NCBI RefSeq assembly: GCF_001483745.1
Contig: NZ_LQBL01000003.1
Coordinates: forward strand, 125,425-189,424
Source of the DNA: Serinicoccus chungangensis
Lineage (GTDB): Bacteria > Actinomycetota > Actinomycetes > Actinomycetales > Dermatophilaceae
Reading direction: 5' to 3'
Length of the DNA: 64,000 nt
The notes beneath the pieces are model-generated. The model made no database searches. It was not told the origin of the DNA and worked only from the letters and a program-made list of their open reading frames with translations. Both the position numbers and the translations under genes were made by a program. Position 1 is the first letter of the stretch, and each line of letters opens with the position of its first letter. This document shows, in pieces, positions 1 through 64,000 of the stretch.

Positions 1-78
1 TTCCTGCACCATCCTGCTCGTCCACAGGGCGGAGGCTGCTCGCTGCGCGGGCCCGGCGCGCCGCGGCAGCATGGTCGC

Positions 79-1047
79 ATGGCACCGCAGCACCCGCCCT
101 TCCCCGACGTCGCCGGCCAGCGCGGGCTCGCGACCGTCGGGCAGCTGCGGGGCGCGGGGTGGACGCCGGCGCAGATCCGGCACCGACGCTCGACGGTATG
201 GCGCATGCCCTACCCGCGCGTCGTGTCCCCCCACCGTGGGCCGCTGGGCCCCGAGGCGCTCCTCACGGCCACGGCGCTGTGGGCGGGTGAGGACGCGGTG
301 CTGACCGGCCTGGTCGCCCTCCGCGAGCACGGGGTCCGGACGCCGCCGCGGCAGGTCGCGACCTTCCTCGTGCCGGCCACGGCCCGGGCGCGGGAGCACG
401 ACGGGGCCAGGGCCGTCCGGACCACCCGGCTCCCCGACCCCGCGAGGCGCGATGGCCCGCTGGCGGTGGCACCGCCCGCGCGGGCGCTGGTGGACGCCGT
501 GTGCCTGGAGCGGGTGCCGCCGCCCGAGCAGGAGGCGTTGGCCATCGCGATCCTGCAGCGCGGGCTCGCCGCGCCGGCGGAGCTGGACGCCGAGCTGTGG
601 CAGCGCCCGGGGGTGCAGGTGCAGCGGGTGCGCGCCGGGCTGGAGGCCTTCACCGGGGGCGCCTGGTCCCGCCCGGAGGCGGTCCTGCGCCGCCTATGGG
701 ACCGACGGCCGGACCTGCCCGTGCTGCTGACCAACTGCCGGCTCGTGCACGCCCGGACCGGCCGCTTCCTCGCCTGCCCGGACGGCTGGATGCCCACGAT
801 GGGAGCGGCTCTGCAGGTGCACTCGCGGCAGTACCACCAGGGCGTCGACGACCGGGGCGGTGACCGGTGGGCCGCGACCGTCGAGAAGGACTCCGTCCTG
901 GTGGCCGCCGGGGCGAGGGTGCTCGGCGTGACCCCGTGGACCCTGCACGCCCGACCCCGGAGCTTCCTCGCCAGGGTGGACGAGCTGGTCGCGTTGGGCC
1001 CCGCGTCGCCGATGCCGGACGTGCGGGTCGTCGAGCGGCGGGGCTGA
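79..1047 (+). CDS. AbiEi-like antitoxin-family protein with degenerate DUF559-type C-terminus
   Basis: A 322-residue protein. The first 45 residues (around RGLATVGQLRGAGWTPAQIR) resemble the N-terminal winged-helix domain of AbiEi type IV antitoxins. The C-terminal part (about residues 235-305) has the layout of a DUF559/Vsr-like nuclease fold: a strand around LQVHSRQYH, then DRWAATVEKD and VLGVTPWTL. The acidic catalytic positions usual for that fold are not obvious, so nuclease activity is doubtful. Proteins of this two-domain layout are common in actinobacteria and usually stand alone. No AbiEii-type nucleotidyltransferase toxin lies beside it. A clear ribosome binding site is not visible. 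The assignment rests on domain resemblance only. Confidence 0.6.
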   Translation: MAPQHPPFPDVAGQRGLATVGQLRGAGWTPAQIRHRRSTVWRMPYPRVVSPHRGPLGPEALLTATALWAGEDAVLTGLVALREHGVRTPPRQVATFLVPATARAREHDGARAVRTTRLPDPARRDGPLAVAPPARALVDAVCLERVPPPEQEALAIAILQRGLAAPAELDAELWQRPGVQVQRVRAGLEAFTGGAWSRPEAVLRRLWDRRPDLPVLLTNCRLVHARTGRFLACPDGWMPTMGAALQVHSRQYHQGVDDRGGDRWAATVEKDSVLVAAGARVLGVTPWTLHARPRSFLARVDELVALGPASPMPDVRVVERRG

Positions 1048-1254
1048 CCCCGGTGGTGCACGAACGGTGCTGCGGACCGGTCGCCCTGGCGACCACCCTG
1101 CAGCACCATTTCTGCACCACCCCCGGTTTCGTGGCGAGCGACGAGGTGACCCGGCTCTGCACCGCAGCGGGCGGCATACCGAAGGATTGAACCAAGGGAC
1201 CATCTCCGCTGCAGATCTTGCGGGAGAGGCGTGCTCGGACGGCCTGCGCCCGCA

Positions 1255-1283
1255 TTGACTTCGTGGTGACCGGCCTGTAGAAC
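1255..1283 (+). promoter_or_regulatory. Promoter of the metYX leader
   Basis: A -35 box TTGACT (1255-1260) is followed by a 17-base spacer and a -10 box TAGAAC (1278-1283). The expected start of transcription, 7-8 bases downstream, coincides with the ATG of the short upstream ORF at 1291, so that ORF would be leaderless. Confidence 0.7.
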
Positions 1284-1290
1284 AGGACGC

Positions 1291-1326
1291 ATGACGAGCC
1301 GCTCCCGCCGAATGCGCCGCTGCTGA
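1291..1326 (+). CDS. Leaderless 11-residue upstream ORF ending in Cys-stop (putative cysteine-sensing leader peptide)
   Basis: The ORF encodes MTSRSRRMRRC and ends TGC-TGA. It begins 8 bases after the -10 box, as expected for a leaderless actinobacterial transcript. Its Cys and stop codons (1321-1326) lie in an 11-base segment, 1320-1330, that is exactly complementary to 1394-1404 nearer metY. Actinobacteria are known to place short cysteine-containing upstream ORFs before sulfur-assimilation genes, where ribosome stalling at Cys codons reports cysteine shortage. Here a single terminal Cys codon is used. Translation and regulation are inferred. Confidence 0.55.
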   Translation: MTSRSRRMRRC

Positions 1327-1404
1327 GCCCACCCCTCGCAGCCGACGCGCCGCGGACGACCCTTCTCCGCCCCGTCCCTCCCGCTGCTGAGGCGGGCTCA
1401 GCAG
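1320..1404 (+). promoter_or_regulatory. Putative attenuator with two exclusive RNA pairings upstream of metY
   Basis: CTGCTGAGCCC (1320-1330) is the exact complement of GGGCTCAGCAG (1394-1404). The 3' arm can also form a local hairpin: CTGCTGAG (1384-1391) pairs with CTCAGCAG (1397-1404) across a 5-base loop. The two pairings exclude each other, and a ribosome on the Cys-stop codons of the upstream ORF would cover the first arm. This is attenuator geometry. No U-run follows, so a Rho-dependent or translational mechanism is as likely as intrinsic termination. Confidence 0.5.
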
Positions 1405-1449
1405 AGTGACCAGCACCCTGCCACCCCCCAGCGAGAGACGAGACCTCCC

Positions 1450-2784
1450 TTGAGCACCTACAGCGACTTCGCCACCCGGCAGATCCACGCCGGCCAGACC
1501 CCCGACACCCAGACCGGCGCGCGCGCCCTGCCGATCTACCAGACCACCTCCTACGTCTTCGACGACGCCGACCAGGCAGCCGACCGGTTCGCCCTGGCCG
1601 AGCTCGGGCCGATCTACACCCGCATCACCAACCCCACCACCGAGACGGTCGAGAACCGCATCGCCGACCTCGAGGGCGGCGTCGGTGCCCTGCTCGTGGC
1701 CTCCGGCTCCTCGGCCGTCACCCTGTCGCTGCTCAACGTCGCCGGCGCCGGCGACCACATCGTCTCCTCCCCCAGCCTCTACGGCGGCACCCAGAACCTC
1801 TTCGCGCGCACCCTGCCCCGCCTGGGGATCGAGGTGACCTTCGTCGAGGACCCGGCCGACCCCGAGGCGTGGCGGGCCGCCGCGCGCCCGGAGACCAAGG
1901 CGTTCTTCGGCGAGACGATCGCCAACCCCAGCAGCGACGTGCTCGACCTGCGCGCGGTCGCCGACGTCGCGCACGAGGTGGGCGTGCCCCTCGTCGTGGA
2001 CAACACGGTCGCCACGCCCTACCTCTGCCGCCCGATCGAGCACGGCGCCGACGTCGTCGTGCACTCGGCGACGAAGTTCCTCGGCGGCCACGGCACCTCC
2101 ATCGCCGGGGTCATCGTCGACGCCGGCCGCTTCGACTACGGCCGCGGCGGGAGGTTCCCCGGCTTCACCGAGCCCGACCCGTCCTACCAGGGTCTGGTGT
2201 ATGCCGAGGCGCTGGGCGAGGGCGGCCTGCTCGGCGCCAACGTCTCCTACATCATCAAGGCGCGGGTCCAGCTGCTGCGCGACCTCGGGCCGGCGGTGTC
2301 GCCGTTCAACGCCTTCCTCATCGCCCAGGGGCTGGAGACGCTGTCGCTGCGCATCGAGCGGCACGTCGCCAACGCGCAGCGGGTGGCGCAGTGGCTGGAG
2401 GCGCACGACCAGGTGGCCACGGTGGCCTACGCCGGCCTGCCCGGCCACCCCTCGCACCGGCGGGCGCAGACGTACCTGCCCGGCGGTGCGGGTGCCGTCC
2501 TCGCCTTCGAGATCGAGGGCGGAGCCCCCGCCGGGCGCGCCTTCGTCTCGGCCCTGGAGCTGCACAGCCACGTCGCCAACATCGGCGACGTCCGCTCGCT
2601 GGTCATCCACCCCGCCAGCACCACCCACTCCCAGCTCACCCCGGAGGCCCAGCGGGCCGCGGGCGTGACCCCCGGGCTGGTGCGGCTCTCGGTCGGCATC
2701 GAGGGCATCGAGGACATCCTCGCCGACCTCGACCGGGGCTTCGCCGCCGCGGCCGCCGCGGCCCGCGGCACCGAGGCGGCCTGA
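1450..2784 (+). CDS. metY: O-acetylhomoserine aminocarboxypropyltransferase (O-acetylhomoserine sulfhydrylase)
   Basis: A PLP-dependent enzyme of the Cys/Met metabolism family, 444 residues, the usual length for MetY. It makes homocysteine from O-acetylhomoserine and sulfide in the cytosol. The PLP lysine is K209 in [11 protein letters not shown]. The GGTQN segment near residue 115 and the C-terminal [14 protein letters not shown] are typical of the family. The start is TTG at 1450, preceded by the purine-rich GCGAGAGACGAGA; no better start lies nearby. metX follows after one base, so the two are co-transcribed, downstream of a long leader (from about 1290) carrying a putative cysteine attenuator. 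Confidence 0.95.
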
Positions 2785-2785
2785 C

Positions 2786-3958
2786 ATGGCCACCGTGCCC
2801 CTCGAGGAGCACCCTCCCCGCTCCCGGCGACGGACCCAGCCGGTCGGCCCGCTCGCGCTGGAGTCCGGGGAGATCCTCGAGGACGTCCGGGTCACCTACC
2901 AGACCTGGGGCCGCCTCGCCGCCGACGGCAGCAACGCCGTCCTGGTGCTGCACGCGCTGACCGGCGACAGCCACGTCGTCGGGGAGCAGGGGCCGGGTCA
3001 GCCGACGTCCGGCTGGTGGCCGGGCCTCATCGGTCCGGGATGCCCGATCGACACCGACGAGTGGTTCGTCGTCGCACCCTCCGTCCTGGGCGGCTGCGGC
3101 GGCACCACCGGGCCGTCCTCGGCCGCGCCGGACGGCCGGCCCTACGGCAGCTCCTTCCCCCGTGTCACCGTGCGCGACCAGGTGCACGCGGAGGCCCTGC
3201 TGGCCGACCGCCTCGGCATCGACAGCTTCGCGCTCGTCGTGGGCGGTTCCGTGGGCGGGATGCGCTCGCTGGAGTGGGCCACCACCTTCCCGGACCGGGT
3301 GCGACGGTGCGTCGTCCTCGCCGCCAGCGCCGTGGCGAGCGCCGACCAGATCGCCTGGTCGGTGCCGCAGCTGCACGCCATCCGCCTCGACCCGGGCTTC
3401 CACGGCGGCGACTACTACCCCGGACCGGGACCCCGCGCCGGGCTGGAGATCGCCCGCCAGATCGCGCACACGACATACCGCTCCGCGGCGGAGCTGGCGC
3501 TGCGCTTCGGTTGCGGGGCGCAGGACGGGGAGGACGCGCTGCGCGGCGGCCGGTATGCCGTGCAGTCCTATCTCGAGCACCACGGCAAGAAGCTCGTGCG
3601 CCGGTTCGACGCCAACGCCTACCTCGTCCTCACCGAGGCGATGAACAGCCACGACATCGGGCGGGGGCGCGGTGGCGTCGCGGCCGCGCTGCAGCGGATC
3701 ACCGCGGAGCTCACCGTCGGCGTCGTGAGCAGCGACCGGCTCTTCACGCCGGCCGACGGGGAGGTCGTCGCGTCCGCGCCGACCTGCCGGGAGCTCGCGG
3801 TCATCGACAGCCCCTACGGCCACGACGCCTTCCTTGTGGAGACCGAGCAGGTCTTCGGGATCATCGCGCGAGCCCTCCGAGGTGGGGAGCCGGCGGCTCC
3901 GACCGTGCCCGCCACGCGGTCGGAGCTGCCGAGACTGGCCGGTACCGGCCTCTGGTGA
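2786..3958 (+). CDS. metX: Homoserine O-acetyltransferase
   Basis: An alpha/beta-hydrolase acyltransferase of 390 residues that acetylates L-homoserine with acetyl-CoA, giving the substrate of the preceding metY product. The expected catalytic triad is visible: Ser155 in GGSVGGMRS, Asp317 in SSDRLF and His346 in PYGHDAF. The early HALTGDSHVVG motif is also characteristic. The gene starts one base after the metY stop, which indicates an operon and translational coupling. After its stop lie a 22-bp repeat array and a G-rich minisatellite. Acetyl versus succinyl specificity cannot be read with certainty, but pairing with MetY favours acetyl. Confidence 0.95.
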   Translation: MATVPLEEHPPRSRRRTQPVGPLALESGEILEDVRVTYQTWGRLAADGSNAVLVLHALTGDSHVVGEQGPGQPTSGWWPGLIGPGCPIDTDEWFVVAPSVLGGCGGTTGPSSAAPDGRPYGSSFPRVTVRDQVHAEALLADRLGIDSFALVVGGSVGGMRSLEWATTFPDRVRRCVVLAASAVASADQIAWSVPQLHAIRLDPGFHGGDYYPGPGPRAGLEIARQIAHTTYRSAAELALRFGCGAQDGEDALRGGRYAVQSYLEHHGKKLVRRFDANAYLVLTEAMNSHDIGRGRGGVAAALQRITAELTVGVVSSDRLFTPADGEVVASAPTCRELAVIDSPYGHDAFLVETEQVFGIIARALRGGEPAAPTVPATRSELPRLAGTGLW

Positions 3959-3984
3959 CGGTCGGGCCGCACCGGGCGCGGCGC

Positions 3985-4071
3985 GACCACGCGTCCGGTG
4001 CGGCCTGACCACGCGTCCGGTGCCGCCTGACCACGCGTCCGGTGCCGCCTGACCACGCGTCCGGTGGGGGG
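3985..4071 (+). repeat. 22-bp tandem repeat array, locus A (4 units)
   Basis: Four units start at 3985, 4007, 4029 and 4051. Each contains the core CACGCGTCCGGTGC. The array begins 27 bases after the metX stop. The same family recurs near 13.65, 24.8 and 62.4 kb. There are no unique spacers, so it is not a CRISPR array. Confidence 0.9.
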
Positions 4072-4155
4072 TGAGGGGACGGTGGGGGTGAGGGGACGGC
4101 GGGGTCAGGGGACGGGGGGTGAGGGGACGGGGGATGAGGGGACGGTGGGGGGTCT
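4070..4155 (+). repeat. G-rich minisatellite, about 17-bp unit
   Basis: About five imperfect copies of GTGAGGGGACGGNGGG stand head to tail directly after the 22-bp array. Runs of four or more G alternate regularly, so the strand could form G-quadruplexes (inference). With the 22-bp array this fills the 300-bp gap between metX and the NfeD gene. Confidence 0.8.
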
Positions 4156-4258
4156 GGTGATCCGGTGGTGGGGCCTGACGAGGGCCGGCCGGGAACCGAC
4201 CGCGCGTCGTTGACGTCTACGTCATAGGATCGAGGGTCACAGGGGAAAGGAGCCCGAC

Positions 4259-4756
4259 ATGCCCGACTGGCTACGCGACTCTCCGCAGTGGCTCTGGTGG
4301 ATCGGCGCCGCACTGGCGTTCGGCATCGTCGAGATGACCACCCTCGACCTGCTCTTCCTCATGCTGGCGCTCGGCGCGCTCGTGGCCGGCATCGTCGCCG
4401 GGGCGATCGGTGTCGGTCTCATCTGGCAGGTGCTGATCTTCGCCGTGGCCTCCGGCCTCTTCGTCTTCGCCCTGCGCCCGGTGGCCCTGCGCCACCTGCG
4501 TCTGGAGGGCAAGGGCGGCAAGATCCTCATGGAGGGCAACATCGGCCAGACCGCCACCGTGCTGGAGCCGGTCTCCGACCGGGACGGCCTCGTCAAGCTG
4601 CGCGGCGAGAGCTGGACCGCCCGGGCCGAGCTGGAGGGGCAGACCTTCGCCGAGGGCGACCTCGTCACGGTGGTGCGCATCGACGGGGCGACCGCAGTGG
4701 TCGCCGCCGCGCCCCCGGAGGACAAGCCCTTCGACCTCGAGCCGCCACGCGACTGA
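4259..4756 (+). CDS. NfeD family membrane protein
   Basis: A 165-residue protein. Residues 15-80 hold two to three hydrophobic segments. The C-terminal 75 residues form the small OB-fold NfeD domain, with GQTATVLEPV and VKLRGESWTARAE recognisable. AAAGGAG lies 9 bases before the ATG at 4259. The SPFH/Band-7 gene follows 51 bases later. NfeD and SPFH proteins are known partners in membrane microdomains in many bacteria, so the two probably act together at the cell membrane. Short NfeD proteins of this kind lack the serine protease domain of long NfeD. Confidence 0.88.
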   Translation: MPDWLRDSPQWLWWIGAALAFGIVEMTTLDLLFLMLALGALVAGIVAGAIGVGLIWQVLIFAVASGLFVFALRPVALRHLRLEGKGGKILMEGNIGQTATVLEPVSDRDGLVKLRGESWTARAELEGQTFAEGDLVTVVRIDGATAVVAAAPPEDKPFDLEPPRD

Positions 4757-4807
4757 CCGCGGCGCGGCACCGCATACCTCAGCATCACCCAACCAAGGAG
4801 AAGCTAG

Positions 4808-6133
4808 ATGGATCCCATCAACGTCATCGTCTGGGCCGTCGTCCTCCTGCTCGCGCTCTTCGTCGTCGTGGCCGTGGCCAGGGCGATCCGGATCGTGCCG
4901 CAGGCGACGAGCGTCATCGTGGAGCGGCTCGGCAAGTACGACCGCACCCTGGACGCCGGCCTGCACTTCCTCGTGCCATTCATCGACCGGCCCCGCTCGG
5001 TGGTCGACCTGCGTGAGCAGGTCGTGAGCTTCCCGCCGCAGCCGGTCATCACCAGCGACAACCTGGTCGTGTCCATCGACACCGTCATCTACTTCCAGCC
5101 CACCGACCCCAAGGCGGCGACCTACGAGATCGCCAACTACATCCAGGGCATCGAGCAGCTCACCGTCACCACGCTGCGCAATGTCATCGGCTCGCTCGAC
5201 CTGGAGCAGACGCTGACCAGCCGCGACATGATCAACGGCCAGCTGCGCGGGGTGCTGGACGAGGCGACGGGCCGCTGGGGCATCCGGGTCAACCGGGTCG
5301 AGCTCAAGGCCATCGACCCGCCCGCCAGCGTGCAGGACTCGATGGAGAAGCAGATGCGCGCCGAGCGCGACCGCCGCGCGGCCATCCTCAACGCCGAGGG
5401 CGTGAAGCAGAGCCAGATCCTCACCGCCGAGGGTGAGAAGCAGGCGCAGATCCTCAAGGCCGAGGGCACCGCGCAGTCGGCCATCCTCGAGTCCCAGGGT
5501 GAGGCGCGCGCCATCCTGCAGGTCTTCGACGCCATCCACAAGGGCAACCCGGACAGCAAGCTGCTGGCCTACCAGTACCTCCAGATGCTGCCCGAGATCG
5601 CCAAGGGCGACTCCAACCAGATGTGGGTCGTGCCCACCGAGCTCACCGCCGCGCTGTCGGGCATCGGCAACGCGCTGGGCGGCGGACGCCCCGGTGACGC
5701 GGCCGCGCTGGACGCCCCCTCCCAGGGCCTACGCTCCGACGCCGGCGACCTGGGCCTGGACGACATGGACACCCCGACCCTGGAGGACCCCCGCGAGGCG
5801 CTGCGGCGGGCCCGTGAGGAGGCCGAGGGCGCGACCCGCGACGCCGAGACGTCCAACCGCGGTCGGTCCAAGGAGGACGCCGACCGGGCGGTCGCCGAGG
5901 CCGCCGAGAAGGCCAAGCGTGCTGCGGCGATGACCGCTGAGCAGCAGAGCACGGGTGGGGGTGAGGGCCAGGGCCGGCTGGGTGAGCTGGAGCAGCCGGA
6001 GCAGGTCGCCCCCGACCTGGGCCAGCAGGCCGGTCAGAGCCAGGGGCAGTCCGCCGAGCAGCCCGACCGTGAGGCGCAGCCCTGGGACCGCGCCGAGGGC
6101 GAGGGCCAGCCCTGGCGGCGCGAGGAGAGCTGA
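4808..6133 (+). CDS. SPFH/Band 7 domain protein (stomatin/QmcA-like)
   Basis: A 441-residue protein with one N-terminal membrane segment (about residues 5-27), then the SPFH domain with IVERLGKYDRTLDAGLHFLV and VDLREQV typical of the family. A long helical stretch (about residues 170-250) repeats the pattern AEGxKQxxIL three times and probably forms coiled coil for oligomerisation. The last 150 residues are acidic, low-complexity, Gln/Gly/Glu-rich and not conserved. AAGGAG precedes the ATG. It forms an operon with the NfeD gene and probably scaffolds membrane microdomains. Confidence 0.9.
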   Translation: MDPINVIVWAVVLLLALFVVVAVARAIRIVPQATSVIVERLGKYDRTLDAGLHFLVPFIDRPRSVVDLREQVVSFPPQPVITSDNLVVSIDTVIYFQPTDPKAATYEIANYIQGIEQLTVTTLRNVIGSLDLEQTLTSRDMINGQLRGVLDEATGRWGIRVNRVELKAIDPPASVQDSMEKQMRAERDRRAAILNAEGVKQSQILTAEGEKQAQILKAEGTAQSAILESQGEARAILQVFDAIHKGNPDSKLLAYQYLQMLPEIAKGDSNQMWVVPTELTAALSGIGNALGGGRPGDAAALDAPSQGLRSDAGDLGLDDMDTPTLEDPREALRRAREEAEGATRDAETSNRGRSKEDADRAVAEAAEKAKRAAAMTAEQQSTGGGEGQGRLGELEQPEQVAPDLGQQAGQSQGQSAEQPDREAQPWDRAEGEGQPWRREES

Positions 6134-6196
6134 GCACGCGGCGCTGACCACGCAGCGCTGAGCGCCGACGCCGCCGGTCCCGACCGGCGGGGCGCG

Positions 6197-6235
6197 ACGA
6201 GCGGGGCACGACACCTGGTGTCGTGCCCCGCTCGT
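6197..6235. terminator. Perfect inverted repeat: terminator and/or operator
   Basis: Arms of 19 bases (6197-6215 and 6217-6235) are perfectly complementary around a single central T. It can terminate the SPFH transcript, although no T-run follows. Its right end abuts the presumed -10 box TAGTCT (6235-6240) of the amidohydrolase gene, so it also sits where an operator or blocked -35 region would be. Confidence 0.65.
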
Positions 6236-6247
6236 AGTCTGTGGCCC

Positions 6248-7483
6248 ATGTGGATCCGCGACGTACGCCCCTGGGGCGGCCCGACCAGTGACGTCCGGCT
6301 CGAGGGCGGGCTGGTCGCCGAGGTGCGACCTCGGGACGACGAGGCCGACCGGCCGGCCGGTGCCCGGCACCCCGGGGCCGCGGGCGAGGAGGAGCTCGAG
6401 GGACGCGGTCGGCTGCTGCTCCCGTCCTTCAGCGACGTCCACGTGCACCTCGACTCGACCCGGCTGGGGCTGCCGTTCCGGCCGCACACCGGTGGTCCCG
6501 GGGTGTGGACGATGATGCTCAACGACCGGGCGCACTGGCGGGACGCCGAGGTCGGCGTCGTCGGACGGGCGACGCACACGCTGGGCCTCATGATCGCCCG
6601 CGGGGCCACCCGGGTGCGGTCGTTCGCGCAGGTCGACGTGGACTGCGGGCTGGAGCGGCTGGAGGCGGTCCTCGCCGCCCGCGAGACCCACCGCGACCGG
6701 GCCGAGGTGCAGGTCATCGCCTTCCCGCAGGCCGGGCTGCTGCGCGAGGAGGGGTCGGCCCGGGTGCTGGAGGACGCCCTGCGCGCCGGCGCGGACGTCG
6801 TGGGCGGCATCGACCCGTGCAGCCTGGACCGCGACCCGGTCCGTCACCTCGACCTCGTCTTCGACCTCGCGCAGCGGTATGCCGTGCCCGTCGACATCCA
6901 CCTGCACGAGCCCGGTGACCTGGGCCGCTTCTCCGCCGACCTGGTCTGCGAGCGCACCGCGGCCCTGGGGATGCAGGGGGACGTGCTCATCTCGCACGGC
7001 TACGGCCTGTGGGACGGCACCGAGTCCCAGACGCAGGGCCTCGTCGAGCGCCTGGCCGAGCTCGACATCGCCACCGCCACGGTCGCGCCGGGTGGCCGGC
7101 AGACGCTGCCGCTCGCCCGGCTCGCCGAGGCCGGCGTCCGGGTCGGGCTCGGTCAGGACGGCCAGCGCGACTACTGGTCGCCCTACGGCAACGGCGACCT
7201 GCTCGACCGCACCTGGCAGCTCGCCTTCACCCACGGCTTCCGGGCCGACGAGCTCGTCGAGCACGCGCTGGCGGTGGCCACCCGTGGCGGCGCCAGCATC
7301 ATGGACCGCGAGCTGCCCCGGCTGGCGGGCACCGCCGACCGGCCCGGGCTGGCGCCCGGCGACCGGGCCGACCTCGTGCTCGTCGCGGGCGAGACCCCGA
7401 CGTCCGTGGTGATGGACCGGCCGCAGGACCGCACCGTCCTGCACCGCGGCCGGGTCGTCGCCGACGGGCTCACCCTGACCTGA
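6248..7483 (+). CDS. Amidohydrolase family protein, cytosine deaminase-like
   Basis: A 411-residue metal-dependent hydrolase. HVHLD near residue 65 matches the first metal-binding motif of cytosine deaminase-type enzymes. HLHEP (about residue 218), ISHGYG (about residue 250) and LGQDGQRDYWSPYG (about residue 300) give the later metal ligands and the catalytic Asp. The C-terminal strand ends with GDRADLVLVAGETP, as usual for the superfamily. The start is taken at ATG 6248 rather than the in-frame GTG at 6218, because TAGTCT ends 7 bases before the ATG (leaderless) and the GTG lies in a terminator-like palindrome. The exact substrate cannot be told. Confidence 0.8.
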   Translation: MWIRDVRPWGGPTSDVRLEGGLVAEVRPRDDEADRPAGARHPGAAGEEELEGRGRLLLPSFSDVHVHLDSTRLGLPFRPHTGGPGVWTMMLNDRAHWRDAEVGVVGRATHTLGLMIARGATRVRSFAQVDVDCGLERLEAVLAARETHRDRAEVQVIAFPQAGLLREEGSARVLEDALRAGADVVGGIDPCSLDRDPVRHLDLVFDLAQRYAVPVDIHLHEPGDLGRFSADLVCERTAALGMQGDVLISHGYGLWDGTESQTQGLVERLAELDIATATVAPGGRQTLPLARLAEAGVRVGLGQDGQRDYWSPYGNGDLLDRTWQLAFTHGFRADELVEHALAVATRGGASIMDRELPRLAGTADRPGLAPGDRADLVLVAGETPTSVVMDRPQDRTVLHRGRVVADGLTLT

Positions 7484-7528
7484 CCCCGCCCCCGGGCCGC
7501 ACCCCGTCCGGAGGCAGGTCCCGGCCGC

Positions 7529-9232
7529 TCACCGCCGGCGCAGGACCACCGACTCCCAGCCCGGCAGCGTCCCGTCGTGCAGCACGCCCGCGGCGCCCTC
7601 CGAGGTGGCGAGCACCACCTCGGACCCGTCCCACCCCTGCAGCAGCTCGGGCGGGACGACGAGGGGCTGCCGGGTGAAGGAGGCGAGGGTCAGCAGACCG
7701 ACGCCGTCGAGCTCTCGCTCGAAGGCCCACAGGTCCGGGTGGTCCATCGCCAGCGGCCGGACCGTCCCCCTGGCCACTACCTCCTCGTCGTGGCGCAGGG
7801 CCACGAGCGCGCGGTGGTGCTCCAGCACCGACCCGGGGACCCCGGTCTGGGCGGCCGCGTTGATCTGCACGTGGTTCGGGTTGATGCCGATCCACGGGTC
7901 CCCGCTGGTGAAGCCCGCGCCCGGCGCGTCCGTCCACTGCACAGGTGTGCGGGCGTTGTCGCGACCCACCGCGCGGATGCCCTCGAGCAGCTCCTCCGCC
8001 GGTCGGCCCGCCGCCTCCTGCTCGGCGACGTGGTTGAGCGCCTCGATGTCGCGCAGCTCGGACAGCGACGAGAAGGGGAGGTTCGTCATACCGAGCTCCT
8101 CCCCCTGGTAGATGAACGGCGTGCCGCGCAGCGTGTGCAGCACCGTCGCCAGGGTCTTGGCCGACCGCTCGCGCCACGCCGGGTCGTCGTCGCCGAAGCG
8201 GCTGACGGCGCGCGGCTGGTCGTGGTTGTCCAAGTAGAGCGAGTTCCAGCCGGTGTCCGCCAGCGCGGTCTGCCAGCCCATGAGGCTGGCCCGTAGCAGC
8301 GGCATGGTGATGGGCAGCCGGTCGAACTTGCCGCCCGGGCCGATCCCCAGGTCGACGTGCTCGAACTGGAACACCATGTCCACCTCCCCCCGGTCGGCGT
8401 CGGTGTAGAGACGCGCCTCCTGCGCGGTGACACCGGGCATCTCGCCCACGGTGAGGAAGGCGCGGGGGTGGTCGGCGAAGACGCGCTCGCGCATCTGCGC
8501 GAGGAACTCGTGGACCCGGGGGCCGTCGGCGACCAGCGCGAAGGCGTCACCGTCCGGCAGGTCCAGCGGCTTGGAGATGAGGTTGATGACGTCCATGCGG
8601 AAGCCGTCGACGCCACGCTCGAGCCACCAGCGCATCATCGCGTAGACGGCCTCCCTGACCTGCGGGTTCTCCCAGTTGAGGTCGGGCTGCTTGCGGCTGA
8701 AGAGGTGCAGGTAGTACTCCCCGCTCGCCGCGTCCCACTCCCACGCCGGGCCGGAGAAGAAGGAGCGCCAGTCGTTGGGCTCGGCGCCGGGCTCTCCCCC
8801 GGTGTGCCCGGGCCGCGCCGGGCGCCACCAGTACCAGTCCCGCCGGTCCGCCTCCGGGGAGGTCCGGCTGTCCTCGAACCACGGGTGCTCGTCGCTGGTG
8901 TGGTTGACCACGAGGTCCATGACGAGGCGTATGCCGCGCGCGTGCAGCTGCTCGACGAGCTCGTCGAGGTCGGCGAGGGTGCCGAAGGTGGGGTCGATGT
9001 CCTGGTAGTCGCTGATGTCGTAGCCGTTGTCGTCCTGCGGGCTGCGGTAGACCGGGCTGAGCCAGACCACGTCGACCCCGAGGTGCTCGAGGTGGTCCAG
9101 CCGGCCCAGGACGCCCCGCAGGTCACCGATGCCGTCGCCGTCGCTGTCGGCGAAGCTGCGGGGGTAGATCTGGTAGACGACGGCGGAGGACCACCAGTCG
9201 CGCGGGAGGGGCTCGTCGAGCGGCAGCGGCAT
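7529..9232 (-). CDS. Glycoside hydrolase family 13 alpha-glucosidase (oligo-1,6-glucosidase type)
   Basis: A 567-residue cytosolic enzyme without signal peptide. The GH13 conserved regions are clear: DLVVNHTSDEHPWF (region I), GFRMDVINLISK with the nucleophile Asp (region II), FLTVGEMPG with the acid/base Glu (region III) and YLDNHDQPR (region IV). The DVIN sequence after the nucleophile is found in alpha-glucosidases and oligo-1,6-glucosidases. The start is taken at ATG 9232, because TAGAGT ends 7 bases upstream (leaderless), rather than at the in-frame GTG 9241. The start codon lies in a copy of the GGTATGCCG nonamer. No sugar transporter is adjacent. Confidence 0.9.
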   Translation of the reverse strand: MPLPLDEPLPRDWWSSAVVYQIYPRSFADSDGDGIGDLRGVLGRLDHLEHLGVDVVWLSPVYRSPQDDNGYDISDYQDIDPTFGTLADLDELVEQLHARGIRLVMDLVVNHTSDEHPWFEDSRTSPEADRRDWYWWRPARPGHTGGEPGAEPNDWRSFFSGPAWEWDAASGEYYLHLFSRKQPDLNWENPQVREAVYAMMRWWLERGVDGFRMDVINLISKPLDLPDGDAFALVADGPRVHEFLAQMRERVFADHPRAFLTVGEMPGVTAQEARLYTDADRGEVDMVFQFEHVDLGIGPGGKFDRLPITMPLLRASLMGWQTALADTGWNSLYLDNHDQPRAVSRFGDDDPAWRERSAKTLATVLHTLRGTPFIYQGEELGMTNLPFSSLSELRDIEALNHVAEQEAAGRPAEELLEGIRAVGRDNARTPVQWTDAPGAGFTSGDPWIGINPNHVQINAAAQTGVPGSVLEHHRALVALRHDEEVVARGTVRPLAMDHPDLWAFERELDGVGLLTLASFTRQPLVVPPELLQGWDGSEVVLATSEGAAGVLHDGTLPGWESVVLRRR

Positions 9233-9256
9233 ACCGCCCACTCTAGGGTGGGCGCC

Positions 9257-9784
9257 TCAGTCCTGGTCGAGCTGGGCGAGGACCATCCGCGCGATGCGCT
9301 CGGGCGGGTTCGCGACGTCGTAGACCGCCCCCCGCTCGTCGGCCCCGAGCGGTTCCAGGGTGTCCAGCTGCGACTCGAGCAGGGAGGGCGGCATGAAGTG
9401 GTCGCGGGCGCTCATGCGGTCCAGCAGCAGCCCCTTGTCGCCGGAGAGGTGGACGAACCAGGTGCCCGCTCCCCCCTCCGTGAGGACCTCGCGGTAGGAC
9501 CGCCGCAGGGCCGAGCACGTGAGCAGCGTGGGGGTGCCGGCGGCGTCCCGCTCGGCCGTCCACGCGGCGAGGGCCTTGAGCCACGGCCACCGGTCCTCGT
9601 CCATGAGCGGCCGGCCGCTGGTCATCTTGTCGACGTTGGCCTGGGGGTGGAAGTCGTCGCCCTCGGCGAACTCCCAGCCCAGCCGCTCGTGCAGGGCCTC
9701 GCCGATCGTGGACTTGCCGGTGCCCGACACGCCCATGATGACGAGGTGCAGGGGCAGCCCGGCGGGGTCGGGCGTGGGCGTCAT
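9257..9784 (-). CDS. gntK: Gluconokinase
   Basis: A 175-residue P-loop kinase with the Walker A motif GVSGTGKST at residues 18-26 and the GntK signatures EGDDFHPQANVDKM and TCSALRRSYRE. It phosphorylates gluconate to 6-phosphogluconate, feeding the pentose phosphate pathway. Its ATG overlaps the stop of the upstream permease gene by 4 bases (ATGA), so the two are translationally coupled. Length is normal for the family. Confidence 0.95.
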   Translation of the reverse strand: MTPTPDPAGLPLHLVIMGVSGTGKSTIGEALHERLGWEFAEGDDFHPQANVDKMTSGRPLMDEDRWPWLKALAAWTAERDAAGTPTLLTCSALRRSYREVLTEGGAGTWFVHLSGDKGLLLDRMSARDHFMPPSLLESQLDTLEPLGADERGAVYDVANPPERIARMVLAQLDQD

Positions 9785-11220
9785 GGCACGACCACCCACA
9801 GCCCGGCGGCGAGGACGAAGATGGCGAGGCCGAGCGTGGTCTCCATGACCGTCCAGGTCTTCAGGGTCGTCTTGACGTCCATCCCGAAGAACCGGCTGAC
9901 CAGCCAGAAGCCGGAGTCGTTGACGTGGGAGAGCACCGTTGCCCCGGCGGCGATCGCGAGGACCAGGCAGGCGATCTTGAGGTCGGACAGGCCCTCGGCG
10001 GTGACGGCCGCCGAGATGAGCCCGGCCGTGGTCGTCAGCGCGACCGTGGCCGAGCCCTGCGCGACCCGCAGCAGGGTGGCGATGAGGAACGCCGAGACGA
10101 TGAGGGGCAGGCCCAGGTCGGCCATGCTCTCGGACAGCGCGCCGCCGATGCCGGAGTAGCGCAGCACCCCGCCGAACATGCCGCCGGCGCCGGTGATGAG
10201 GATGATGGCGCAGATGGGGCCGAGCGCGTCGTTGAGCAGGGTCTCGACCGTCGCGAGCGACCGGCCCCGGGTGCCGAGGACGTAGGTCGTCACGAGCAGC
10301 GTGATGAGCAGCGCCACCGGCGTCTGGCCGATGAAGACCAGGGCGTCGAGGAACACGCTGTCGCCCAGCACCTCCGCCGAGCGCAGCGTCGCGATCCCGG
10401 TGTTGAGCGCGATGAGGACGAAGGGCAGGAGCAGGAGCCCGAGCACCAGCCCGAAGGAGGGCGGGGTCACCTCCTCCTCGCCCCGGGCGATGCGCTCGGC
10501 ACGCGCGTCGTCGTCGCCGTCGTCGAGGTCCGACGGCTCGCCCGAGACGGTGCCGCGGAGCATGGAGTCGTTGATCGGGACCATGATCTTGCCGGCGTAG
10601 GCGGTGGTGAAGAGGTAGACGCCGAGGTACCACGCGACGAAGGCGACGGGGATGCCGATGAGCATGCTGAGGCCGATGGAGCCGCCGAGCTCGGTGGCGG
10701 CGGTCACCGGGCCGGGGTGCGGCGGCACGATCGCGTGCATCGCGGCGAACGCGCCCGCGGCGGGGATGGCGTAGAGCAGCACGGAACCGCCGAAGCGTCG
10801 GGCCACCGAGAAGATGATGGGCAGGAAGACGACGAGGCCGGCGTCGAAGAAGATCGGTATGCCGAAGAGCAGGGCCGCGACACCGAGCGCGAACGGCGCG
10901 CGCTTCTCGCCGAACCCGCCGATGAGGGTGTCGGCGAGCACCTGGGCCCCGCCGGTCACCTCGAGCAGCCGGCCGATCATGGCCCCGAGCCCGACGAGCA
11001 GGGCCACCGCACCCAGGGTGCTGCCGAAGAAGCTCGTGGCCACCCCCGCCAGCTCGCCGAAGGGGATGCCCGCGGCGAGCCCGGTGAGGAAGCTGACCGT
11101 GATGAGCGCGACGAACGCATGCATCCGCAGCTTGATGATGAGGAAGAGCAGCACCGCGACGGCGACCGCCGCGATGGTCAGGAGCGTGCCCGCTCCGTAG
11201 ACGGGGTCCATCGGTTCCAT
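9781..11220 (-). CDS. gntP: Gluconate:H+ symporter, GntP family permease
   Basis: A polytopic membrane protein of 479 residues with about 12-14 hydrophobic segments. GntP-family hallmarks are the PPHPGP motif in the middle third (IVPPHPGPVTAATE) and the C-terminal SHVNDSGFWLVSRFF. It imports gluconate for the kinase encoded immediately downstream. The start is ATG 11220, with GGAG 9 bases upstream, in preference to longer in-frame starts. An Asp-rich loop near residues 215-235 is unusual but lies between membrane segments. Confidence 0.93.
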   Translation of the reverse strand: MEPMDPVYGAGTLLTIAAVAVAVLLFLIIKLRMHAFVALITVSFLTGLAAGIPFGELAGVATSFFGSTLGAVALLVGLGAMIGRLLEVTGGAQVLADTLIGGFGEKRAPFALGVAALLFGIPIFFDAGLVVFLPIIFSVARRFGGSVLLYAIPAAGAFAAMHAIVPPHPGPVTAATELGGSIGLSMLIGIPVAFVAWYLGVYLFTTAYAGKIMVPINDSMLRGTVSGEPSDLDDGDDDARAERIARGEEEVTPPSFGLVLGLLLLPFVLIALNTGIATLRSAEVLGDSVFLDALVFIGQTPVALLITLLVTTYVLGTRGRSLATVETLLNDALGPICAIILITGAGGMFGGVLRYSGIGGALSESMADLGLPLIVSAFLIATLLRVAQGSATVALTTTAGLISAAVTAEGLSDLKIACLVLAIAAGATVLSHVNDSGFWLVSRFFGMDVKTTLKTWTVMETTLGLAIFVLAAGLWVVVP

Positions 11221-11316
11221 GGGCAGTCTCCAAGGGTCGACATCGGTGGCGTCGGCCCACCGTAGCCGCGCGCCCCGCACGGGGCGAGGAGGAACGCCCC
11301 GCGCGCCGGGCCCCGG

Positions 11317-11955
11317 TCAGACCAGGTCGACCCAGGCCTCCCCGTCCGTGCCGGGCACCGGCTCGGCCGCCCCACCGGTGAGCTCGGCGAGCAGGTCGGG
11401 CACGGCGTCCGCCCGGTCGACCGGCACCTGCAGCCGCAGCGTCACCTGCGAGCCGTAGCGGGTGTCCGCGATGTGCACGCCGCGGGCCCTGAGGTCGTGC
11501 TCCAGGCGCCCTGCCACCTCGTGCCCCACCCGCACGTCCACCTCGCGGACCCGGGCCCGGGTGAGCAGCCGCGCCTCGTCGAGGGCGAGGCGGACGGCGC
11601 CGGAGTAGGCGCGGACCAGCCCGCCGGTGCCGAGCCTGGTGCCGCCGAACCAGCGCGAGACGACGGCGACCACGTCGGTCACCCCCGCGTGCGTGAGCGT
11701 CTCGAGCATCGGCATACCGGCCGTCCCTGCCGGCTCGCCGTCGTCGTTGCTGCGCACCGTCGCGGCGTCCGGGCGGAGGACGAAGGCCGAGCAGTGGTGC
11801 CCGGCGTCCCAGAGGGTGGACCGGGCCTCCTCGACCACGGCGCGGGCCCCGTCCTCGTCCTCGACCCGGCGCAGCCAGCACTCGAAGACCGAGCGCCGCT
11901 CCTCGGTGCGCACCACGACGGGCGCGGCGAGGGTGCGGCAGGTCGTCGGCTCCAC
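11317..11955 (-). CDS. YigZ/IMPACT family protein
   Basis: A 212-residue protein with the UPF0029 N-terminal domain (residues 1-110: RSVFECWLRRV, DDGEPAGTAGMPML, VVSRWFGGTRLGTGGLVRAYS) and the small C-terminal ferredoxin-like DUF1949 domain. The family is linked to translation control in eukaryotes; its bacterial role is unsettled. The start is GTG 11955, with TACCCT ending 6 bases upstream, consistent with a leaderless transcript. It is divergent from the CopC-like gene, and a GGTATGCC copy lies between the two promoters. Confidence 0.9.
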   Translation of the reverse strand: MEPTTCRTLAAPVVVRTEERRSVFECWLRRVEDEDGARAVVEEARSTLWDAGHHCSAFVLRPDAATVRSNDDGEPAGTAGMPMLETLTHAGVTDVVAVVSRWFGGTRLGTGGLVRAYSGAVRLALDEARLLTRARVREVDVRVGHEVAGRLEHDLRARGVHIADTRYGSQVTLRLQVPVDRADAVPDLLAELTGGAAEPVPGTDGEAWVDLV

Positions 11956-12000
11956 CCGGGCAGGGTATGCCGTCCAGGTGCGCCGCCTAGACTTCTCGGC

Positions 12001-12672
12001 ATGTCACCGACGCGCCGCTCCGCCGCCCTGCTCGCGGCCCTGGCCCTGGTCGCCCTTCCGCTGCCGGCCCAGGCCCACGACGAGCTCACCGGCAGCGACC
12101 CGGAGGACGGCGCGACGGTCGAGGCCGGGGACCTCGACGAGCTGACCATGACCTTCAGCGGCGAGATCGCCCAGGTCGGTGCCGCCGTCACGGTGACCGA
12201 CCCGGACGGCGGGTCGGCGCTGGAGGGCGAGCCGGAGGTCGAGGGCACCGAGATGACCCAGGACCTGGTGGACGACCTCGCGGACGGTGACTACGCCGTC
12301 GCGTGGCGGGTGACCAGCGAGGACGGGCACCCCATCTCCGGCGAGTTCGGGTTCAGCGTGACCGGTGGCGAGGACGAGGCGGAGCAGGACACCGCCGAGG
12401 CCCCGGCGCCCACCGAGGAGACGGAGGAGGCGTCCGGGTCGCAGGAGGCGGAGGCCTCCGCCTCGCCGACGGAGACCGAGGAGACCGCCGAGGAGACCAC
12501 CCAGGAGTCGTCGCCGGAGGCGACCTCGCAGGACGGGGAGACCTCGGACGCCTCGACCGCCGACTCCTCCGGCCTGCCCGTCTGGGCGTGGGTCCTCCTG
12601 GCCGCCGGCGGCGTCGGGGTGCTCGCGCTCATGGTCGCCACCTGGCAGCGCGGACGCCGCTCCGCACCCTGA
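12001..12672 (+). CDS. CopC/YcnJ-type copper-binding domain protein, membrane-anchored
   Basis: A 223-residue exported protein with a signal peptide (residues 1-24, cleavage after AQA), so the mature protein begins with His, a copper ligand in CopC proteins. The CopC fold spans about residues 25-120 (HDELTGSDPEDGATV, LTMTFSGEI, VAWRVTSEDGHPISG with the second conserved His). A Glu/Thr/Ser-rich spacer of about 70 residues follows, then a C-terminal membrane helix and basic tail. TAGACT ends 7 bases before the ATG, so the gene is probably leaderless. It probably holds copper outside the membrane; no CopD partner is adjacent. Confidence 0.88.
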   Translation: MSPTRRSAALLAALALVALPLPAQAHDELTGSDPEDGATVEAGDLDELTMTFSGEIAQVGAAVTVTDPDGGSALEGEPEVEGTEMTQDLVDDLADGDYAVAWRVTSEDGHPISGEFGFSVTGGEDEAEQDTAEAPAPTEETEEASGSQEAEASASPTETEETAEETTQESSPEATSQDGETSDASTADSSGLPVWAWVLLAAGGVGVLALMVATWQRGRRSAP

Positions 12673-12804
12673 GCCGATGCGGGTGCCGTGCCCGCACTGA
12701 TGTACCGTAGGGCCCACGGAATACACATCCCCGGGCCGGCTCCGCGACCTGAGCGATCAGCCAGCGATGCCGCCCCGGCAGACTCGACACAAGGGGGTCA
12801 CGCC

Positions 12805-13053
12805 ATGGGGCGCGGCCGGGCCAAGGCAAAGCAGATCAAGGTCGCACGGAAGCTGAAGTACTCGGCTCCGGACACCGACCTCTCGGCACTCGAGCGGGAG
12901 TTGCACTCCTCTCGCGGCGAGTTCGACTACTCCCCGCCGTCGGACGAGACCGACGACGACGAGACCGAGGACGACGACGACCCCTACGCCTCCTACGCGG
13001 AGGACGACGAGGACGACAAGTACGGCTCCTGGGCGGCCGGCGGAGAACGGTGA
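12805..13053 (+). CDS. DUF3073 protein
   Basis: An 82-residue protein beginning MGRGRAKAKQIKVARKLKY, the signature of DUF3073, followed by a strongly acidic tail (Asp/Glu runs at residues 50-75). The family occurs across actinobacteria and is often close to purM/purF, as here. Function is unknown. The ATG at 12805 has AAGGGGG 8 bases upstream. A TACCGT -10-like box near 12711 would give a leader of about 90 bases. Confidence 0.9.
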   Translation: MGRGRAKAKQIKVARKLKYSAPDTDLSALERELHSSRGEFDYSPPSDETDDDETEDDDDPYASYAEDDEDDKYGSWAAGGER

Positions 13054-13077
13054 GCCTCGCCGGTCCGCAGCCGGCCG

Positions 13078-13641
13078 GTGAGGACGGCGGACGACGGGCA
13101 GCCGGTGGGCACCCGTAGCCGCCACGAGGCCCGGTGGACCGACGCCCGGTCCACGGCCAGCGGACGACTCCCGCGCAACCAGTGGTGGGTCCTCCCCCTG
13201 CTGCTCGCCGGGATCGCGCTGGTCATGTTCGTCGCCTGGCGCGTCTACAACGGGGTCGACACCGTGACCTACGAGGTGCGCCGGTGCCAGGAGGTCCTCA
13301 CCGAGGACGCCTCCTGGAGCGAGGTGCAGGCAGCGGCGTGCGACCCCGTCGACGCGGTCGCCCTCCCCTCCGTGGTGCTCATGCGCGGCGAGGAGCCCGT
13401 CGAGCCCGACCGGTCCGAGGGCGCGGTCCTCGCCTGGGACGGCTGGGCGGTCAACTCCCCCGAGCACAGCGTGCAGGTCCGTCTCGAGGACCCGGCGGAG
13501 AGCATCGTCGTCGCCGAGCCCACCAACGAGCGGGTGCGCACCGAGCTCACGCCCGACGCCGCGGACATCCGGTGGGGCGGCTTCATCGGCGGACGCGGTC
13601 CCACCGAGTACTGGGTCCTCATCACCCCCGACACCCCCTGA
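13078..13641 (+). CDS. Membrane-anchored hypothetical protein
   Basis: Up to 187 residues. A basic N-terminal region is followed by one membrane helix (about residues 37-54, WWVLPLLLAGIALVMFVAW), then an extracytoplasmic domain of about 130 residues with two cysteines (RRCQE, AACDP) that could form a disulfide. It begins 24 bases after the DUF3073 stop and is probably co-transcribed. The start is uncertain: GTG 13078 or GTG 13105. I do not recognise the family. Confidence 0.65.
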   Translation: MRTADDGQPVGTRSRHEARWTDARSTASGRLPRNQWWVLPLLLAGIALVMFVAWRVYNGVDTVTYEVRRCQEVLTEDASWSEVQAAACDPVDAVALPSVVLMRGEEPVEPDRSEGAVLAWDGWAVNSPEHSVQVRLEDPAESIVVAEPTNERVRTELTPDAADIRWGGFIGGRGPTEYWVLITPDTP

Positions 13642-13644
13642 TCT

Positions 13645-13731
13645 GCACCGGACGCGCGGTCAGGCAGCACCGGACGCGCGGTCAGGCAGCACCGGACGCG
13701 CGGTCAGGCAGCACCGGACGCGCGGTCAGGG
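13645..13731 (-). repeat. 22-bp tandem repeat array, locus B (4 units)
   Basis: Units start at 13645, 13667, 13689 and 13711. Read on the minus strand they carry CGCGCGTCCGGTGC, the same core as locus A with one change. The array fills the gap between the stop at 13641 and the convergent purM stop at 13736. Confidence 0.9.
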
Positions 13732-13735
13732 AGAC

Positions 13736-14842
13736 TCAGCGCCTGTAGTCCCCGACGACCCGCACCGCGCCGCCGTCGACCCCCTTGGCTCCCTGCACGA
13801 CGTCCGGACCGGTCGCATCCTCCCCCGCCACCTCGACGGTCCCCACCGGCCAGGTCTGTATGCCGTTCTCCTCCAGGAGCGCGACCGCCCGGTCGGCCTC
13901 CGCGGGGGCCACGACGGCGACGAACCCCACCCCCATGTTGAGCGTCTGCTCGAGGTCGGCCAGCGGCACCTGCCCCAGCTCCTGCACCAGCGTGAAGATC
14001 GGCGGCAGCTGCCAGGTCCGCTCCACCGTCGCCAGCATCCCCGGTGGCAGCACCCGGGCCAGGTTGGCCGCCAGCCCGCCACCGGTGACGTGCGACAGGA
14101 CGTGTAGGTCCGGCCCCGCCGCGCGGACCAGCTCGAGCAGCGGCCGGGTGTAGATGCGGGTCGGCTCCAGGCACTCCTCCCCCAGGGTCCGCCCGAGCTC
14201 AGGCACCTCCCGCTCCCAGCCCCACCCCGCGGCCGCGACGACGCGGCGCACGAGGGAGTAGCCGTTGCTGTGCAGGCCCGAGCTGGCCAGCGCCAGCACG
14301 ACGTCGCCCGCGGCGACCCGCTGCGGACCCAGCACCGCGTCGTGCTCGACGACACCCGTCGCGGCCCCGGCGACGTCATACTCGTGGGGGTCGAGCAGAC
14401 CGGGGTGCTCGGCCGTCTCGCCACCCACCAGGGCGACGCCCGCCAGCTCGCAGCCGCGCGCGATGCCCGCGACGATCGCGGCGATCCGCTCGGGCACCAC
14501 ACTGCCGCAGGCGATGTAGTCGGTCATGAACAGCGGCTCGGCCCCGCTCACGACGATGTCGTCGACCACCATGCCGACGAGGTCCTGGCCGATGGTGTCG
14601 TGGACGTCCATCGCCTGGGCGACCGCCACCTTGGTGCCGACCCCGTCGGTCGAGGTCGCCAGGACGGGCCGCCGCATCCCCTGCAGCGCAGACGCGTCGA
14701 ACATCCCCGCGAAACCCCCCAGCCCACCGAGGACCTCCGGACGCTGCGCCCGCCGTACCGACTCCTTCATGAGCTCGACGGCGCGGTCGCCGGCGTGCAC
14801 GTCGACGCCCGCGCTGGCATAGGTGATCGGCTGGTCGCTCAT
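13736..14842 (-). CDS. purM: Phosphoribosylformylglycinamidine cyclo-ligase
   Basis: A 368-residue enzyme of purine synthesis that closes the imidazole ring of aminoimidazole ribotide using ATP. Family motifs: YASAGVDVHAGDRAV at the N-terminus, STDGVGTKVAVA (about residue 65), GGETAEHPG (about residue 140) and HVTGGGLAANLARVLP (about residue 250). The start is ATG 14842, with a GAGGGG sequence upstream; the longer in-frame reading has no family similarity. It is on the same strand as purF, separated by one small gene, a conserved actinobacterial neighbourhood that also includes DUF3073. Confidence 0.96.
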   Translation of the reverse strand: MSDQPITYASAGVDVHAGDRAVELMKESVRRAQRPEVLGGLGGFAGMFDASALQGMRRPVLATSTDGVGTKVAVAQAMDVHDTIGQDLVGMVVDDIVVSGAEPLFMTDYIACGSVVPERIAAIVAGIARGCELAGVALVGGETAEHPGLLDPHEYDVAGAATGVVEHDAVLGPQRVAAGDVVLALASSGLHSNGYSLVRRVVAAAGWGWEREVPELGRTLGEECLEPTRIYTRPLLELVRAAGPDLHVLSHVTGGGLAANLARVLPPGMLATVERTWQLPPIFTLVQELGQVPLADLEQTLNMGVGFVAVVAPAEADRAVALLEENGIQTWPVGTVEVAGEDATGPDVVQGAKGVDGGAVRVVGDYRR

Positions 14843-14947
14843 CGCGGGTCCCCTCGGGGCGTGGCGGTGGGTGGGCACCCCCAGCGTATGCCGAACCGCA
14901 CCCCGTCGACGCCCCGCCCGGTCGGGCACGGCCGGGGACGACCGGGC

Positions 14948-15676
14948 TCAGCCGTGCGCGTGCCGGAAGCCGGCGCGCTCCGCGGTCTCCCCGTCCACGA
15001 AGTACTCGTGCGCCTCGGCGTCGTAGCCCTCCTCGTCCGGGAGGACGAAGGTCATGGTGTCGTGCCAGGCCTTGACCGGGTGGCCCTCCGGCGCGCCCCC
15101 GTCGGCACGGGGTGCCGCCGAGCCCCACCCGTGACCCCCGTCCCGGATCTCCTCCTCCGAGCTGCCACCGTCCGCGTCACCCTCGGTCGAGCCGGACCCG
15201 TCCGCACCACCCTCGGTCGCGCCGGACCCGTCCGCGCCACCCTCTCCGGTGGTCGCCGACCCGGTCGCGGCGAGCATGCTCCGGTCGGTCTCGAGCTCCT
15301 GCGGGCCGTCCTCGTCGGCGGTCCAGTCGCCCGGCTGACGGAACTCTTCACCGGCGTCCACGTCGTGGTCGGCCGGGTCGTGCTCCCGGGCGAACTCCTC
15401 CTGCCTGCGCCGGGTCTCCTCCGCCTCCTCGGCGTCGTGGTCCTCCGTGGCCGACGGCGCGGCGGACGCCTCGGAGTCGTCGGGCTCGGCCGGGGCCTGA
15501 TCCTCGTCTGCCGTCCCCTCCGGCTCCGCGGGGTCGGGGTCCTCGGCCGTGGCCCGCTCGTCGTCCGGCTCGGCCGCGGCCCGGTCCGCGTCGGCCGCAG
15601 CCCGCTCGTCGTCCGGCTCAGTCGGGGCCTGGTCCTCGTCGGTGTCAGGCACGGTCTGGTCGTCGTGCTCGCTCAT
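14948..15676 (-). CDS. Acidic low-complexity protein with sunset-like C-terminal domain
   Basis: A 242-residue protein. Residues 1-190 are almost wholly Asp/Glu/Ala/Pro/Gly/Ser-rich with internal repeats (DEDQAPTEPDD, ADGSGATEGG); the Gly-rich part is encoded by 30-bp DNA repeats near 15180-15240. The last 45 residues (GHPVKAWHDTMTF to ETAERAGF) resemble the short sunset domain found at C-termini of actinobacterial proteins, with the pattern of a small motif ending in AGF. GGAGG lies upstream of ATG 15676. It sits between purM and purF in the same orientation. The role is unknown; the domain match is by eye. Confidence 0.6.
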   Translation of the reverse strand: MSEHDDQTVPDTDEDQAPTEPDDERAAADADRAAAEPDDERATAEDPDPAEPEGTADEDQAPAEPDDSEASAAPSATEDHDAEEAEETRRRQEEFAREHDPADHDVDAGEEFRQPGDWTADEDGPQELETDRSMLAATGSATTGEGGADGSGATEGGADGSGSTEGDADGGSSEEEIRDGGHGWGSAAPRADGGAPEGHPVKAWHDTMTFVLPDEEGYDAEAHEYFVDGETAERAGFRHAHG

Positions 15677-15737
15677 GGCGCCTCCGCATCCCGGGTCACC
15701 GACCCGTCGCCACGGACGCTAGACCTCCTCGCCCCGG

Positions 15738-16032
15738 CCCGCGCGGTGAAGTGCTCCTCCCGCTCCGCGCGGTGAAGTGCTCCTCGCGGTCCCAGACGCA
15801 GCCTGTGCACGCGCATGCAGCCTGTACGTAGGTTCTACCGTGTGCACAGGCTGCACCAGCGTGCACAGGTATCCCTGGGGCTCATGTGGCGTGCACAGGG
15901 TCGAGCCTCGCGACAGAACGGTCAGGGGTGCGCGGGCGACAGGGTCGCCGGTGCCGTCGGTGCGGGCGACAGGAGGACGGTGCGGTCAGGGATGCGCGGG
16001 CGACAGGGTCGCCTGCGCCGTCGGTGCGGGCG
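15738..16032. repeat. Composite repeat region between purF and the acidic-protein gene
   Basis: No gene is supported here. Three repeat types are seen. A 20-base sequence, CGCGCGGTGAAGTGCTCCTC, occurs at 15740 and 15766. A perfect 13-base inverted repeat, GCAGCCTGTGCAC, lies at 15798-15810 and 15842-15854, with two more GTGCACAGG copies at 15861 and 15891. A unit of about 53 bp occurs at 15921 and again at 15985 (64-base period), and the second copy runs into the purF stop codon. Confidence 0.8.
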
Positions 16033-17640
16033 TCAGGGGCGGCGGACGGCGTCGGAGCCGCCGGCGCCGGCCGTGACGCCGACGTTGTCCATGTCGCGCG
16101 CCTCGCGGGCGCGATCCACCTCGAGGGTGCCGACGTCGGTGGGGTCCGCCCCCTGGGTGTCGACGGGGAACTGCAGCTCCAGGACGTCCTTGCCGAGCTG
16201 GTCCTCGCGGGGCAGCTCGATCGGGTAGTCCCCGGTGAAGCAGGCGGTGCACAACGAGGAGCGGGGCTGCTCGGTGGCCGCCACCATGCCCTCGGTGGAG
16301 ATGTAGCCCAGGGAGTCGGCGCGCAGCGAGGCGCAGATGTCGGCGGCCTCCAGGCCGGTCGCGATGAGCTCGGCCCGGGTGGCGAAGTCGATGCCGTAGA
16401 AGCAGGGCCAGCGCACCGGGGGCGAGGAGATCCGCACGTGCACCTCGGCGGCTCCGGCCTCCCGCAGCATGCGCACGAGCGCCCGCTGGGTGTTGCCGCG
16501 GACGATCGAGTCGTCCACCACGACGAGCCGTTTGCCCTTGATGACGTCGCGCAGGGGGTTCAGCTTGAGCCGGATCCCGAGCTGCCGGATGGTCTGGCTG
16601 GGGGCGATGAAGGTCCGGCCCACGTAGGCGTTCTTGACCAGCCCCTGGCCGTAGGGGATACCCGACTCCTGGGCGTAGCCGATGGCGGCCGGCGTCCCCG
16701 ACTCCGGCGTCGGCATGACCATGTCGGCCTCGACCGGGTGCTCGCGGGCCAGCTGTCGGCCCATCTCCACCCGGGAGTCGTAGACCTCCCGCCCGGCGAT
16801 CGTGGTGTCGGGCCGCGCGAGATAGACCCACTCAAACACGCAGCGTCGGGGCGCCGGCTCGGCGAACCGGCGCGAGCGCAGACCGTTGTGGTCGATGGCG
16901 ATGAGCTCCCCGGGCTCGACCTCCCGCACCACGGAGGCACCGACGATGTCCAGCCCCGCGGTCTCGGAGGCGACCACCCAGCCCCGCTCCAGCCGGCCCA
17001 GCACCAGGGGGCGCACCGCCTGGGGGTCGCGCGCGGCATACAGGGTGCCCTCGTCGCAGAAGACCAGGGAGAAGGCGCCGCGCAGCTGCGGCAGCACCCG
17101 CATGGCCGCCTCCTCCAGCGACAGGTCCGGGTCGGCGGTCAGCATCCCGGTCACGATCGCGGTGTCCGTGGTGTTGCCGCGCCCGACCTCGCCGGTCGAG
17201 CGCGAGAGGTCCCCGCCGAGCATCTCGCGCAGCACGTCGCGCAGCTCGGAGGTGTTGATGAGGTTGCCGTTGTGGGCCAGCGCGACGGTCCCCTCGGCGG
17301 TGCCGCCGAGCGTCGGCTGAGCGTTCTGCCAGGAGTTGCGCCCGGTGGTGGAGTAGCGGCAGTGCCCGACCGCCAGGTGACCCTGGAGGGAGGCCAGCGC
17401 CGACTCGTCGAAGACCTGGCTGACGAGGCCGACGTCCTTGTAGACGACCAGCCGCTGCCCGTCGCTGGTCGCGATCCCCGCCGCCTCCTGCCCGCGGTGC
17501 TGCAGGGCGTAGAGACCGTAGTAGGTGAGCTTGGCGACCTCCTCGCCGGGTGCCCACACCCCGAAGACGCCGCAGGCGTCCTGGGGCAGACGCTCCTCGG
17601 GAAGGAGGTCGTGCGAGAGCCGTCCGTCAGCGCGAGCCAC
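16033..17640 (-). CDS. purF: Amidophosphoribosyltransferase
   Basis: The first committed enzyme of purine synthesis, 535 residues. A propeptide precedes the catalytic N-terminal Cys of CGVFGVWAPGEE, which would be exposed by self-processing. The PRPP loop reads VVVDDSIVRGNT. The four cysteines expected for the structural [4Fe-4S] cluster of the Bacillus-type enzyme are visible: one in RRCVFEW, one in PCFYGID and two in LCTACF. The start is GTG 17640, which gives the usual ARADGRLSHDLLP N-terminus; the in-frame extension upstream is not conserved. Confidence 0.96.
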   Translation of the reverse strand: MARADGRLSHDLLPEERLPQDACGVFGVWAPGEEVAKLTYYGLYALQHRGQEAAGIATSDGQRLVVYKDVGLVSQVFDESALASLQGHLAVGHCRYSTTGRNSWQNAQPTLGGTAEGTVALAHNGNLINTSELRDVLREMLGGDLSRSTGEVGRGNTTDTAIVTGMLTADPDLSLEEAAMRVLPQLRGAFSLVFCDEGTLYAARDPQAVRPLVLGRLERGWVVASETAGLDIVGASVVREVEPGELIAIDHNGLRSRRFAEPAPRRCVFEWVYLARPDTTIAGREVYDSRVEMGRQLAREHPVEADMVMPTPESGTPAAIGYAQESGIPYGQGLVKNAYVGRTFIAPSQTIRQLGIRLKLNPLRDVIKGKRLVVVDDSIVRGNTQRALVRMLREAGAAEVHVRISSPPVRWPCFYGIDFATRAELIATGLEAADICASLRADSLGYISTEGMVAATEQPRSSLCTACFTGDYPIELPREDQLGKDVLELQFPVDTQGADPTDVGTLEVDRAREARDMDNVGVTAGAGGSDAVRRP

Positions 17641-17700
17641 GGCCCCATGGTCCCACAGTCCACGGACCCGGCGCACCGCCCGCCGGGTCGGGCCGGGGGC

Positions 17701-17916
17701 TCAGGAGCCCAGCCGCGGGCGGTCGGCGACGAGGTAGGCCAGCGCCCCGAGGGCGAACCCCGCCCCGCCGCCGATGAGGATGAAGAGGAGGTACTCCTCC
17801 AGCCCGTTGACGTAGGGCACGTCCCGACCGAGGGCCGCCACGATCACCGCGACGACCGCACCGACGACCGCCCCGGTCGCCAAGAAGCGCACCAGGTCGG
17901 GACGACGCTGCTCCAC
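17701..17916 (-). CDS. Small two-helix membrane protein (paralogue A)
   Basis: 71 residues with two hydrophobic helices. The N-terminal RRPDLVRFLATGAVVGAVV matches RRPRLSRFLVAGALVGFVV of the gene just upstream, so the two are tandem paralogues. The start is taken at GTG 17916. It lies between purF and its paralogue on the same strand. Function unknown. Confidence 0.7.
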   Translation of the reverse strand: MEQRRPDLVRFLATGAVVGAVVAVIVAALGRDVPYVNGLEEYLLFILIGGGAGFALGALAYLVADRPRLGS

Positions 17917-17929
17917 GGGCCCTGGCCGG

Positions 17930-18184
17930 TCAGTCGCGCCCGGCGCGACGGTCGAGGGCGAGGTAGACGATGGCGGCGGCGAGCCCGGCGAAGACGGCAC
18001 CGGTAGCCCCCAGGAGGATGACCTCCTGGCCGGCGCTGCTGCCGGGGGCGTCCGGCCCGAGCAGGGAGATCACGGCGCCGACGACGAAGCCGACGAGCGC
18101 GCCGGCGACGAGGAACCGGCTCAGCCGGGGCCGGCGCCGCACCGGCAGCCGGGTGGGTTCGTCCGTGGGGTCCGAGGGTGGCAC
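17930..18184 (-). CDS. Small two-helix membrane protein (paralogue B)
   Basis: About 84 residues from GTG 18184: a Pro/Arg-rich N-terminus, then two membrane helices with the same RRPxLxRFLxxGAxVG pattern as the neighbouring gene 13 bases downstream. The pair probably arose by tandem duplication. Such proteins often lie beside purF in related genomes. No function is known to me. Confidence 0.7.
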   Translation of the reverse strand: MPPSDPTDEPTRLPVRRRPRLSRFLVAGALVGFVVGAVISLLGPDAPGSSAGQEVILLGATGAVFAGLAAAIVYLALDRRAGRD

Positions 18185-18272
18185 CCGACCAGTATCCGTC
18201 AGGACGCGGACCGGCGCGGCAGCCGGGTGGCTGCCGCGCCGGTGACCCGTCACGGGGACCAGGCGGGAGGGA

Positions 18273-19700
18273 TCACCCCTGCCCGATGTTGCGGTCGGTC
18301 AGCCCACCGCTGGAGCGGCTCGCCGGGTCGGCCAGGCCCCCGACGAGACCGAGCAGCTGCGTCTCGACGGTGTCGTGCACCGCCAGCTCCCCGCCGACCA
18401 CGGTGATGAGCGGGAACGAGAAGCCGGTCACGAGCCGCTCGACCTCGTCGAGGACCCCGGGCGGCACCGCGTCCGGGCGGGTCAGCGCCACCCCGGCCCC
18501 GGTCCGCGCGGCGACCGGCACGGCGGTCAGGCTGTCGGGGAAGTCCTGCCCCGTGGCCACCATCACCTTGCCCTCCGCCGGGAACTGCTCGAGGACCGCC
18601 TCGGCGGTGTCGTAGCGGTCCGGACCGCTGTAGCGCGTCCACGGCATACCGAGGGAGACGTCGTCGAGGACGTCGTCGGAGAGCACGGTGGTGCCGCCGG
18701 CGGCGTAGACGTCGTCGAAGGTCAGCGCGGCCACGGCGCTCGCGGTCTCCGGAGGCACCTCGGCGTGCTTGGTGAGGACCAGCGGGGCCTGGTGGCGGGC
18801 CGCCAGGGCGCTGAGCACCAAGGCGTCCGGGAAGTCCTGCCCCGAGGCGACGAAGAGCTCGGCCGAGCTGTCCTGCACCACGCGCTGCGCGACCTCGCCG
18901 GCCGTCCCGTAGCGGTCGGGCCCGGACACCCGCTCGACGTCGGCTCCCGGGAGGGCGGCCTGCACGTCGGTGAGGACCTGGCCGCCCACCGCGGCCGGCC
19001 CACCGACGACGTAGACGTCGTCGGGCGCGAGCCGCAGCAGCTCGTCGCGGGTCGCCGCGGACAGCCCTCCCGGGGTGGTGAGCAGCAGCGGGGCCCCGAG
19101 CTGCGCGGCCCACGGGGCCGCCGCGAGGGCGTCCGGGTAGGTCGTGGACGTGGCGATGACCACCGTGTCGGCCATGACGAACTTCTGCTCCGAGAGCATG
19201 GCGGCGGTCTCGATCCGGGTCGGCCCGCCGATCCGCTCGACGTCGAAGGTGCACGGCCCGTCGACGTCGTCGGGGTAGAACGGGTCGACGGTCTCCAGGG
19301 TGCCGACGACGTCGCCGTCGGCGTCCACGTCGCTGATGACGATGCCGACCCCGGGCGCCCCGGTGCCGTAGAGGCCGACGAAGGACAGGAACGCGTTGAG
19401 CTCCCGCGTCGTGCCCACCTCGACCTCGAGGATGCGGCTGTCCTTGAGCGTGCCGTCGTCCCAGACCTCGAACCGGACGCGGTCGAAGCCGCCGACGTCG
19501 TCGGTGGTGCCGGTGACGTCGGCCTGGATGGCGTACTCGTTGCGGCTGCAGTCGTCGTTGACGAACTGCACCCCGCTGATCTCGTGGTCGCCGAGCGTGG
19601 CGGCGAGCGCCGGGGTGGCGGCGAGCACCGTGGTGCCGAGCGCGAGCGCCGTCCCCGTCGCGAACCCTGCCCTGCGCAGGGTCCTGGTGGTGGTGGTCAT
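18273..19700 (-). CDS. Secreted protein with three cell-wall-binding type 2 repeats
   Basis: A 475-residue secreted protein with a signal peptide (about residues 1-33). An N-terminal beta-rich domain (residues 34-155) has two cysteines (NDDCSRNE, GPCTFDVERI). Three PF04122-type repeats follow, each starting with a RIxGPxRxxTA-like motif (GGPTRIETA, SGPDRYGTA, SGPDRYDTA) and including PDAL or PDSL segments. These repeats are thought to bind cell-wall polymers. GGAG lies 6 bases before ATG 19700. A second protein of this class is encoded at 28266-30206. Confidence 0.9.
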   Translation of the reverse strand: MTTTTRTLRRAGFATGTALALGTTVLAATPALAATLGDHEISGVQFVNDDCSRNEYAIQADVTGTTDDVGGFDRVRFEVWDDGTLKDSRILEVEVGTTRELNAFLSFVGLYGTGAPGVGIVISDVDADGDVVGTLETVDPFYPDDVDGPCTFDVERIGGPTRIETAAMLSEQKFVMADTVVIATSTTYPDALAAAPWAAQLGAPLLLTTPGGLSAATRDELLRLAPDDVYVVGGPAAVGGQVLTDVQAALPGADVERVSGPDRYGTAGEVAQRVVQDSSAELFVASGQDFPDALVLSALAARHQAPLVLTKHAEVPPETASAVAALTFDDVYAAGGTTVLSDDVLDDVSLGMPWTRYSGPDRYDTAEAVLEQFPAEGKVMVATGQDFPDSLTAVPVAARTGAGVALTRPDAVPPGVLDEVERLVTGFSFPLITVVGGELAVHDTVETQLLGLVGGLADPASRSSGGLTDRNIGQG

Positions 19701-19834
19701 GCGGATCTCCTTCGGGCGCCGGCCGTCACGGGCCGGTGACGCCGGGAGGCCCCTCGCCTCCGCCGGGGCGTCGGGGGCTCAGAGCGCCCCCGCCCCGCCG
19801 GGATACATCACCGGTATGCCGCGCCGCGCCTCGC

Positions 19835-20695
19835 TCAGGGACGCGCGGCCGCGAGCGCCTCCAGGACGCGCACGTCGGCGTGGTAGGGGTCCTCCGCGCG
19901 CGGCCAGTGCACCACGACGTCGGTGAACCCGGCCTCCGCGGCCCGGCCGATGCGGTCCTGGGCTTCCTCCAGGCTGCCCAGGGCGGGTGACCCGGCATCC
20001 AGGGACAGGTAGCGGTCCAGGGGCCGGGCCCGATCCGCCCCGGCCTCCAGCGCGTCCACCCGGGCGCCGAGCTCGCGCACGCCGCGCCACCACGCGTCGA
20101 GCCCCTCGTCGGCGGCGCCGGGAGGCCCGGTGGTGAGCCAGCCGGCGCCGTGCGCCACCGCCAGCCGCATGGCGCGCGGGCCGTTGGCGGCGACCACGAA
20201 GGGCACCCGTGGCTGCTGGACGCAGCGCGGGCGGGCCCCCGCCCCGGCCACCGTGAAGAACTCGCCCTCGACCTGGACGTCGTCCTCGGTGAGCAACCGG
20301 TCCAGCAGGGGCACGAACTCCGCGAACCGGGCGGTGCGCTCCCCGCGGGTGTGCCGGTCGCCGAGCAGCCGGCTGTCCAGGTCCCCGCCGGCCCCCAGGC
20401 CGAGCAGGACGCGCCCGTCGCTGAGGTCGTCCAGGGTGGTGACGTCCTTGGCCAGCAGCGCCGGGTGCCGGAAGTTCGGGGAGGCGACGAAGGTGCCGAG
20501 CCGGACCCGGTCCGTGACCACGGCGGCCGCCGCGAGGGTGGCGACCGTGGAGTGCCACGGGGCCCGCGGGAGCCCGGCCCAGACGAGGTGGTCGTAGGTC
20601 CAGGCGTGCTCGAACCCCCACTCCTCCACCTGCCGCCACAGCGGCTCGGCCTCGCGCCAGGGATGCTCGGGCAGGATGCAGACACCGATCCTCAT
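19835..20695 (-). CDS. LLM class F420-dependent oxidoreductase
   Basis: A 286-residue luciferase-like TIM-barrel protein. The N-terminus MRIGVCILPEHPW, then YDHLVWAG (about residue 35) and DDLSDGRVLLGLGAGGD (about residue 90) are typical of actinobacterial LLM enzymes that use F420. The substrate is not deducible. It is followed downstream by the gap before the cell-wall-binding gene; the MFS gene lies upstream on the same strand with a 30-base gap. Confidence 0.88.
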   Translation of the reverse strand: MRIGVCILPEHPWREAEPLWRQVEEWGFEHAWTYDHLVWAGLPRAPWHSTVATLAAAAVVTDRVRLGTFVASPNFRHPALLAKDVTTLDDLSDGRVLLGLGAGGDLDSRLLGDRHTRGERTARFAEFVPLLDRLLTEDDVQVEGEFFTVAGAGARPRCVQQPRVPFVVAANGPRAMRLAVAHGAGWLTTGPPGAADEGLDAWWRGVRELGARVDALEAGADRARPLDRYLSLDAGSPALGSLEEAQDRIGRAAEAGFTDVVVHWPRAEDPYHADVRVLEALAAARP

Positions 20696-20725
20696 GCGCA
20701 GGACGCTAACGCGCTCCGGCCGGTC

Positions 20726-22027
20726 TCAGCCGACCGGCTCCGGGTCGGGAGCCAGCTCGTGCGCGTCCACCAGCGCCTGCGGGACACCGACGGCGACCAG
20801 GGCGGTGGCCAGGAGCATCACCACGGGGACACCGGCCAGGACCGCCGGGATGCCGAGGAGCGCCGCGACCTGCCCGCCCACCAGGGCGCCGAGGGGCATC
20901 GCCCCGAAGACCAGCACCCGGGAGGCGCCCCCCACCCGGCCCAGCTGGTCACCCGACACCAGGCGGGGCCGGATGGAGCCGGAGACGACGTTGCCGATCA
21001 CCCCCAGCGGACCGGCCGCCAGGAGGAACAGGGCCAGCCCCCACACCGAGGGCCACAGGAGCAGGGGGAGGTTGAAGAGGGCGTTGAGCCCCCAGCACGC
21101 GACGAGGACGGACATCTCCGAGAAGCGCTCGATGATCCTGCTGGCCACCATGCTGCCCAGCAGGGCACCGACGGGGAGCGCCACCATGGCGAGGGAGAAG
21201 AGCTGCGGGGACAGGCCGCCCTCCGACTCGGGACCGACGAGCCAGAGGATGAGGACCGCGCTGAGGGCGGTCGAGGCGAAGTTCCACAGCCCCGCGGCGA
21301 TCGCCAGGGGGCGCAGCACGGGGTGGGTCCACAGGGTGCGCATCCCCGAGGTCAGCTCCGACCACCGCGACCCCACGCTCTCGACCTCGCGGGCCACCGG
21401 GGCATACCTCCCGCGCAGGCCGAGGACGAGGACCAGGACGGCGCCCACCACCACCAGCGCCGAGGAGCCGACGAGCCACGCCGCGCCGAGCGCGACCAGC
21501 ACACCGGCCAGCGGCGGCCCCACGAAGCCGTTGCTCACCTGCTCCACCGCGAGGAGGCGGGAGTTCGCCCGGCGCAGCGGGCCGGCCGAGCGCCCGACCA
21601 GGGCCGGCACCTGCGCGGCCGCAGCGAGGTCGGCGAAGACCTCGGTGACGCCGTAGCCCAGCGCGAGCCCGACCAGCACCCAGATGGTGAGCCGGTCGGA
21701 CAGCGCGAGGACCCCGGCCCCGCCCAGGAGGGCGGCCCGGACGCCGAGGGCGACCACCATCGTGCGGCGCCGGTCCCACCGGTCGACCAGCACCCCGGCG
21801 GGGATGCCGCAGACCAGCCACGGCAACCACACCGCGGCGGTCAGCACCCCCATGAGCAGAGGGGACCGGGTGAGGGTCACCGCCAGCAGGGGGACCCCGA
21901 TCTGGACGACCCCGTCAGCGAGGTTCGCCAGACCGACGGCACCGAGGTGGGCCTCGAAGGGCCGCCCCAGGGGCGTGGTGGCCGTGCCGGGCGAGGTCGC
22001 CGCGGTCCTAGTGGTGGATGCCGTCAT
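20726..22027 (-). CDS. MFS transporter (EntS-like drug/siderophore exporter group)
   Basis: A 433-residue, 12-helix transporter. The loop after helix 2-3, DRWDRRRTMV, is the standard MFS motif A region. Overall pattern matches the MFS_3 exporters. The start is ATG 22027 (MTAST). It is divergent from an ArsR-type regulator gene; the 68-base gap between them is the most AT-rich DNA nearby and holds a repeated TGCAAA. By context it is probably an efflux pump controlled by that regulator; the exported compound is unknown. Confidence 0.88.
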   Translation of the reverse strand: MTASTTRTAATSPGTATTPLGRPFEAHLGAVGLANLADGVVQIGVPLLAVTLTRSPLLMGVLTAAVWLPWLVCGIPAGVLVDRWDRRRTMVVALGVRAALLGGAGVLALSDRLTIWVLVGLALGYGVTEVFADLAAAAQVPALVGRSAGPLRRANSRLLAVEQVSNGFVGPPLAGVLVALGAAWLVGSSALVVVGAVLVLVLGLRGRYAPVAREVESVGSRWSELTSGMRTLWTHPVLRPLAIAAGLWNFASTALSAVLILWLVGPESEGGLSPQLFSLAMVALPVGALLGSMVASRIIERFSEMSVLVACWGLNALFNLPLLLWPSVWGLALFLLAAGPLGVIGNVVSGSIRPRLVSGDQLGRVGGASRVLVFGAMPLGALVGGQVAALLGIPAVLAGVPVVMLLATALVAVGVPQALVDAHELAPDPEPVG

Positions 22028-22057
22028 GGCCGGTCCCCTATCCTGGGTGCAGAAGAT

Positions 22058-22089
22058 TGTGTGCAAACTAACCTCTGCAAAGGTATCTT
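22058..22089 (+). promoter_or_regulatory. Promoter/operator region of the divergent MFS-regulator pair
   Basis: TGCAAA occurs at 22062-22067 and again at 22076-22081 (14-base period). TATCTT (22084-22089) ends 6 bases before the regulator ATG at 22096, consistent with a leaderless transcript. The repeats overlap the presumed -35 region and are plausible binding sites for the regulator itself. This is inference from position. Confidence 0.5.
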
Positions 22090-22095
22090 TGGACT

Positions 22096-22704
22096 ATGCC
22101 GCAACGCAACCCCTCCCCCCACGTCGCCCGTGCCGTCGACGCCGCCACGCTCAAGGCGTTCGCCCACCCGCTGCGGCTGCGGATGTACGACTACCTCAAG
22201 GACCACGGCGCGGCGACCGCCTCGATGCTGGCGCGGGCCATGGGCGAGAACACCGGGCAGACCAGCTACCACCTGCGCCAGCTGGAGCGGCACGGGCTCG
22301 TCGAGGAGGACACCGCGCGCGGCTCGGCGCGGGAGCGGTGGTGGACCAGCGTCGGCTTCTCCTTCGGCCTGGACGCGGTCGCGGAGGACGCCGCGGCGCG
22401 CACCGCCGCGCAGACGGTCATGCTCCACCAGATGGAGATGCGCAACGCGCGGGTGCAGGAGTGGATCGCGCGGATGGAGTCCGAGGACGAGGCGTGGGCC
22501 GGCATCGCCACCTCCAACGAGGCCACGGCCATGCTGACCTTCGAGGAGGCCGACGCCCTCGGCGACGCCATCGCCGCCACGATGACCGAGCACCTCGAGC
22601 GGGCGAAGGCCGCCCGCACCGAGCACGGCGAGGAGGGGGCCCGGCGGGTCAAGCTCTACCAGCTGCTCTTCCCGCTGCCGCCGGAGGAGCCCACCGACGC
22701 CTGA
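22096..22704 (+). CDS. ArsR-type winged-helix transcriptional regulator
   Basis: A 202-residue protein. Residues 15-90 form a winged helix of the HTH_20/ArsR class (LKAFAHPLRLRMYDYLKDH, TGQTSYHLRQLERHGLVEE). The rest is helical and probably a ligand-binding or dimerisation region. The gene is divergent from the MFS gene, so it probably represses the transporter and itself. No cysteine metal site is apparent, so it is unlikely to be a metal sensor. Confidence 0.85.
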   Translation: MPQRNPSPHVARAVDAATLKAFAHPLRLRMYDYLKDHGAATASMLARAMGENTGQTSYHLRQLERHGLVEEDTARGSARERWWTSVGFSFGLDAVAEDAAARTAAQTVMLHQMEMRNARVQEWIARMESEDEAWAGIATSNEATAMLTFEEADALGDAIAATMTEHLERAKAARTEHGEEGARRVKLYQLLFPLPPEEPTDA

Positions 22705-22711
22705 GCCCGGC

Positions 22712-23095
22712 TCAGCGCAGCGGCAGGTATGCCGTGAGGTCGGCCCGCTGCCCCGACGCGCGGACCGCGCCGCTCGCGGTCGCCTCGGCCCAGGTGGTCC
22801 GCCCGGTCGCCAGCGCCAGCCACGTCTGCGGGTCGGTCTCCACCACGTTGGTCGGGGTCCCGCGCGTGTGCCGCGGGCCCTCGACGACCTGCGCGGCGGC
22901 ATACGGCGGGATCCGCACCTCGACCGACCTGCCGGGCGCGCGCTCGACGAGGTCCTCGAGCAGGTAGCGCACCGCGGTGGCCAGCTGGCTGCGGGAGACC
23001 TCCGGCGCGCCGCCCGGGCCGGCGGACCGGGCAGCCTCCCAGGCCGCGAGCGCCTGCTCGCCGGCGGCCGGGTCGACCCTGCGGCGGGCGGGCAT
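22712..23095 (-). CDS. Sterol carrier family protein
   Basis: A 127-residue protein of an actinobacterial family annotated as sterol carrier-like. Recognisable segments are SVEVRIPPYAAAQVVEGPRH, RGTPTNVVETDPQTW and ASGQRADLTAYLPL. Its ATG overlaps the arcA stop by one base (TGATG on the minus strand), so it is translationally coupled to arcA. The biochemical role is unknown. It is the last gene of its operon and converges on the regulator gene with a 7-base gap. Confidence 0.8.
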   Translation of the reverse strand: MPARRRVDPAAGEQALAAWEAARSAGPGGAPEVSRSQLATAVRYLLEDLVERAPGRSVEVRIPPYAAAQVVEGPRHTRGTPTNVVETDPQTWLALATGRTTWAEATASGAVRASGQRADLTAYLPLR

Positions 23096-24336
23096 CAGGC
23101 GAGCGGGTCGCGCTCGACCGGGCAGGACATGCACCGCGGGCCGCCGCGCCCCCGCCCCAGCTCGGAGCCGGCGATCTCCAGCACCTCCACGCCCTGCTCG
23201 CGCAGGTAGGCGTTGGTCACCGTGTTGCGCTGGTAGCCGACGACGACTCCGGGCTCGAGCGCGAGCACGTTGCAGCCGTCGTCCCACTGCTCCCGGGCCG
23301 CCGCCCTCGGGTCCTGCTCGGCGGCGAGCACCCGCACCGAGTCCAGGCCGAGGCCGCGCGCGATGACCTGCATCATCTGCTCCGGCTCGTGGCGTTCGAT
23401 CTCCAGGCGCAACTCGCCGGTCGAGGCGTCCTGGTCACCGGCGGTGATGGTCCAGGACGTGAGGTCGGGCAGCCCGAGGTAGCGGGTGAAGGTCTGCTCG
23501 TCGAGCATCGTCATCACCGTGTCGAGGTGCATGACCGCGCGGGCCTTGGGCATGTCCAGCGCGACGACCCGCTCGGCCTGGCCGGAGGCGAGCAGCCCGC
23601 GGGCCAGGCGCTCGACCCCGGTCGCCGTGGTGCGCTCGGAGAGTCCGACGAGGACCATCCCGTTGCCCGGCACGAGGATGTCGCCCCCCTCGGCCGTCGC
23701 GGGGCCGTCGTCGACGCCGTGGCTCCACCACTGCATACCGGCCTCGGCGAACATCGGGTGGTAGCGGTAGATCGCGTCGTAGTGCACCGTCTCCCGGCGG
23801 CGGGCCTTCTTGTGCATCGAGTTGACGGCCACCCCGCCGTAGGCCCACGCGGAGGTGTCCCGGGTGAACAGGTGGTTGGGCAGCGGCGCGAGCACCGAGT
23901 CGTGCAGGCCGAACTGGTCGATGACCACCGAGCGGGGGCTGCCGATGCGCTCGAGCACCTCGGCCTTGGTGATGCCGCCGATGAGGTGGGTGGTGAGCTC
24001 GGCGTCGTCCATGCCGTCGAACATCGCGCGCAGGTCCTCGGCCGCCTGGGGGCCCACGTGCCGCTCGTCCAGCGAGTGGGCGAGGACGTGGGCGCGCGCC
24101 TCGGGGACGGCGAGCGCCTCGCGCAGCAGGGTGTCGAAGTGGTGCACGGTCACCCCGCGCTCGCGCATGACCTGCACGAAGTAGTCGTGCTCCTCCTGCG
24201 CCTTCTCCACCCACAGGATCTCGTCGAAGAGGTAGCGCTCCTTGTTGTCGGGGGTCAGCCGGTGCATCTCCAGCCCGGGGCGGTGCACGATGACCTGTCG
24301 CAGGCGACCGACCTCGGATCCGACGTGGAACGGCAT
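23095..24336 (-). CDS. arcA: Arginine deiminase
   Basis: A 413-residue enzyme that hydrolyses arginine to citrulline and ammonia. The nucleophilic Cys is C402 in [16 protein letters not shown]. Other family segments are [13 protein letters not shown] (residues 9-21), [12 protein letters not shown] and [16 protein letters not shown] lies 8 bases before ATG 24336. No arcB, arcC or arcD is present nearby, so it may serve arginine use or acid resistance rather than a full deiminase pathway. Confidence 0.96.
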
Positions 24337-24411
24337 GGCGTGTCCTTTCGCAGGGGTGCGGACATCCTGCCACGGGGGAGCGACGGTGCGGGGCCGTCGG
24401 CAGCAGGGCAT

Positions 24412-24504
24412 GGAGAACCCCTCGCGCACCTGGAAGAGCTCGATTGCCCTTGCTGCATTCCTGCCCTGGGGGAGTTCACCGAGGTACCACCGCACGAGGG
24501 GTCC
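24412..24504 (-). ncRNA. ffs: Signal recognition particle RNA, small bacterial type (4.5S)
   Basis: On the minus strand the RNA folds into a long hairpin. 5' CCCCUCGUGC pairs fully with 3' GCGCGAGGGG. The apical region reads CCCAGGGCAGGAAUGC then AGCAAGGG: a GGAA tetraloop closed by GCA/UGC, flanked by the AGG and AGCA internal-loop strands that bind Ffh. The length of about 93 bases fits. A good promoter (TTGGAC, 17-base spacer, TAGACT) places the 5' end at about 24504. Ends are estimated from pairing. Confidence 0.85.
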
Positions 24505-24511
24505 GGCGCCC

Positions 24512-24540
24512 AGTCTAGGTGCTCGGCCGAGACTGTCCAA
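24512..24540 (-). promoter_or_regulatory. Promoter of the SRP RNA gene
   Basis: On the minus strand TTGGAC (24540-24535) and TAGACT (24517-24512) are separated by exactly 17 bases; transcription would start 8 bases further, at the 5' end of the SRP RNA. Confidence 0.75.
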
Positions 24541-24593
24541 GACGGCCCGCGCGCGCAGGCTGCACGGGTGTGTGGAAGGCCCGGGTATGCGGA

Positions 24594-24629
24594 AGGCCCC
24601 GGTCACCGTGGAACGGTGGCCCGGGGCCT
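24594..24629 (-). terminator. Terminator after tRNA-Ser(GGA)
   Basis: The outer arms AGGCCCCGG and CCGGGGCCT with an inner CACCGT/ACGGTG stem form a strong hairpin starting 8 bases after the CCA end of tRNA-Ser(GGA). The SRP RNA promoter begins about 54 bases beyond it. Confidence 0.7.
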
Positions 24630-24636
24630 CGCCGAC

Positions 24637-24724
24637 TGGCGGAGGATGGGGGATTTGAACCCCCGAGGGTTTTATCCCAACACGATTTCCAATCGTGCGC
24701 ACTAGGCCGCTATGCGAATCCTCC
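24637..24724 (-). tRNA. tRNA-Ser (anticodon GGA)
   Basis: A class II tRNA with a long variable arm. The acceptor stem is GGAGGAT/ATCCTCC, the anticodon loop TTGGAAA gives GGA (reads UCC/UCU), and the T arm contains GTTCAAAT. CCA is encoded (24639-24637 on the minus strand). The upstream promoter reads TTGGGC, 18 bases, TATCCT. Confidence 0.95.
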
Positions 24725-24760
24725 GCGCAGCAGGATACCCGAGGCGGTCCGGGCGGCCCA

Positions 24761-24891
24761 AACGCGCGTGCGGTGCCGGCTGAGCACGCGTCCGGTGCCG
24801 GCTGAGCACGCGTCCGGTGCGGGCTGAGCACGCGTCCGGTGCGGGCTGAGCGCGCGTCCGGTGCGGGCTGAGCGCGCGTCCGGTGCGGTCA
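24761..24891 (-). repeat. 22-bp tandem repeat array, locus C (about 6 units)
   Basis: Full units start at 24782, 24804, 24826, 24848 and 24870, with a partial unit before them. The core is CACGCGTCCGGTGC or CGCGCGTCCGGTGC. The last unit contains the stop codon (24889-24891) of the HerA-like gene. Confidence 0.9.
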
Positions 24892-26499
24892 GCGGCGGCG
24901 GGTGCCGAAGACCGAGCGGGTGATCTCACGCCCGATGACGGTGCCCGCCGAGCGCAGCATCGAGCGGAACGCGCCGGAGGAGACGACCTGCTCGAGTATT
25001 CCGCCTTCCGCGTCCTGGCGCCCAGGGTCTGCATCCGCGCCCGCGCCGCGGCCCCCTCCGCCTCCGGGGGCCGGGGCCGCCTCCCGCTCCCGCGCCGCGG
25101 TCTCGGCGGCCTCCTGCTCCTGCGCCGCCCGGGTCGCCGCCTCCATCCGCGCGGCGAGCATCTCGTGCGCGGACTCGCGGTCGAGGGCCTCGGCATACCG
25201 GCCGGACAGGGAGGAGCCGGCCACCAGCGTCCGCACGACCTCCTCCTCCGAGGGCCCGATGCGGGCCTGGGGGGCCCGGAGCATGGTCCGCGCGACCGGG
25301 GTCGGCGCGCCCTCCTCGGAGAGCACGGTGACGACCGCCTCCCCGGTGCGCAGCGAGGTGAGGACCTCCCCCAGGTCGTAGTCGCTGGTCGGGAAGGTCG
25401 ACACGGTCGCCCGGAGCGCCTTGGCGTCGTTGGGGGTGTGGGCGCGCAGCGCGTGCTGCACCCGGTTGCCGAGCTGGGCGAGGACGGCGTCCGGCACGTC
25501 CGTCGGGGTCTGCGTGACGAAGAAGACCCCGACCCCCTTGGACCGGATGAGGCGGACCGCCTGCTCGACGGCGTCGAGGAAGGCGTCGGAGGCGTCGTCG
25601 AAGAGCAGGTGCGCCTCGTCGAGGACGAAGACGAGCGTCGGCTTCTCCGGGTCGCCCACCTCGGGCAGGTCCTGGAAGAGCTCGGCCAGCAGCCACATGA
25701 GGAAGGTCGAGAAGAGCACCGGCCGGTCCCGCACCCCGGGCAGCTCGAGCAGGGTGATGACGCCGGCGCCCTCGGGGGTGGTGCGCAGCAGGTCGGCGGT
25801 CTCGAACTCCGGCTCGCCGAAGAAGACGTCTCCCCCGGCCGCGGACAGGCCGATGAGCTCGCGCAGGATGACCCCCGCCGTCGACGTCGCGATGCCGCCC
25901 AGCCCCTTGAGGTCCGCCCGGCCCTCGTCGGAGACGAGGTGCTGGATGACGGCGACGAGGTCCTTGAGGTCCAGCAGCACCAGCCCCTGCTGGTCGGCCC
26001 AGTAGAAGATGAGGCCCAGGCTGGACTCCTGGGTCTGGTTGAGGCCGAGCACCTTCGACAGCAACGTCGGCCCGAAGCCGGTGACCGTGGCCCGCACCGG
26101 GTTGCCCACGCCGTGCCCGCCGAGGTTGAGCAGCTCGACCGGGTAGGCCTTCGCCTCCCACTCCTGGGCGAGGCCGGTCATCCGCTCCTCGACCTTCCCC
26201 CCGCCCTCGGCCGGGGTGGCCAGCCCGGTCAGGTCGCCCTTGACGTCCGCGAGGAAGACGGGGACCCCGGCGTCGGAGAGCTGCTCGGCGAGCACCTGGA
26301 GGGTGACCGTCTTGCCGGTGCCCGTCGCCCCGGCGACCAGCCCGTGCCGGTTCATCGACCCCAGCGGCAGCCGGACGACGGCCTCGCTCGCCACGGCGTC
26401 CCCGTCGGCGCCGACCGCGCCACCCAGCGTGATGCTCGGCCCGTCGAAGGCGTACGCCTCCTTGATCCGGTCGACCTGGCTGCTGCTCTGCTCGCTCAC
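24889..26499 (-). CDS. HerA-like (DUF853) ATPase
   Basis: A 536-residue ATPase of the HerA/FtsK superfamily. Walker A is GATGTGKT (about residues 55-62). Walker B is LVFVLDEAHLLFDD (about residue 285). FFVTQTPTDVPDAVLAQLGNR is the sensor and arginine-finger region shared with E. coli YjgR. The C-terminus is a Glu/Ala-rich helix and Gly-rich linker, then a basic tail. It starts at GTG 26499 with TAGAGT ending 7 bases upstream (leaderless). The -10 box overlaps that of the divergent gene at 26524. The longer reading frame upstream is not conserved. The cellular role is not established. Confidence 0.9.
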   Translation of the reverse strand: MSEQSSSQVDRIKEAYAFDGPSITLGGAVGADGDAVASEAVVRLPLGSMNRHGLVAGATGTGKTVTLQVLAEQLSDAGVPVFLADVKGDLTGLATPAEGGGKVEERMTGLAQEWEAKAYPVELLNLGGHGVGNPVRATVTGFGPTLLSKVLGLNQTQESSLGLIFYWADQQGLVLLDLKDLVAVIQHLVSDEGRADLKGLGGIATSTAGVILRELIGLSAAGGDVFFGEPEFETADLLRTTPEGAGVITLLELPGVRDRPVLFSTFLMWLLAELFQDLPEVGDPEKPTLVFVLDEAHLLFDDASDAFLDAVEQAVRLIRSKGVGVFFVTQTPTDVPDAVLAQLGNRVQHALRAHTPNDAKALRATVSTFPTSDYDLGEVLTSLRTGEAVVTVLSEEGAPTPVARTMLRAPQARIGPSEEEVVRTLVAGSSLSGRYAEALDRESAHEMLAARMEAATRAAQEQEAAETAAREREAAPAPGGGGGRGAGADADPGRQDAEGGILEQVVSSGAFRSMLRSAGTVIGREITRSVFGTRRR

Positions 26500-26506
26500 C
26501 CCCCAG

Positions 26507-26516
26507 ACTCTAGACT
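26507..26516. promoter_or_regulatory. Overlapping divergent -10 boxes
   Basis: TAGAGT on the minus strand (26512-26507) serves the HerA-like gene (GTG 26499). TAGACT on the plus strand (26511-26516) serves the gene at 26524. The boxes share two bases, so only one polymerase can open the site at a time. Both genes would be leaderless. Confidence 0.6.
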
Positions 26517-26523
26517 GAACGGC

Positions 26524-26835
26524 ATGATCTTCAAGGGCGTCGGGGACGAGCAGCCCTACCCCCCGCACGGCCTGGACGAGCCCAGCGACTGGGCCCACCT
26601 GCCACCCCGGATGCTGCGCCTGGACGACCTCGTGACCACCCGCTCGGAGCTGGACCTGAGGGCGCTGCTGTCCTCCGACTCCACCTTCTACGGCGACATC
26701 TTCTGCCACGTCGTCCGGTGGCGGGGCACGCTCTACCTCGAGGACGGCCTGCACCGTGCCCTGCGGGCCGCGCTCCAGGGCCGACCCGCCGTCCACGGGC
26801 GTGTCCTCGACCTCGACGGCACGGCGACTCGCTAG
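26524..26835 (+). CDS. Conserved actinobacterial protein with ParB/sulfiredoxin-like DGxHR motif
   Basis: 103 residues. The N-terminus MIFKGVGDEQPYPPHG and the central DSTFYGDIFCHVVRW are conserved among actinobacteria as I recall the family. LYLEDGLHRALRAAL (about residues 76-90) resembles the nucleotide-binding DGxHR motif of the ParB/sulfiredoxin fold. Function is unknown. TAGACT ends 7 bases before the ATG, so it is leaderless. A LytR_C gene follows 28 bases downstream. Confidence 0.8.
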   Translation: MIFKGVGDEQPYPPHGLDEPSDWAHLPPRMLRLDDLVTTRSELDLRALLSSDSTFYGDIFCHVVRWRGTLYLEDGLHRALRAALQGRPAVHGRVLDLDGTATR

Positions 26836-26863
26836 CCTGCTGCCCTTCGGGAAGGACTTCTGC

Positions 26864-27382
26864 GTGGGATACGTGCGCACCGCCGGCATGTCGACCGCCG
26901 CCCGCCGGGCGCGCCGTCGCGCCGCCATGGTCATGGCGGCCCTCCTCGGCGTCCTCGTGCTGGCGCTCGTCTTGGCGATGGCCTCGATGCAGGGCTGGTT
27001 CGGCATGGGCGGGGACGCCGACGAGGCCCCGGCGACGGTGGCGGCACCGACCCCCACGCTGGAGACGGAGGACGTCGTCGTCAACGTCTTCAACTCCACG
27101 GGCGTCGTCGGGCTGGCCGGCCGGGCGAGCGAAGGACTGCAGGCGCGGGGGTTCACCGTCGACGGGGTGGACAACTCCGGTGCCGACCTCGAGGGCCCCG
27201 GGCAGATCATCCACGGTCCCTCCGGCCTGGAGGGTGCGCAGCTGCTGGCCGAGGCCCTCCCCCAGGAGGTGGAGCTGGTGCAGGACGAGCGCGAGGACGC
27301 CACGCTGGACCTCGTGCTGGGCGACGCGTGGGAGGACCTGCCCGCCCCCGAGGAGCCCGAGCCGACCGGGGACGGCCGGTGA
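26864..27382 (+). CDS. LytR C-terminal domain protein, membrane-anchored
   Basis: About 172 residues: a basic N-terminus, one membrane helix (about residues 23-43), a linker, then a LytR_C domain (VVVNVFNSTGVVGLAGRASEGL, residues 75-165) on the outer face. This domain accompanies LytR-CpsA-Psr proteins or stands alone in actinobacteria, and is linked to the cell envelope. The start is placed at GTG 26864 because GGAAGGA lies 6 bases upstream; ATG 26888 is the alternative. The next gene starts within the stop codon region (GTGA overlap). Confidence 0.8.
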   Translation: MGYVRTAGMSTAARRARRRAAMVMAALLGVLVLALVLAMASMQGWFGMGGDADEAPATVAAPTPTLETEDVVVNVFNSTGVVGLAGRASEGLQARGFTVDGVDNSGADLEGPGQIIHGPSGLEGAQLLAEALPQEVELVQDEREDATLDLVLGDAWEDLPAPEEPEPTGDGR

Positions 27383-27858
27383 GCCCCCAGCACGAGGTCC
27401 GCGTCCAGCGCCGGGTCGAGGCCCCCGCGGGCGCGGTCTGGGAGGTCATCACCGACCTCGAGCGCGCCCAGGAGCGCCTCTCCCAGGTCACCGACCTGCA
27501 CGTCATCACCCCCGGCCCGTATGCCATCGGCACCGGCTGGCGGGAGACGCGCCGGATGATGGGAGCCTCGGACACCCAGGAGATCTGGGTGGTCGACAAC
27601 GACCCCGAGCGCCGGACCGAGACCGAGGCGCGCTCCGGCAACACCACCTACCGCACCGTGCTCACCCTCGAGCCGCTCGCCGAGTCCGACGCCACCCTGC
27701 TGACGGTGCACTTCAGCGCCAGCACGCCCGACCCCCGCGCCCTCCAGCGCCTGGCGCTGCGGGTCGTCGGCCCGCTCGGGCTCAAGCTGACCGAGAAGGC
27801 GCTGCGCACCGAGCTCGACGACATCGCGGCGGCCGCCGAAGGGCTGCACGCCCGCTGA
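27379..27858 (+). CDS. SRPBCC family protein
   Basis: A 159-residue protein of the START/Bet v1-like SRPBCC fold: strand-helix start VRVQRRVEAPAGAVWEVITDLERA, central WRETRRMMG and a long C-terminal helix (LKLTEKALRTELDDIAAAAE). Such proteins bind hydrophobic ligands; no ligand can be named. The GTG start overlaps the stop of the LytR_C gene by 4 bases. Confidence 0.85.
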   Translation: MSPQHEVRVQRRVEAPAGAVWEVITDLERAQERLSQVTDLHVITPGPYAIGTGWRETRRMMGASDTQEIWVVDNDPERRTETEARSGNTTYRTVLTLEPLAESDATLLTVHFSASTPDPRALQRLALRVVGPLGLKLTEKALRTELDDIAAAAEGLHAR

Positions 27859-27913
27859 GCCTGCCTGTGGACAACTGCAGCGGCCGCCCCCCGGCCGGCC
27901 CTAGGTTCGGTGC

Positions 27914-28252
27914 ATGGACCACCTCGCAGCCCCTCCTGACCCCGGCGCCCCCTGGCGACCACCGCCACTGGAGTACGGCCCGTGGGGTCCGCCGGGTTAC
28001 CAGCACCCGCGGGGCACCCCGTCGCTGGTGCTGGGGCTGCTGAGCGTGACCGTCTTCACCCCGCTCGGCCCGTTTGCCTGGGCGATGTCCCGCCGGGCGC
28101 TGCGGGAGGTGGACGCCGCCCCGGTCGTGGTCGTCAACCGGGGCCAGCTGGTGGCCGCGCAGGCGATGGGGGTCGTGGCGAGCGCCCTCCTCGCCGTCAT
28201 GACGGTCATCGTCGTCGCCGCGGTGCTCGGGGTCCTGCTGCTCGCCGTCTGA
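27914..28252 (+). CDS. DUF4190-type membrane protein (paralogue 1)
   Basis: 112 residues: a Pro-rich cytosolic start and two membrane helices. The first helix region SLVLGLLSVTVFTPLGPFAW and the following RRALREVDAAPV match the DUF4190 pattern and the gene at 30240-30632. TAGGTT ends 6 bases before the ATG (leaderless). It converges on the cell-wall-binding gene 13 bases away. Function unknown. Confidence 0.75.
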   Translation: MDHLAAPPDPGAPWRPPPLEYGPWGPPGYQHPRGTPSLVLGLLSVTVFTPLGPFAWAMSRRALREVDAAPVVVVNRGQLVAAQAMGVVASALLAVMTVIVVAAVLGVLLLAV

Positions 28253-28265
28253 GGCCGGGTGTCGA

Positions 28266-30206
28266 CTACCGTCCCGTGTCGACGAGCCGCACCTGCTGCA
28301 GCGCCACCGGCAGGATCGCCGCCGGACCGCCGAACGCACCGACGTAGCCCGGCCGGCGCACCTGCAGGCTCTGCCGGGTCTGGGTGGGCACCCCGTCCGG
28401 ACGCACGAGCAGCATGGGGCTGTCGACCTGACCGGCGAGGGCGCCGCCGGCGAGGGCGTCCGGCCAGTTGCGACCGGTGGCGACGAAGGCCATCCGCTGC
28501 GCGGCCGGGATGCGCTGCGCGACGCGGGAGGCGACGGCATACCGGTCCGCGCCGTCGATCCGACGGACGGTGGGTGCCGAGGCGCCGCCGAGGCCCCGGC
28601 GCAGCTGGGTGATGACGTCACCGGACACCGCGCCGGTGCCGCCGAGCACGACGACCTCGTCCGGCCGCAGGTAGCGCAGGGCGTCCATGACCGGGGACGG
28701 CACCTCGTCGTGCTTGGTGAGCAGCAGCGGCGCGCCCTCGTAGGCCGCGGCCGCCCCGCCGGTGAGCCCGTCCGGCCAGTCGGCGCCGGTCGCCAGGTAG
28801 GCCGTGGACCCGCCCTGCTCCCAGAAGGAGGAGGCGACCGCGCCCGAGACGGCGTAGCGGTCGGCCCCCGTGACGCGCTCCACCCCGTCGGCGTAGCGCA
28901 GGAGCTCGTCGGCCACCCCCTGGGTCACCGCCCCGGTGCCGCCCAGCACGACGATCCGGCGCGGGTCCAGGGCCTTCAGGGCGCGCACCGTCGAGCCCGG
29001 CAGGCTGGCCTTCTTGGTGAGCAGGACGGGGCCGCCGACCAGGCCGGCGAGCGCGGAGCCGGACAGCGCGTCGGGGAAGTTCTGGCCCGAGACGACGACG
29101 ACCGTGTCCGCGCCGTCGGCCCAGGAGGCGGCGATGTTGGCGGCGACGGCGTAGCGGTCGGTGCCGCTGATGCGCTCGACGACGGAGTGCCGCTGGTAGT
29201 CGGTCGTGGCGGCGGCGTCGGTGGTCAGGGAGCGCCCCGACCACGCGAGGACGGTGAGGGCGGTCGCCCAGACGTCGCCGTCGGCGTGCTCGAAGTACTC
29301 CGGCAGCGCCCCGTCGGCGTGCTGCTGCTGCAGCAGCCAGGTCATGGTGGCGTCCCGCCGCGCGAGCTCGTCGGCGTCGGTCCGGGCCACGGCGAAGCTC
29401 TGCTGGGCCAGCGCGTTGACCCCGACGGGCAGGTCCTCGGCGAGCACCGGCGCGCTGCCGCGGGAGAGCGAGAGGTAGTCGCGCGCACCGAGCCCGGTGG
29501 CGCGGGCGTGGCGCATGGTGTCCACGGCCGCCATGGCCTGGGGCGTGACCGCGGTGGACCACGCCTCGACCCCGCCCCCGGACCTGATGCCGGCGGTCGT
29601 CGGGTCGGCCGCCGCGGCGACGGCGTCGACCGCGGCCTGGGGGACGGTGCCGCCGCTGCGCTTCAGACCCATGACGCAGATGCCAGTGACGAAGACCCAG
29701 TCGTCGCCGCACCGTCCGTCGGCCAGCTCGGCCCGCAGGGCGGCCACGAGGTCGACACCACCGAACGACCTCGGGTTGCGGCCGGCGACGTCGACCGCGA
29801 TGGCGGTGAGGCCGAGGACCACGGGGTCGGCCGCCGCCGTGGGGGCGCGCCGCTCCAGCTGGCCGGTGAGGCGCTGGAGGTCGCTCGCGTGCTCCGGACC
29901 GGCCGCACCCAGCGCGATGACGGCCAGGGCGAGCCCGTCGGTCGTCATCCGGCCGGTGCCGGCCTGGGCGGCGAGCCAGACGGCACCCCGGTCGGCGGCG
30001 GCCGCCAGGTCGGCCGCGCGCACGCCCGGGGCGGGCACCTCGCCGGCCGGGGGCGTGGACGCCTCCGCCGGGCCAGGCACCTCGACGGCGGGCGCCGCCG
30101 GGAGGGTGAGCGCGCCGGGCCGGCCCTCCTCGTCCGCCGGGGGCTCGGCGAGCGCCACGAGCGGGGAGGCCAGCAGGCCCGCGGCGAGCGCCGTGGTCTC
30201 GCCCAG
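28266..30206 (-). CDS. Cell-wall-binding repeat protein with alpha-alpha toroid domain; start codon unclear
   Basis: About 646 residues if read from CTG 30206. A hydrophobic, signal-like segment (TALAAGLLASPLVALA) comes first. A helical domain of about 270 residues follows, with prenyltransferase/squalene-cyclase-type repeats (WLAAQAGTGRM, WLLQQQHADGALPEYFEHA). The C-terminus has three PF04122 cell-wall-binding repeats (ISGTDRYAVA, VTGADRYAVS, IDGADRYAVA). No in-frame ATG, GTG or TTG precedes the signal segment; GTG 30158 lies inside it and would remove it. The reading frame upstream runs antisense into the divergent gene at 30240. The start or the N-terminus is therefore abnormal. Confidence 0.75.
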   Translation of the reverse strand: MGETTALAAGLLASPLVALAEPPADEEGRPGALTLPAAPAVEVPGPAEASTPPAGEVPAPGVRAADLAAAADRGAVWLAAQAGTGRMTTDGLALAVIALGAAGPEHASDLQRLTGQLERRAPTAAADPVVLGLTAIAVDVAGRNPRSFGGVDLVAALRAELADGRCGDDWVFVTGICVMGLKRSGGTVPQAAVDAVAAAADPTTAGIRSGGGVEAWSTAVTPQAMAAVDTMRHARATGLGARDYLSLSRGSAPVLAEDLPVGVNALAQQSFAVARTDADELARRDATMTWLLQQQHADGALPEYFEHADGDVWATALTVLAWSGRSLTTDAAATTDYQRHSVVERISGTDRYAVAANIAASWADGADTVVVVSGQNFPDALSGSALAGLVGGPVLLTKKASLPGSTVRALKALDPRRIVVLGGTGAVTQGVADELLRYADGVERVTGADRYAVSGAVASSFWEQGGSTAYLATGADWPDGLTGGAAAAYEGAPLLLTKHDEVPSPVMDALRYLRPDEVVVLGGTGAVSGDVITQLRRGLGGASAPTVRRIDGADRYAVASRVAQRIPAAQRMAFVATGRNWPDALAGGALAGQVDSPMLLVRPDGVPTQTRQSLQVRRPGYVGAFGGPAAILPVALQQVRLVDTGR

Positions 30207-30239
30207 GTGGCTCCGAGGACCGGCGGGTAGCCTCGGAGG

Positions 30240-30632
30240 ATGTACCGCTTCGAGCCCCCACCCGCGCCGCAGTTCGGCGCCGGCTCCGAGCCCGACGACC
30301 CGTATGCCGACCCCGGACCGGCCACCGCCGACCGCAGGCCCCCCGCCGGGCCCCGGCGCACCGCGCCCGCAGCACCCCACCCGCGGACCGGGGCGGCGCT
30401 CGTCCTCGGGATCCTGTCCGTGTGCGGCGTCGCCGTCCTCGGACCCGTCGCGTGGGTGGTGGCCCATCTCGCGCTGCGCGAGGTCGACCGCTCCCCCGTC
30501 CCCACCCGTGGCCGCTGGCAGCTGGTCGTGGCCCGTACGCTCGGGATCGTCGGCTCCGTCTTCCTCCTGCTGTGGATGCTGGCCGGCCTCTTCGTCGCGG
30601 TCGTCGTCGGCGTGGCCGACGCCCTCGGCTGA
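30240..30632 (+). CDS. DUF4190-type membrane protein (paralogue 2)
   Basis: 130 residues: a Pro-rich cytosolic N-terminal half, then two membrane helices. ALVLGILSVCGVAVLGPVAW and LALREVDRSPV align with the gene at 27914, so the two are paralogues placed on either side of the cell-wall-binding gene. TAGCCT ends 6 bases before the ATG (leaderless). A strong terminator follows 21 bases after the stop. Confidence 0.75.
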   Translation: MYRFEPPPAPQFGAGSEPDDPYADPGPATADRRPPAGPRRTAPAAPHPRTGAALVLGILSVCGVAVLGPVAWVVAHLALREVDRSPVPTRGRWQLVVARTLGIVGSVFLLLWMLAGLFVAVVVGVADALG

Positions 30633-30653
30633 CCGGCCGTCCCCGGCACGGAA

Positions 30654-30682
30654 GAACCCCCGGACCGGTGGTCCGGGGGTTC
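30654..30682. terminator. Bidirectional terminator
   Basis: Arms GAACCCCCGGACC and GGTCCGGGGGTTC (13 bp, perfect) enclose a 3-base loop. It lies between the DUF4190 gene on the plus strand and tRNA-Ser(CGA) on the minus strand and can serve both. Confidence 0.85.
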
Positions 30683-30704
30683 TCGTGTCGATCCAGCGAC
30701 ACCG

Positions 30705-30791
30705 CGGTGGCGGTGGGATTTGAACCCACGGTGGACTTGCGCCCACACACGCTTTCGAGGCGTGCTCCTTAGGCCGCTCGGACACGCCACC
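30705..30791 (-). tRNA. tRNA-Ser (anticodon CGA)
   Basis: A class II tRNA: acceptor stem GGTGGCG/CGCCACC, anticodon loop CTCGAAA giving CGA (reads UCG), long variable arm, T arm GGGTTCAAATCCC. CCA is not encoded. The upstream promoter reads TTGGGG, 18 bases, TAGCCT, similar to that of tRNA-Ser(GGA). Confidence 0.95.
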
Positions 30792-30841
30792 GTCGACGAG
30801 GCTACCCGACGAGACGGGCCCACCCCAAACAGTCGCCCCCG

Positions 30842-31348
30842 TCAGCGACGGTCGGTGAAGAAGGTGGTGAGCAGCGCGGCGCACTCCTCCTCCAGCACCC
30901 CACCGACCACCTCGACCCGGTGCAGCGAGCGGCGGTCCCGGGGCAGGTCCCACACCGACCCGCAGGCCCCCGCCTTGTCGTCCCACGCCCCGAAGACCAC
31001 CCGGTCGACCCGGGCGAGGACGGCGGCCCCGGCGCACATCGCGCAGGGCTCGAGGGTCACGACGAGCGAGCACCCGTCCAGCCGCCACGACCTGAGGGCG
31101 GCCCCCGCCTCCCGCAGGGCCACGACCTCCGCGTGCCCGGTCGGGTCGTGCGCGAGCTCGCGCACGTTGCGGCCCCGCCCGACCACCCGCCCGCCGGCGT
31201 CGACGACGAGCGCCCCCACGGGCACGTCACCGGACTCCCCCACCGCCCGGGCCTGCGCGAGCGCCTGGGCGACCCAGTCGGCATACCTCCCCGGGCCCCA
31301 CGCCGCGCCGGGCGGGGTCGCGGGCGGGGTGTCGGGGACGTCGGTCAC
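30842..31348 (-). CDS. tadA: tRNA-specific adenosine deaminase
   Basis: A 168-residue zinc deaminase with the motifs [11 protein letters not shown] (zinc His and catalytic Glu) and [11 protein letters not shown] (zinc cysteines). TadA converts A34 to inosine in tRNA-Arg(ACG), and that tRNA gene is at 52102-52174 in this window. The start is GTG 31348, 17 bases from the divergent upp start; an N-terminal extension of about 20 residues before the conserved part is Pro-rich. Confidence 0.93.
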
Positions 31349-31365
31349 GTCCTAGAGTCTGGCCT

Positions 31366-32004
31366 ATGCGCGTCCTCGTTGCCGACCACCCGCTCATCGC
31401 CCACAAGCTGACCTACCTGCGCGACCGGAGGACCGACACCCCGACCTTCCGCCGCCTGGCCGACGAGCTGGTGACGCTGCTCGCCTACGAGGCCACCCGC
31501 GAGGTGCGGGTCTCGCCCTTCGAGATCGAGACACCGGTGGCCGCGACGACGGGCATCCACCTGGCCACGCCCAAGCCGCTCGTCGTGCCGATCCTGCGCG
31601 CCGGGCTGGGGATGTTGGACGGCATGATGCGGATGCTGCCGACCGCCGAGGTCGGCTTCCTCGGGATGGTCCGCAACGAGGAGACCCTCGAGGCGCACAC
31701 CTACGCCAACCGGCTGCCGGACGACCTCGACCGTCGGCAGTGCTACGTCCTCGACCCGATGCTCGCGACCGGCGGGACGCTCATCGCGGCCATCCGCTTC
31801 CTCGTGGAACGCGGCGCCGACGACATCACCGCGATCACCCTGCTCTCGGCGCCGGAGGGGATCGAGAAGGTCCAGGCCGGGCTGGCCGACGTCGAGCCCC
31901 CCATCACCCTGGTGACCGGAGCCATCGACGAGCGCCTCAACGAGCAGGGCTACATCGTGCCCGGGCTCGGCGACGCCGGCGACCGGCTCTACGGCGTGGT
32001 CTGA
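31366..32004 (+). CDS. upp: Uracil phosphoribosyltransferase
   Basis: A 212-residue salvage enzyme making UMP from uracil and PRPP. Signatures: the N-terminal [16 protein letters not shown], the PRPP-binding [14 protein letters not shown] (about residues 128-141) and the C-terminal [18 protein letters not shown] (31353-31358) ends 7 bases before the ATG, so the gene is leaderless. It is divergent from tadA, a common actinobacterial arrangement. Confidence 0.97.
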
Positions 32005-32012
32005 GGACAGGT

Positions 32013-33239
32013 ATGCCGCCGCCCCAGCCCGCGGACGCGGCGCCCGCTGCGACGCGCGCGAGCGAGGTCCCGGCGGGTCGCAGGCTCGCGTCGGCGCGCT
32101 CGGCGGTCGAGCCCTTCCACGTCATGGAGGTGCTCAAGGCCGCCGCCCTGCGTCAGCGCACCCACGGCGACGTGCTCACCCTGTGCGCCGGGCAGCCCTC
32201 CACCCCGGCCCCCGCGGTGGCCCGGGCCGCGGCGATCGCGGCGCTGGACACCGACGTCCTGGGCTACACCGAGTCGACCGGCATCCTGCCGCTGCGCCGC
32301 GCCGTCGCCGAGCACCACCGGGAGAGCGCCGGCATCGACGTCGACCCCGACGACGTCGTCGTCTTCCCCGGCAGCTCGGGCGCCTTCACCACGCTCTTCC
32401 TCGCCGCCTTCGACGCCGGCGACCAGGTGGCGATGACGCGGCCCGGCTACCCGGCCTACCGCAACAGCCTGGCGGCCCTCGGCTGCGAGGTGGTCGAGCT
32501 GGCCTGCGGACCGGACACCCGCTTCCAGCCCACGGTCGAGATGCTCGACGCCCTGCCGGAGCCCCCCGCCGGGCTCATCGTGGCCTCCCCCGCCAACCCG
32601 ACCGGGACCGTCATCGATGCTCAGGTGCTGGCCGAGCTCACCGCCTGGTGCGAGGAGCACGGGACGCTGCTCATCAGCGACGAGATCTACCACGGGCTGA
32701 CCTACGGCCGGGAGGTCGCGAGCGCCTGGGCGACCTCGCAGGAGAGCGTCGTCGTGGGGTCGGTGAGCAAGTACTTCTCCATGACGGGGTGGCGGGTCGG
32801 CTGGCTGCTGGCGCCGCCCTCGCTACGGCGGCCGCTCGAGATCCTCACCGGCAACCTCAACATCTGTCCACCGGCGATCGGTCAGCACGCGGCGATCGCG
32901 GCGCTCGGCGAGGGTGCGCGGGCCGAGCTGGACGGGCATCGTGCGCGGTATGCCGCGACCCGCGACCTCCTGCTCCGTCGCCTGCCCGAGATCGGGCTGC
33001 GCGACTACGCCCCTCCGGACGGTGCGTTCTACGCCTGGTGCGACATCGGCCACCTCACCGACGACTCGGTCGCGTGGTGCCGGGCGCTGCTCGACGACTG
33101 CGGCGTGGCCCTCACGCCCGGTGTGGACTTCGACACCGTCCACGGCCACCGCAAGGTGCGGCTCAGCTTCGCCGGGTCCACGCAGGAGGTCGACGAGGCC
33201 CTGGACCGGATGGCCGCCTCGCCGCTGCTGCGGGCCTGA
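32013..33239 (+). CDS. Class I/II pyridoxal phosphate aminotransferase
   Basis: A 408-residue aminotransferase of fold type I. The PLP lysine lies in GSVSKYFSMTGWRVGWLL. SPANPTGTVID and ISDEIYHGLTYG are the other conserved parts, and the final substrate Arg lies in RLSFAGS. It begins 8 bases after the upp stop and is probably co-transcribed; the start sits in a GGTATGCCG copy. The substrate is uncertain; aspartate/aromatic-type activity is likely. Confidence 0.9.
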   Translation: MPPPQPADAAPAATRASEVPAGRRLASARSAVEPFHVMEVLKAAALRQRTHGDVLTLCAGQPSTPAPAVARAAAIAALDTDVLGYTESTGILPLRRAVAEHHRESAGIDVDPDDVVVFPGSSGAFTTLFLAAFDAGDQVAMTRPGYPAYRNSLAALGCEVVELACGPDTRFQPTVEMLDALPEPPAGLIVASPANPTGTVIDAQVLAELTAWCEEHGTLLISDEIYHGLTYGREVASAWATSQESVVVGSVSKYFSMTGWRVGWLLAPPSLRRPLEILTGNLNICPPAIGQHAAIAALGEGARAELDGHRARYAATRDLLLRRLPEIGLRDYAPPDGAFYAWCDIGHLTDDSVAWCRALLDDCGVALTPGVDFDTVHGHRKVRLSFAGSTQEVDEALDRMAASPLLRA

Positions 33240-33382
33240 CGGCCCGGCCCGCCGACCTCGGCGCCGCCGCGGGGACCCGGTCCGGGCTCGACACGCACGT
33301 GGTGGCGAGACTCGGCATACCTCGTCACATCTGCCACACTGACACCAGCCCGTGTCCACCTGTCCAGCGAAAGGCACCTGAC

Positions 33383-33553
33383 ATGCCGTCCACGGTCAAG
33401 AAGGTCCTGCACTGGCTGCTGTGGGGCTTCATCATCTACGCGATCATCACCAACCCCGACCGCGCCGCGGACATCGTGCGCGCCGTCTGGGACATCATCT
33501 CGCAGGGCTTCCTCAACATCGGCCGGTTCTTCAACCAGCTGATGGGAGTCTGA
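33383..33553 (+). CDS. Small membrane protein
   Basis: 56 residues with one hydrophobic helix (WLLWGFIIYAIITNP) and an amphipathic C-terminal helix. AAAGG lies 9 bases before the ATG. It precedes the PH-domain gene by 15 bases and is probably co-transcribed. I recognise no family name; similar short proteins precede PH-domain genes in actinobacteria as far as I recall. Confidence 0.7.
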   Translation: MPSTVKKVLHWLLWGFIIYAIITNPDRAADIVRAVWDIISQGFLNIGRFFNQLMGV

Positions 33554-33568
33554 CGCAGAGGGGTCCCC

Positions 33569-34342
33569 GTGCGCGGACACCTGCCCCCACCCCCGCAGAT
33601 CAGCCGCCGCGTCGCCAAACGCTACCTGCTGGCGGACGAGCGGGTCGTCGTCTCGACCCGGTGGCACTGGGCCAAGCTCATCGGCCCGGCCGCGGCTGTC
33701 CTCGGCGCCCTCTTCCTCACCCTGTGGGTCGCCGCGTCGGTGACCGAAGCCGCCGCGACCGGTATGGCGTTGAGCGTCTTCGCGGTCGTGTGCGCCTGGG
33801 CCGGCTGGCAGGTGTTGGAGTGGCGGTGCGAGTGGTTCATCGCGACCGACCGTCGCCTACTCAAGACCTACGGCCTCATCACCCAGCGGGTCGCGATGAT
33901 GCCGCTGGTCAAGGTGACCGACATGAGCTACGACCGCACCATCCTGGGGCGGATGCTCGGCTACGGCCGTTTCGTCATGGAGTCCGCGGGCCAGGACCAG
34001 GCGCTGAGCCACATCGACTACATCCCGCAGCCGGACGAGAAGTACCAGGCGATGTGCGAGACGATCTTCGGCCGCGACGTCCGCGACCCGGGCGAGGACG
34101 CCGACCGGTGGGACGAGGACGACGACGACTGGGGCCCGCAGGGGCATGGAGGCGACCGGACCGGGCCGCAACCCCGGGCGACGCCGGCCCGCGAGGGCGA
34201 GCGCCGGCAGCACTGGGAGCCGGTCGACCCCGGCGAGCTCCCGGCCGACTGGGAGTGGGAGGGGGAGCCGCGGCGCGCCGCGCCCGCCCGCTCGGGCCGG
34301 CGGCGGGTGGCCGTCGACCCTGATCCGACACCGCTGCGCTGA
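33569..34342 (+). CDS. PH domain-containing membrane protein
   Basis: 257 residues. Two membrane helices (about residues 35-80) are followed by a bacterial PH-like (bPH2/YdbS-type) domain with WFIATDRRLLKTYGLITQRVAMMPL and MLGYGRFVMESAG. The last 90 residues are acidic then basic, and disordered in appearance. The start is GTG 33569. Function unknown; it probably acts at the cytoplasmic membrane with the small protein encoded just upstream. Confidence 0.82.
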   Translation: MRGHLPPPPQISRRVAKRYLLADERVVVSTRWHWAKLIGPAAAVLGALFLTLWVAASVTEAAATGMALSVFAVVCAWAGWQVLEWRCEWFIATDRRLLKTYGLITQRVAMMPLVKVTDMSYDRTILGRMLGYGRFVMESAGQDQALSHIDYIPQPDEKYQAMCETIFGRDVRDPGEDADRWDEDDDDWGPQGHGGDRTGPQPRATPAREGERRQHWEPVDPGELPADWEWEGEPRRAAPARSGRRRVAVDPDPTPLR

Positions 34343-34402
34343 CCGCTCGGCAGCGCGAGGTGGCGCCGACCCCAACCGACCGCACCCTCGGCCGGCGCAC
34401 CC

Positions 34403-35026
34403 TCACCTCCCCGCGGGCACCTCGAGCACGAACCTCTCCCCCTGCGGGCGGAAGCCGATCCGCTCGTAGTAGGGACTCCGCATACCCGCAGGTGAGAGCA
34501 CGCGGGTGAAGCCGCGCCGGGCGAACAACCCCGACTCGCGGTAGACGAACTCCCCCGGCGAGAAGTCACGGTGGCTCGGCGTCACCCAGTCGAGCACGAT
34601 CTCGGCGGTGCCCTCCCCCGCGTCGCGCGCCAGCACCACCCCGACCGTCTCGTCGCCCTGCAGCACGAGGAAGGCCGAGTGCTCGGCGGCCGGGTCGTGC
34701 GCGAAGCCCGGGTTGTAGCGCGCGATGTCCTCGCCGTGCACGCCGAGCACGTGGCCGAGGTAGCGGTCGTCCGGCTCGACCTCCAGCACGGTGTAGGCGT
34801 CGGCGTCGTGCCGGGTGCGCAGCATCCGCCAGAGGTACACGACGTTGATGATCGCGAGGACCACGTTGAGCCCCACCATGGGCCAGACGCCGACGACCGC
34901 GTTGTAGCCGATGAGCACGATGCAGCCGACCAGGTTGATCCAGCGCAGCCGCAGGACGCGCGTCTGCAGCAGGGAGACCACCAGGATGGCGGACCCGACC
35001 CACCCGAGCACCTCGATCCAGTTCAT
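34403..35026 (-). CDS. Membrane protein with YgjV-like N-terminus and acetyltransferase-like C-terminus
   Basis: 207 residues. Three membrane helices occupy residues 1-70 (MNWIEVLGWVGSAILVVSL, then INLVGCIVLIGYNAVVG), as in YgjV-type proteins. The C-terminal 130 residues resemble a GNAT-like fold, including VYRESGLFARRGFTRVLSP and YYERIGFRPQGERFVLEV. The combination suggests a membrane-tethered enzyme, but the active-site residues are not clear. It is divergent from def. Confidence 0.7.
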   Translation of the reverse strand: MNWIEVLGWVGSAILVVSLLQTRVLRLRWINLVGCIVLIGYNAVVGVWPMVGLNVVLAIINVVYLWRMLRTRHDADAYTVLEVEPDDRYLGHVLGVHGEDIARYNPGFAHDPAAEHSAFLVLQGDETVGVVLARDAGEGTAEIVLDWVTPSHRDFSPGEFVYRESGLFARRGFTRVLSPAGMRSPYYERIGFRPQGERFVLEVPAGR

Positions 35027-35073
35027 GGAGGCAGAGTAGGGCCAGCGGCGCGGCATACCTAGAATCTGCTCCT

Positions 35074-35643
35074 ATGGCAGTCCGTCCCATCACCGTCATC
35101 GGCCACAAGGCCCTCCATGCTCCGACCAAGAAGGTCCGCGAGATCACCGACGAGGTGCGCACCCTCGTCGACGACATGTTCGACACCATGGCGGCTGCCG
35201 AGGGCGTCGGCCTGGCGGCGAACCAGGTCGGGGTGCGCCTACGTCTCTTCGTGTATGACTGCCCTGTCCCCGGGAAGGACAACGCGCGCGGCGTCGTCGT
35301 GAACCCGGTCCTGGAGCGGCTCGGCACGCCGAGCCCGCTGGACCAGGAGGAGGACGGCGAGGGGTGCCTGTCGGTGCCGGGCGAGTGGTTCCCCCTGGCC
35401 CGCCACCCCCGCGCCCGGGTCACCGGGACCGACCTCGACGGCAACGAGGTCGTCGTCGAGGGCGAGGGCCTGCTCGCCCGCTGCCTGCAGCACGAGACCG
35501 ATCACCTGGACGGCTACCTCTACGTCGACAAGCTCACCGGCCCGGTCAAGGCGGAGGCGCGCGAGGCCCTCAAGGACCGCGGCTGGCTGGCCGACGGCAT
35601 CGTCAAGTGGGACCCCTCCTCCACCACCGCCGACGAGGTCTGA
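35074..35643 (+). CDS. def: Peptide deformylase
   Basis: A 189-residue metalloenzyme removing the formyl group from nascent proteins. All three motifs are intact: GVGLAANQVG, EGCLSVPGEWF (metal Cys) and QHETDHLDGYLY (metal His pair and catalytic Glu). TAGAAT (35060-35065) ends 8 bases before the ATG, so the gene is leaderless. A GGCATACC copy (35052-35059) abuts the -10 box. Confidence 0.96.
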   Translation: MAVRPITVIGHKALHAPTKKVREITDEVRTLVDDMFDTMAAAEGVGLAANQVGVRLRLFVYDCPVPGKDNARGVVVNPVLERLGTPSPLDQEEDGEGCLSVPGEWFPLARHPRARVTGTDLDGNEVVVEGEGLLARCLQHETDHLDGYLYVDKLTGPVKAEAREALKDRGWLADGIVKWDPSSTTADEV

Positions 35644-35684
35644 GGTCCTCGGCGCCCCGGCACCGACACGCGGGACCTGGACCC

Positions 35685-35784
35685 ACCTGAGCAAGCCCAC
35701 GTTGCTCTTGGCGAACCTGGGCAAGGTGAGTCCCCTCGCCACACCATGGCCGTGGTGTAGCGAGCGGACCAGGCTTGCTCAGGT
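35685..35784. repeat. 100-bp segment with perfect 13-bp terminal inverted repeats
   Basis: ACCTGAGCAAGCC (35685-35697) is the inverse complement of GGCTTGCTCAGGT (35772-35784). Inside lies a second imperfect stem with arms ACACCA and TGGTGT. The right arm holds the stop codon of the following minus-strand gene. It may be a bidirectional terminator for def and the oxidoreductase, or a miniature inverted-repeat element at the edge of the nitrate cluster. Confidence 0.6.
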
Positions 35785-37470
35785 CTCCACGGAAGCCAGG
35801 GCAGGCTCGGCAGATGTCGGCGCAGCCACGCCCCGCTCAGCCACGCCCGGCTGGGCTGGGGCGGCACCCTCGGGCCGAGGCTCAGTCAGCCGCAGCAGCA
35901 CCTCGGCGATGCGCCCGCGACAGCCACCGCAGCCGGTCCCGGCACGGGTGGCGCGACCGACGCACTCGACCGTGCTCGCCCCGTCGGCCACCGCACGCTC
36001 GACCCCGCCGATGCTGACGCCATTGCACCAGCACACGGTCGCGGCGTCGTGGCCCGTCTGCGCCCCGACGTCCTGCCCCTCGCGGTCCAGGTGGAGGACC
36101 GTGGCGGGGTCAGCCGGCAGCGAGGAGCCGCGCTCGAGCAGCAGGGTGAGCTCGGCCCCGGCCCGCGGTGCGCCCACGGCGACGAATCCGTCGAGGACAC
36201 CACCGCGGCTCACCGCACGGACGTAGCGCCCGCGAGTGGGGTCCAACCACTGGGCGACCTCGCGCCCACCGCTGTCCCACGGGTCCGCATCGACCACGCC
36301 ACCGGCGACCAGGTCCACGCCCCGCGCCTTGAGCATGACCACGGGTGCGCGAGGTGCGGCGGGCTGCTGGCCGAGCTCCTCATCCCCCCGGGCCTGAGCG
36401 ACCAGCCTCGCCGCCAGTGCCTCGGCCTGCCGCCACCCCGGGGCGATGAGGCCAGCCGGGGCGCCGCCCACCCGCCCGTCCGACCCCGCGCTGTCGGCCG
36501 GAGCGACGTGGGCACAGTCGCCGATGGCGAAGATGTCGGGGTCGGCCCAGGTCCGCAGATCGGGCTCCACCAGGATCCCGAACTCGGTGTCCAGTCCGGC
36601 TCGGTGCGCCAGCTCGATGCGAGGCCGAACCCCGCACGACACCACCAGCAGGTCTCCGCCGACAAAGGTTCCGTCGGCGCAGACCAGCCCCCGGAACTGC
36701 GCTCCCCGCCCCGTCTGCCGCACGCTCACGGACTCGGCCACCGCATGGGGTATGACGTCCACGCCCGCCATGCGCGCGGCGCGGGCCAGCATCAGGCCCC
36801 CGTCCCGGTCGAGCGCTCCCGCCATCGGCGTCTCGCCGGGGTGCACGATGCTGACGGCGGCGCCCTCATCCCGCGCGGCGAGCGCGATCTCCATACCGAG
36901 CACACCGGCGCCCAGCACCACGAGCCGACCGCCGGCACGCAGGCCTGCCTTCAACGCCTCGGCATCGCCCAGGTCGCGGAGCGCGAGGACGCCGCTCGGC
37001 CGACGGGAGGCGCCGCGGTCCAGGGCTGCTGGATCGCGTGACGGCGGGGCATCGGGTGCCCGGCCGACCAGCTCCAGCCCGGCCAGGCGGGGGATGTTGG
37101 GCCGTGACCCGGTGGCGAGCACGAGCCGGTCGTAGGGCACGTCCGCGCCGATGCTCGTCCGCACGCACTGGCGGTCGCGGTCGATCGACACGGCGACCTC
37201 GGCGGTGCGGATCCGGACACCTGCCGCCCTCGCGGCCGGGGTGTCGGTGATCTCCAGCCCGTCCCGGTCGGCCCGACCGACGGCATACTCACCGATGAGG
37301 ACCCTGTTGTAGGCGTCCTCGTCCTCCGCGCCCACGACGGTGAGCTCCAGCTCACCGCCGGCCACCCCGGGCAGGAGGTGCTCGACCAACCGAGCACCGA
37401 CGGGGCCGTAGCCGATGAGGACCACGCGGACGGGACGGTCGCTGCGGACGCTGCTGGTACTGCTTCTCAT
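35779..37470 (-). CDS. NasB-like FAD oxidoreductase with BFD-type [2Fe-2S] domain
   Basis: 563 residues. An N-terminal FAD/NAD-binding nitrite reductase-like module (VVLIGYGPVGARLVEHLL, ATGSRPNIPR, VVLGAGVLGMEIALAARDEG, IFAIGDCAHVAP) is followed by a linker and a C-terminal BFD-like domain with CWC and GCGGC cysteine pairs for an iron-sulfur cluster. This matches the NasB electron-transfer subunit of assimilatory nitrate reductase. The ATG overlaps the stop of the catalytic-subunit gene by 4 bases, so the two are coupled. It probably passes electrons from NAD(P)H to the catalytic subunit. Confidence 0.88.
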   Translation of the reverse strand: MRSSTSSVRSDRPVRVVLIGYGPVGARLVEHLLPGVAGGELELTVVGAEDEDAYNRVLIGEYAVGRADRDGLEITDTPAARAAGVRIRTAEVAVSIDRDRQCVRTSIGADVPYDRLVLATGSRPNIPRLAGLELVGRAPDAPPSRDPAALDRGASRRPSGVLALRDLGDAEALKAGLRAGGRLVVLGAGVLGMEIALAARDEGAAVSIVHPGETPMAGALDRDGGLMLARAARMAGVDVIPHAVAESVSVRQTGRGAQFRGLVCADGTFVGGDLLVVSCGVRPRIELAHRAGLDTEFGILVEPDLRTWADPDIFAIGDCAHVAPADSAGSDGRVGGAPAGLIAPGWRQAEALAARLVAQARGDEELGQQPAAPRAPVVMLKARGVDLVAGGVVDADPWDSGGREVAQWLDPTRGRYVRAVSRGGVLDGFVAVGAPRAGAELTLLLERGSSLPADPATVLHLDREGQDVGAQTGHDAATVCWCNGVSIGGVERAVADGASTVECVGRATRAGTGCGGCRGRIAEVLLRLTEPRPEGAAPAQPGVAERGVAAPTSAEPALASVET

Positions 37471-39671
37471 CGCAGGATCTCCTGTCGGACGGGCGCGCTC
37501 GAGTCGTCGTGGGTGCGTCGAGGATCGTCCGCGGCGTCGTCGGCGGCACCCACCGTGACGAGCGTGCGCTTGAACTCGGGCATGCCGGAGATCGGGTCGG
37601 CAACGGCCTCGGTGAGCAGGTTGGCGCACTCCTCGCCCCCGAAGTGGAAGGGTAGGAAGACCGTGTCGAGCCGCATTCCGGGAGCCAGTGCGAGGTGTGC
37701 TCGCACGGTGCCGCGCGCGTTGCTGATGATCACGCCGTCCCCCTCACCCAGTCCGAGGCGGGAGGCGGTCGCCGGATGCAGCTCGGCCACCAGCCGTGGC
37801 TGGGCCGCGAGGAGCTCTGGGACCCGCCGGGTCTGCGCGCCGGACTGGTAGTGCTCGAGCAGCCGACCCGTGACCAGCGTCAGCTCGCCGTCGCGCTGCC
37901 CGAGAGGCTCTCGCAGCCGGGCCGTCACCGGCACGATCCGGGCGCGCCCCCCGGGCCGGGGGAAGCTCTCACCGAAGAGCCTCGGGGTGCCGATCACGAC
38001 GTCGCCACCGCGGGGCACCCCGACGAGCTCGTCGGTCGCGGCCTCGGCGGGGCACGGCCAGTAGGCCGCCACCCCGCTGTCCAGCAGCGCGTGCGTGAGC
38101 CCCGAGTAGTCGGCGATCCCCCCGGCCGAGGCGCGGGCCAGCTCGTCGAAGACGGTCGCCGGGTCGGTGCTCCACCTCCCCGGCGCGCCGAGACGGTGCG
38201 CGAGCTCGGCGATGACGTCGAGGTCGCTGCGCGCCTCCCCCACCGGTGGCACCACGGCCCGACGCCGCAGGACCCGCCCCTCGATCGAGGTCATGGTCCC
38301 CTCCTCCTCCGCCCACTGGGTCACCGGGAGGACGACGTCGGCGAGCGCGGCGGTTTCCGAGAGCACGACGTCGCTGACGACGAGCAGTTCCAGGGTCGCA
38401 AGTGCGGCGCGGACCGCCCCGGCATCCGGCGCGCTCACCACGACGTTCGACCCGTGCACGAGGAGCCCGCGGACCCCGGCCGGGCGGCCGATCGAGCTCA
38501 GCAGCTCCACCGCTGGCAGCCCTGGACCGGGCAGGTCGGCGGCCTCCACGCCCCAGACCGCCGCCACGTGCTCCCTCGCCGCCGGGTCGCTGATCGACCG
38601 GTAACCTGGCAGCTGGTCAGCCTTCTGCCCGTGCTCCCGGCCGCCCTGGCCGTTGCCCTGCCCGGTCAGCGTGCCGTAGCCCGAACCCGCCCTCCCGACC
38701 AGGCCGAGCACCAGCGCCAGGTTGATCGCGGCCGTCACCGTGTCGGTGCCGTCGACGTGCTGCTCCACCCCACGCCCGGTGATGACGTAGACCCCGTCGC
38801 CGCCGGCGAGGCGGCCCGCCACCTGGGTCAGTGTGGCGACCGGCACACCGGTGACCTGCTGCACCCGCTGCGGCCACCAGGCGCTCACGCTCCGCCGCAG
38901 CGATTCCAGCCCGCCTGGGTCGGTCCGTTGCTCCAGGTAGGCCGTGTCCGCCCACCCCTGCGCGAGCACGAGGTGGGTGAGGCCGAGCAGCAGCGGCAGG
39001 TCGGTGCCGGGCGTGGGGGCAACATGGATGCCTGCGCCCTGCTCGGTGAGGTGCGCGGTTTGCGAGCGTCGCGGGTCGACGACGATCAGCCCACCACGCT
39101 CGCGGACGCCCTGGAGGTGGGAGAGCAGCGGCGGCATGGTGGCGGCCGGGTTGGAGCCCAGCAGCAGAACCGTGCTCGCGTCGTCGAGGTCCGTGACCGG
39201 GAAGGGCAGCCCTCGGTCCACCCCGAAGGCGCGGTTGCCCGCGGCCGCCGCAGAGGACATGCAGAACCGCCCGTTGTAGTCGATCCTGCTGGTGCGCAGG
39301 GCGATCCGGGCGAACTTGCCGAGCTGATAGGCCTTCTCGTTGGTGAGGCCACCCCCGCCGAAGACGCCGATCGCCTCCGGCCCGTGCTCGGCCTGCAGGC
39401 CCTCGAGTCGGCTCGCGACCACGTCGAGGGCCTGGCCCCAGGTGGTCGGCACCAGGTCTCCGCGGTCGTCCCGGACCAGAGGCCGGGTGAGTCGGTCCCC
39501 GACCGTCAGGACTTCCGCCGCGGTCCATCCCTTGCGGCACAGACCGCCGCGGTTGGTCGGGAAGTCGCGGCCCTGCACGTGCACTGCAGTCCCGCCCGGA
39601 CCCGCGGCGGTGCGGGTCAGTCGCATCCCGCACTGCAACGCGCAGTAGGGGCAGTGGGTCTCCACGCTCAC
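37467..39671 (-). CDS. Assimilatory nitrate reductase catalytic subunit (molybdopterin, NasC type)
   Basis: A 734-residue Mo-bisMGD enzyme reducing nitrate to nitrite in the cytosol; no Tat signal. Cysteines C7, C10, C14 and C45 bind the N-terminal [4Fe-4S] cluster. The presumed Mo-ligand Cys is in YNGRFCMSSAAAA (near residue 140). HVDGTDTVTAAINLALVLG and the C-terminal GRLLEHYQSGAQTRR are typical. GTG 39671 has AAGGAGG 5 bases upstream. It lacks the C-terminal BFD domain of longer forms, which fits the separate NasB-like gene that follows. Confidence 0.93.
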   Translation of the reverse strand: MSVETHCPYCALQCGMRLTRTAAGPGGTAVHVQGRDFPTNRGGLCRKGWTAAEVLTVGDRLTRPLVRDDRGDLVPTTWGQALDVVASRLEGLQAEHGPEAIGVFGGGGLTNEKAYQLGKFARIALRTSRIDYNGRFCMSSAAAAGNRAFGVDRGLPFPVTDLDDASTVLLLGSNPAATMPPLLSHLQGVRERGGLIVVDPRRSQTAHLTEQGAGIHVAPTPGTDLPLLLGLTHLVLAQGWADTAYLEQRTDPGGLESLRRSVSAWWPQRVQQVTGVPVATLTQVAGRLAGGDGVYVITGRGVEQHVDGTDTVTAAINLALVLGLVGRAGSGYGTLTGQGNGQGGREHGQKADQLPGYRSISDPAAREHVAAVWGVEAADLPGPGLPAVELLSSIGRPAGVRGLLVHGSNVVVSAPDAGAVRAALATLELLVVSDVVLSETAALADVVLPVTQWAEEEGTMTSIEGRVLRRRAVVPPVGEARSDLDVIAELAHRLGAPGRWSTDPATVFDELARASAGGIADYSGLTHALLDSGVAAYWPCPAEAATDELVGVPRGGDVVIGTPRLFGESFPRPGGRARIVPVTARLREPLGQRDGELTLVTGRLLEHYQSGAQTRRVPELLAAQPRLVAELHPATASRLGLGEGDGVIISNARGTVRAHLALAPGMRLDTVFLPFHFGGEECANLLTEAVADPISGMPEFKRTLVTVGAADDAADDPRRTHDDSSAPVRQEILR

Positions 39672-39736
39672 AGCGCCTCCTTGTCCTGCTCGGACGTAGA
39701 TCTGATGTGCAGGTCGACGGGCCGACACGGCCCGCT

Positions 39737-41167
39737 TCAGATGCGGACCCCGGTCCGCCGTCCGAGGGTCAGGTAGACCGCCCCGGTCACGGCGAGGATC
39801 ACGACATACACCGCCACGAACCACAGCAGACCGACCTCGTAGGTGCCGTAGGCGATCTGCGAGCGACCCAGGGCCTGCGGAATGAGGAACCCGCCGTAGG
39901 CGCCGATGGCCGAGATGAGGCCGAGGGCGGCCGAGGCTGCCCGCTGCGCGCTGACATCGCCCGAGCGCAGGTGCGCGTCGGCGACACCAGCCCGCAGGGC
40001 GAAGATGGTCGGGACCATGCGGTAGGTCGAGCCGTTGCCGACCCCTGCGGCGGCGAAGAGCACCAGGAACACTCCCAGGAAGACCCAGAAGTTGCCCAGG
40101 TCGATGGTCGCTCCCACCCCGAGGGCGCCGAGCGCCATCACGAACAGGGCGACCATGGTGACGACCGTCCCCCCGAAGCGGTCGGCCAGCCGGCCGCCGT
40201 AGGGCCGGGACAGCGATCCCACCAACGCACCGAGGAAGGCCAGGGACAGCGTCGCCGAGCCGACCTGGAAGGTCGAGTAGGTGGGGAAGGAGTCGGCGAT
40301 CAGCTTGGGGAAGACGCCGGCGAAGCCGATGAACGAGCCAAAGGTCGCGACGTAGAGCAGCGCCATGATCCACAGGTGCGGCTCGCGCAGCACCGACAGC
40401 ACGGCGGTGACGTCTGCCCGGGCGTGGGTGAGGTTGTCCATCCGCAGCGCTGCACCGACGACGGCGATGAGGATGAGCGGCACCCAGATCCAACCTGCGA
40501 GCGGAAGGCGCAGCGCGCTGGCCGCACCGATGGTGACCACGATCGGCACGAGGAGCTGGGCGACGGCGGCGCCGATGTTGCCCCCGGCAGCGTTCAGGCC
40601 GAGCGCCCACCCCTTCTCCCGCTGGGGGTAGAAGAAGGAGATGTTGGCCATCGAGCTGGCGAAGTTGCCTCCACCGACACCGGCGAGGGCGGCGATGATC
40701 AGCAGGACGGCGAAGGGGGTGTCCGGTCGGTCCAAGACCAGCGCCAGTCCGAGGGTCGGCGCCAGCAGCAGAGCGGCGGAGATGATGGTCCAGTTCCGAC
40801 CACCGACCCGGGAGACCATGAACGTGTAGGGGATGCGCAGGGTCGCTCCCACCAGCGCCGGTACCGAGATCAGCCAGAACACCTGAGCCGTGGTGAGGTC
40901 GAAGCCCGCCGCGGGCAGCAGGACGACGACGATCGACCACAGCTGCCACACGCAGAAGCCCAGGAACTCGGCGAAGATCGACCAGCGCAGGTTGCGGGTC
41001 GCCACGCCACGCCCGTGCGCGACCCACTGGTCCCGGTCCTCGGGATCCCAGCCCTCGATCCAGCGGCCCGGGTGGTGGGTGAGCGGCGCTCCCGATGCGA
41101 CGGGGTATGGCGTGGTCGCGGTCCCGACGCCTGCGTCCGGCCCGTCGGGGGTCAGGGTGGTGGTCAT
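39737..41167 (-). CDS. Nitrate/nitrite transporter, MFS NarK family
   Basis: A 476-residue, 12-helix transporter. The nitrate signature occurs twice, around GGGNFASSMANISFFYP and AAAGVGNGSTYRMVP. SRVGGRNWTII is the motif A loop. A cytosolic N-terminal extension of about 55 residues is present. It lies between nirD and the nitrate reductase genes on the minus strand, so import and reduction are co-expressed. Whether it imports nitrate, exports nitrite or both is not shown. Confidence 0.93.
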   Translation of the reverse strand: MTTTLTPDGPDAGVGTATTPYPVASGAPLTHHPGRWIEGWDPEDRDQWVAHGRGVATRNLRWSIFAEFLGFCVWQLWSIVVVLLPAAGFDLTTAQVFWLISVPALVGATLRIPYTFMVSRVGGRNWTIISAALLLAPTLGLALVLDRPDTPFAVLLIIAALAGVGGGNFASSMANISFFYPQREKGWALGLNAAGGNIGAAVAQLLVPIVVTIGAASALRLPLAGWIWVPLILIAVVGAALRMDNLTHARADVTAVLSVLREPHLWIMALLYVATFGSFIGFAGVFPKLIADSFPTYSTFQVGSATLSLAFLGALVGSLSRPYGGRLADRFGGTVVTMVALFVMALGALGVGATIDLGNFWVFLGVFLVLFAAAGVGNGSTYRMVPTIFALRAGVADAHLRSGDVSAQRAASAALGLISAIGAYGGFLIPQALGRSQIAYGTYEVGLLWFVAVYVVILAVTGAVYLTLGRRTGVRI

Positions 41168-41171
41168 CGTC

Positions 41172-41549
41172 TCAGCCCTTTCCGGGAGCGAGCTCGATCA
41201 GGCCATCGACCTCGCGCACGGCCCAGACCGGCAGGCGCAGGTCGGTCCGGGTGAGGCAGTCGCCGGTCGAGAGGTCGAAGACGTCCTTGTGCAGGGGGGA
41301 GGCGATGGTGGGGCACCCGCTGCGGGAGCCGACGATGCCGCGGGAGATCACGGCGGCGCCGGTGGCGGGGTCGAGGTTGGACACGGCATACACCCGGCCG
41401 GCGCAGCCGACCTGCTCCACGACGAGGAACAACGCCACCTGGGTGTCGCCGAGCAGAGCGGCCTCGCCCCAGCCCGGTGCGAGCTGGTCGCGGCGACAGA
41501 CGGGCGTCCAGAGATCTGTGGATGAACAGCGGGTGGAGGTCACGGTCAC
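41172..41549 (-). CDS. nirD: Nitrite reductase (NAD(P)H) small subunit
   Basis: A 125-residue Rieske-like protein without the cluster-binding CxH motifs, as expected for NirD (SNLDPATGAAVISRGIVG, IASPLHKDVFDLSTGDCL). It partners NirB, whose gene starts divergently about 210 bases away. The start is GTG 41549, with AAAGG 9 bases upstream. It leads a minus-strand operon with the transporter and the nitrate reductase genes. The transcript probably starts at the GlnR-type boxes in the shared upstream region. Confidence 0.88.
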   Translation of the reverse strand: MTVTSTRCSSTDLWTPVCRRDQLAPGWGEAALLGDTQVALFLVVEQVGCAGRVYAVSNLDPATGAAVISRGIVGSRSGCPTIASPLHKDVFDLSTGDCLTRTDLRLPVWAVREVDGLIELAPGKG

Positions 41550-41593
41550 GATCGGGCCTTTCGTCGGCGGTGGCACGACGTTAGGGCGGCGAT

Positions 41594-41642
41594 GTTTCGG
41601 GAGAGGACGCGTTGTCGCACAGCCCTGTTTCGGCTTCCTCAC
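41594..41642 (-). promoter_or_regulatory. Putative GlnR boxes, nirD side
   Basis: Read on the minus strand, GTGAG-N6-GAAAC (41642-41627) matches the GlnR half-site GTnAC-N6-GaAAC except for one base. A second GAAAC lies at 41598-41594. They are upstream of nirD and the nitrate reductase operon. Confidence 0.5.
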
Positions 41643-41679
41643 GCACGCTCCGCGCCGGGTGAGGATCCGGTCACCTGGC

Positions 41680-41695
41680 GTTACACCGCGGAAAC
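41680..41695 (+). promoter_or_regulatory. GlnR box, nirB side
   Basis: GTTAC (41680-41684), six bases, GAAAC (41691-41695) is an exact match to the actinobacterial GlnR half-site. It overlaps the presumed -35 region; TAGCTA at 41713-41718 would be the -10 box. GlnR activates nitrate assimilation under nitrogen limitation in related bacteria. Confidence 0.65.
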
Positions 41696-41759
41696 ATCGT
41701 GGACACCTCGGCTAGCTAGCGTCCATGTGGTCAGCTCGAGCTCACCTAGAGGAGCAGCC

Positions 41760-44369
41760 ATGACCACAGCGCCGCACACCCGACCCCGGCACGTGGTGGT
41801 CGTCGGAGGCGGCCCCGCCGCACACCGCGTCACCGAGTCCCTCACCGCCCGCCACGGCGGTGCACCGAGCCCGCTGCGGGTGACCGTCCTCGCCGAGGAG
41901 GTCCACCGGCCCTACGACCGGGTCGCGCTCTCGCGACGCCTCGACGGCCGGGCCGACCTCACCCTGGCCCCGCAGGTGTGGGACCACCCGGCGGTCCACC
42001 TGCGCACCGGTGCCCGCGTCGTCGCTCTCGACCCGGCGACCCGGACGCTCACGCTCGAGGTCGCCGGGGCGCGGGAGCAGCTGGGCTACGACGAGCTGGT
42101 GCTGGCGACCGGGTCCACCCCGTTCGTCCCGCCGGTGATCCATCACGAGGCGGCGCGCGTGTACCGCACGGTCGAGGACGTCGACGGGCTCGTCGCGGAG
42201 ATCGCCGCGGTGGCGGCGACGCACGGTCGACCGGCCAAGGTGCTGGTCATCGGGGGTGGTCTGCTCGGGCTGGAGGCTGCCGGCGGCGCGGCGCGGCTGG
42301 GTGCGCAGGTGGCGGTGGTCGACCTCGGTGGGTGGCTGATGGGCACCCAGCTGGACGAGGGTGCAGGGCAGGCCCTGGGTCGCCTGATCGGTGACACCGG
42401 CATCGAGCTCCACCTGGGCACGGCCCCTGAGGAGGTGCTGCTCGAGGAAGGGCGGGTCGTCGGTGTCCGCCTGGTCGACGGCCGGGCCCTGCCCGCCGAT
42501 ATCGTCGTCTTCTCGGTCGGCATCCGGCCCCGCGACGAGCTGGCCCGGGCTGCGGGCCTGGCCCTGGGTGAGCGCGGCGGCGTGGCGGTGGACGACCGGT
42601 GCGCCGCCAGCGCCGACCACGTCTGGGCGATCGGGGAGGTGGCGGCGATCGGGGGCCGCTGCATCGGCCTGGTGGCTCCCGCGAACGCGATGGCTGAGGT
42701 GGCCGCCGACCGGATCTGGGGCGGCGAGGCGATCTTCCCCGGAGTCGACGACGCGACCAAGCTCAAACTGGCCGGCATCGAGGTCGCGAGCTTCGGTGAT
42801 GCCTTCGGTCGGGCCGATGGCTCTTTGGAGATCGTGTATGCCGATCCCGCCCGGGGCCTCTACCAGAAGATCGTGGTCAGTGGGGATGCCCGCACCCTGC
42901 TGGGCGGGATGTTCGTCGGGGACGCCTCGCCCTACACCGCGCTGCGCCCCCTGCTCGGGCGCGAGCTCGGAGCCGAACCGGCGGCATACCTGAGTGCGAG
43001 CGGAGGTGAGGGGGCACCGACCACCGACCTGCCGGACGACGCCGTGGTCTGCTCGTGCAACAACGTGAGCGCCGGTGCCATCAAGGAACTGATCTGTGGG
43101 GAACGGGACGAGCCGTGCACCGACCTGACGCGCCTCAAGGCCTGCTCACGCGCCGGGACGCAGTGCGGCTCGTGCACCCCACTGGTCAAGAAGATCCTGG
43201 AGGCCGAGCTCACCCGGGCCGGGGTCGAGGTGTCGCGCGCCCTGTGCGAGCACGTCTCGATCAGCCGTGCAGAGCTGTTCGAGTCTGTCCGGATCCTGGG
43301 TCTGCGCACGGCAGAGGAGGTGCTGGCCCGCTTCGCGACGGGGCTCGGGTGCGACATCTGCAAGCCCGTGATCGCCTCGATCCTGGCCACCCAGACCGGC
43401 GAATACATCCTCGACGGCGGGTCCGGCCCGCTGCAGGACACCAACGACCGGGCTCTGGCCAACATGCAGAAGGACGGCACCTACTCCGTCGTCCCGCGCA
43501 TCCCGGCCGGCGAGATCACCCCGGCACGGCTCAAGGTGATCGCCGAGGTGGCAGAGGACTTCGGGCTCTACACCAAGATCACCGGCGGCCAGCGGATCGA
43601 CCTCTTCGGTGCCCGGCTCGAGCAGCTGCCGCTGATCTGGCGACGGTTGGTCGACGCGGGGATGGAGTCGGGCCACGCCTACGGCAAGAGCCTGCGGACG
43701 GTGAAGTCGTGCGTCGGGTCCACCTGGTGCCGCTACGGCGTGCAGGACTCGGTGGCGATGGCGATCTTCCTCGAGGAGCGTTATCGCGGGCTGCGCTCGC
43801 CGCACAAGCTCAAGCTCGGCGTCTCCGGCTGTGCCCGCGAGTGCGCGGAGGCGCGCTCGAAGGACGTCGGCGTGATCGCCACCGAGCAGGGGTGGAACCT
43901 CTACGTCGGGGGCAACGGTGGCTTCCAGCCGGCCCACGCGCAGCTCCTCGCCGCCGACCTCGACGACGACACCCTGGTGCGTTTCATCGACCGCTACCTC
44001 ATGTTCTACGTGCGCACAGCCGATCGGCTCCAGCGGACGGCGCGCTGGCAGGAGGAGCTGGAGGGCGGGCTGGATCACGTCCGCGACGTAGTCTGCGAGG
44101 ACTCGCTCGGGCTGGCCGCCGAGCTGGAGGAGTCGATGGCCCGCCACGTCGAGGCGTATCGCGACGAGTGGGCGGCCACCCTCGAGGACCCGGTGCGACT
44201 GGGCCGGTTCCGCTCGTTCGTCAATGCTCCCGGCCAGCCCGACCCGGAGGTGCTCATGGTCGGCGAGCGCGGCCAGCAGCGCCCGGCGACCCAGGAGGAG
44301 CGGGCCCTGCTCATCGCGGGCGCGCGGTTGCCCGTTCGCACGTCGCAGCCTCCTGGGGGTATGGGCTGA
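41760..44369 (+). CDS. nirB: Nitrite reductase (NAD(P)H) large subunit
   Basis: An 869-residue siroheme enzyme reducing nitrite to ammonia. The order of domains is: FAD/NAD(P)H module (VVVVGGGPAAHRV, VLVIGGGLLGLEAAGG), BFD-like [2Fe-2S] domain (CSCNNVS, QCGSC), then the sulfite/nitrite reductase half-domains. Siroheme-[4Fe-4S] ligands are C651, C657, C691 and C695 (SCVGSTWC, SGCAREC). AGGAG lies 6 bases before ATG 41760. The next gene overlaps by one base (TGATG). Its cofactor is made by the two genes that follow. Confidence 0.96.
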   Translation: MTTAPHTRPRHVVVVGGGPAAHRVTESLTARHGGAPSPLRVTVLAEEVHRPYDRVALSRRLDGRADLTLAPQVWDHPAVHLRTGARVVALDPATRTLTLEVAGAREQLGYDELVLATGSTPFVPPVIHHEAARVYRTVEDVDGLVAEIAAVAATHGRPAKVLVIGGGLLGLEAAGGAARLGAQVAVVDLGGWLMGTQLDEGAGQALGRLIGDTGIELHLGTAPEEVLLEEGRVVGVRLVDGRALPADIVVFSVGIRPRDELARAAGLALGERGGVAVDDRCAASADHVWAIGEVAAIGGRCIGLVAPANAMAEVAADRIWGGEAIFPGVDDATKLKLAGIEVASFGDAFGRADGSLEIVYADPARGLYQKIVVSGDARTLLGGMFVGDASPYTALRPLLGRELGAEPAAYLSASGGEGAPTTDLPDDAVVCSCNNVSAGAIKELICGERDEPCTDLTRLKACSRAGTQCGSCTPLVKKILEAELTRAGVEVSRALCEHVSISRAELFESVRILGLRTAEEVLARFATGLGCDICKPVIASILATQTGEYILDGGSGPLQDTNDRALANMQKDGTYSVVPRIPAGEITPARLKVIAEVAEDFGLYTKITGGQRIDLFGARLEQLPLIWRRLVDAGMESGHAYGKSLRTVKSCVGSTWCRYGVQDSVAMAIFLEERYRGLRSPHKLKLGVSGCARECAEARSKDVGVIATEQGWNLYVGGNGGFQPAHAQLLAADLDDDTLVRFIDRYLMFYVRTADRLQRTARWQEELEGGLDHVRDVVCEDSLGLAAELEESMARHVEAYRDEWAATLEDPVRLGRFRSFVNAPGQPDPEVLMVGERGQQRPATQEERALLIAGARLPVRTSQPPGGMG

Positions 44370-45391
44370 TGTGGGCAGACCTTGAGCTCGACGGTCTCGA
44401 CGTGCTCGTGGTGGGAAGCGCCCAGGGGACCCGCAGGGTGCGTGCCCGCGTCGAACACGCCGGTGGCCGCGTGATGCTGGTCGGCGCGGCGCAGGCGCTC
44501 GAGTTGCTGTCCGCCTCGGATCGGGCGGTCGGCCTGGTCGTCTGGGTCGAGGGACCTGAGTCGGCCCGCGCCGAGGGGCGAGCCCTCGCCCGCATCCGGC
44601 GACTCCCCGTCACCTGCGCACCGGCGGCCACCACCACGGGCACCGTCACCCTGGTCGGTGGCGGCCCGGGGCGCACCGACCTGCTCACCCTCGCCGGCCA
44701 GGCCGCGCTGGCCGACGCCGACGTCGTGCTCTTCGACCGGCTGGGCCCTCAGGAGTCGTTGGCCGACCTCGCGCCCGGGGCGAGGCTGATCGACGTCGGC
44801 AAGGCACCGGGGCACCACCCGATCCCCCAGCCCGAGATCGAGGCGATGCTGATCGAGCACGCCCGCGCGGGTGCTCACGTCGTGCGGCTCAAGGGCGGCG
44901 ACCCCTTCGTGTTCGGTCGCGGCTCGGAGGAGGTCCGTGCCTGCGCGCGCGCCGGCGTTCCCGTGACCGTGGTCCCAGGGGTGAGCAGCGCTATCGCCGT
45001 CCCCGGGGCTGCGGGGATCCCGGTCACCCACCGCGGCCTCAGCCGAAGCCTCACGATCGTGTCGGGTCACGTGCCCTTCGAGCCGCAGGAGTATGCCCAC
45101 CTCCATGGGGTCGGCGGCACGCTCGTCATCCTCATGGGCGTCAACACCCTGATCCAGGTGTGCACCGGCCTGCTCCGCGCCGGGATGCCACCGGACGTCC
45201 CGCTGGCGCTGGTCGAGCGCGGCTTCCTGCCCGGCCAGCGCACCACCGTCACGACGGTGGCCGAGGTGGTCCGCCGCGGTGGTATGCAGCACGCGACCTC
45301 CCCTGCGGTCGTCGTCATCGGCGCCGTGGTCGCTCTCGCCGAGAGCTCCGTCTGGGAGGACCTTGCCCGCACCGTCGAGGGGGCCGCATGA
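44369..45391 (+). CDS. cobA: Uroporphyrinogen-III C-methyltransferase with degenerate N-terminal domain
   Basis: 340 residues. The C-terminal 250 form the SUMT methylase (VGGGPGRTDLLTLAG, VRLKGGDPFVFGRG, VVPGVSSAIAVPGAAGIPVTHR), which makes precorrin-2 for siroheme. The first 85 residues resemble a shortened Rossmann domain of the CysG/Met8 type, but the usual GGG nucleotide motif is replaced by VVGSAQGTRRV and the rest is too short. Dehydrogenase/ferrochelatase activity is therefore unlikely from this domain. It is translationally coupled to nirB. Confidence 0.9.
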   Translation: MWADLELDGLDVLVVGSAQGTRRVRARVEHAGGRVMLVGAAQALELLSASDRAVGLVVWVEGPESARAEGRALARIRRLPVTCAPAATTTGTVTLVGGGPGRTDLLTLAGQAALADADVVLFDRLGPQESLADLAPGARLIDVGKAPGHHPIPQPEIEAMLIEHARAGAHVVRLKGGDPFVFGRGSEEVRACARAGVPVTVVPGVSSAIAVPGAAGIPVTHRGLSRSLTIVSGHVPFEPQEYAHLHGVGGTLVILMGVNTLIQVCTGLLRAGMPPDVPLALVERGFLPGQRTTVTTVAEVVRRGGMQHATSPAVVVIGAVVALAESSVWEDLARTVEGAA

Positions 45392-46500
45392 CCCCGACGG
45401 TCGCGCGCGTCGCCCAGCTGGCCGGCTTCCGGGTGGGGCTGACCAATGACCGACGGGCCGCGGAGTACATCGCCGCGTTCGAGCGCCGCGGGGCGGAGGT
45501 GGTGCACGCTCCGACGATCCAGACCGGCACCGGTGACGACGGCGGGGTCGTGGCCGAGACGAGGGCCATCATCGCCGCCGGACCCGACATCGTGCTCGCG
45601 AACACCGGCTACGGCATTCGCCGGTGGTGGGAGCTGGCCGACGAGGAAGGGCTCCAGGAGGACCTGACGCACGCGCTCGCCCGTAGCCAGATCTGGGTGC
45701 GCGGTCCCAAGGCTCGCGGTGCGCTGCGCGCGGTGGGGTTGGAGGACCAGGGCATGGGCGAGACCGAGACGATGGCGTCCCTGGTGGACCGCGTGCTGGA
45801 ACGGACGGTGACAGGGGCTGTCGTGGCGGTGCAGCATCCTGGCTACCTGGACGAGGAGGCGACGCAGCGATTGCGCGCCGCAGGAGCCACGGTCCTGCCG
45901 ATCTCGCCGTACCGGTGGAAGCCCCACCCCGACACCGCGGCGGTCGTCCGTCTCGCCGACGCCGTGTGCAGCCGCACGGTGGACGCCCTGACCTTCACCA
46001 GCGCGCCGGCGGTCGAGGCCTTCTTCGCGGCCGCTGCCCGGGCGGGGTTGGGGGAGCAGGTGCAGGAAGCCCTGCGATCCGACGTCGTCGCCGCCTCTGT
46101 CGGGCCGGTCACCGCCGCGCCCCTGCTCGAGGCCGGGGTGACTCCGCTCGTGCCAGACCGCTTCCGGACCGGAGCGCTGATCAAGCTGCTGAGCGACCAC
46201 CTGGAGTCGACACAGGTGCTGCGCCTCGACACCGAGGTAGGCCCTGTTGAGCTGCGTGGTCAGCAGATCCAGGTGGATGGCCGGTACGTCACCCTGACCC
46301 CCCATCAGCGAGCGCTCGTCCGGGTGCTGATCGAAGCCGACGGCCGCACGCTCTCCCGCGCCGAGATCGGGGCCGCCCTCCCGGAGCCGCTGGATGCCCC
46401 GGCGGTGGACATGGCTGTGAGCCGTGTCCGACGCGCGCTGCCGACTCCCGGCCTGGTGCGGACGGTGGTCAAGCGGGGTTACCGCATACCCGTCCTGTGA
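45388..46500 (+). CDS. Uroporphyrinogen-III synthase fused to an OmpR-type DNA-binding domain
   Basis: 370 residues. Residues 1-265 are HemD-like (FRVGLTNDRRAAEYIAAFERRG, ANTGYGIRRWW, TFTSAPAVEAFF). The last 95 residues form a winged helix like response regulators (YVTLTPHQRALVRVLIEADG, SRVRRALPTPGLVRTVVKRGYRIP). Such fusions are known in actinobacterial nitrate clusters and may act as regulators rather than enzymes. It overlaps the methylase gene by 4 bases (ATGA). Whether it makes uroporphyrinogen or only senses it cannot be told. Confidence 0.9.
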   Translation: MTPTVARVAQLAGFRVGLTNDRRAAEYIAAFERRGAEVVHAPTIQTGTGDDGGVVAETRAIIAAGPDIVLANTGYGIRRWWELADEEGLQEDLTHALARSQIWVRGPKARGALRAVGLEDQGMGETETMASLVDRVLERTVTGAVVAVQHPGYLDEEATQRLRAAGATVLPISPYRWKPHPDTAAVVRLADAVCSRTVDALTFTSAPAVEAFFAAAARAGLGEQVQEALRSDVVAASVGPVTAAPLLEAGVTPLVPDRFRTGALIKLLSDHLESTQVLRLDTEVGPVELRGQQIQVDGRYVTLTPHQRALVRVLIEADGRTLSRAEIGAALPEPLDAPAVDMAVSRVRRALPTPGLVRTVVKRGYRIPVL

Positions 46501-46545
46501 CACGGACCGCGCGCGGGGTATCCCGCGTCGACCTAGGGTGGCGCC

Positions 46546-47433
46546 ATGGACGTGCGCAGTCGCATCGGGCGGCGAACCCTGCTCGCGATGACCGGAACCG
46601 TGCCGCTGGCCGCGTGTGCCGGATCCGCCTCCACCCCACGCGACACCGAGGTCGGCTCGCCACGCACCCCGGATCAGGACAGCGCGACCGGCTCGGTCGA
46701 CGCGAGCGCGGTCGGAAAGGTCTCCTACGGCGACGACCCGTCGCAGTGGGCCGAGCTCCGGCGGCCTGAGGGTGAGACCCGGGGCACGGTTGTCGTCATC
46801 CACGGCGGCTTCTGGCGCGAGGCCTACGGCGCCGAGCTCGGTGAGCCGCTGGCCGCCGACCTCGTGGAGCGCGGGTGGACCACGCTCAACATGGAGTACC
46901 GCCGGGTCGGCAACGGCGGCGGGCTCCCCCAGACCTTCGACGACGTGCACTCCGCCCTCGAGCTCGTCGACACCGCCGGGCCCGTGGTGACCCTCGGGCA
47001 CTCGGCGGGTGGTCACCTGGCCGCCTGGGCGGCCGGGCGCCTGCGCGGCAGCGCGTGGCCGGGCCGGGTCGAGGTCACCCACGTGCTCTCCCAGGCGGGC
47101 GTGCTCGACCTGCGATCGGCCTACCGTGAGCGCCTCGGGTCGGGCGCCGTCGACGACCTGCTCGGGTTCGGCCCGGAGGACCCCCGCTTCGCCTCCGTCG
47201 ACCCCGCACAGCAGCTGCCCATCGAGGCGAGCGTCTGGGCGCTGCACGCCCCGGACGACCAGCAGGTGCCGATCCAGCAGTCGGAGGACTACGTCGCGGC
47301 CGCCCGCGGGTCCGGCACCCGGGCCGAGCTGGTCGAGGTCACCGGCGGGCACTTCGACCTCATCGACGTCACCACCAGCGCGTGGGAGCGGGTCGTCGAG
47401 ATCCTCGACGGCATCAGCCCGCCGCTGAGCTAG
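46546..47433 (+). CDS. Alpha/beta-hydrolase lipoprotein, kynurenine formamidase-like
   Basis: 295 residues. The N-terminus has RRTLL and the lipobox LAAC (Cys at about residue 25), so it is probably a surface lipoprotein. The hydrolase domain contains IHGGFWREAYG (oxyanion loop), LGHSAGGHLAAW (nucleophile Ser) and VTGGHFDLID (catalytic His). The HGGFWR and SQAGVLDL segments recall kynurenine formamidase-type hydrolases. TAGGGT ends 6 bases before the ATG (leaderless). Substrate unknown. Confidence 0.83.
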   Translation: MDVRSRIGRRTLLAMTGTVPLAACAGSASTPRDTEVGSPRTPDQDSATGSVDASAVGKVSYGDDPSQWAELRRPEGETRGTVVVIHGGFWREAYGAELGEPLAADLVERGWTTLNMEYRRVGNGGGLPQTFDDVHSALELVDTAGPVVTLGHSAGGHLAAWAAGRLRGSAWPGRVEVTHVLSQAGVLDLRSAYRERLGSGAVDDLLGFGPEDPRFASVDPAQQLPIEASVWALHAPDDQQVPIQQSEDYVAAARGSGTRAELVEVTGGHFDLIDVTTSAWERVVEILDGISPPLS

Positions 47434-47522
47434 CAGTCACGCCCCCGCCGGCGCGGCGCCATACGGGAGGGAAGAGAGCAACCATCCGCGACGCCCGGTC
47501 GAGACGCGCGACTCGCCCATGC

Positions 47523-48929
47523 CTACTCCATGTCCTCCAGCTCCCGGCCGTTGGTCTCCGGCACGAACTTCATGACGAACAGGAAGCTGAGCAGGGCGCA
47601 CAGGGTGTAGAAGCCGTAGGCGAAGCCCAGCCCCAGCTCGGCCATGCGCGGGAAGCTCGTGGAGATGGCGAAGTTCGCCAGCCACTGCGCGGCCGCCGCG
47701 ACACCGAGCGCCGTCGCGCGGATCTTGTTGTTGAACATCTCGCCGAGCAGCACCCAGACGCCCGGTCCCCACGACATACCGAAGAAGACGACGAAGCCGT
47801 TGGCCGCGATGAGGGCGATGAGCCCGGTGCTGTCCCCCAGCTCGGGAGACCCGTTGACCACCGGCGCGTTGGCGAAGATCCACGCCATCGTCCCGAGCGA
47901 GACGAACATCCCCGCCGAGCCCACCATGAGCAGCACCCGCCGACCGATCTTGTCGATGAGCGCGATGGCCACGATCGTCACGACGATGTTGGTCACCGAG
48001 GTGATGACGGTCTGGGTGAGCGCGTCCTCCTCGGTGAAGCCGACCGCCTGCCACAGCGTCGAGGAGTAGTAGAAGATGACGTTGATCCCGACGAACTGCT
48101 GGAAGACCGAGAGCCCGATGCCGATCCAGACGATCGGGAGCAGCCCGCCGCCGGACTTCATGAGGTCGGTCAGCGACGCCTTGGCCTCACGCCGCACGGT
48201 GCGCTGGATCTCGGTGATGCGGTCGGCGATGCCGCGCATCATCACCCGCCCCAGGACCTCGCGGGCCTCGTCCACCCGACCCAGGGTGACGAGGTAACGC
48301 GGTGACTCGGGGATCGTCGTGGCCAGCACGCCGTAGGCGACCGCCGGGATGATCTCGGCCCAGAACATCCAGCGCCACGCGGTGCTGCCCCAGAGCGCCT
48401 CGCTGGAGCCGCCGGCCACGCCCGCGAGGAAGTAGTCGGAGAGCAGGGCGATGAAGATGCCGGAGACGATGGCCAGCTGCTGCAGCGACCCCAGCCGCCC
48501 GCGGATCGAGGCGGGGGCGATCTCGGCGATGTAGGCCGGCGCGATGACCGACGCGGCGCCCACGCCGATGCCGCCGATGACGCGCCAGAGGATCATGTCG
48601 ACCGGCCCGAAGGCGAAGCCCGATCCGATGGCCGAGATGGTGAACAGCGCCGAGGCCAGCATCATGACCCGGATGCGGCCGATGCGCTCGGCCAGGCGCC
48701 CGGCGGCATACGCCCCGAGCATGCACCCCAGCAGGGCAGAGCTGACGACGAAGCCGGTGAGGCCGGCCCCCATCCCGAATTCGTCCCGGATGGCGTTCAC
48801 CGCGCCGTTGATGACCGCGGTGTCGAAGCCGAAGAGGAAGCCCCCCAGCGCGGCCACCGAGGCCAGCAGGATCGCCTTCCCGAGATAGTAGTCCCGCTCC
48901 CCGACCTGCACCTGTGACCGCTCGTTCAT
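47523..48929 (-). CDS. MFS sugar:H+ symporter (sugar porter family)
   Basis: A 468-residue, 12-helix transporter with sugar porter signatures: GFLFGFDTAVINGA in helix 1, RLAERIGRIRVMM, PESPRYLV after helix 6, QQFVGINVIFYYS in helix 7, DKIGRRVLL, and the C-terminal PETNGRELE. The start is ATG 48929, with AAAGGG 10 bases upstream. No sugar catabolic gene is adjacent; the substrate is probably a hexose or pentose. Confidence 0.92.
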   Translation of the reverse strand: MNERSQVQVGERDYYLGKAILLASVAALGGFLFGFDTAVINGAVNAIRDEFGMGAGLTGFVVSSALLGCMLGAYAAGRLAERIGRIRVMMLASALFTISAIGSGFAFGPVDMILWRVIGGIGVGAASVIAPAYIAEIAPASIRGRLGSLQQLAIVSGIFIALLSDYFLAGVAGGSSEALWGSTAWRWMFWAEIIPAVAYGVLATTIPESPRYLVTLGRVDEAREVLGRVMMRGIADRITEIQRTVRREAKASLTDLMKSGGGLLPIVWIGIGLSVFQQFVGINVIFYYSSTLWQAVGFTEEDALTQTVITSVTNIVVTIVAIALIDKIGRRVLLMVGSAGMFVSLGTMAWIFANAPVVNGSPELGDSTGLIALIAANGFVVFFGMSWGPGVWVLLGEMFNNKIRATALGVAAAAQWLANFAISTSFPRMAELGLGFAYGFYTLCALLSFLFVMKFVPETNGRELEDME

Positions 48930-49060
48930 GTCCACCACCCTTTCGGTCGTCATCCTTGACGCAACGACACCGCACAGTGTGCACCTCCGAGCGGGGTCGC
49001 ACCACCAGGCGCGCGATACGGTGAGCACGTCTCGGATCTCGACACACAAGGACGTGGGGT

Positions 49061-50260
49061 ATGAAGCTGGCCTCCAGGCTCGACAACCTCGGCACCGAGA
49101 CCGCGTTCGCGGTCGCCGCGGCCGCCGCCGACTGGAAGGCGCAGGGCCACGAGGTCTTCCCCTTCCACCTGGGCGACCTCGACGTCCCGCTGGCCGGCCA
49201 CATCGTCGAGGCCATGAACGCCGCCATCGCGGACGGCAAGACCGGCTACTGCCCGGGGCCCGGCATACCAGAGCTGCGGGCCGCCCTCGCCGACGACATC
49301 GGCTCCCGCCGCGGGATGTCGTTCGGCCCGGACGAGGTGACCGTGATGACCGGCGGCAAGCCGGTCATCACCAAGTTCCTCCAGGCCGTGATGAACCCCG
49401 GTGACGAGGTGCTCTACCCCAACCCCGGCTTCCCCATCTACGAGAGCCAGATCGAGTACCTCGGCGGCCACGGGCGCTCCTACCGCTACCTGCCGACCGA
49501 CGACGGTTTCCGGATCGACCTGGACCAGGTCCGCGACGCCATCACGGACAAGACGGTCGCGATCATCTACAACGACCTGCAGAACCCCATCTCGGCCGAG
49601 TCGACGGACGCCGAGCGGGAGGCGATCGCGCAGCTCGCCATCGAGCACGACCTGTGGGTGCTCTCGGACGAGGCCTACTTCGAGATGCGCTACGAGGGCA
49701 CGTCGACCTCCATCGCGAGCCTGCCGGGCATGCGTGAGCGCACCTGCATCCTCTACACCTTCTCCAAGAAGTTCGCGATGACCGGCTCCCGCCTCGGCTG
49801 CGCGGTCGCGCCGGCCCAGATGAGCACGGTCTTCTCCACGATGAACACCAACGACGAGTCGTGCACCACGCACTACGTCCAGTGGGCGGGGATCGCCGCG
49901 CTGACGGGCACGCAGGAGCCGGTGGCCGACATGCTCGCCACGCTGAAGGCGCGCCGGGACGCCGCGTGCGAGATCGTGGGCGACACCCCGGGTATGTCCG
50001 TCGAGACCCCGCGCTCGACCTTCTACCTCTTCCCGGACGTCACCGAGGCGATCCAGATCGTGGGGGCGCGGGACGTCGGCGACTTCGCCACCCAGGCCCT
50101 GCACGCGACCGGGGTGAGCTTCTGCACCCGCAACCACTTCGGCCGCCCGCAGCCCGGGGAGGACCGCAGCTACATCCGGTTCGCCTACTCGGGCCTCCCG
50201 GAGGAGCAGATCCGGCGCGGTCTGGGCGGGCTGCGCGACTGGATCGGCAGCCACGCATGA
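49061..50260 (+). CDS. Class I aminotransferase (AspC-like)
   Basis: A 399-residue PLP enzyme. The lysine is in YTFSKKFAMTGSRLG; other conserved parts are YCPGPGIPELRAALADDI, YNDLQNPISAES and SDEAYFEMRYEG. The usual NPTG motif reads QNPIS here. The stop overlaps the start of the next gene by 4 bases (ATGA), which ties its product to a 2-hydroxyacid dehydrogenase: the likely pathway is amino acid to 2-oxoacid (for example serine to hydroxypyruvate) and reduction. This link is inference. Confidence 0.88.
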   Translation: MKLASRLDNLGTETAFAVAAAAADWKAQGHEVFPFHLGDLDVPLAGHIVEAMNAAIADGKTGYCPGPGIPELRAALADDIGSRRGMSFGPDEVTVMTGGKPVITKFLQAVMNPGDEVLYPNPGFPIYESQIEYLGGHGRSYRYLPTDDGFRIDLDQVRDAITDKTVAIIYNDLQNPISAESTDAEREAIAQLAIEHDLWVLSDEAYFEMRYEGTSTSIASLPGMRERTCILYTFSKKFAMTGSRLGCAVAPAQMSTVFSTMNTNDESCTTHYVQWAGIAALTGTQEPVADMLATLKARRDAACEIVGDTPGMSVETPRSTFYLFPDVTEAIQIVGARDVGDFATQALHATGVSFCTRNHFGRPQPGEDRSYIRFAYSGLPEEQIRRGLGGLRDWIGSHA

Positions 50261-51219
50261 GCCGGGTGGTCGTCACCGGCCGGATCCCCAAGCCGGGGCT
50301 GGACATCCTGCGTCGCGCCGGTCACGAGGTCGACGTCTGGGACAGCGAGGACCAGCAGCCGCGCGAGCAGCTGCTCGAGCAGGTCCGCGGCGCCGACGCG
50401 CTGCTGACGCTGCTGACCGAGCAGGTCGACGCCGAGCTGCTGGACGCCGCCGGCGACCAGCTGCAGGTCGTCGCCAACGTCGCGGTGGGCTACAACAACG
50501 TCGACGTGGAGGTATGCCGTGAGCGCGGCGTCGTCGCGACGAACACCCCCGGGGTGCTCACCGAGGCGACCGCGGACATCGCGATGGGCCTCATCCTCAT
50601 GGCGACCCGCCGGCTCGGTGAGGGCGAGCGCATCATCCGCTCGGGCACCCCGTGGCAGTGGGGCATGTTCTACCTGCTCGGGTCGGGGCTGCAGCGCAAG
50701 ACGCTCGGGGTCGTCGGGCTCGGGGGCATCGGCGCGGCCACGGCACGACGTGCCCGGGCCTTCGGGATGAACGTCATCTACTCCTCGCGCTCCCAGGCCC
50801 CGCGCGAGCTGGAGCTCGAGCTGGGGGCGCACCGGGTGGACCTGGACACCCTGCTGGCGGAGAGCGACGTGCTCTCCCTGCACTGCCCCTACTCCCCCGC
50901 CACGCACCACCTGCTGGGGCCCGAGCAGTTCGCCGCCATGAAGCCCACGGCCTACGTGGTCAACACCGCCCGCGGACCGGTCATCGACGAGGCGGCGCTG
51001 GCGAAGGCGCTGCAGGAGAGGCAGATCGCCGGGGCCGGGCTGGACGTCTTCGAGGACGAGCCGCAGGTCCACCCCGACCTGCTGGAGTGCGAGAACGCCG
51101 TCCTCGTGCCGCACCTCGGCTCGGCGACCATCGAGACCCGGACCGCCATGGCCACGCTCGCCGCGGACAACGCCGTCGCCGTGCTCGCCGGCGAGGAGCC
51201 CCCCACGCCCATCCGCTGA
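50257..51219 (+). CDS. D-isomer 2-hydroxyacid dehydrogenase (glyoxylate/hydroxypyruvate reductase type)
   Basis: 320 residues. The NAD(P)-binding motif is VVGLGGIGAATARRARAFGM. Catalytic residues are Arg in VNTARGPVID, Glu in FEDEP and His in LVPHLGSATIETR. NVAVGYNNVD near residue 75 is typical of glyoxylate/D-glycerate dehydrogenases. Translationally coupled to the preceding aminotransferase. Confidence 0.92.
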   Translation: MSRVVVTGRIPKPGLDILRRAGHEVDVWDSEDQQPREQLLEQVRGADALLTLLTEQVDAELLDAAGDQLQVVANVAVGYNNVDVEVCRERGVVATNTPGVLTEATADIAMGLILMATRRLGEGERIIRSGTPWQWGMFYLLGSGLQRKTLGVVGLGGIGAATARRARAFGMNVIYSSRSQAPRELELELGAHRVDLDTLLAESDVLSLHCPYSPATHHLLGPEQFAAMKPTAYVVNTARGPVIDEAALAKALQERQIAGAGLDVFEDEPQVHPDLLECENAVLVPHLGSATIETRTAMATLAADNAVAVLAGEEPPTPIR

Positions 51220-51280
51220 CCGGGCCCGGAAGCCGGGCCAGGGGGTGCACCTCGCGGTCCGGTGCCGGTAGCCTCTCGTC

Positions 51281-51955
51281 ATGCGAGGACAGCTGCTGGA
51301 GCAGGCCGAACGTCACGGCGAGCCGGGGCGGTTCACCCTGCAGAACCCCCGGATGCTCAAGGTCGACCTCGGCGGCACGGGAGGGTTCTTCTACGCCATG
51401 CAGGGGTCCATGGTCGCCTACCAGGGCGACGTCGACTTCGCCTACGAGGGCGCGGGCGGGGCCGCCAAGCTCTTCAAGAAGGCCTTCACCGGCGAGGGCA
51501 TGTCGCTCATGAAGGTCTCCGGCAGCGGGGACGTGTTCCTCGCCAAGGACGCCGACGAGATCTTCGTGCTGGAGCTGGAGGACGAGCAGGTCACCGTGAA
51601 CGGCAAGAACGTCCTGGCGTTCGAGAGCAGTCTGCGGTGGGACATCAACCGCGTCGAGGGCGCCTCGATGCTCACGGGTGGCTTGTTCAACACGACCTTC
51701 AGCGGCTCGGGGATGATCGCCGTGCTGGCCCACGGCGACCCGGTGGTGCTGCAGGTCGACGCCCCGACCTTCGTCGACATGCAGTCGGCCGTCCTGTGGT
51801 CCGGCGGCCTGCGCTCCTCGGTCCGCAAGACGGCCCGGCTCGGCGCCGTCGTCGGCCGGGGCTCGGGCGAGGCCTATCAGCTCGCGCTCACCGGCTCGGG
51901 CGTCGTCGTCGTGCAGGCCTCCGAGGGGCACCCGCCACCCTCCAGCAGCAGCTGA
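51281..51955 (+). CDS. AIM24 family protein
   Basis: A 224-residue beta-sandwich protein of the AIM24/TRAP-like family: LKVDLGGTGGFFYAMQGSMVAYQG at the start, GEGMSLMKVSGSGDVFLAKDA in the middle, and VDMQSAVLWSGGL later. The family is named after a yeast mitochondrial protein; the bacterial role is unknown. TAGCCT (51269-51274) ends 6 bases before the ATG, so the gene is leaderless. A strong terminator follows. Confidence 0.9.
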   Translation: MRGQLLEQAERHGEPGRFTLQNPRMLKVDLGGTGGFFYAMQGSMVAYQGDVDFAYEGAGGAAKLFKKAFTGEGMSLMKVSGSGDVFLAKDADEIFVLELEDEQVTVNGKNVLAFESSLRWDINRVEGASMLTGGLFNTTFSGSGMIAVLAHGDPVVLQVDAPTFVDMQSAVLWSGGLRSSVRKTARLGAVVGRGSGEAYQLALTGSGVVVVQASEGHPPPSSSS

Positions 51956-52044
51956 CCCCCGACGTCCCGGGGACACGCCCGCCCCGACCGGCTCATCCGC
52001 GCACGTGCGTCGATGAGCCGTTCGCCCCCGGCGTGTCTGCGGAC

Positions 52045-52086
52045 ATGACGACGGCCCCCACCGCATCCGGTGGGGGCCGTCGTCAT
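52045..52086. terminator. Bidirectional terminator
   Basis: Perfect 18-bp arms (52045-52062 and 52069-52086) with a GCATCC loop. It lies between the AIM24 gene and the convergent tRNA-Arg(ACG) and can end both transcripts. Confidence 0.9.
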
Positions 52087-52101
52087 CTGTCTCAACCAGA
52101 G

Positions 52102-52174
52102 CGCGCCCGAAGGGATTCGAACCCCTAACCTTCTGATCCGTAGTCAGATGCTCTATCCGTTGAGCTACGGGCGC
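52102..52174 (-). tRNA. tRNA-Arg (anticodon ACG)
   Basis: The acceptor stem is GCGCCCG/CGGGCGC, the anticodon loop CTACGGA gives ACG, and the T arm is GGGGTTCGAATCCC. CCA is not encoded. A34 of this tRNA is the standard TadA substrate (inosine, reading CGU/CGC/CGA); tadA is at 30842-31348. TAGAGT lies a short distance upstream as a possible -10 box. Confidence 0.95.
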
Positions 52175-52241
52175 TGGCGATCAGCAACTCTAACGGATCG
52201 GCGCTCACCCGTCCTAATCGCCGTCCGCCCGCCTCGCGGTC

Positions 52242-53009
52242 CTACAGCAGGGCCAGGATCTCCTGGGCCAGCACGAGCACCCCCATGACGAGCACGAACC
52301 AGCCGAAGGCGGTGTGCAGCCGGTCTGGGTGGACCCGCGCGACGAGCCGGCCGCCGACCAGCGCCCCGACGACGGCGGCCAGGGTGACGACCCCCGCCGT
52401 CCCCCAGTCGATGCTCACCGAGGACAGGTAGCCCGCGAGCCCCGCCCCGGACTTCATCGTGATGACCACCAGCGAGGTGCCGACGGCCACCGGCATCGAC
52501 AGTCCCCCGAGCAGCACCAGCGCGGGCACCACGAGGAAGCCCCCGCCCGCCCCCACGATGCCCGTGACGAACCCGACCACCAACCCCTCGGCGACGACGA
52601 GCACCCACGACCCCGAGCCGTGGCCCTCACCAGGCTCGGGCCCGGACCGGCGGCGCAGCATGGCCCAGGCCGTCGCCAGCATCATCACCGCGAAGGCGAG
52701 GAGCAGCAGGGTGCCGGGGAGGAACTCGGCCACCCGCCCGCCGAGGTAGGCACCCACCATGGCGACGCCGCCGAAGAGCAGCCCGGTCCGCCACCGCACC
52801 CGCCCGGCCCGGGCGTGGGCGAGGGTGGCGACCGCGCTGGTGACGCCGACGACGAGCAGGGACGTGGCGATCGCCTCCTTGGCGTCCATGCCGGCGACGT
52901 AGACCAGCACCGGGACGGTGAGGATCGAGCCCCCACCCCCGAGCAGGCCGAGCGACAGGCCGACGAGGACGGCGAGGGCGGCGACGAGGACGATCACGGG
53001 ACTCAGCAT
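52242..53009 (-). CDS. TauE/SafE (TSUP) family membrane transporter
   Basis: 255 residues with about eight hydrophobic helices in two repeats, each opening with the Gly-rich family motif: [20 protein letters not shown] and [20 protein letters not shown]. The family exports or imports sulfur anions or sulfoacetate-like compounds. Directly upstream of the ATG is a perfect palindrome of CsoR/CstR type, whose GGGGGG arm also serves as ribosome binding site. Sulfur stress control is plausible but no such repressor gene is in the window. Confidence 0.9.
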
Positions 53010-53029
53010 ACATACCCCCCGGGGTATGT
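53010..53029. promoter_or_regulatory. CsoR/CstR-type operator palindrome
   Basis: ACATACCCC, two C, GGGGTATGT: perfect 9-bp arms. It immediately precedes the start codon of the TauE-type gene. The ATACCCC...GGGGTAT layout resembles operators of the CsoR/CstR repressor family (copper or persulfide sensing). The identity of the repressor is inference. Confidence 0.6.
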
Positions 53030-53176
53030 AGTGACACTCGCCCGGCTGTGACCAACGCCGCACGAGGACGGCCGGCAGATGGCTGCCGTGGGCCGCCGGC
53101 CGGCGCTACCGTGGGAGGACCGGGGCGGCGCTGCCCCGGTCACCCGCGACTGGCGACGAGGCCAGGGAGGACGGCC

Positions 53177-55006
53177 ATGCCCGACATCACGACCACCGGT
53201 GGCACCCGCCACGCCGCGCTGGACGCCTGGGTGAGGGAGGTGGCCGCCCACACCCGCCCGGACCGTGTCGTCTGGGTGGACGGGTCCGACGAGGAACGGC
53301 GCACCATCGAGCAGATCCTCGTGGCCGCGGGCACCGCCAGCCCGCTCGCCGAGGAGCGGATCCCGCACTCCTACCTGGCGCTGTCGGACCCCGACGACGT
53401 CGCCCGGGTCGAGGACCGCACCTTCATCTGCTCGGTCGAGGAGAAGGATGCGGGGCACACCAACAACTGGGTGGCGCCGCAGCAGATGAAGGACGAGCTG
53501 TGGCCGCGGTTCGCCGGCTCCATGGCCGGCCGGACGATGTACGTCATCCCCTTCGTCATGGGCCACCTCGACGCCCACGACCCCAAGTTCGGCGTGGAGC
53601 TGACCGACAGCCCCTACGTCGTCGCGTCCATGCGCATCATGGCGCGGGTCGGCACCCCGGTGCTGGAGCGCATGGAGCAGTTCCAGGCCCCCTACGTCCA
53701 GGGACTGCACTCGCTCGGGGCGCCGCTGCAGCCGGGCGAGCAGGACGTGCCCTGGCCCTGCAACGAGGACAAGTACATCGTGCACTTCCCCGAGGAGCGG
53801 GCCATCTGGTCCTACGGCTCGGGCTACGGCGGCAACGCGCTGCTCGGCAAGAAGTGCTACGCCCTGCGGATCGCGTCGGCCATCGCCCGCGACGAGGGCT
53901 GGATGGCCGAGCACATGCTCATCCTCAAGCTCACCGGCCCGGACGGGGCCGTGCACTACGTCGCCGGCGCCTTCCCCTCGGCCTGCGGCAAGACCAACCT
54001 GGCGATGATCCGCCCGACGGTGCCGGGGTGGACCGCCGAGCTCGTGGGGGACGACATCGCCTGGATGCGCTTCGGCGAGGACGGCCGCCTGTATGCCGTG
54101 AACCCGGAGTTCGGGCTGTTCGGCGTGGCCCCGGGCACCAACGCCCGCACCAACCCCGTGGCGATGGAGACGATCGAGGCCGGGAACTCGATCTTCACCA
54201 ACGTGGCGCGCACGCCGGAGGGCGGCGTGTGGTGGGAGGACCTGACCGAGGAGGAGCCGCCCGAGCTCACCGACTGGCACGGCCAGGCCTGGTCCCCCGG
54301 CAGCGGCCGCACGGCCGCGCACCCCAACAGCCGCTTCTGCACCCCCATCACCCAGGTGCCGACGCTGGCGCCGGAGTACCACCGGCCGGACGGGGTGCCG
54401 ATCTCGGCGATCCTCTTCGGCGGGCGCCGCAGGACGACGGTGCCGCTGGTGACGCAGGCCCGCGACTGGCAGCACGGCACCTTCCTCGGCGCCACCCTCT
54501 CCTCGGAGACCACCGCCGCCGCCAAGGGCGCCGTCGGGGTCGTCCGCCGCGACCCGATGGCGATGCTGCCCTTCATCGGGTACGACGCGGGCGACTACCT
54601 GGGCCACTGGCTGGAGGTCGGCAAGCAGGCCGACGCCTCCCGGCTGCCCCAGATCTTCCTGGTCAACTGGTTCCGCCGGGACGCCGACGGCTCGTTCCTG
54701 TGGCCCGGCTTCGGCGAGAACTCCCGGGTGCTGACGTGGATCGTCCGACGGCTGGAGGGCGAGGTCGAGGCGCAGGAGTCCCCCATCGGCTACCAGCCCC
54801 TGCCGGAGGACCTGGACGTGTCCGGCCTGGACCTCACCACGCAGGACGTGGCGGCAGCGCTGGAGTTCGACGCCGCCGAGTGGGAGGCTGAGCTTCCCTT
54901 GATCAAGGAGTGGTTCGCCGCCTTCAACCCCGGGTCCCTCCCGGCGGCGATGGAGGACGAGCTGGCCATCCTCGAGCAACGACTGCAGGAGGTCACCCAC
55001 CCATGA
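53177..55006 (+). CDS. pckG: Phosphoenolpyruvate carboxykinase (GTP)
   Basis: A 609-residue gluconeogenic enzyme converting oxaloacetate and GTP to PEP. The GTP-type signature is [13 protein letters not shown] (about residues 264-276), holding the P-loop and reactive Cys. Other parts are [25 protein letters not shown] and [17 protein letters not shown] lies 7 bases before ATG 53177. The leader has a 9-bp hairpin (53118-53141). The next gene overlaps by 4 bases. Confidence 0.97.
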
Positions 55007-55296
55007 GCATCATCCCGGGCTCCGAGCCCCGCCCCGAGGGCAGCCGGCCCATGCTGGCCGACGAGCCGCTGCCGCCGGGAGAGCACGACATCGAGGAGAC
55101 GGTCGACGCGCTCGCCCAGCAGGAGCGCGAGGAGGGCTCGGACGAGGCCGCCCAGGCGCAGGAGTCGAAGGAGACCCAGGGGGACCCGGCCCCGGAGGAC
55201 GACGAGGACGCCGAGAACACCGACGACGCGGACGGCTCCGGCCAGGAGGGCCAGGACCCCAACGACCCGGAGCAGGACGCGCCCGACGTCTCCTGA
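55003..55296 (+). CDS. Acidic hypothetical protein coupled to pckG
   Basis: 97 residues, rich in Asp, Glu, Gln and Pro, with no predicted membrane segment or cysteine. The N-terminal third ([33 protein letters not shown]) is less biased and may be the conserved part. Its ATG overlaps the pckG stop (ATGA), so it is co-translated. I do not recognise a family. Confidence 0.6.
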
Positions 55297-55314
55297 GCAG
55301 GCGTCGTGCACGGC

Positions 55315-55347
55315 AGAACCCCCGGGCCACCAGGGCTCGGGGGTTCT
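55315..55347. terminator. Bidirectional terminator
   Basis: AGAACCCCCG and CGGGGGTTCT form a 10-bp stem with a partly paired interior. It lies between the gene coupled to pckG and the convergent tRNA-Ser(GCU). The outer stem resembles the terminator at 30654-30682. Confidence 0.75.
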
Positions 55348-55368
55348 CGTCGCGCGTGGCGACCGGGG

Positions 55369-55460
55369 CGGAGGTGGAGGGATTTGAACCCTCGATCGGG
55401 CTATAAACCCGAAACCCGCTTAGCAGGCGGGCGCCATAGACCAGACTAGGCGACACCTCC
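55369..55460 (-). tRNA. tRNA-Ser (anticodon GCU)
   Basis: A class II tRNA with acceptor stem GGAGGTG/CACCTCC, anticodon loop CTGCTAA giving GCU (reads AGC/AGU), a long variable arm and T arm GGGTTCAAATCCC. CCA is not encoded. Confidence 0.95.
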
Positions 55461-55472
55461 ACGGCGTGGATC

Positions 55473-55501
55473 AGGTTACCTGTCATGCTGGGCGCGACCA
55501 A
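55473..55501 (-). promoter_or_regulatory. Promoter of tRNA-Ser(GCU)
   Basis: On the minus strand TTGGTC (55501-55496), 17 bases, TAACCT (55478-55473), ending 12 bases before the tRNA 5' end. Confidence 0.65.
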
Positions 55502-55577
55502 ACCCCTCCTTCCCAGCCCGGCACCAGGGTCCGGAGGGAGAGTAAGGTTCGTCCTCGACCCGAAAGGCACCTCCGGC

Positions 55578-57176
55578 ATGACTGACTCCCGTGGCTCGTC
55601 CGACCCCGGGTCCGACGCACCCGCGCCGCGGTCGCGGTCGAGCGCCGAGCAGCCGGAGCAGGGCGAGGGGGTCGGTCGGGCGGCAGGGCTGACCACGCTC
55701 AGCGCGGTCGTGCCGGGGGCGGGGCTGCTGGGCACGTCACGGCGGCGCCTGGGTCTGGTGATCCTGGGGCTGGCCGCGCTCGCCCTGGTCGTCCTGGCCG
55801 CATACGCGCTCACCAACGGGCTCACAACCACGGCCCTGCAGACCGCTGCCGACACCGGGCGGCTGCGGACCATCGCGGTGGTGCTCGTGCTGGGGACGCT
55901 GGTGTGGGTCGCGGCCATCGCCCTCACCGCGCTCGCTGCGGCGCCGCGGCGTCTCTCCCGCGGCCAGCGGGCTGCCCTGACCACCCTGACGGCCGTGCTG
56001 TGCCTCGCGGTGACCGCTCCCGCCGTGCTCGGGGTCCGCTACATCTCCGCCCACGTCGACGCGGTGGACAAGGTCTTCGAGGCCGGCGGGGGCACCGTCG
56101 GCGGGGGCGGGAGCAGCAGCGGCGCGACCCCCACCTCGGTCGTCGGCGACGACCCGGACGACCCGTGGAAGGACCTGCCCCGGGTCAACGTCCTGCTGCT
56201 GGGCTCGGACGCCGCCGAGGCCCGGGAGGGCACCCGCACCGACACCATGATCGTCGCCAGCATCGACACGCGGACCGGCGACAGCGTGCTCTTCTCGGTC
56301 CCGCGCAACCTGCAGAACGTCCCCCTCCCCCGCGACAACCCGCTGCACGAGGTCTACGGCCCGGTCTACGACTGCGGCGACCAGTGCCTCATGAACAGCA
56401 TCTGGACCGAGGCGGAGCTCACCGCGCAGGAGCACCCGGAGTGGTACGCCGACGACCCTAACCCGGGTCAGACCGCGACGCGCGAGGTGCTCTCCGGGAT
56501 CCTCGGCATACCCATCCACCACACGGTCATCGTCAACATGCGCGGCTTCGCCGACCTCGTCGACGCGATGGGGGGCGTGCTCGTCAACGTGCAGGAGCGC
56601 ATCCCGATCGGGGGCTCCACCTACACGGACGCCAACGGCACCCTGCAGCTGGACCCCACCTCCGACTACGAGTGGCTGGAGCCGGGACCGCAGCGGCTGG
56701 ACGGGCCGCAGGCCCTGGCCTACTCCCGCTCCCGGGTGACGACCGACGACTTCTCCCGCATGCGACGGCAGCGGTGCATGGTGGCGGCGGTCGTGGACCA
56801 GGTCAACCCCATGACCATGCTGCAGCGCTACCCCCAGATCATCGGCGCGGTGGGCGACAACGTGCTCACCGACCTGCCGCAGGAGGACCTCGACGAGTGG
56901 GCCGGCCTGGTGCTGCAGGTCCAGGACGGCACCATGCGCAGCCTGCCGTTCACCGGCGCCAACATCGACACCGTGGACCCGAACTACTCGCAGATCCGCG
57001 CCCGGGTCTACGAGGCGCTCAACCCGGCGCCGGAGCCCCCGGCGCCGGAGCCGAGCGAGGCCCCCACGGCCCGCGACGACGCCGCGCCGACCACGGAGCC
57101 GCCCGCGCCGGACACCCCGACGACGACCGAGGAGCCCAGCGACGAGCTCGAGGACGTCGGCGCCGTCTGCGACTGA
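55578..57176 (+). CDS. LytR-CpsA-Psr (LCP) family protein
   Basis: 532 residues. A disordered cytosolic start is followed by three membrane helices (about residues 55-155) and an extracytoplasmic LCP domain (residues 195-490): NVLLLGSDAAEAREGTRTDTMIVAS, SVPRNLQ, INMRGF-like VIVNMRGFADLVDAMGGV and AYSRSRVTTDDFSRMRRQR carry the conserved Arg and Asp residues. LCP proteins attach polymers such as teichoic acid or arabinogalactan to peptidoglycan. A Pro/Glu/Thr-rich tail ends with Cys. GAAAGG precedes the ATG. Confidence 0.93.
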   Translation: MTDSRGSSDPGSDAPAPRSRSSAEQPEQGEGVGRAAGLTTLSAVVPGAGLLGTSRRRLGLVILGLAALALVVLAAYALTNGLTTTALQTAADTGRLRTIAVVLVLGTLVWVAAIALTALAAAPRRLSRGQRAALTTLTAVLCLAVTAPAVLGVRYISAHVDAVDKVFEAGGGTVGGGGSSSGATPTSVVGDDPDDPWKDLPRVNVLLLGSDAAEAREGTRTDTMIVASIDTRTGDSVLFSVPRNLQNVPLPRDNPLHEVYGPVYDCGDQCLMNSIWTEAELTAQEHPEWYADDPNPGQTATREVLSGILGIPIHHTVIVNMRGFADLVDAMGGVLVNVQERIPIGGSTYTDANGTLQLDPTSDYEWLEPGPQRLDGPQALAYSRSRVTTDDFSRMRRQRCMVAAVVDQVNPMTMLQRYPQIIGAVGDNVLTDLPQEDLDEWAGLVLQVQDGTMRSLPFTGANIDTVDPNYSQIRARVYEALNPAPEPPAPEPSEAPTARDDAAPTTEPPAPDTPTTTEEPSDELEDVGAVCD

Positions 57177-57191
57177 GTTCCCCCGGTATGC

Positions 57192-57230
57192 CGAAGGCCC
57201 CCGCCACCTCGAGGGTGACGGGGGCCTTCG
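57192..57230. terminator. Bidirectional terminator
   Basis: CGAAGGCCCCCG and CGGGGGCCTTCG arms with a partly paired centre. It lies between the LCP gene and the convergent cold-shock gene; a GGTATGCCG copy overlaps its left edge. Confidence 0.8.
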
Positions 57231-57254
57231 CGGAAGGTTGTGGAACGACCTACC

Positions 57255-57458
57255 TCAGACGGGGCGAACGGCGTCCGCCTGCGGCCCCTTGGGGCTCTGG
57301 GTGACGTCGAACTCGACCCGCTGGGCCTCCTCGAGCGTCCGGTAGCCGTTGGTCTCGATGGCCGAGTAGTGGACGAACACGTCGGGGCCACCGCCATCCT
57401 GAGCGATGAAGCCGAAGCCCTTCTCCGCGTTGAACCACTTCACGGTTCCCTGTGCCAT
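57255..57458 (-). CDS. Cold-shock domain protein
   Basis: A 67-residue OB-fold nucleic acid chaperone. RNP1-like KGFGFI and RNP2-like VFVHYSAI motifs are intact. AGAAAGAAGA lies before ATG 57458. An AT-richer upstream stretch of about 120 bases suggests the long 5' leader usual for cold-shock genes. At 67 residues it is the standard short CspA type. Confidence 0.96.
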
Positions 57459-57669
57459 GGGCGATCTTCTTTCTGATGTGCTGTGCATGTGCAACCGACC
57501 GCAGGGTGCGAACGGTGGTGGTGGTGAACCCCCCAGCTCACTCGCGAGAAGATACAACGCCAACCGAGACACCACGCTATCAGCCGGAAGGCCCGATGGT
57601 GACATCCGAGGGCCGTGCGATGATGGGCAGCACGCCAGGCGCGGTCCGCACGCGGGCCGACCGAGGCCT

Positions 57670-57752
57670 GGAGGGTTCGCATAGTGGCCGAGTGCAGGCG
57701 CCTTGAAAGCGCCCGAGGGAAACCTCCGTGGGTTCGAATCCCACACCCTCCG
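57670..57752 (+). tRNA. tRNA-Ser (anticodon UGA)
   Basis: A class II tRNA with acceptor stem GGAGGGT/ACCCTCC, anticodon loop CTTGAAA giving UGA, long variable arm and T arm GGGTTCGAATCCC. CCA is not encoded. It is the fourth serine isoacceptor in the window and the only one on the plus strand. Confidence 0.95.
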
Positions 57753-57848
57753 CGCGCACGTCCGCCCCGCAGCAGGCGATCCCGGCGGACGTCCCGCCGA
57801 CTGCGCGGTAGGGTCGGAGCGAACGCAGACCCACGAGAAGGAGTCAAC

Positions 57849-58196
57849 ATGCGCAACAAGCTGTTGCTGCTGGTCGGCGCCGCCGCCGGCTACGTCCTCG
57901 GCGCCCGCGCCGGCCGCGAGCGCTACGACCAGATCGCCGACCAGGCCAGCAAGGCCTGGGGCAACCCCAAGGTCCAGGAGACCGTGGAGCAGGTCAAGGC
58001 CAAGGCGCCCGAGCTCGGCCAGAAGGTCAGCGAGCAGGCCAAGGTCACCGCCGACGGCGTGAAGTCCAAGGTCACCGGGCACGAGAGCACCGGCCAGGAC
58101 GGCACCTACGAGAACGCCACCGGCAGCCTCGACGCCGACGGCGACGCCACGATCGACGCCACCGGGTTCGGCCCGGGCGGGGAGAAGCTCCCCTGA
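57849..58196 (+). CDS. YtxH-like membrane-anchored helical protein
   Basis: 115 residues: a short hydrophobic N-terminal helix ([21 protein letters not shown]) typical of YtxH-like proteins, then an amphipathic helix (residues 25-75) and a disordered acidic tail. AGAAGGAG lies 6 bases before the ATG. A strong terminator follows. Probably a membrane-associated stress protein; this is inferred from family resemblance. Confidence 0.75.
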
Positions 58197-58209
58197 CCCA
58201 CCCCCGTAC

Positions 58210-58252
58210 ATGACGAAGGCCCACCCCCGCAGCGGGGGTGGGCTTTCGTCAT
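58210..58252. terminator. Bidirectional terminator
   Basis: Arms of about 20 bases (58210-58230 and 58233-58252) with one G-T wobble. It lies between the YtxH-like gene and the convergent cysE. Confidence 0.9.
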
Positions 58253-58297
58253 GCCGGGGCCGGCGGTGTCGCGCTCAGCGGGTATGCGGTGCCACGG

Positions 58298-58921
58298 CTA
58301 GATCCAGAGCGCGGGCTCGTCGTAGAGCGCCTCCTGCGGGTCCCGACCGGGATCCGGACGGCGCACCGTGGCGGGGATGCCGGTCGCGACCGCCATGGAG
58401 GGGACGTCCTTGGTGACCACCGCGTTGGCGCCCACCTGGGCGCCGTGGCCCACGACGATGTCCCCGAGGATCTTGGCGCCGGCGCCTACGGTGACGCCGT
58501 CGCCCAGGGTGGGGTGGCGCTTGACGGTGGGGTCCAGGGACCGCCCGCCGAGGGTCACGCCGTGGTAGAGCATGACGTCGTCACCGATCTCCGCGGTCGC
58601 CCCGATGACGACCCCCATCCCGTGGTCGACGAAGAACCGGCGGCCGATGGTGGCGCCGGGGTGGATCTCGACCCCGGTCGCGGCCCGTGCCGCCTGGGAG
58701 AGCAGCCGGGCCGGCAGGCGCCTGCCCGAGGTCCACAGGGCGTGGCTCGCCCGGTGGGCCCAGAGCGCGTGCAGCCCCGGCGAGGCCAGTGCCATCTCGA
58801 GCCGGCTGCTGGTCGCGGGGTCGCGCTCCACGGCGGCGTCGAGGTCCTCCCGGACCGCGTCCGTGGCACGGCGCACGATCTCCGCGCCACGGCGCGCGCC
58901 CCGGGTCAGCCAGGTCGGCAT
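58298..58921 (-). CDS. cysE: Serine O-acetyltransferase
   Basis: A 207-residue left-handed beta-helix acetyltransferase. The hexapeptide repeats begin at [11 protein letters not shown] and include [20 protein letters not shown] and [27 protein letters not shown]. It makes O-acetylserine for the CysK product of the preceding gene. ATG 58921 is 2 bases from the cysK stop, so the pair is an operon. The shorter N-terminus is of the EpsC type. Confidence 0.95.
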
Positions 58922-58923
58922 GG

Positions 58924-59859
58924 TCAGTCCCTCAGGTCCTCGAAGAGGACGGTCGAGAGGTAGCGCTCTCCGAAGGAGGGGATGATGACGACGATCGTCT
59001 TGCCCGCGTTCTCCGGACGCCTCGCCACCTGGAGCGCGCCCCACACGTTGGCCCCGGAGGAGATGCCCGCCAGGACACCCTCCTCGGTGGCCAGGGAGCG
59101 GGCCGTACGCAGCGAGTCGTCGAGGGCGACGTCGACGACCTCGTCGTAGAGCTCGGTGTCGAGGATCTCGGGGACGAAGTTGGCACCGAGGCCCTGGATC
59201 TTGTGCGGGCCCGGCTGACCGCCGGTGAGGATGGGGCTGTCGGCGGGCTCCACGACCACCAGGCCGACGTCGGGCTTCTGCTCGCGCAGGTAGCGGCCGG
59301 CGCCGGTGATGGTGCCCCCGGTGCCGACGCCCGCGACGAAGATGTCGACCTGGCCGTCGGTGTCGGCCCAGATCTCCGGGCCGGTCGTCTCGTAGTGCAC
59401 CTTGATGTTGGCCGGGTTGGCGAACTGCCGGGCCCGGACCGCGCCGCGCTCCTCGGCGATCTCGTCGGCCTTGGCGACGGCACCCTTCATCCCCTCCGGC
59501 CCCGGGGTGAGCACGAGCTCGGCGCCGTAGGCGCGCAACAGCGCGCGGCGCTCCATGCTCATGGTCTCGGGCATGGCCAGGACGACCTTGTAGCCGCGCG
59601 CGGCCCCCACCATGGCGAGGGCGATGCCGGTGTTGCCGGAGGTGCCCTCGACGATGGTGCCGCCGGGCTGGAGCTCGCCGGCCTCGACCGCGGCGTCGAT
59701 GATGGACGCACCGATGCGGTCCTTGACCGAGGCGGCGGGGTTCTGCGACTCCATCTTGAGCAGGACCTGGGCACCGTCGGCGATGCCCTTGCTCAGGCGG
59801 TTGAGGCGCACCAGCGGGGTGCCGCCGATGGCCTGGGTGATGTCGTCGTGGACGCGCAC
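58924..59859 (-). CDS. cysK: Cysteine synthase A (O-acetylserine sulfhydrylase)
   Basis: A 311-residue PLP enzyme making cysteine from O-acetylserine and sulfide. PLP lysine K46 lies in [15 protein letters not shown] and [11 protein letters not shown] bind substrate and phosphate. The start is GTG 59859 with GAAAGG 8 bases upstream. The leader has an AT-rich stretch around 59908-59940 with TATAAC, probably the -10 box, and a small hairpin whose arms are AGCAG and CTGCT. Confidence 0.96.
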
Positions 59860-60004
59860 GGGAGAAGCCTTTCGTCGCAGGGTCAGCAGGATGCTGCTCT
59901 CAGCACGTTATACATCATGCAACACCCTGTTATTCCCCGGATGCCGTCGCGCGGGCCGCCCGTGCGCGCTGCGTCCTGTCGGCGGCGACGACTACGCTGC
60001 CCCC

Positions 60005-62374
60005 ATGTCCTTCGCAGCGCTGCAGGTCCTCGCCATCGTCGTCGCGGGCCTGGTCACCCTGGCCGCGGTCGCCCTCTTCGTCCGCACCCTCGCGGCCTTC
60101 GTCGAGCGGTTCCGTCTCGGGCAGCCCGAGACCCGCACCGACGAGCCGCTGGTGCGGACCTCGACGCTGGTGCGGGAGGTGGTGGGGCACACCAGGATGG
60201 CGCGCAAGCGCTGGGTTGCCGTGGCCCACTGGGTGGTCATGGTCTCCTTCGGCCTGCTCTTCCTCACCCTGGTCACCGCCTACGGCCAGCTCGTCGACCC
60301 GCACTTCGTGCTGCCGCTCATCGGCCACTTCTGGCCCTACGAGTGGCTGACCGAGCTCTTCGGGTGGGGTGCCGTCATCGGCATCGTCGCGTTGATCGTG
60401 GTGCGGCAGCGGGAGCACCCCCGCGGCCACGGCCGCCGCTCCCGGTTCTGGGGGTCGACGTTCTGGCAGGCCTACGTCGTCGAGCTCGTCATCCTCGGCG
60501 TGGGTGTCTGCATCGTGGCGCTCCGGGCGCTGGAGTACGCCCTGGGCCGGGTCACCGGCGAGGAGTGGGCGAGCGCCCTGCACTTCCCGCTCACCGCCTG
60601 GCTCGGCGCGCCCCTGACCGGGGCGTCGGCCGCCACCCTCGAGGGGTGGATCATCGGGGTCGCCCTGCTGAAGATCCTCATCTCCATGGCGTGGATGATC
60701 GTCATCGCCCGTACCCCCACGATGGGTGTCGCCTGGCACCGCTTCCTCGCCTTCTTCAACATCTGGTTCCGTCGCCACCCGGGGGGCGCGACGTCGCTCG
60801 GTGCCGTGCAGCCCATCCGGGTCGCGGGCGAGCCGGTGGACTTCGAGAACATCGAGGAGCTCGACGAGGACGCCGCGCTCGGCGTCGGCAAGGTCGAGGA
60901 CTTCACCTGGAAGGGCCTGCTCGACTTCTCCACCTGCACCGAGTGCGGGCGCTGCCAGGAGCAGTGCCCGGCCTGGCACACCGACAAGCCGCTCTCGCCC
61001 AAGATGCTCGTCAAGAACCTGCGCGACCAGCACCACGCCGTGGCGCCCTGGCTGCAGGCGGGCGAGGAGCACCGGGAGGCCGCCGCCCAGGCCCTGGAGT
61101 CGGCCGGCGGGCCGGGGGCCGAGGGCCTGCCCGAGCAGCTGCACGGCATCCCCACGACCGCGGTCATCGCCGCCCAGCGCCCGCTGGTCGGCGAGACCGA
61201 GGGCGACCCCACGGTGCCCGACGGGGGTGGCGTCATCGACCCGGACGTCCTGTGGTCCTGCACCACCTGCGGCGCCTGCGTCGAGCAGTGCCCGGTCGAC
61301 ATCGAGCACGTCGACGCGATCGTCGACATGCGGCGCTACCAGAACCTCATCGAGTCGGCCTTCCCCTCCGAGCTGGGCGGGTTGTTCAAGAACCTCGAGA
61401 ACAAGGGCAACCCGTGGGGCATGAACGCCCGGCTGCGGATGGACTGGGCCAAGGACCTCGACTTCGACATCCCCGTCGTGGGCGAGGACCTCGAGAGCCT
61501 GGCGGAGATGGACTACCTCTTCTGGGTCGGGTGCGCCGGCGCGTTCGAGGACCGCGCCAAGAAGACCACCCGCGCGGTGGCCGAGCTGCTGCACACCGCC
61601 GGGGTGAGCTTCGCGGTGCTCGGCGACGGCGAGAGCTGCACCGGCGACCCGGCCCGGCGCAGCGGCAACGAGTTCCTCTTCCAGATGCTCGCGATGCAGA
61701 ACGTCGAGGTGCTCAACGAGGTGGGTGCGACCAAGATCGTCGTGACCTGCGCCCACTGCTTCAACACGCTGAAGAACGAGTACCCGCAGGTCGGCGGGCA
61801 GTTCGAGGTCGTGCACCACACCCAGCTGCTCAACCGGCTGGTGCGGGAGAAGCGCCTCACCCCGGTCTCCCGTCCGGACTCCGCGGACACGGTGGGCGCG
61901 GCCTCGACGGCGGGGTCGGTGACCTACCACGACCCGTGCTACCTCGGCCGGCACAACCAGGTCTACGCCCCGCCGCGCGAGCTCATCGGGGCGCTGCCGG
62001 GGGTGCAGCTCACCGAGATGCCCCGGCACGGGGAGAAGTCCTTCTGCTGCGGCGCCGGCGGCGCCAGGATGTGGATGGAGGAGAAGCTCGGCACCCGCAT
62101 CAACCTCAACCGCACCGAGGAGGCGCTGGCCACCGGCGCCGACCGCATCGCGATCGGCTGCCCGTTCTGCCGGGTCATGCTCTCCGACGGCCTCACGCAG
62201 AAGCAGGCCGAGGGCGCCCGCGAGGAGGTCGAGGTCGTCGACGTCGCCCAGATGCTGCTCGCCGCCGTCCGCCGCGCCGGGCAGGACGAGACCACCCCGG
62301 ACCAGCCCGACTCAGACCAGCCCGACCCGAGCCAGGACGACGACGCCCCCGCCGCCGCACCGGACGCGCGTTAG
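60005..62374 (+). CDS. Membrane-anchored iron-sulfur oxidoreductase (heterodisulfide reductase-like)
   Basis: 789 residues. The N-terminal 250 hold five or six membrane helices in a NarI-like layout. Two [4Fe-4S] binding motifs follow: STCTECGRCQEQCPAW and CTTCGACVEQCPVD. The C-terminus has two CCG-type domains (CAHCFNT, DPCYLGRHN, FCCGAGGARMW, GCPFC). This architecture moves electrons between quinone and an unknown partner and is widespread in actinobacteria. TACGCT (59993-59998) ends 6 bases before the ATG (leaderless). The last five residues and the stop lie in a 22-bp repeat. Confidence 0.9.
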   Translation: MSFAALQVLAIVVAGLVTLAAVALFVRTLAAFVERFRLGQPETRTDEPLVRTSTLVREVVGHTRMARKRWVAVAHWVVMVSFGLLFLTLVTAYGQLVDPHFVLPLIGHFWPYEWLTELFGWGAVIGIVALIVVRQREHPRGHGRRSRFWGSTFWQAYVVELVILGVGVCIVALRALEYALGRVTGEEWASALHFPLTAWLGAPLTGASAATLEGWIIGVALLKILISMAWMIVIARTPTMGVAWHRFLAFFNIWFRRHPGGATSLGAVQPIRVAGEPVDFENIEELDEDAALGVGKVEDFTWKGLLDFSTCTECGRCQEQCPAWHTDKPLSPKMLVKNLRDQHHAVAPWLQAGEEHREAAAQALESAGGPGAEGLPEQLHGIPTTAVIAAQRPLVGETEGDPTVPDGGGVIDPDVLWSCTTCGACVEQCPVDIEHVDAIVDMRRYQNLIESAFPSELGGLFKNLENKGNPWGMNARLRMDWAKDLDFDIPVVGEDLESLAEMDYLFWVGCAGAFEDRAKKTTRAVAELLHTAGVSFAVLGDGESCTGDPARRSGNEFLFQMLAMQNVEVLNEVGATKIVVTCAHCFNTLKNEYPQVGGQFEVVHHTQLLNRLVREKRLTPVSRPDSADTVGAASTAGSVTYHDPCYLGRHNQVYAPPRELIGALPGVQLTEMPRHGEKSFCCGAGGARMWMEEKLGTRINLNRTEEALATGADRIAIGCPFCRVMLSDGLTQKQAEGAREEVEVVDVAQMLLAAVRRAGQDETTPDQPDSDQPDPSQDDDAPAAAPDAR

Positions 62375-62460
62375 GCTCGCACCGGACGCGCGGTGAGCCC
62401 GCACCGGACGCGTGTCCGGCGCAGTCCGGACGCGTGTCCGGCGCAGTCCGGACGCGGCGG
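62357..62460 (-). repeat. 22-bp tandem repeat array, locus D (about 5 units)
   Basis: Units start at 62357, 62379, 62401 and about 62421 and 62443, with the core GCACCGGACGCG on the plus strand (the complement of the locus A core). The first unit encodes the final residues and stop of the iron-sulfur protein. The array ends at the convergent dcd stop. Confidence 0.85.
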
Positions 62461-62464
62461 GCGC

Positions 62465-63046
62465 TCAGCGGGCGACGTCGCTGCGGGAGAAGTTCGACCA
62501 GGACCGGCTGGCGGTGGGCCCCCGCTGGCCCTGGTAGTGGCTCCCCTTCTCCGAGCTGCCGTAGGGGTGCTGCGAGGCCGAGCTCAGCCGGAAGAAGCAG
62601 AGCTGACCGATCTTCATCCCCGGGTGCAGCACGATGGGCAGGGTGGCCACGTTGGACAGTTCCAGGGTCACGTGACCGGTGAAGCCCGGGTCGACGAACC
62701 CGGCCGTCGCGTGCGTGAGCAGCCCCAGCCGCCCCAGCGAGGACTTGCCCTCGACGCGGGCAGCGATGTCGTCCGGGAGGCTCACCTGCTCGTAGGTGGA
62801 CCCGAGCACGAACTCACCCGGGTGGAGCACGAAGCTCTCCTCCGGCTCGACCTCCACCAGGCGGGTCAGGTCGGGCTGCTCCTGCGCCGGGTCGATGACG
62901 GGGTACTTGTGGTTGTCGAAGAGCCGGAAGTAGCGGTCCAGCCGGATGTCGACGCTGGAGGGCTGGACCATCGTCGGGTCCCACGGGTCCAGCCGGACCC
63001 GCCCGGAGTCGATCGAGGCGAGGATGTCGCGGTCGGAGAGCAGCAC
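62465..63046 (-). CDS. dcd: dCTP deaminase
   Basis: A 193-residue trimeric nucleotide hydrolase. Family parts: [47 protein letters not shown] (substrate site and catalytic Glu) and [11 protein letters not shown]. The C-terminus [19 protein letters not shown] is the lid region. Actinobacterial forms of this type can make dUMP directly; this is known for related enzymes and not readable here. Confidence 0.95.
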
Positions 63047-63072
63047 GACGACACCCTAGCCGGGGGGTGACT

Positions 63073-63102
63073 TTGGTCGTGGACACCCGGGGTGGTTATC
63101 AT
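63073..63102 (+). promoter_or_regulatory. Promoter of tRNA-Gly(CCC)
   Basis: TTGGTC (63073-63078), 18 bases, TATCAT (63097-63102); the tRNA begins 26 bases after the -10 box. Confidence 0.65.
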
Positions 63103-63127
63103 GACTGTCGCCTCGATCCGAGGCCGC

Positions 63128-63201
63128 GCGGGCGTAGTTCAATGGTAGAACATCAGCTTCCCAAGCTGAATACGCGAGTTCGATTCTCGTCGCCCGCTCC
63201 A
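63128..63201 (+). tRNA. tRNA-Gly (anticodon CCC)
   Basis: The acceptor stem is GCGGGCG/CGCCCGC, the anticodon loop TTCCCAA gives CCC (reads GGG), and the T arm is GAGTTCGATTCTC. CCA is encoded (63199-63201). Confidence 0.95.
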
Positions 63202-63211
63202 CGCGCCGGAC

Positions 63212-63574
63212 TCAGTAGCCTGGCCCCCGGGGCTGCTCGGCCCCCGACCCCCGCAGGTGGTGGGTCACCCACGCGGCATACCTGTCGAGGGCGTCGACGA
63301 CGGGCACGGCCATGATCTCGGGCACCTCGTAGGGATGCAGCGACCGCACGGTCTCGCAGAGCCGGCCGAAGGCCTCCCTGGAGGTCTTGGCCAGCAGCAA
63401 CCACTCCTTGCTCTCGTGCACCTCCCCGCTCCAGCTGTAGATCGAGGTCATCGGCCCCAGAACCTGCACGCAGGCGGCCGCCCGCCGGGCGACGAGCTCC
63501 TCACCGATGTGCCGGGCGGACTCCATCGAGGGCACGCTGACGCGGACCTCCACCAGATGGGACGGGTCGGTCAT
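63212..63574 (-). CDS. cutA: CutA divalent-cation tolerance family protein
   Basis: A 120-residue trimeric ferredoxin-like protein. Typical parts are the RAAACVQVLGPMTSIYSWSGEV segment (split here at its middle) and LHPYEVPEIMAVPV. The role in metal tolerance is disputed. It lies between tRNA-Gly and the class III aminotransferase gene and may be co-transcribed with the latter (24-base gap). Confidence 0.92.
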   Translation of the reverse strand: MTDPSHLVEVRVSVPSMESARHIGEELVARRAAACVQVLGPMTSIYSWSGEVHESKEWLLLAKTSREAFGRLCETVRSLHPYEVPEIMAVPVVDALDRYAAWVTHHLRGSGAEQPRGPGY

Positions 63575-63598
63575 AGCCCCTGCTTCCTGCTCGAGCGG

Positions 63599-64000
63599 TC
63601 ACGGCGTCACGCCCGCCAGCACGTCGGCGAGGATCGCCACGCCACGGGAGGCGTCCTCGTCGGTGATCACGCACGGCGGCACCAGGTGCACGCGGTTGGC
63701 CACGATGAGGGGCCACATCCCCCGCTCCAGGCAACCGGCCTGCACCGCTTTCATCATGGCAGCAGAGGCGGGTTCGCGCGAGGCGTGGTCGGCCACGAGC
63801 TCGACGACCCAGAACACCCCGAGCCCGCGCACATCCCCCACCAGCGGGGTCGTGCCCAGGAGGGCCGTCGCCGCCGGCCCGAGGCTGTGCTTCCCCACCT
63901 GAGCGGCGTGCTCGACGACGCCCTCCTCGCGCATGATCGTGATCGCGGCGACGGCCGAGGCGGTGGCCAGGGCGTGCCCCGAGTAGGTCAGCCCGCCCGG
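63599..64000 (-). CDS. Class III aminotransferase, C-terminal part (cut by window edge)
   Basis: At least 133 residues; the frame is open to the right edge. The fragment begins GGLTYSGHALATASAVAAITIM, matching the YSGHPLA region of class III aminotransferases (PLP phosphate contact). It ends with RVHLVPPCVITDEDASRGVAIL, the usual C-terminal domain. The PLP lysine lies outside the window. Substrate not deducible. Confidence 0.85.
   Translation of the reverse strand, partial: PGGLTYSGHALATASAVAAITIMREEGVVEHAAQVGKHSLGPAATALLGTTPLVGDVRGLGVFWVVELVADHASREPASAAMMKAVQAGCLERGMWPLIVANRVHLVPPCVITDEDASRGVAILADVLAGVTP

Follow-up and report, generated by a model that had tools for sequence, protein, structure and literature searches.

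The octamer GTATGCCG, which in this genome occurs mostly as GGTATGCCG, is a strongly over-represented word that is probably a DNA-uptake-sequence-like element that comes in dialects and is recognised by a competence system of the Tad/Flp-pilus type. The same word in many relatives and a different word in one branch appear to resemble the "self" label of some Gram-negatives.

The word in the window and the genome

Regarding the window, i.e., the whole analysed stretch of 64,000 nucleotides (23,616 C and 23,082 G; 73% G+C), the octamer GGTATGCC occurs 24 times (10 plus, 14 minus) and the nonamer GGTATGCCG 23 times (10 plus, 13 minus). The first-pass annotation had reported this nonamer and expected about one copy by chance. 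Its count and sites were borne out, with positions agreeing within one base, and 100 dinucleotide shuffles of the window gave a mean of 0.24 and a maximum of 2 copies, confirming that the over-representation in the window is real. As to the length of the word, the nonamer is indeed abundant, but what is conserved is an eight-base core, GTATGCCG, with 35 copies in the window (17 plus, 18 minus). The G directly before the core is a preference only, present in 70% of 210 copies from 22 stretches of the genome and the window, and a G directly after it is rare in this genome (22 of 202). The exact positions of GTATGCCG are given below, with gene context and conservation from alignment to four congeners.

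1172..1179, minus, intergenic
2199..2206, plus, genic, Tyr-Ala frame; identical in 4/4 congeners
3553..3560, plus, genic, Tyr-Ala frame
6877..6884, plus, genic, Tyr-Ala frame
8929..8936, plus, antisense within gene
9227..9234, minus, outside called genes
10857..10864, plus, antisense within gene
11710..11717, minus, genic; identical in 4/4 congeners
11965..11972, plus, outside called genes
13858..13865, plus, antisense within gene
14886..14893, plus, outside called genes; identical in 4/4 congeners
17034..17041, minus, genic; identical in 4/4 congeners
18642..18649, minus, genic, Gly-Met-Pro frame
19814..19821, plus, outside called genes
22727..22734, plus, antisense within gene; identical in 4/4 congeners
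22897..22904, minus, genic
25191..25198, minus, genic, Tyr-Ala frame
28535..28542, minus, genic
30302..30309, plus, genic
31279..31286, minus, genic
32011..32018, plus, outside called genes
32948..32955, plus, genic; identical in 4/4 congeners
33313..33320, minus, intergenic; identical in 4/4 congeners
35051..35058, minus, intergenic
37281..37288, minus, genic; no alignment in the 4 congeners
41384..41391, minus, genic; no alignment in the 4 congeners
42836..42843, plus, genic; no alignment in the 4 congeners
42982..42989, minus, antisense within gene; no alignment in the 4 congeners
48704..48711, minus, genic
49261..49268, minus, antisense within gene
50512..50519, plus, genic, Val-Cys-Arg frame; identical in 4/4 congeners
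54091..54098, plus, genic
56504..56511, minus, antisense within gene
57186..57193, plus, intergenic
63274..63281, minus, genic

The 3.56 Mb genome contains 1,103 copies of GGTATGCCG and 6 of the reversed word. GTATGCCG occurs 1,518 times, or once per ~2.3 kb (up to once per ~0.7 kb in relatives), with near-random spacing (CV 0.98 over 300 kb). The initial description of the word as oriented does not hold, as 752 copies are forward and 766 reverse, and the balance is also near-equal inside contiguous stretches (49 vs 55 in 300 kb of contig C2; 33 vs 30 in 100 kb of contig C3).

Within called genes, 168 copies of GTATGCCG were counted, against a mean of 13.2 and a maximum of 19 in 40 synonymous shuffles (~13-fold), a codon-aware test that the first-pass annotation had itself proposed. 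Counts in the sense frames were 3, 9 and 102 (expected 0.17, 1.87 and 7.77) and in the antisense frames 9, 28 and 17 (expected 0.57, 1.37 and 1.37), an excess of ~5- to 20-fold in the six frames, and intergenic DNA has the higher density (32 in 48.8 kb vs 168 in 414.8 kb of genic DNA). The commonest coding setting is Tyr-Ala with TAT, and this concentration of ~60% of coding copies (102/168) in one frame is what a codon or codon-pair artefact would predict. However, the synonymous shuffle falls far short of the observed count, the excess in all six frames means that no single codon pair is responsible, it extends to intergenic DNA, and GTACGCCG, the version with TAC, is under-represented (21 vs 60.8 expected). 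A codon-pair artefact is ruled out by the shuffle together with the six-frame excess, leaving an explanation from codon usage with next to no probability.

Conservation was compared in the four congeners, where 26/31, 22/30, 22/29 and 15/28 word sites are retained vs 66, 58, 47 and 42% of 8-mers of the same composition (P 0.02, 0.06, 0.002 and 0.14, respectively), an excess that is significant singly in only two of the four. Across congeners, the word tends to persist where other 8-mers have changed. Rare TAT codons are likewise retained in 39/47 cells inside the word vs 18/34 outside it (P 0.006). The frame independence noticed at first sight is upheld, and the codon-aware null, the six frames, the intergenic copies and the higher conservation give good support to selection (or drive) that acts on the DNA word and not on codon choice. 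An island at C2:1-27.6 kb, which encodes a TrwC relaxase and an integrase, contains 1 word vs ~12.7 expected, this being a single island whose edge was picked after the words had been seen.

Distribution and dialects in the host's family

In an order-level sample of 297 genomes, 24 of them from the host's family, genomes rich in GTATGCCG are confined to that family. The highest count outside it is 61 copies in 8.3 Mb (reversed word, 8); the top count within it, among 186 genomes, is 4,724 in 4.2 Mb, and 1,000 to 4,700 copies per genome are often found. When genomes with >150 copies per Mb are classed as rich and those with <40 per Mb as poor, the 186 family genomes comprise 105 rich in GTATGCCG, 19 rich in CGAAGGGGG, 46 poor and 16 between. 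The 162 high-quality genomes (completeness ≥90%, contamination ≤5%) comprise 91, 18, 41 and 12, respectively.

High numbers of the second word, CGAAGGGGG, are limited to genera g5 and g9 (19 genomes, 797-1,939 copies each), in which GTATGCCG reaches at most 41 copies; the remaining 167 family genomes have at most 80 copies of CGAAGGGGG, and none of the 186 is rich in both. In a ComEC tree, four rows from the CGAAGGGGG genera form a single clade inside the GTATGCCG lineages (100/99). The GTATGCCG core is common to genera and the flanking bases vary by genus; the dialects follow phylogeny. The reversed-word control is raised in some genera (578 vs 1,660 in G329; 453 vs 1,142 in G213), perhaps because of overlap with the extended GCCGTATGCC context. 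The motif GTACGCC of genus g8 was considered as a further dialect and is not claimed, because it is raised only ~two-fold at order 5 and CGTACGCC is a frequent word of other actinobacteria (409 copies in 1.41 Mb). No clear word was found in ~119 kb of one genome each from genera g4, g6 and g11.

Competence and Tad genes and the proposed role of the word

The competence genes that the first-pass annotation had suggested looking for are present: this genome encodes ComEA, the adjoining ComEC and two tad clusters. ComEC was found in 24/24 family genomes and in 47/49 genomes of a further search, word-lacking genomes included, and its loss was therefore rejected as the cause of word loss; the two genomes in which it was not found are both word-rich (G337, 58% complete; G442, 760 contigs). 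What looked like a truncation of ComEC in G319 is due to the end of its contig, C11 (8,504 bases), the match is split in G404 (89% complete), possibly by sequencing error, and that of G384 lies in two places; for these reasons ComEC was not used as evidence. A ComEC scan of named genomes returned mostly Streptomyces, and loci L107-L110 were read as the host's family. Tad-type ATPases occur in 24/24 family genomes. A PilM-type pilus occurs in 0/24, so that a type IVa pilus was rejected and the machinery differs from that of Neisseria and Haemophilus. A Tad ATPase search, taken as side evidence only, gave none in G387, none above the cut-off in G385 and one in the congener G386.

The tad-2 cluster includes pilins (TadE/TadF). 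Each of the 28 word-rich genera represented by a high-quality genome has at least one member with a strong tad-2 TadF, and such a TadF is absent from 6 of 16 word-poor genera, so that all six genera without this minor pilin are word-poor (Fisher P 0.001, for related genomes that are not independent, with 12 in-between and 24 lower-quality genomes and the in-between genera g96, g100, g101 and g103 omitted and g122, 2/3 with TadF, scored as having it). At the genome level, strong TadF was found in 105/109 high-quality word-rich genomes and in 30/41 word-poor ones, e.g., 12/12 of g11. The four word-rich genomes without it are two drafts (G122, G224) and two one-contig assemblies (G322, G380). The complete genome of G322 contains 994 words; its best Tad ATPase match is split over two frames, and from the scores it appears to lack a tad-2 type ATPase. 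Among word-lacking genomes, G319 and G330 retain tad-2 pilins, and in G395 the cluster is split, with tadA and tadF ~40 kb apart vs ~3 kb in G397; six ORFs beside tadC in G395 have no Pfam match. A receptor gene with a presence/absence pattern was sought in tad-1 and not found.

Several features of the known uptake sequences (DUS and USS) are found here: a short, strongly over-represented word whose density can reach about one per kb, on both strands alike, and in all frames of genes with enrichment between them. We infer that free DNA would be taken up in the host's family via a Tad/Flp-type pilus, ComEA and the ComEC channel, and that a surface part of this machine may bind the word and so favour kin DNA. 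The candidate word-binding part, judged by gene distribution, is the TadE/TadF minor pilin of tad-2. Word-bearing fragments would recombine into the chromosome more often, which would let the word accumulate in either strand, in every frame and in intergenic DNA and leave it nearly absent from the conjugative-type island. Lineages use dialects, in that the longer context varies by genus and one clade has gone over entirely to CGAAGGGGG, and the word would be lost where the machine was lost or changed.

The likeness first drawn to DNA uptake sequences fits the strand neutrality, density, clade dialects and competence genes, with uptake as the inferred step, whereas that drawn to Chi-like sites does not fit. 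Chi, KOPS and AIMS words are polarised along the replichore. A word of this kind (a Chi site of RecBCD, AddAB or AdnAB, an FtsK KOPS or an AIMS) would guide recombination or segregation, and the density lies within the range of Chi sites. This reading is nevertheless highly improbable, because the two orientations are near balance within contiguous stretches for GTATGCCG and also for CGAAGGGGG (53 vs 63 over 12 stretches); moreover, the word is patchy in one family, and repair systems are presumably universal. An architectural binding site for a nucleoid-organising or other DNA-binding protein would account for the strand neutrality, near-random spread and high copy number, but it predicts neither a full switch to an unrelated word, nor loss in single species, nor a link to tad-2, and is improbable. 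An explanation that remains unlikely, though somewhat less so, is that the word is made and kept by methylation-linked mismatch repair or other biased repair with no uptake role, a changed methyltransferase causing the switch of word. Its model is HIP1 of cyanobacteria, likewise a highly iterated octamer; according to the accessible part of PMC4390886, some lineages carry a different word together with a methyltransferase that matches it. The word-rich genomes without strong tad-2 TadF favour this explanation. However, HIP words are palindromic and methyltransferase-tied according to the same text, GTATGCCG and CGAAGGGGG are non-palindromic, the distribution of the word among genera follows that of the tad-2 pilin, and one island is nearly word-free.

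Implications and relation to known systems

If the uptake-sequence reading is true, many members of the family would be naturally transformable now or recently, with a known key for DNA entry. They would offer a natural series, with lineages that share the core, have altered flanks, use another word or have none, which would help to identify the receptor and to decide between selection and molecular drive as the origin of such words. An independent Gram-positive case with a different pilus would further imply that self-labelled DNA uptake evolves repeatedly. The chances are about even that this Gram-positive family evolved sequence-specific self-recognition for transformation, with a Tad/Flp competence pilus, a word-reading minor pilin, genus dialects and one full word switch, independently of Neisseriaceae and Pasteurellaceae. 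These are the two families for which sequence-preferring uptake is named in the accessible parts of PMC3630211 and PMC1939737. In the open-licence PMC literature, preprints excluded, no description of an uptake sequence in Actinobacteria was found, and the only match to one of the words themselves was an unrelated tandem-repeat paper.

Micrococcus luteus, also of the Micrococcales, shows Flp/Tad-dependent transformation that requires two tad loci and shares with the host ComEA/ComEC, two tad clusters and a similar order tadA-B-C-flp-tadE/F-tadG; unlike in the host's family, no uptake word is mentioned in the accessible part of that report (PMC4322843). The USS of Pasteurellaceae are comparable in having a 9-mer core, two main versions per family, genic copies and an intergenic excess, as far as the available text of PMC3630211 and PMC1939737 describes them, but they differ in sequence, phylum and pilus type, and GTATGCCG and CGAAGGGGG have no evident common core. 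The DUS of Neisseriaceae, as described in the available portion of PMC3630211, are similar as short words of ~1,000 to a few thousand copies with phylogeny-congruent dialects and competence machinery. The system described here differs in its unrelated word, its Gram-positive actinobacterial hosts, its putative uptake with no ComP known, and its Tad/Flp genes in place of the type IVa pilus.

Core word and null models

The first-pass annotation had counted an octamer 24 times and its nonamer 23 times in the window, and both tallies are correct; the claimed excess of the nonamer over chance likewise holds, with 0.24 copies expected from dinucleotide shuffles. A tally of all 7- to 10-mers in the window revealed that the true core is the octamer GTATGCCG (35 copies vs. 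approximately 1.2 expected). In the assembly of 3,556,988 bases in 33 contigs, the nonamer occurs 1,103 times (555 forward, 548 reverse) vs. 6 copies of the reversed word, and the core occurs 1,518 times (752 and 766 by strand) vs. 32. Gene-level analysis covered a 464-kb sample (13% of this genome), made up of the window and 20 stretches of 20 kb each; the sample contains 202 core copies and 420 genes predicted by a simple codon-usage caller (approximately 89–90% coding). The proposed codon-aware null was run: genes carry 168 core copies, compared with a mean of 13.2 and a maximum of 19 in 40 within-gene synonymous-codon shuffles. The reported intergenic occurrence was confirmed by 32 copies in 48.8 kb between called genes, a density 1.6 times the genic one, and frame independence also stands, with an excess in all six frames (sense frames, 3, 9 and 102 observed vs. 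0.17, 1.87 and 7.77 expected; antisense frames, 9, 28 and 17 vs. 0.57, 1.37 and 1.37). GTACGCCG, a synonymous alternative to the core, is depleted (21 observed vs. 60.8 expected). Several variants with one base changed in the 3′ half of the core are in excess, up to 5.8-fold, a pattern that decay of the core word might produce. Core spacing is approximately random (CV 0.98 over 300 kb).

Four congeners with 84–92% identity over the aligned part retain 26/31, 22/30, 22/29 and 15/28 word sites, compared with 66, 58, 47 and 42% of same-composition 8-mers (one-sided binomial P of 0.02, 0.06, 0.002 and 0.14; two of the four significant singly). TAT codons are retained in 39 of 47 cells within the word vs. 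18 of 34 elsewhere (Fisher P 0.006; the cells come from four related genomes and are non-independent). Genome G319 has no word at six aligned sites.

In the window's genome, contig C2 begins with a 27.6-kb island (G000:C2:1-27600; loci L001 and L002), at a contig end, which carries a TrwC relaxase, a tyrosine integrase and an ISL3 transposase and has lower G+C in parts. It holds 1 core copy vs. 12.7 expected (P 4e-5, for a single island whose edge was set after the words were seen). Accessory DNA is not always word-free, because approximately 36000–48000 of the window, which aligns with none of the four congeners, carries four words. The window also contains short tandem arrays whose 22-bp units share CGCGTCCGGTGC, at 3985-4066, 13645-13730, 24765-24888 and 62355-62412. 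The 464-kb sample has 11 of them, each lying outside the called genes or at a gene edge. Congeners G324 and G308 likewise show CGCGTCCGGTGC at 22-base spacing, which is approximately two helical turns.

Distribution and dialects

In an even sample of 297 genomes of the order, those rich in GGTATGCCG are exclusively members of the Dermatophilaceae, and the top count outside the family is 61 in 8.3 Mb, beside 8 reversed words. NCBI taxonomy places Intrasporangium calvum in Intrasporangiaceae and Dermacoccus abyssi in Dermacoccaceae; GTDB merges the members concerned of both families into Dermatophilaceae. The 186 family genomes, from 53 genera, carry between 7 and 4,724 core copies, and 105 of them exceed 150 per Mb; the densest, G440, has 4,205 in 3.1 Mb. 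The reversed word is low in most family genomes and elevated in some genera (e.g., 578 vs. 1,660 core copies in G329 and 453 vs. 1,142 in G213). Genera g4, g6, g9, g11 and others are poor in the core word throughout, and single word-poor species occur inside rich genera: G319 (50 copies), G330 (37) and G395 (19), the last with rich congeners (G396, 3,681; G397, 1,062). In a scan of named genomes, Humibacillus xanthopallidus, a relative, shows 13 core copies over 22 kb. No copy occurs in an uncultured Phycicoccus or in Dermacoccus abyssi (22 kb scanned for each), and the 76 remaining loci have 15 in 1.41 Mb.

The core is common to genera and its flanks vary: GGTATGCCG, with the following base seldom G, in the window's genome, CCGTATGCCGCTGRGC in G213 and GGTATGCCGCG in G164. 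A second, strand-neutral word unrelated to the core, CGAAGGGGG, is abundant only in genera g5 and g9 (e.g., loci L027-L030 and L068-L073). Their 19 genomes contain 797–1,939 copies (at most 80 in the other 167) and at most 41 copies of GTATGCCG; CGAAGGGGG is strand-balanced in whole genomes and also over 12 stretches (53 vs. 63, summed). In a tree of 29 ComEC sequences, the four from g5/g9 group together as a single clade (100/99) that is nested within the GTATGCCG lineages; G330, G395 and g11, which lack the word, fall within GTATGCCG groups. The tree is read most simply as one word switch and several losses, although its midpoint root was drawn for display and it includes one long outgroup branch.

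Competence genes and Tad/Flp pili

ComEC was found in 24/24 and 47/49 genomes tested, word-bearing and word-lacking alike; both misses are word-rich (G337, 58% complete; G442, 760 contigs). In the window's genome, ComEA (SLBB and helix-hairpin-helix domains) adjoins ComEC. PilM was found in none of 24 genomes tested, and Tad-type ATPases were found in all 24. Two Tad/Flp pilus clusters, tad-1 and tad-2, are present. The tad-1 ATPase occurs in all 20 genomes fetched; tad-2 has the order tadA-tadB-tadC-flp-tadE-tadF-tadG and adjoins prfB in four of the loci examined.

C2:40,354-45,132, tad-2 of the window's genome (locus L003)

Transformation of Micrococcus luteus requires both tad clusters (PMC4322843). 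A profile search for tad-2 TadF matched 169 of 186 family genomes. Strong matches (E below 1e-20), scored in 162 high-quality genomes (≥90% complete, ≤5% contaminated), occur in 105/109 genomes rich in either word vs. 30/41 word-poor genomes (<40 per Mb; P 1e-4), and 28/28 word-rich vs. 10/16 word-poor genera have at least one such member (P 0.001). From this distribution, tad-2 looks close to needed, and not sufficient, for the word. Word-lacking G395 has a broken tad-2, in which flp, tadE and tadF do not adjoin tadC and TadA and TadF lie approximately 40 kb apart, vs. approximately 3 kb in G397. This tadA-tadF interval (G395:C1:270257-310514, partly in L220) is approximately 37 kb longer than in G397, and six ORFs of the split stretch had no Pfam match. 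The dependence on tad-2 is weakened by word-rich genomes without strong TadF, namely G322, G380 (second-word clade) and the drafts G122 and G224, and conversely by G319 and G330, which lost the word and kept the tad-2 pilins. In G322 (one contig, 994 words), the best Tad ATPase match is split over two frames and the TadF match is weak; by our reading of the scores, it has no tad-2 type ATPase. In g5 and g9, the small tad-1 pilin (TadE ORFs, L100-L103) carries a second cysteine close to its end, which the g1, g2 and g7 versions displayed lack; this cysteine may offer a clue to the specificity switch.

Proposed uptake word and rival explanations

The first-pass annotation had likened the word both to Chi-like sites and to DNA uptake sequences. 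The former likeness is not borne out: plus and minus core copies are balanced within contiguous stretches, which speaks against Chi- or KOPS-like polarity. The latter fits the sum of the evidence (strand balance, dialects and competence genes), and the uptake role itself is putative. Among the rivals, a word of the HIP1 type, maintained through methylation-linked repair, is the strongest. With HIP words, too, some lineages use alternate words (PMC4390886), but HIP words are palindromic. Judged from sequence, the word fits a putative DNA uptake sequence with dialects, which would act through a Tad/Flp competence pilus; as a guess, TadE/TadF of tad-2 may be its receptor. No description of an uptake sequence in actinobacteria was found in open-licence PMC papers. 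The known systems closest in kind are the Pasteurellaceae uptake signal sequences and the DUS dialects of Neisseriaceae (PMC3630211).
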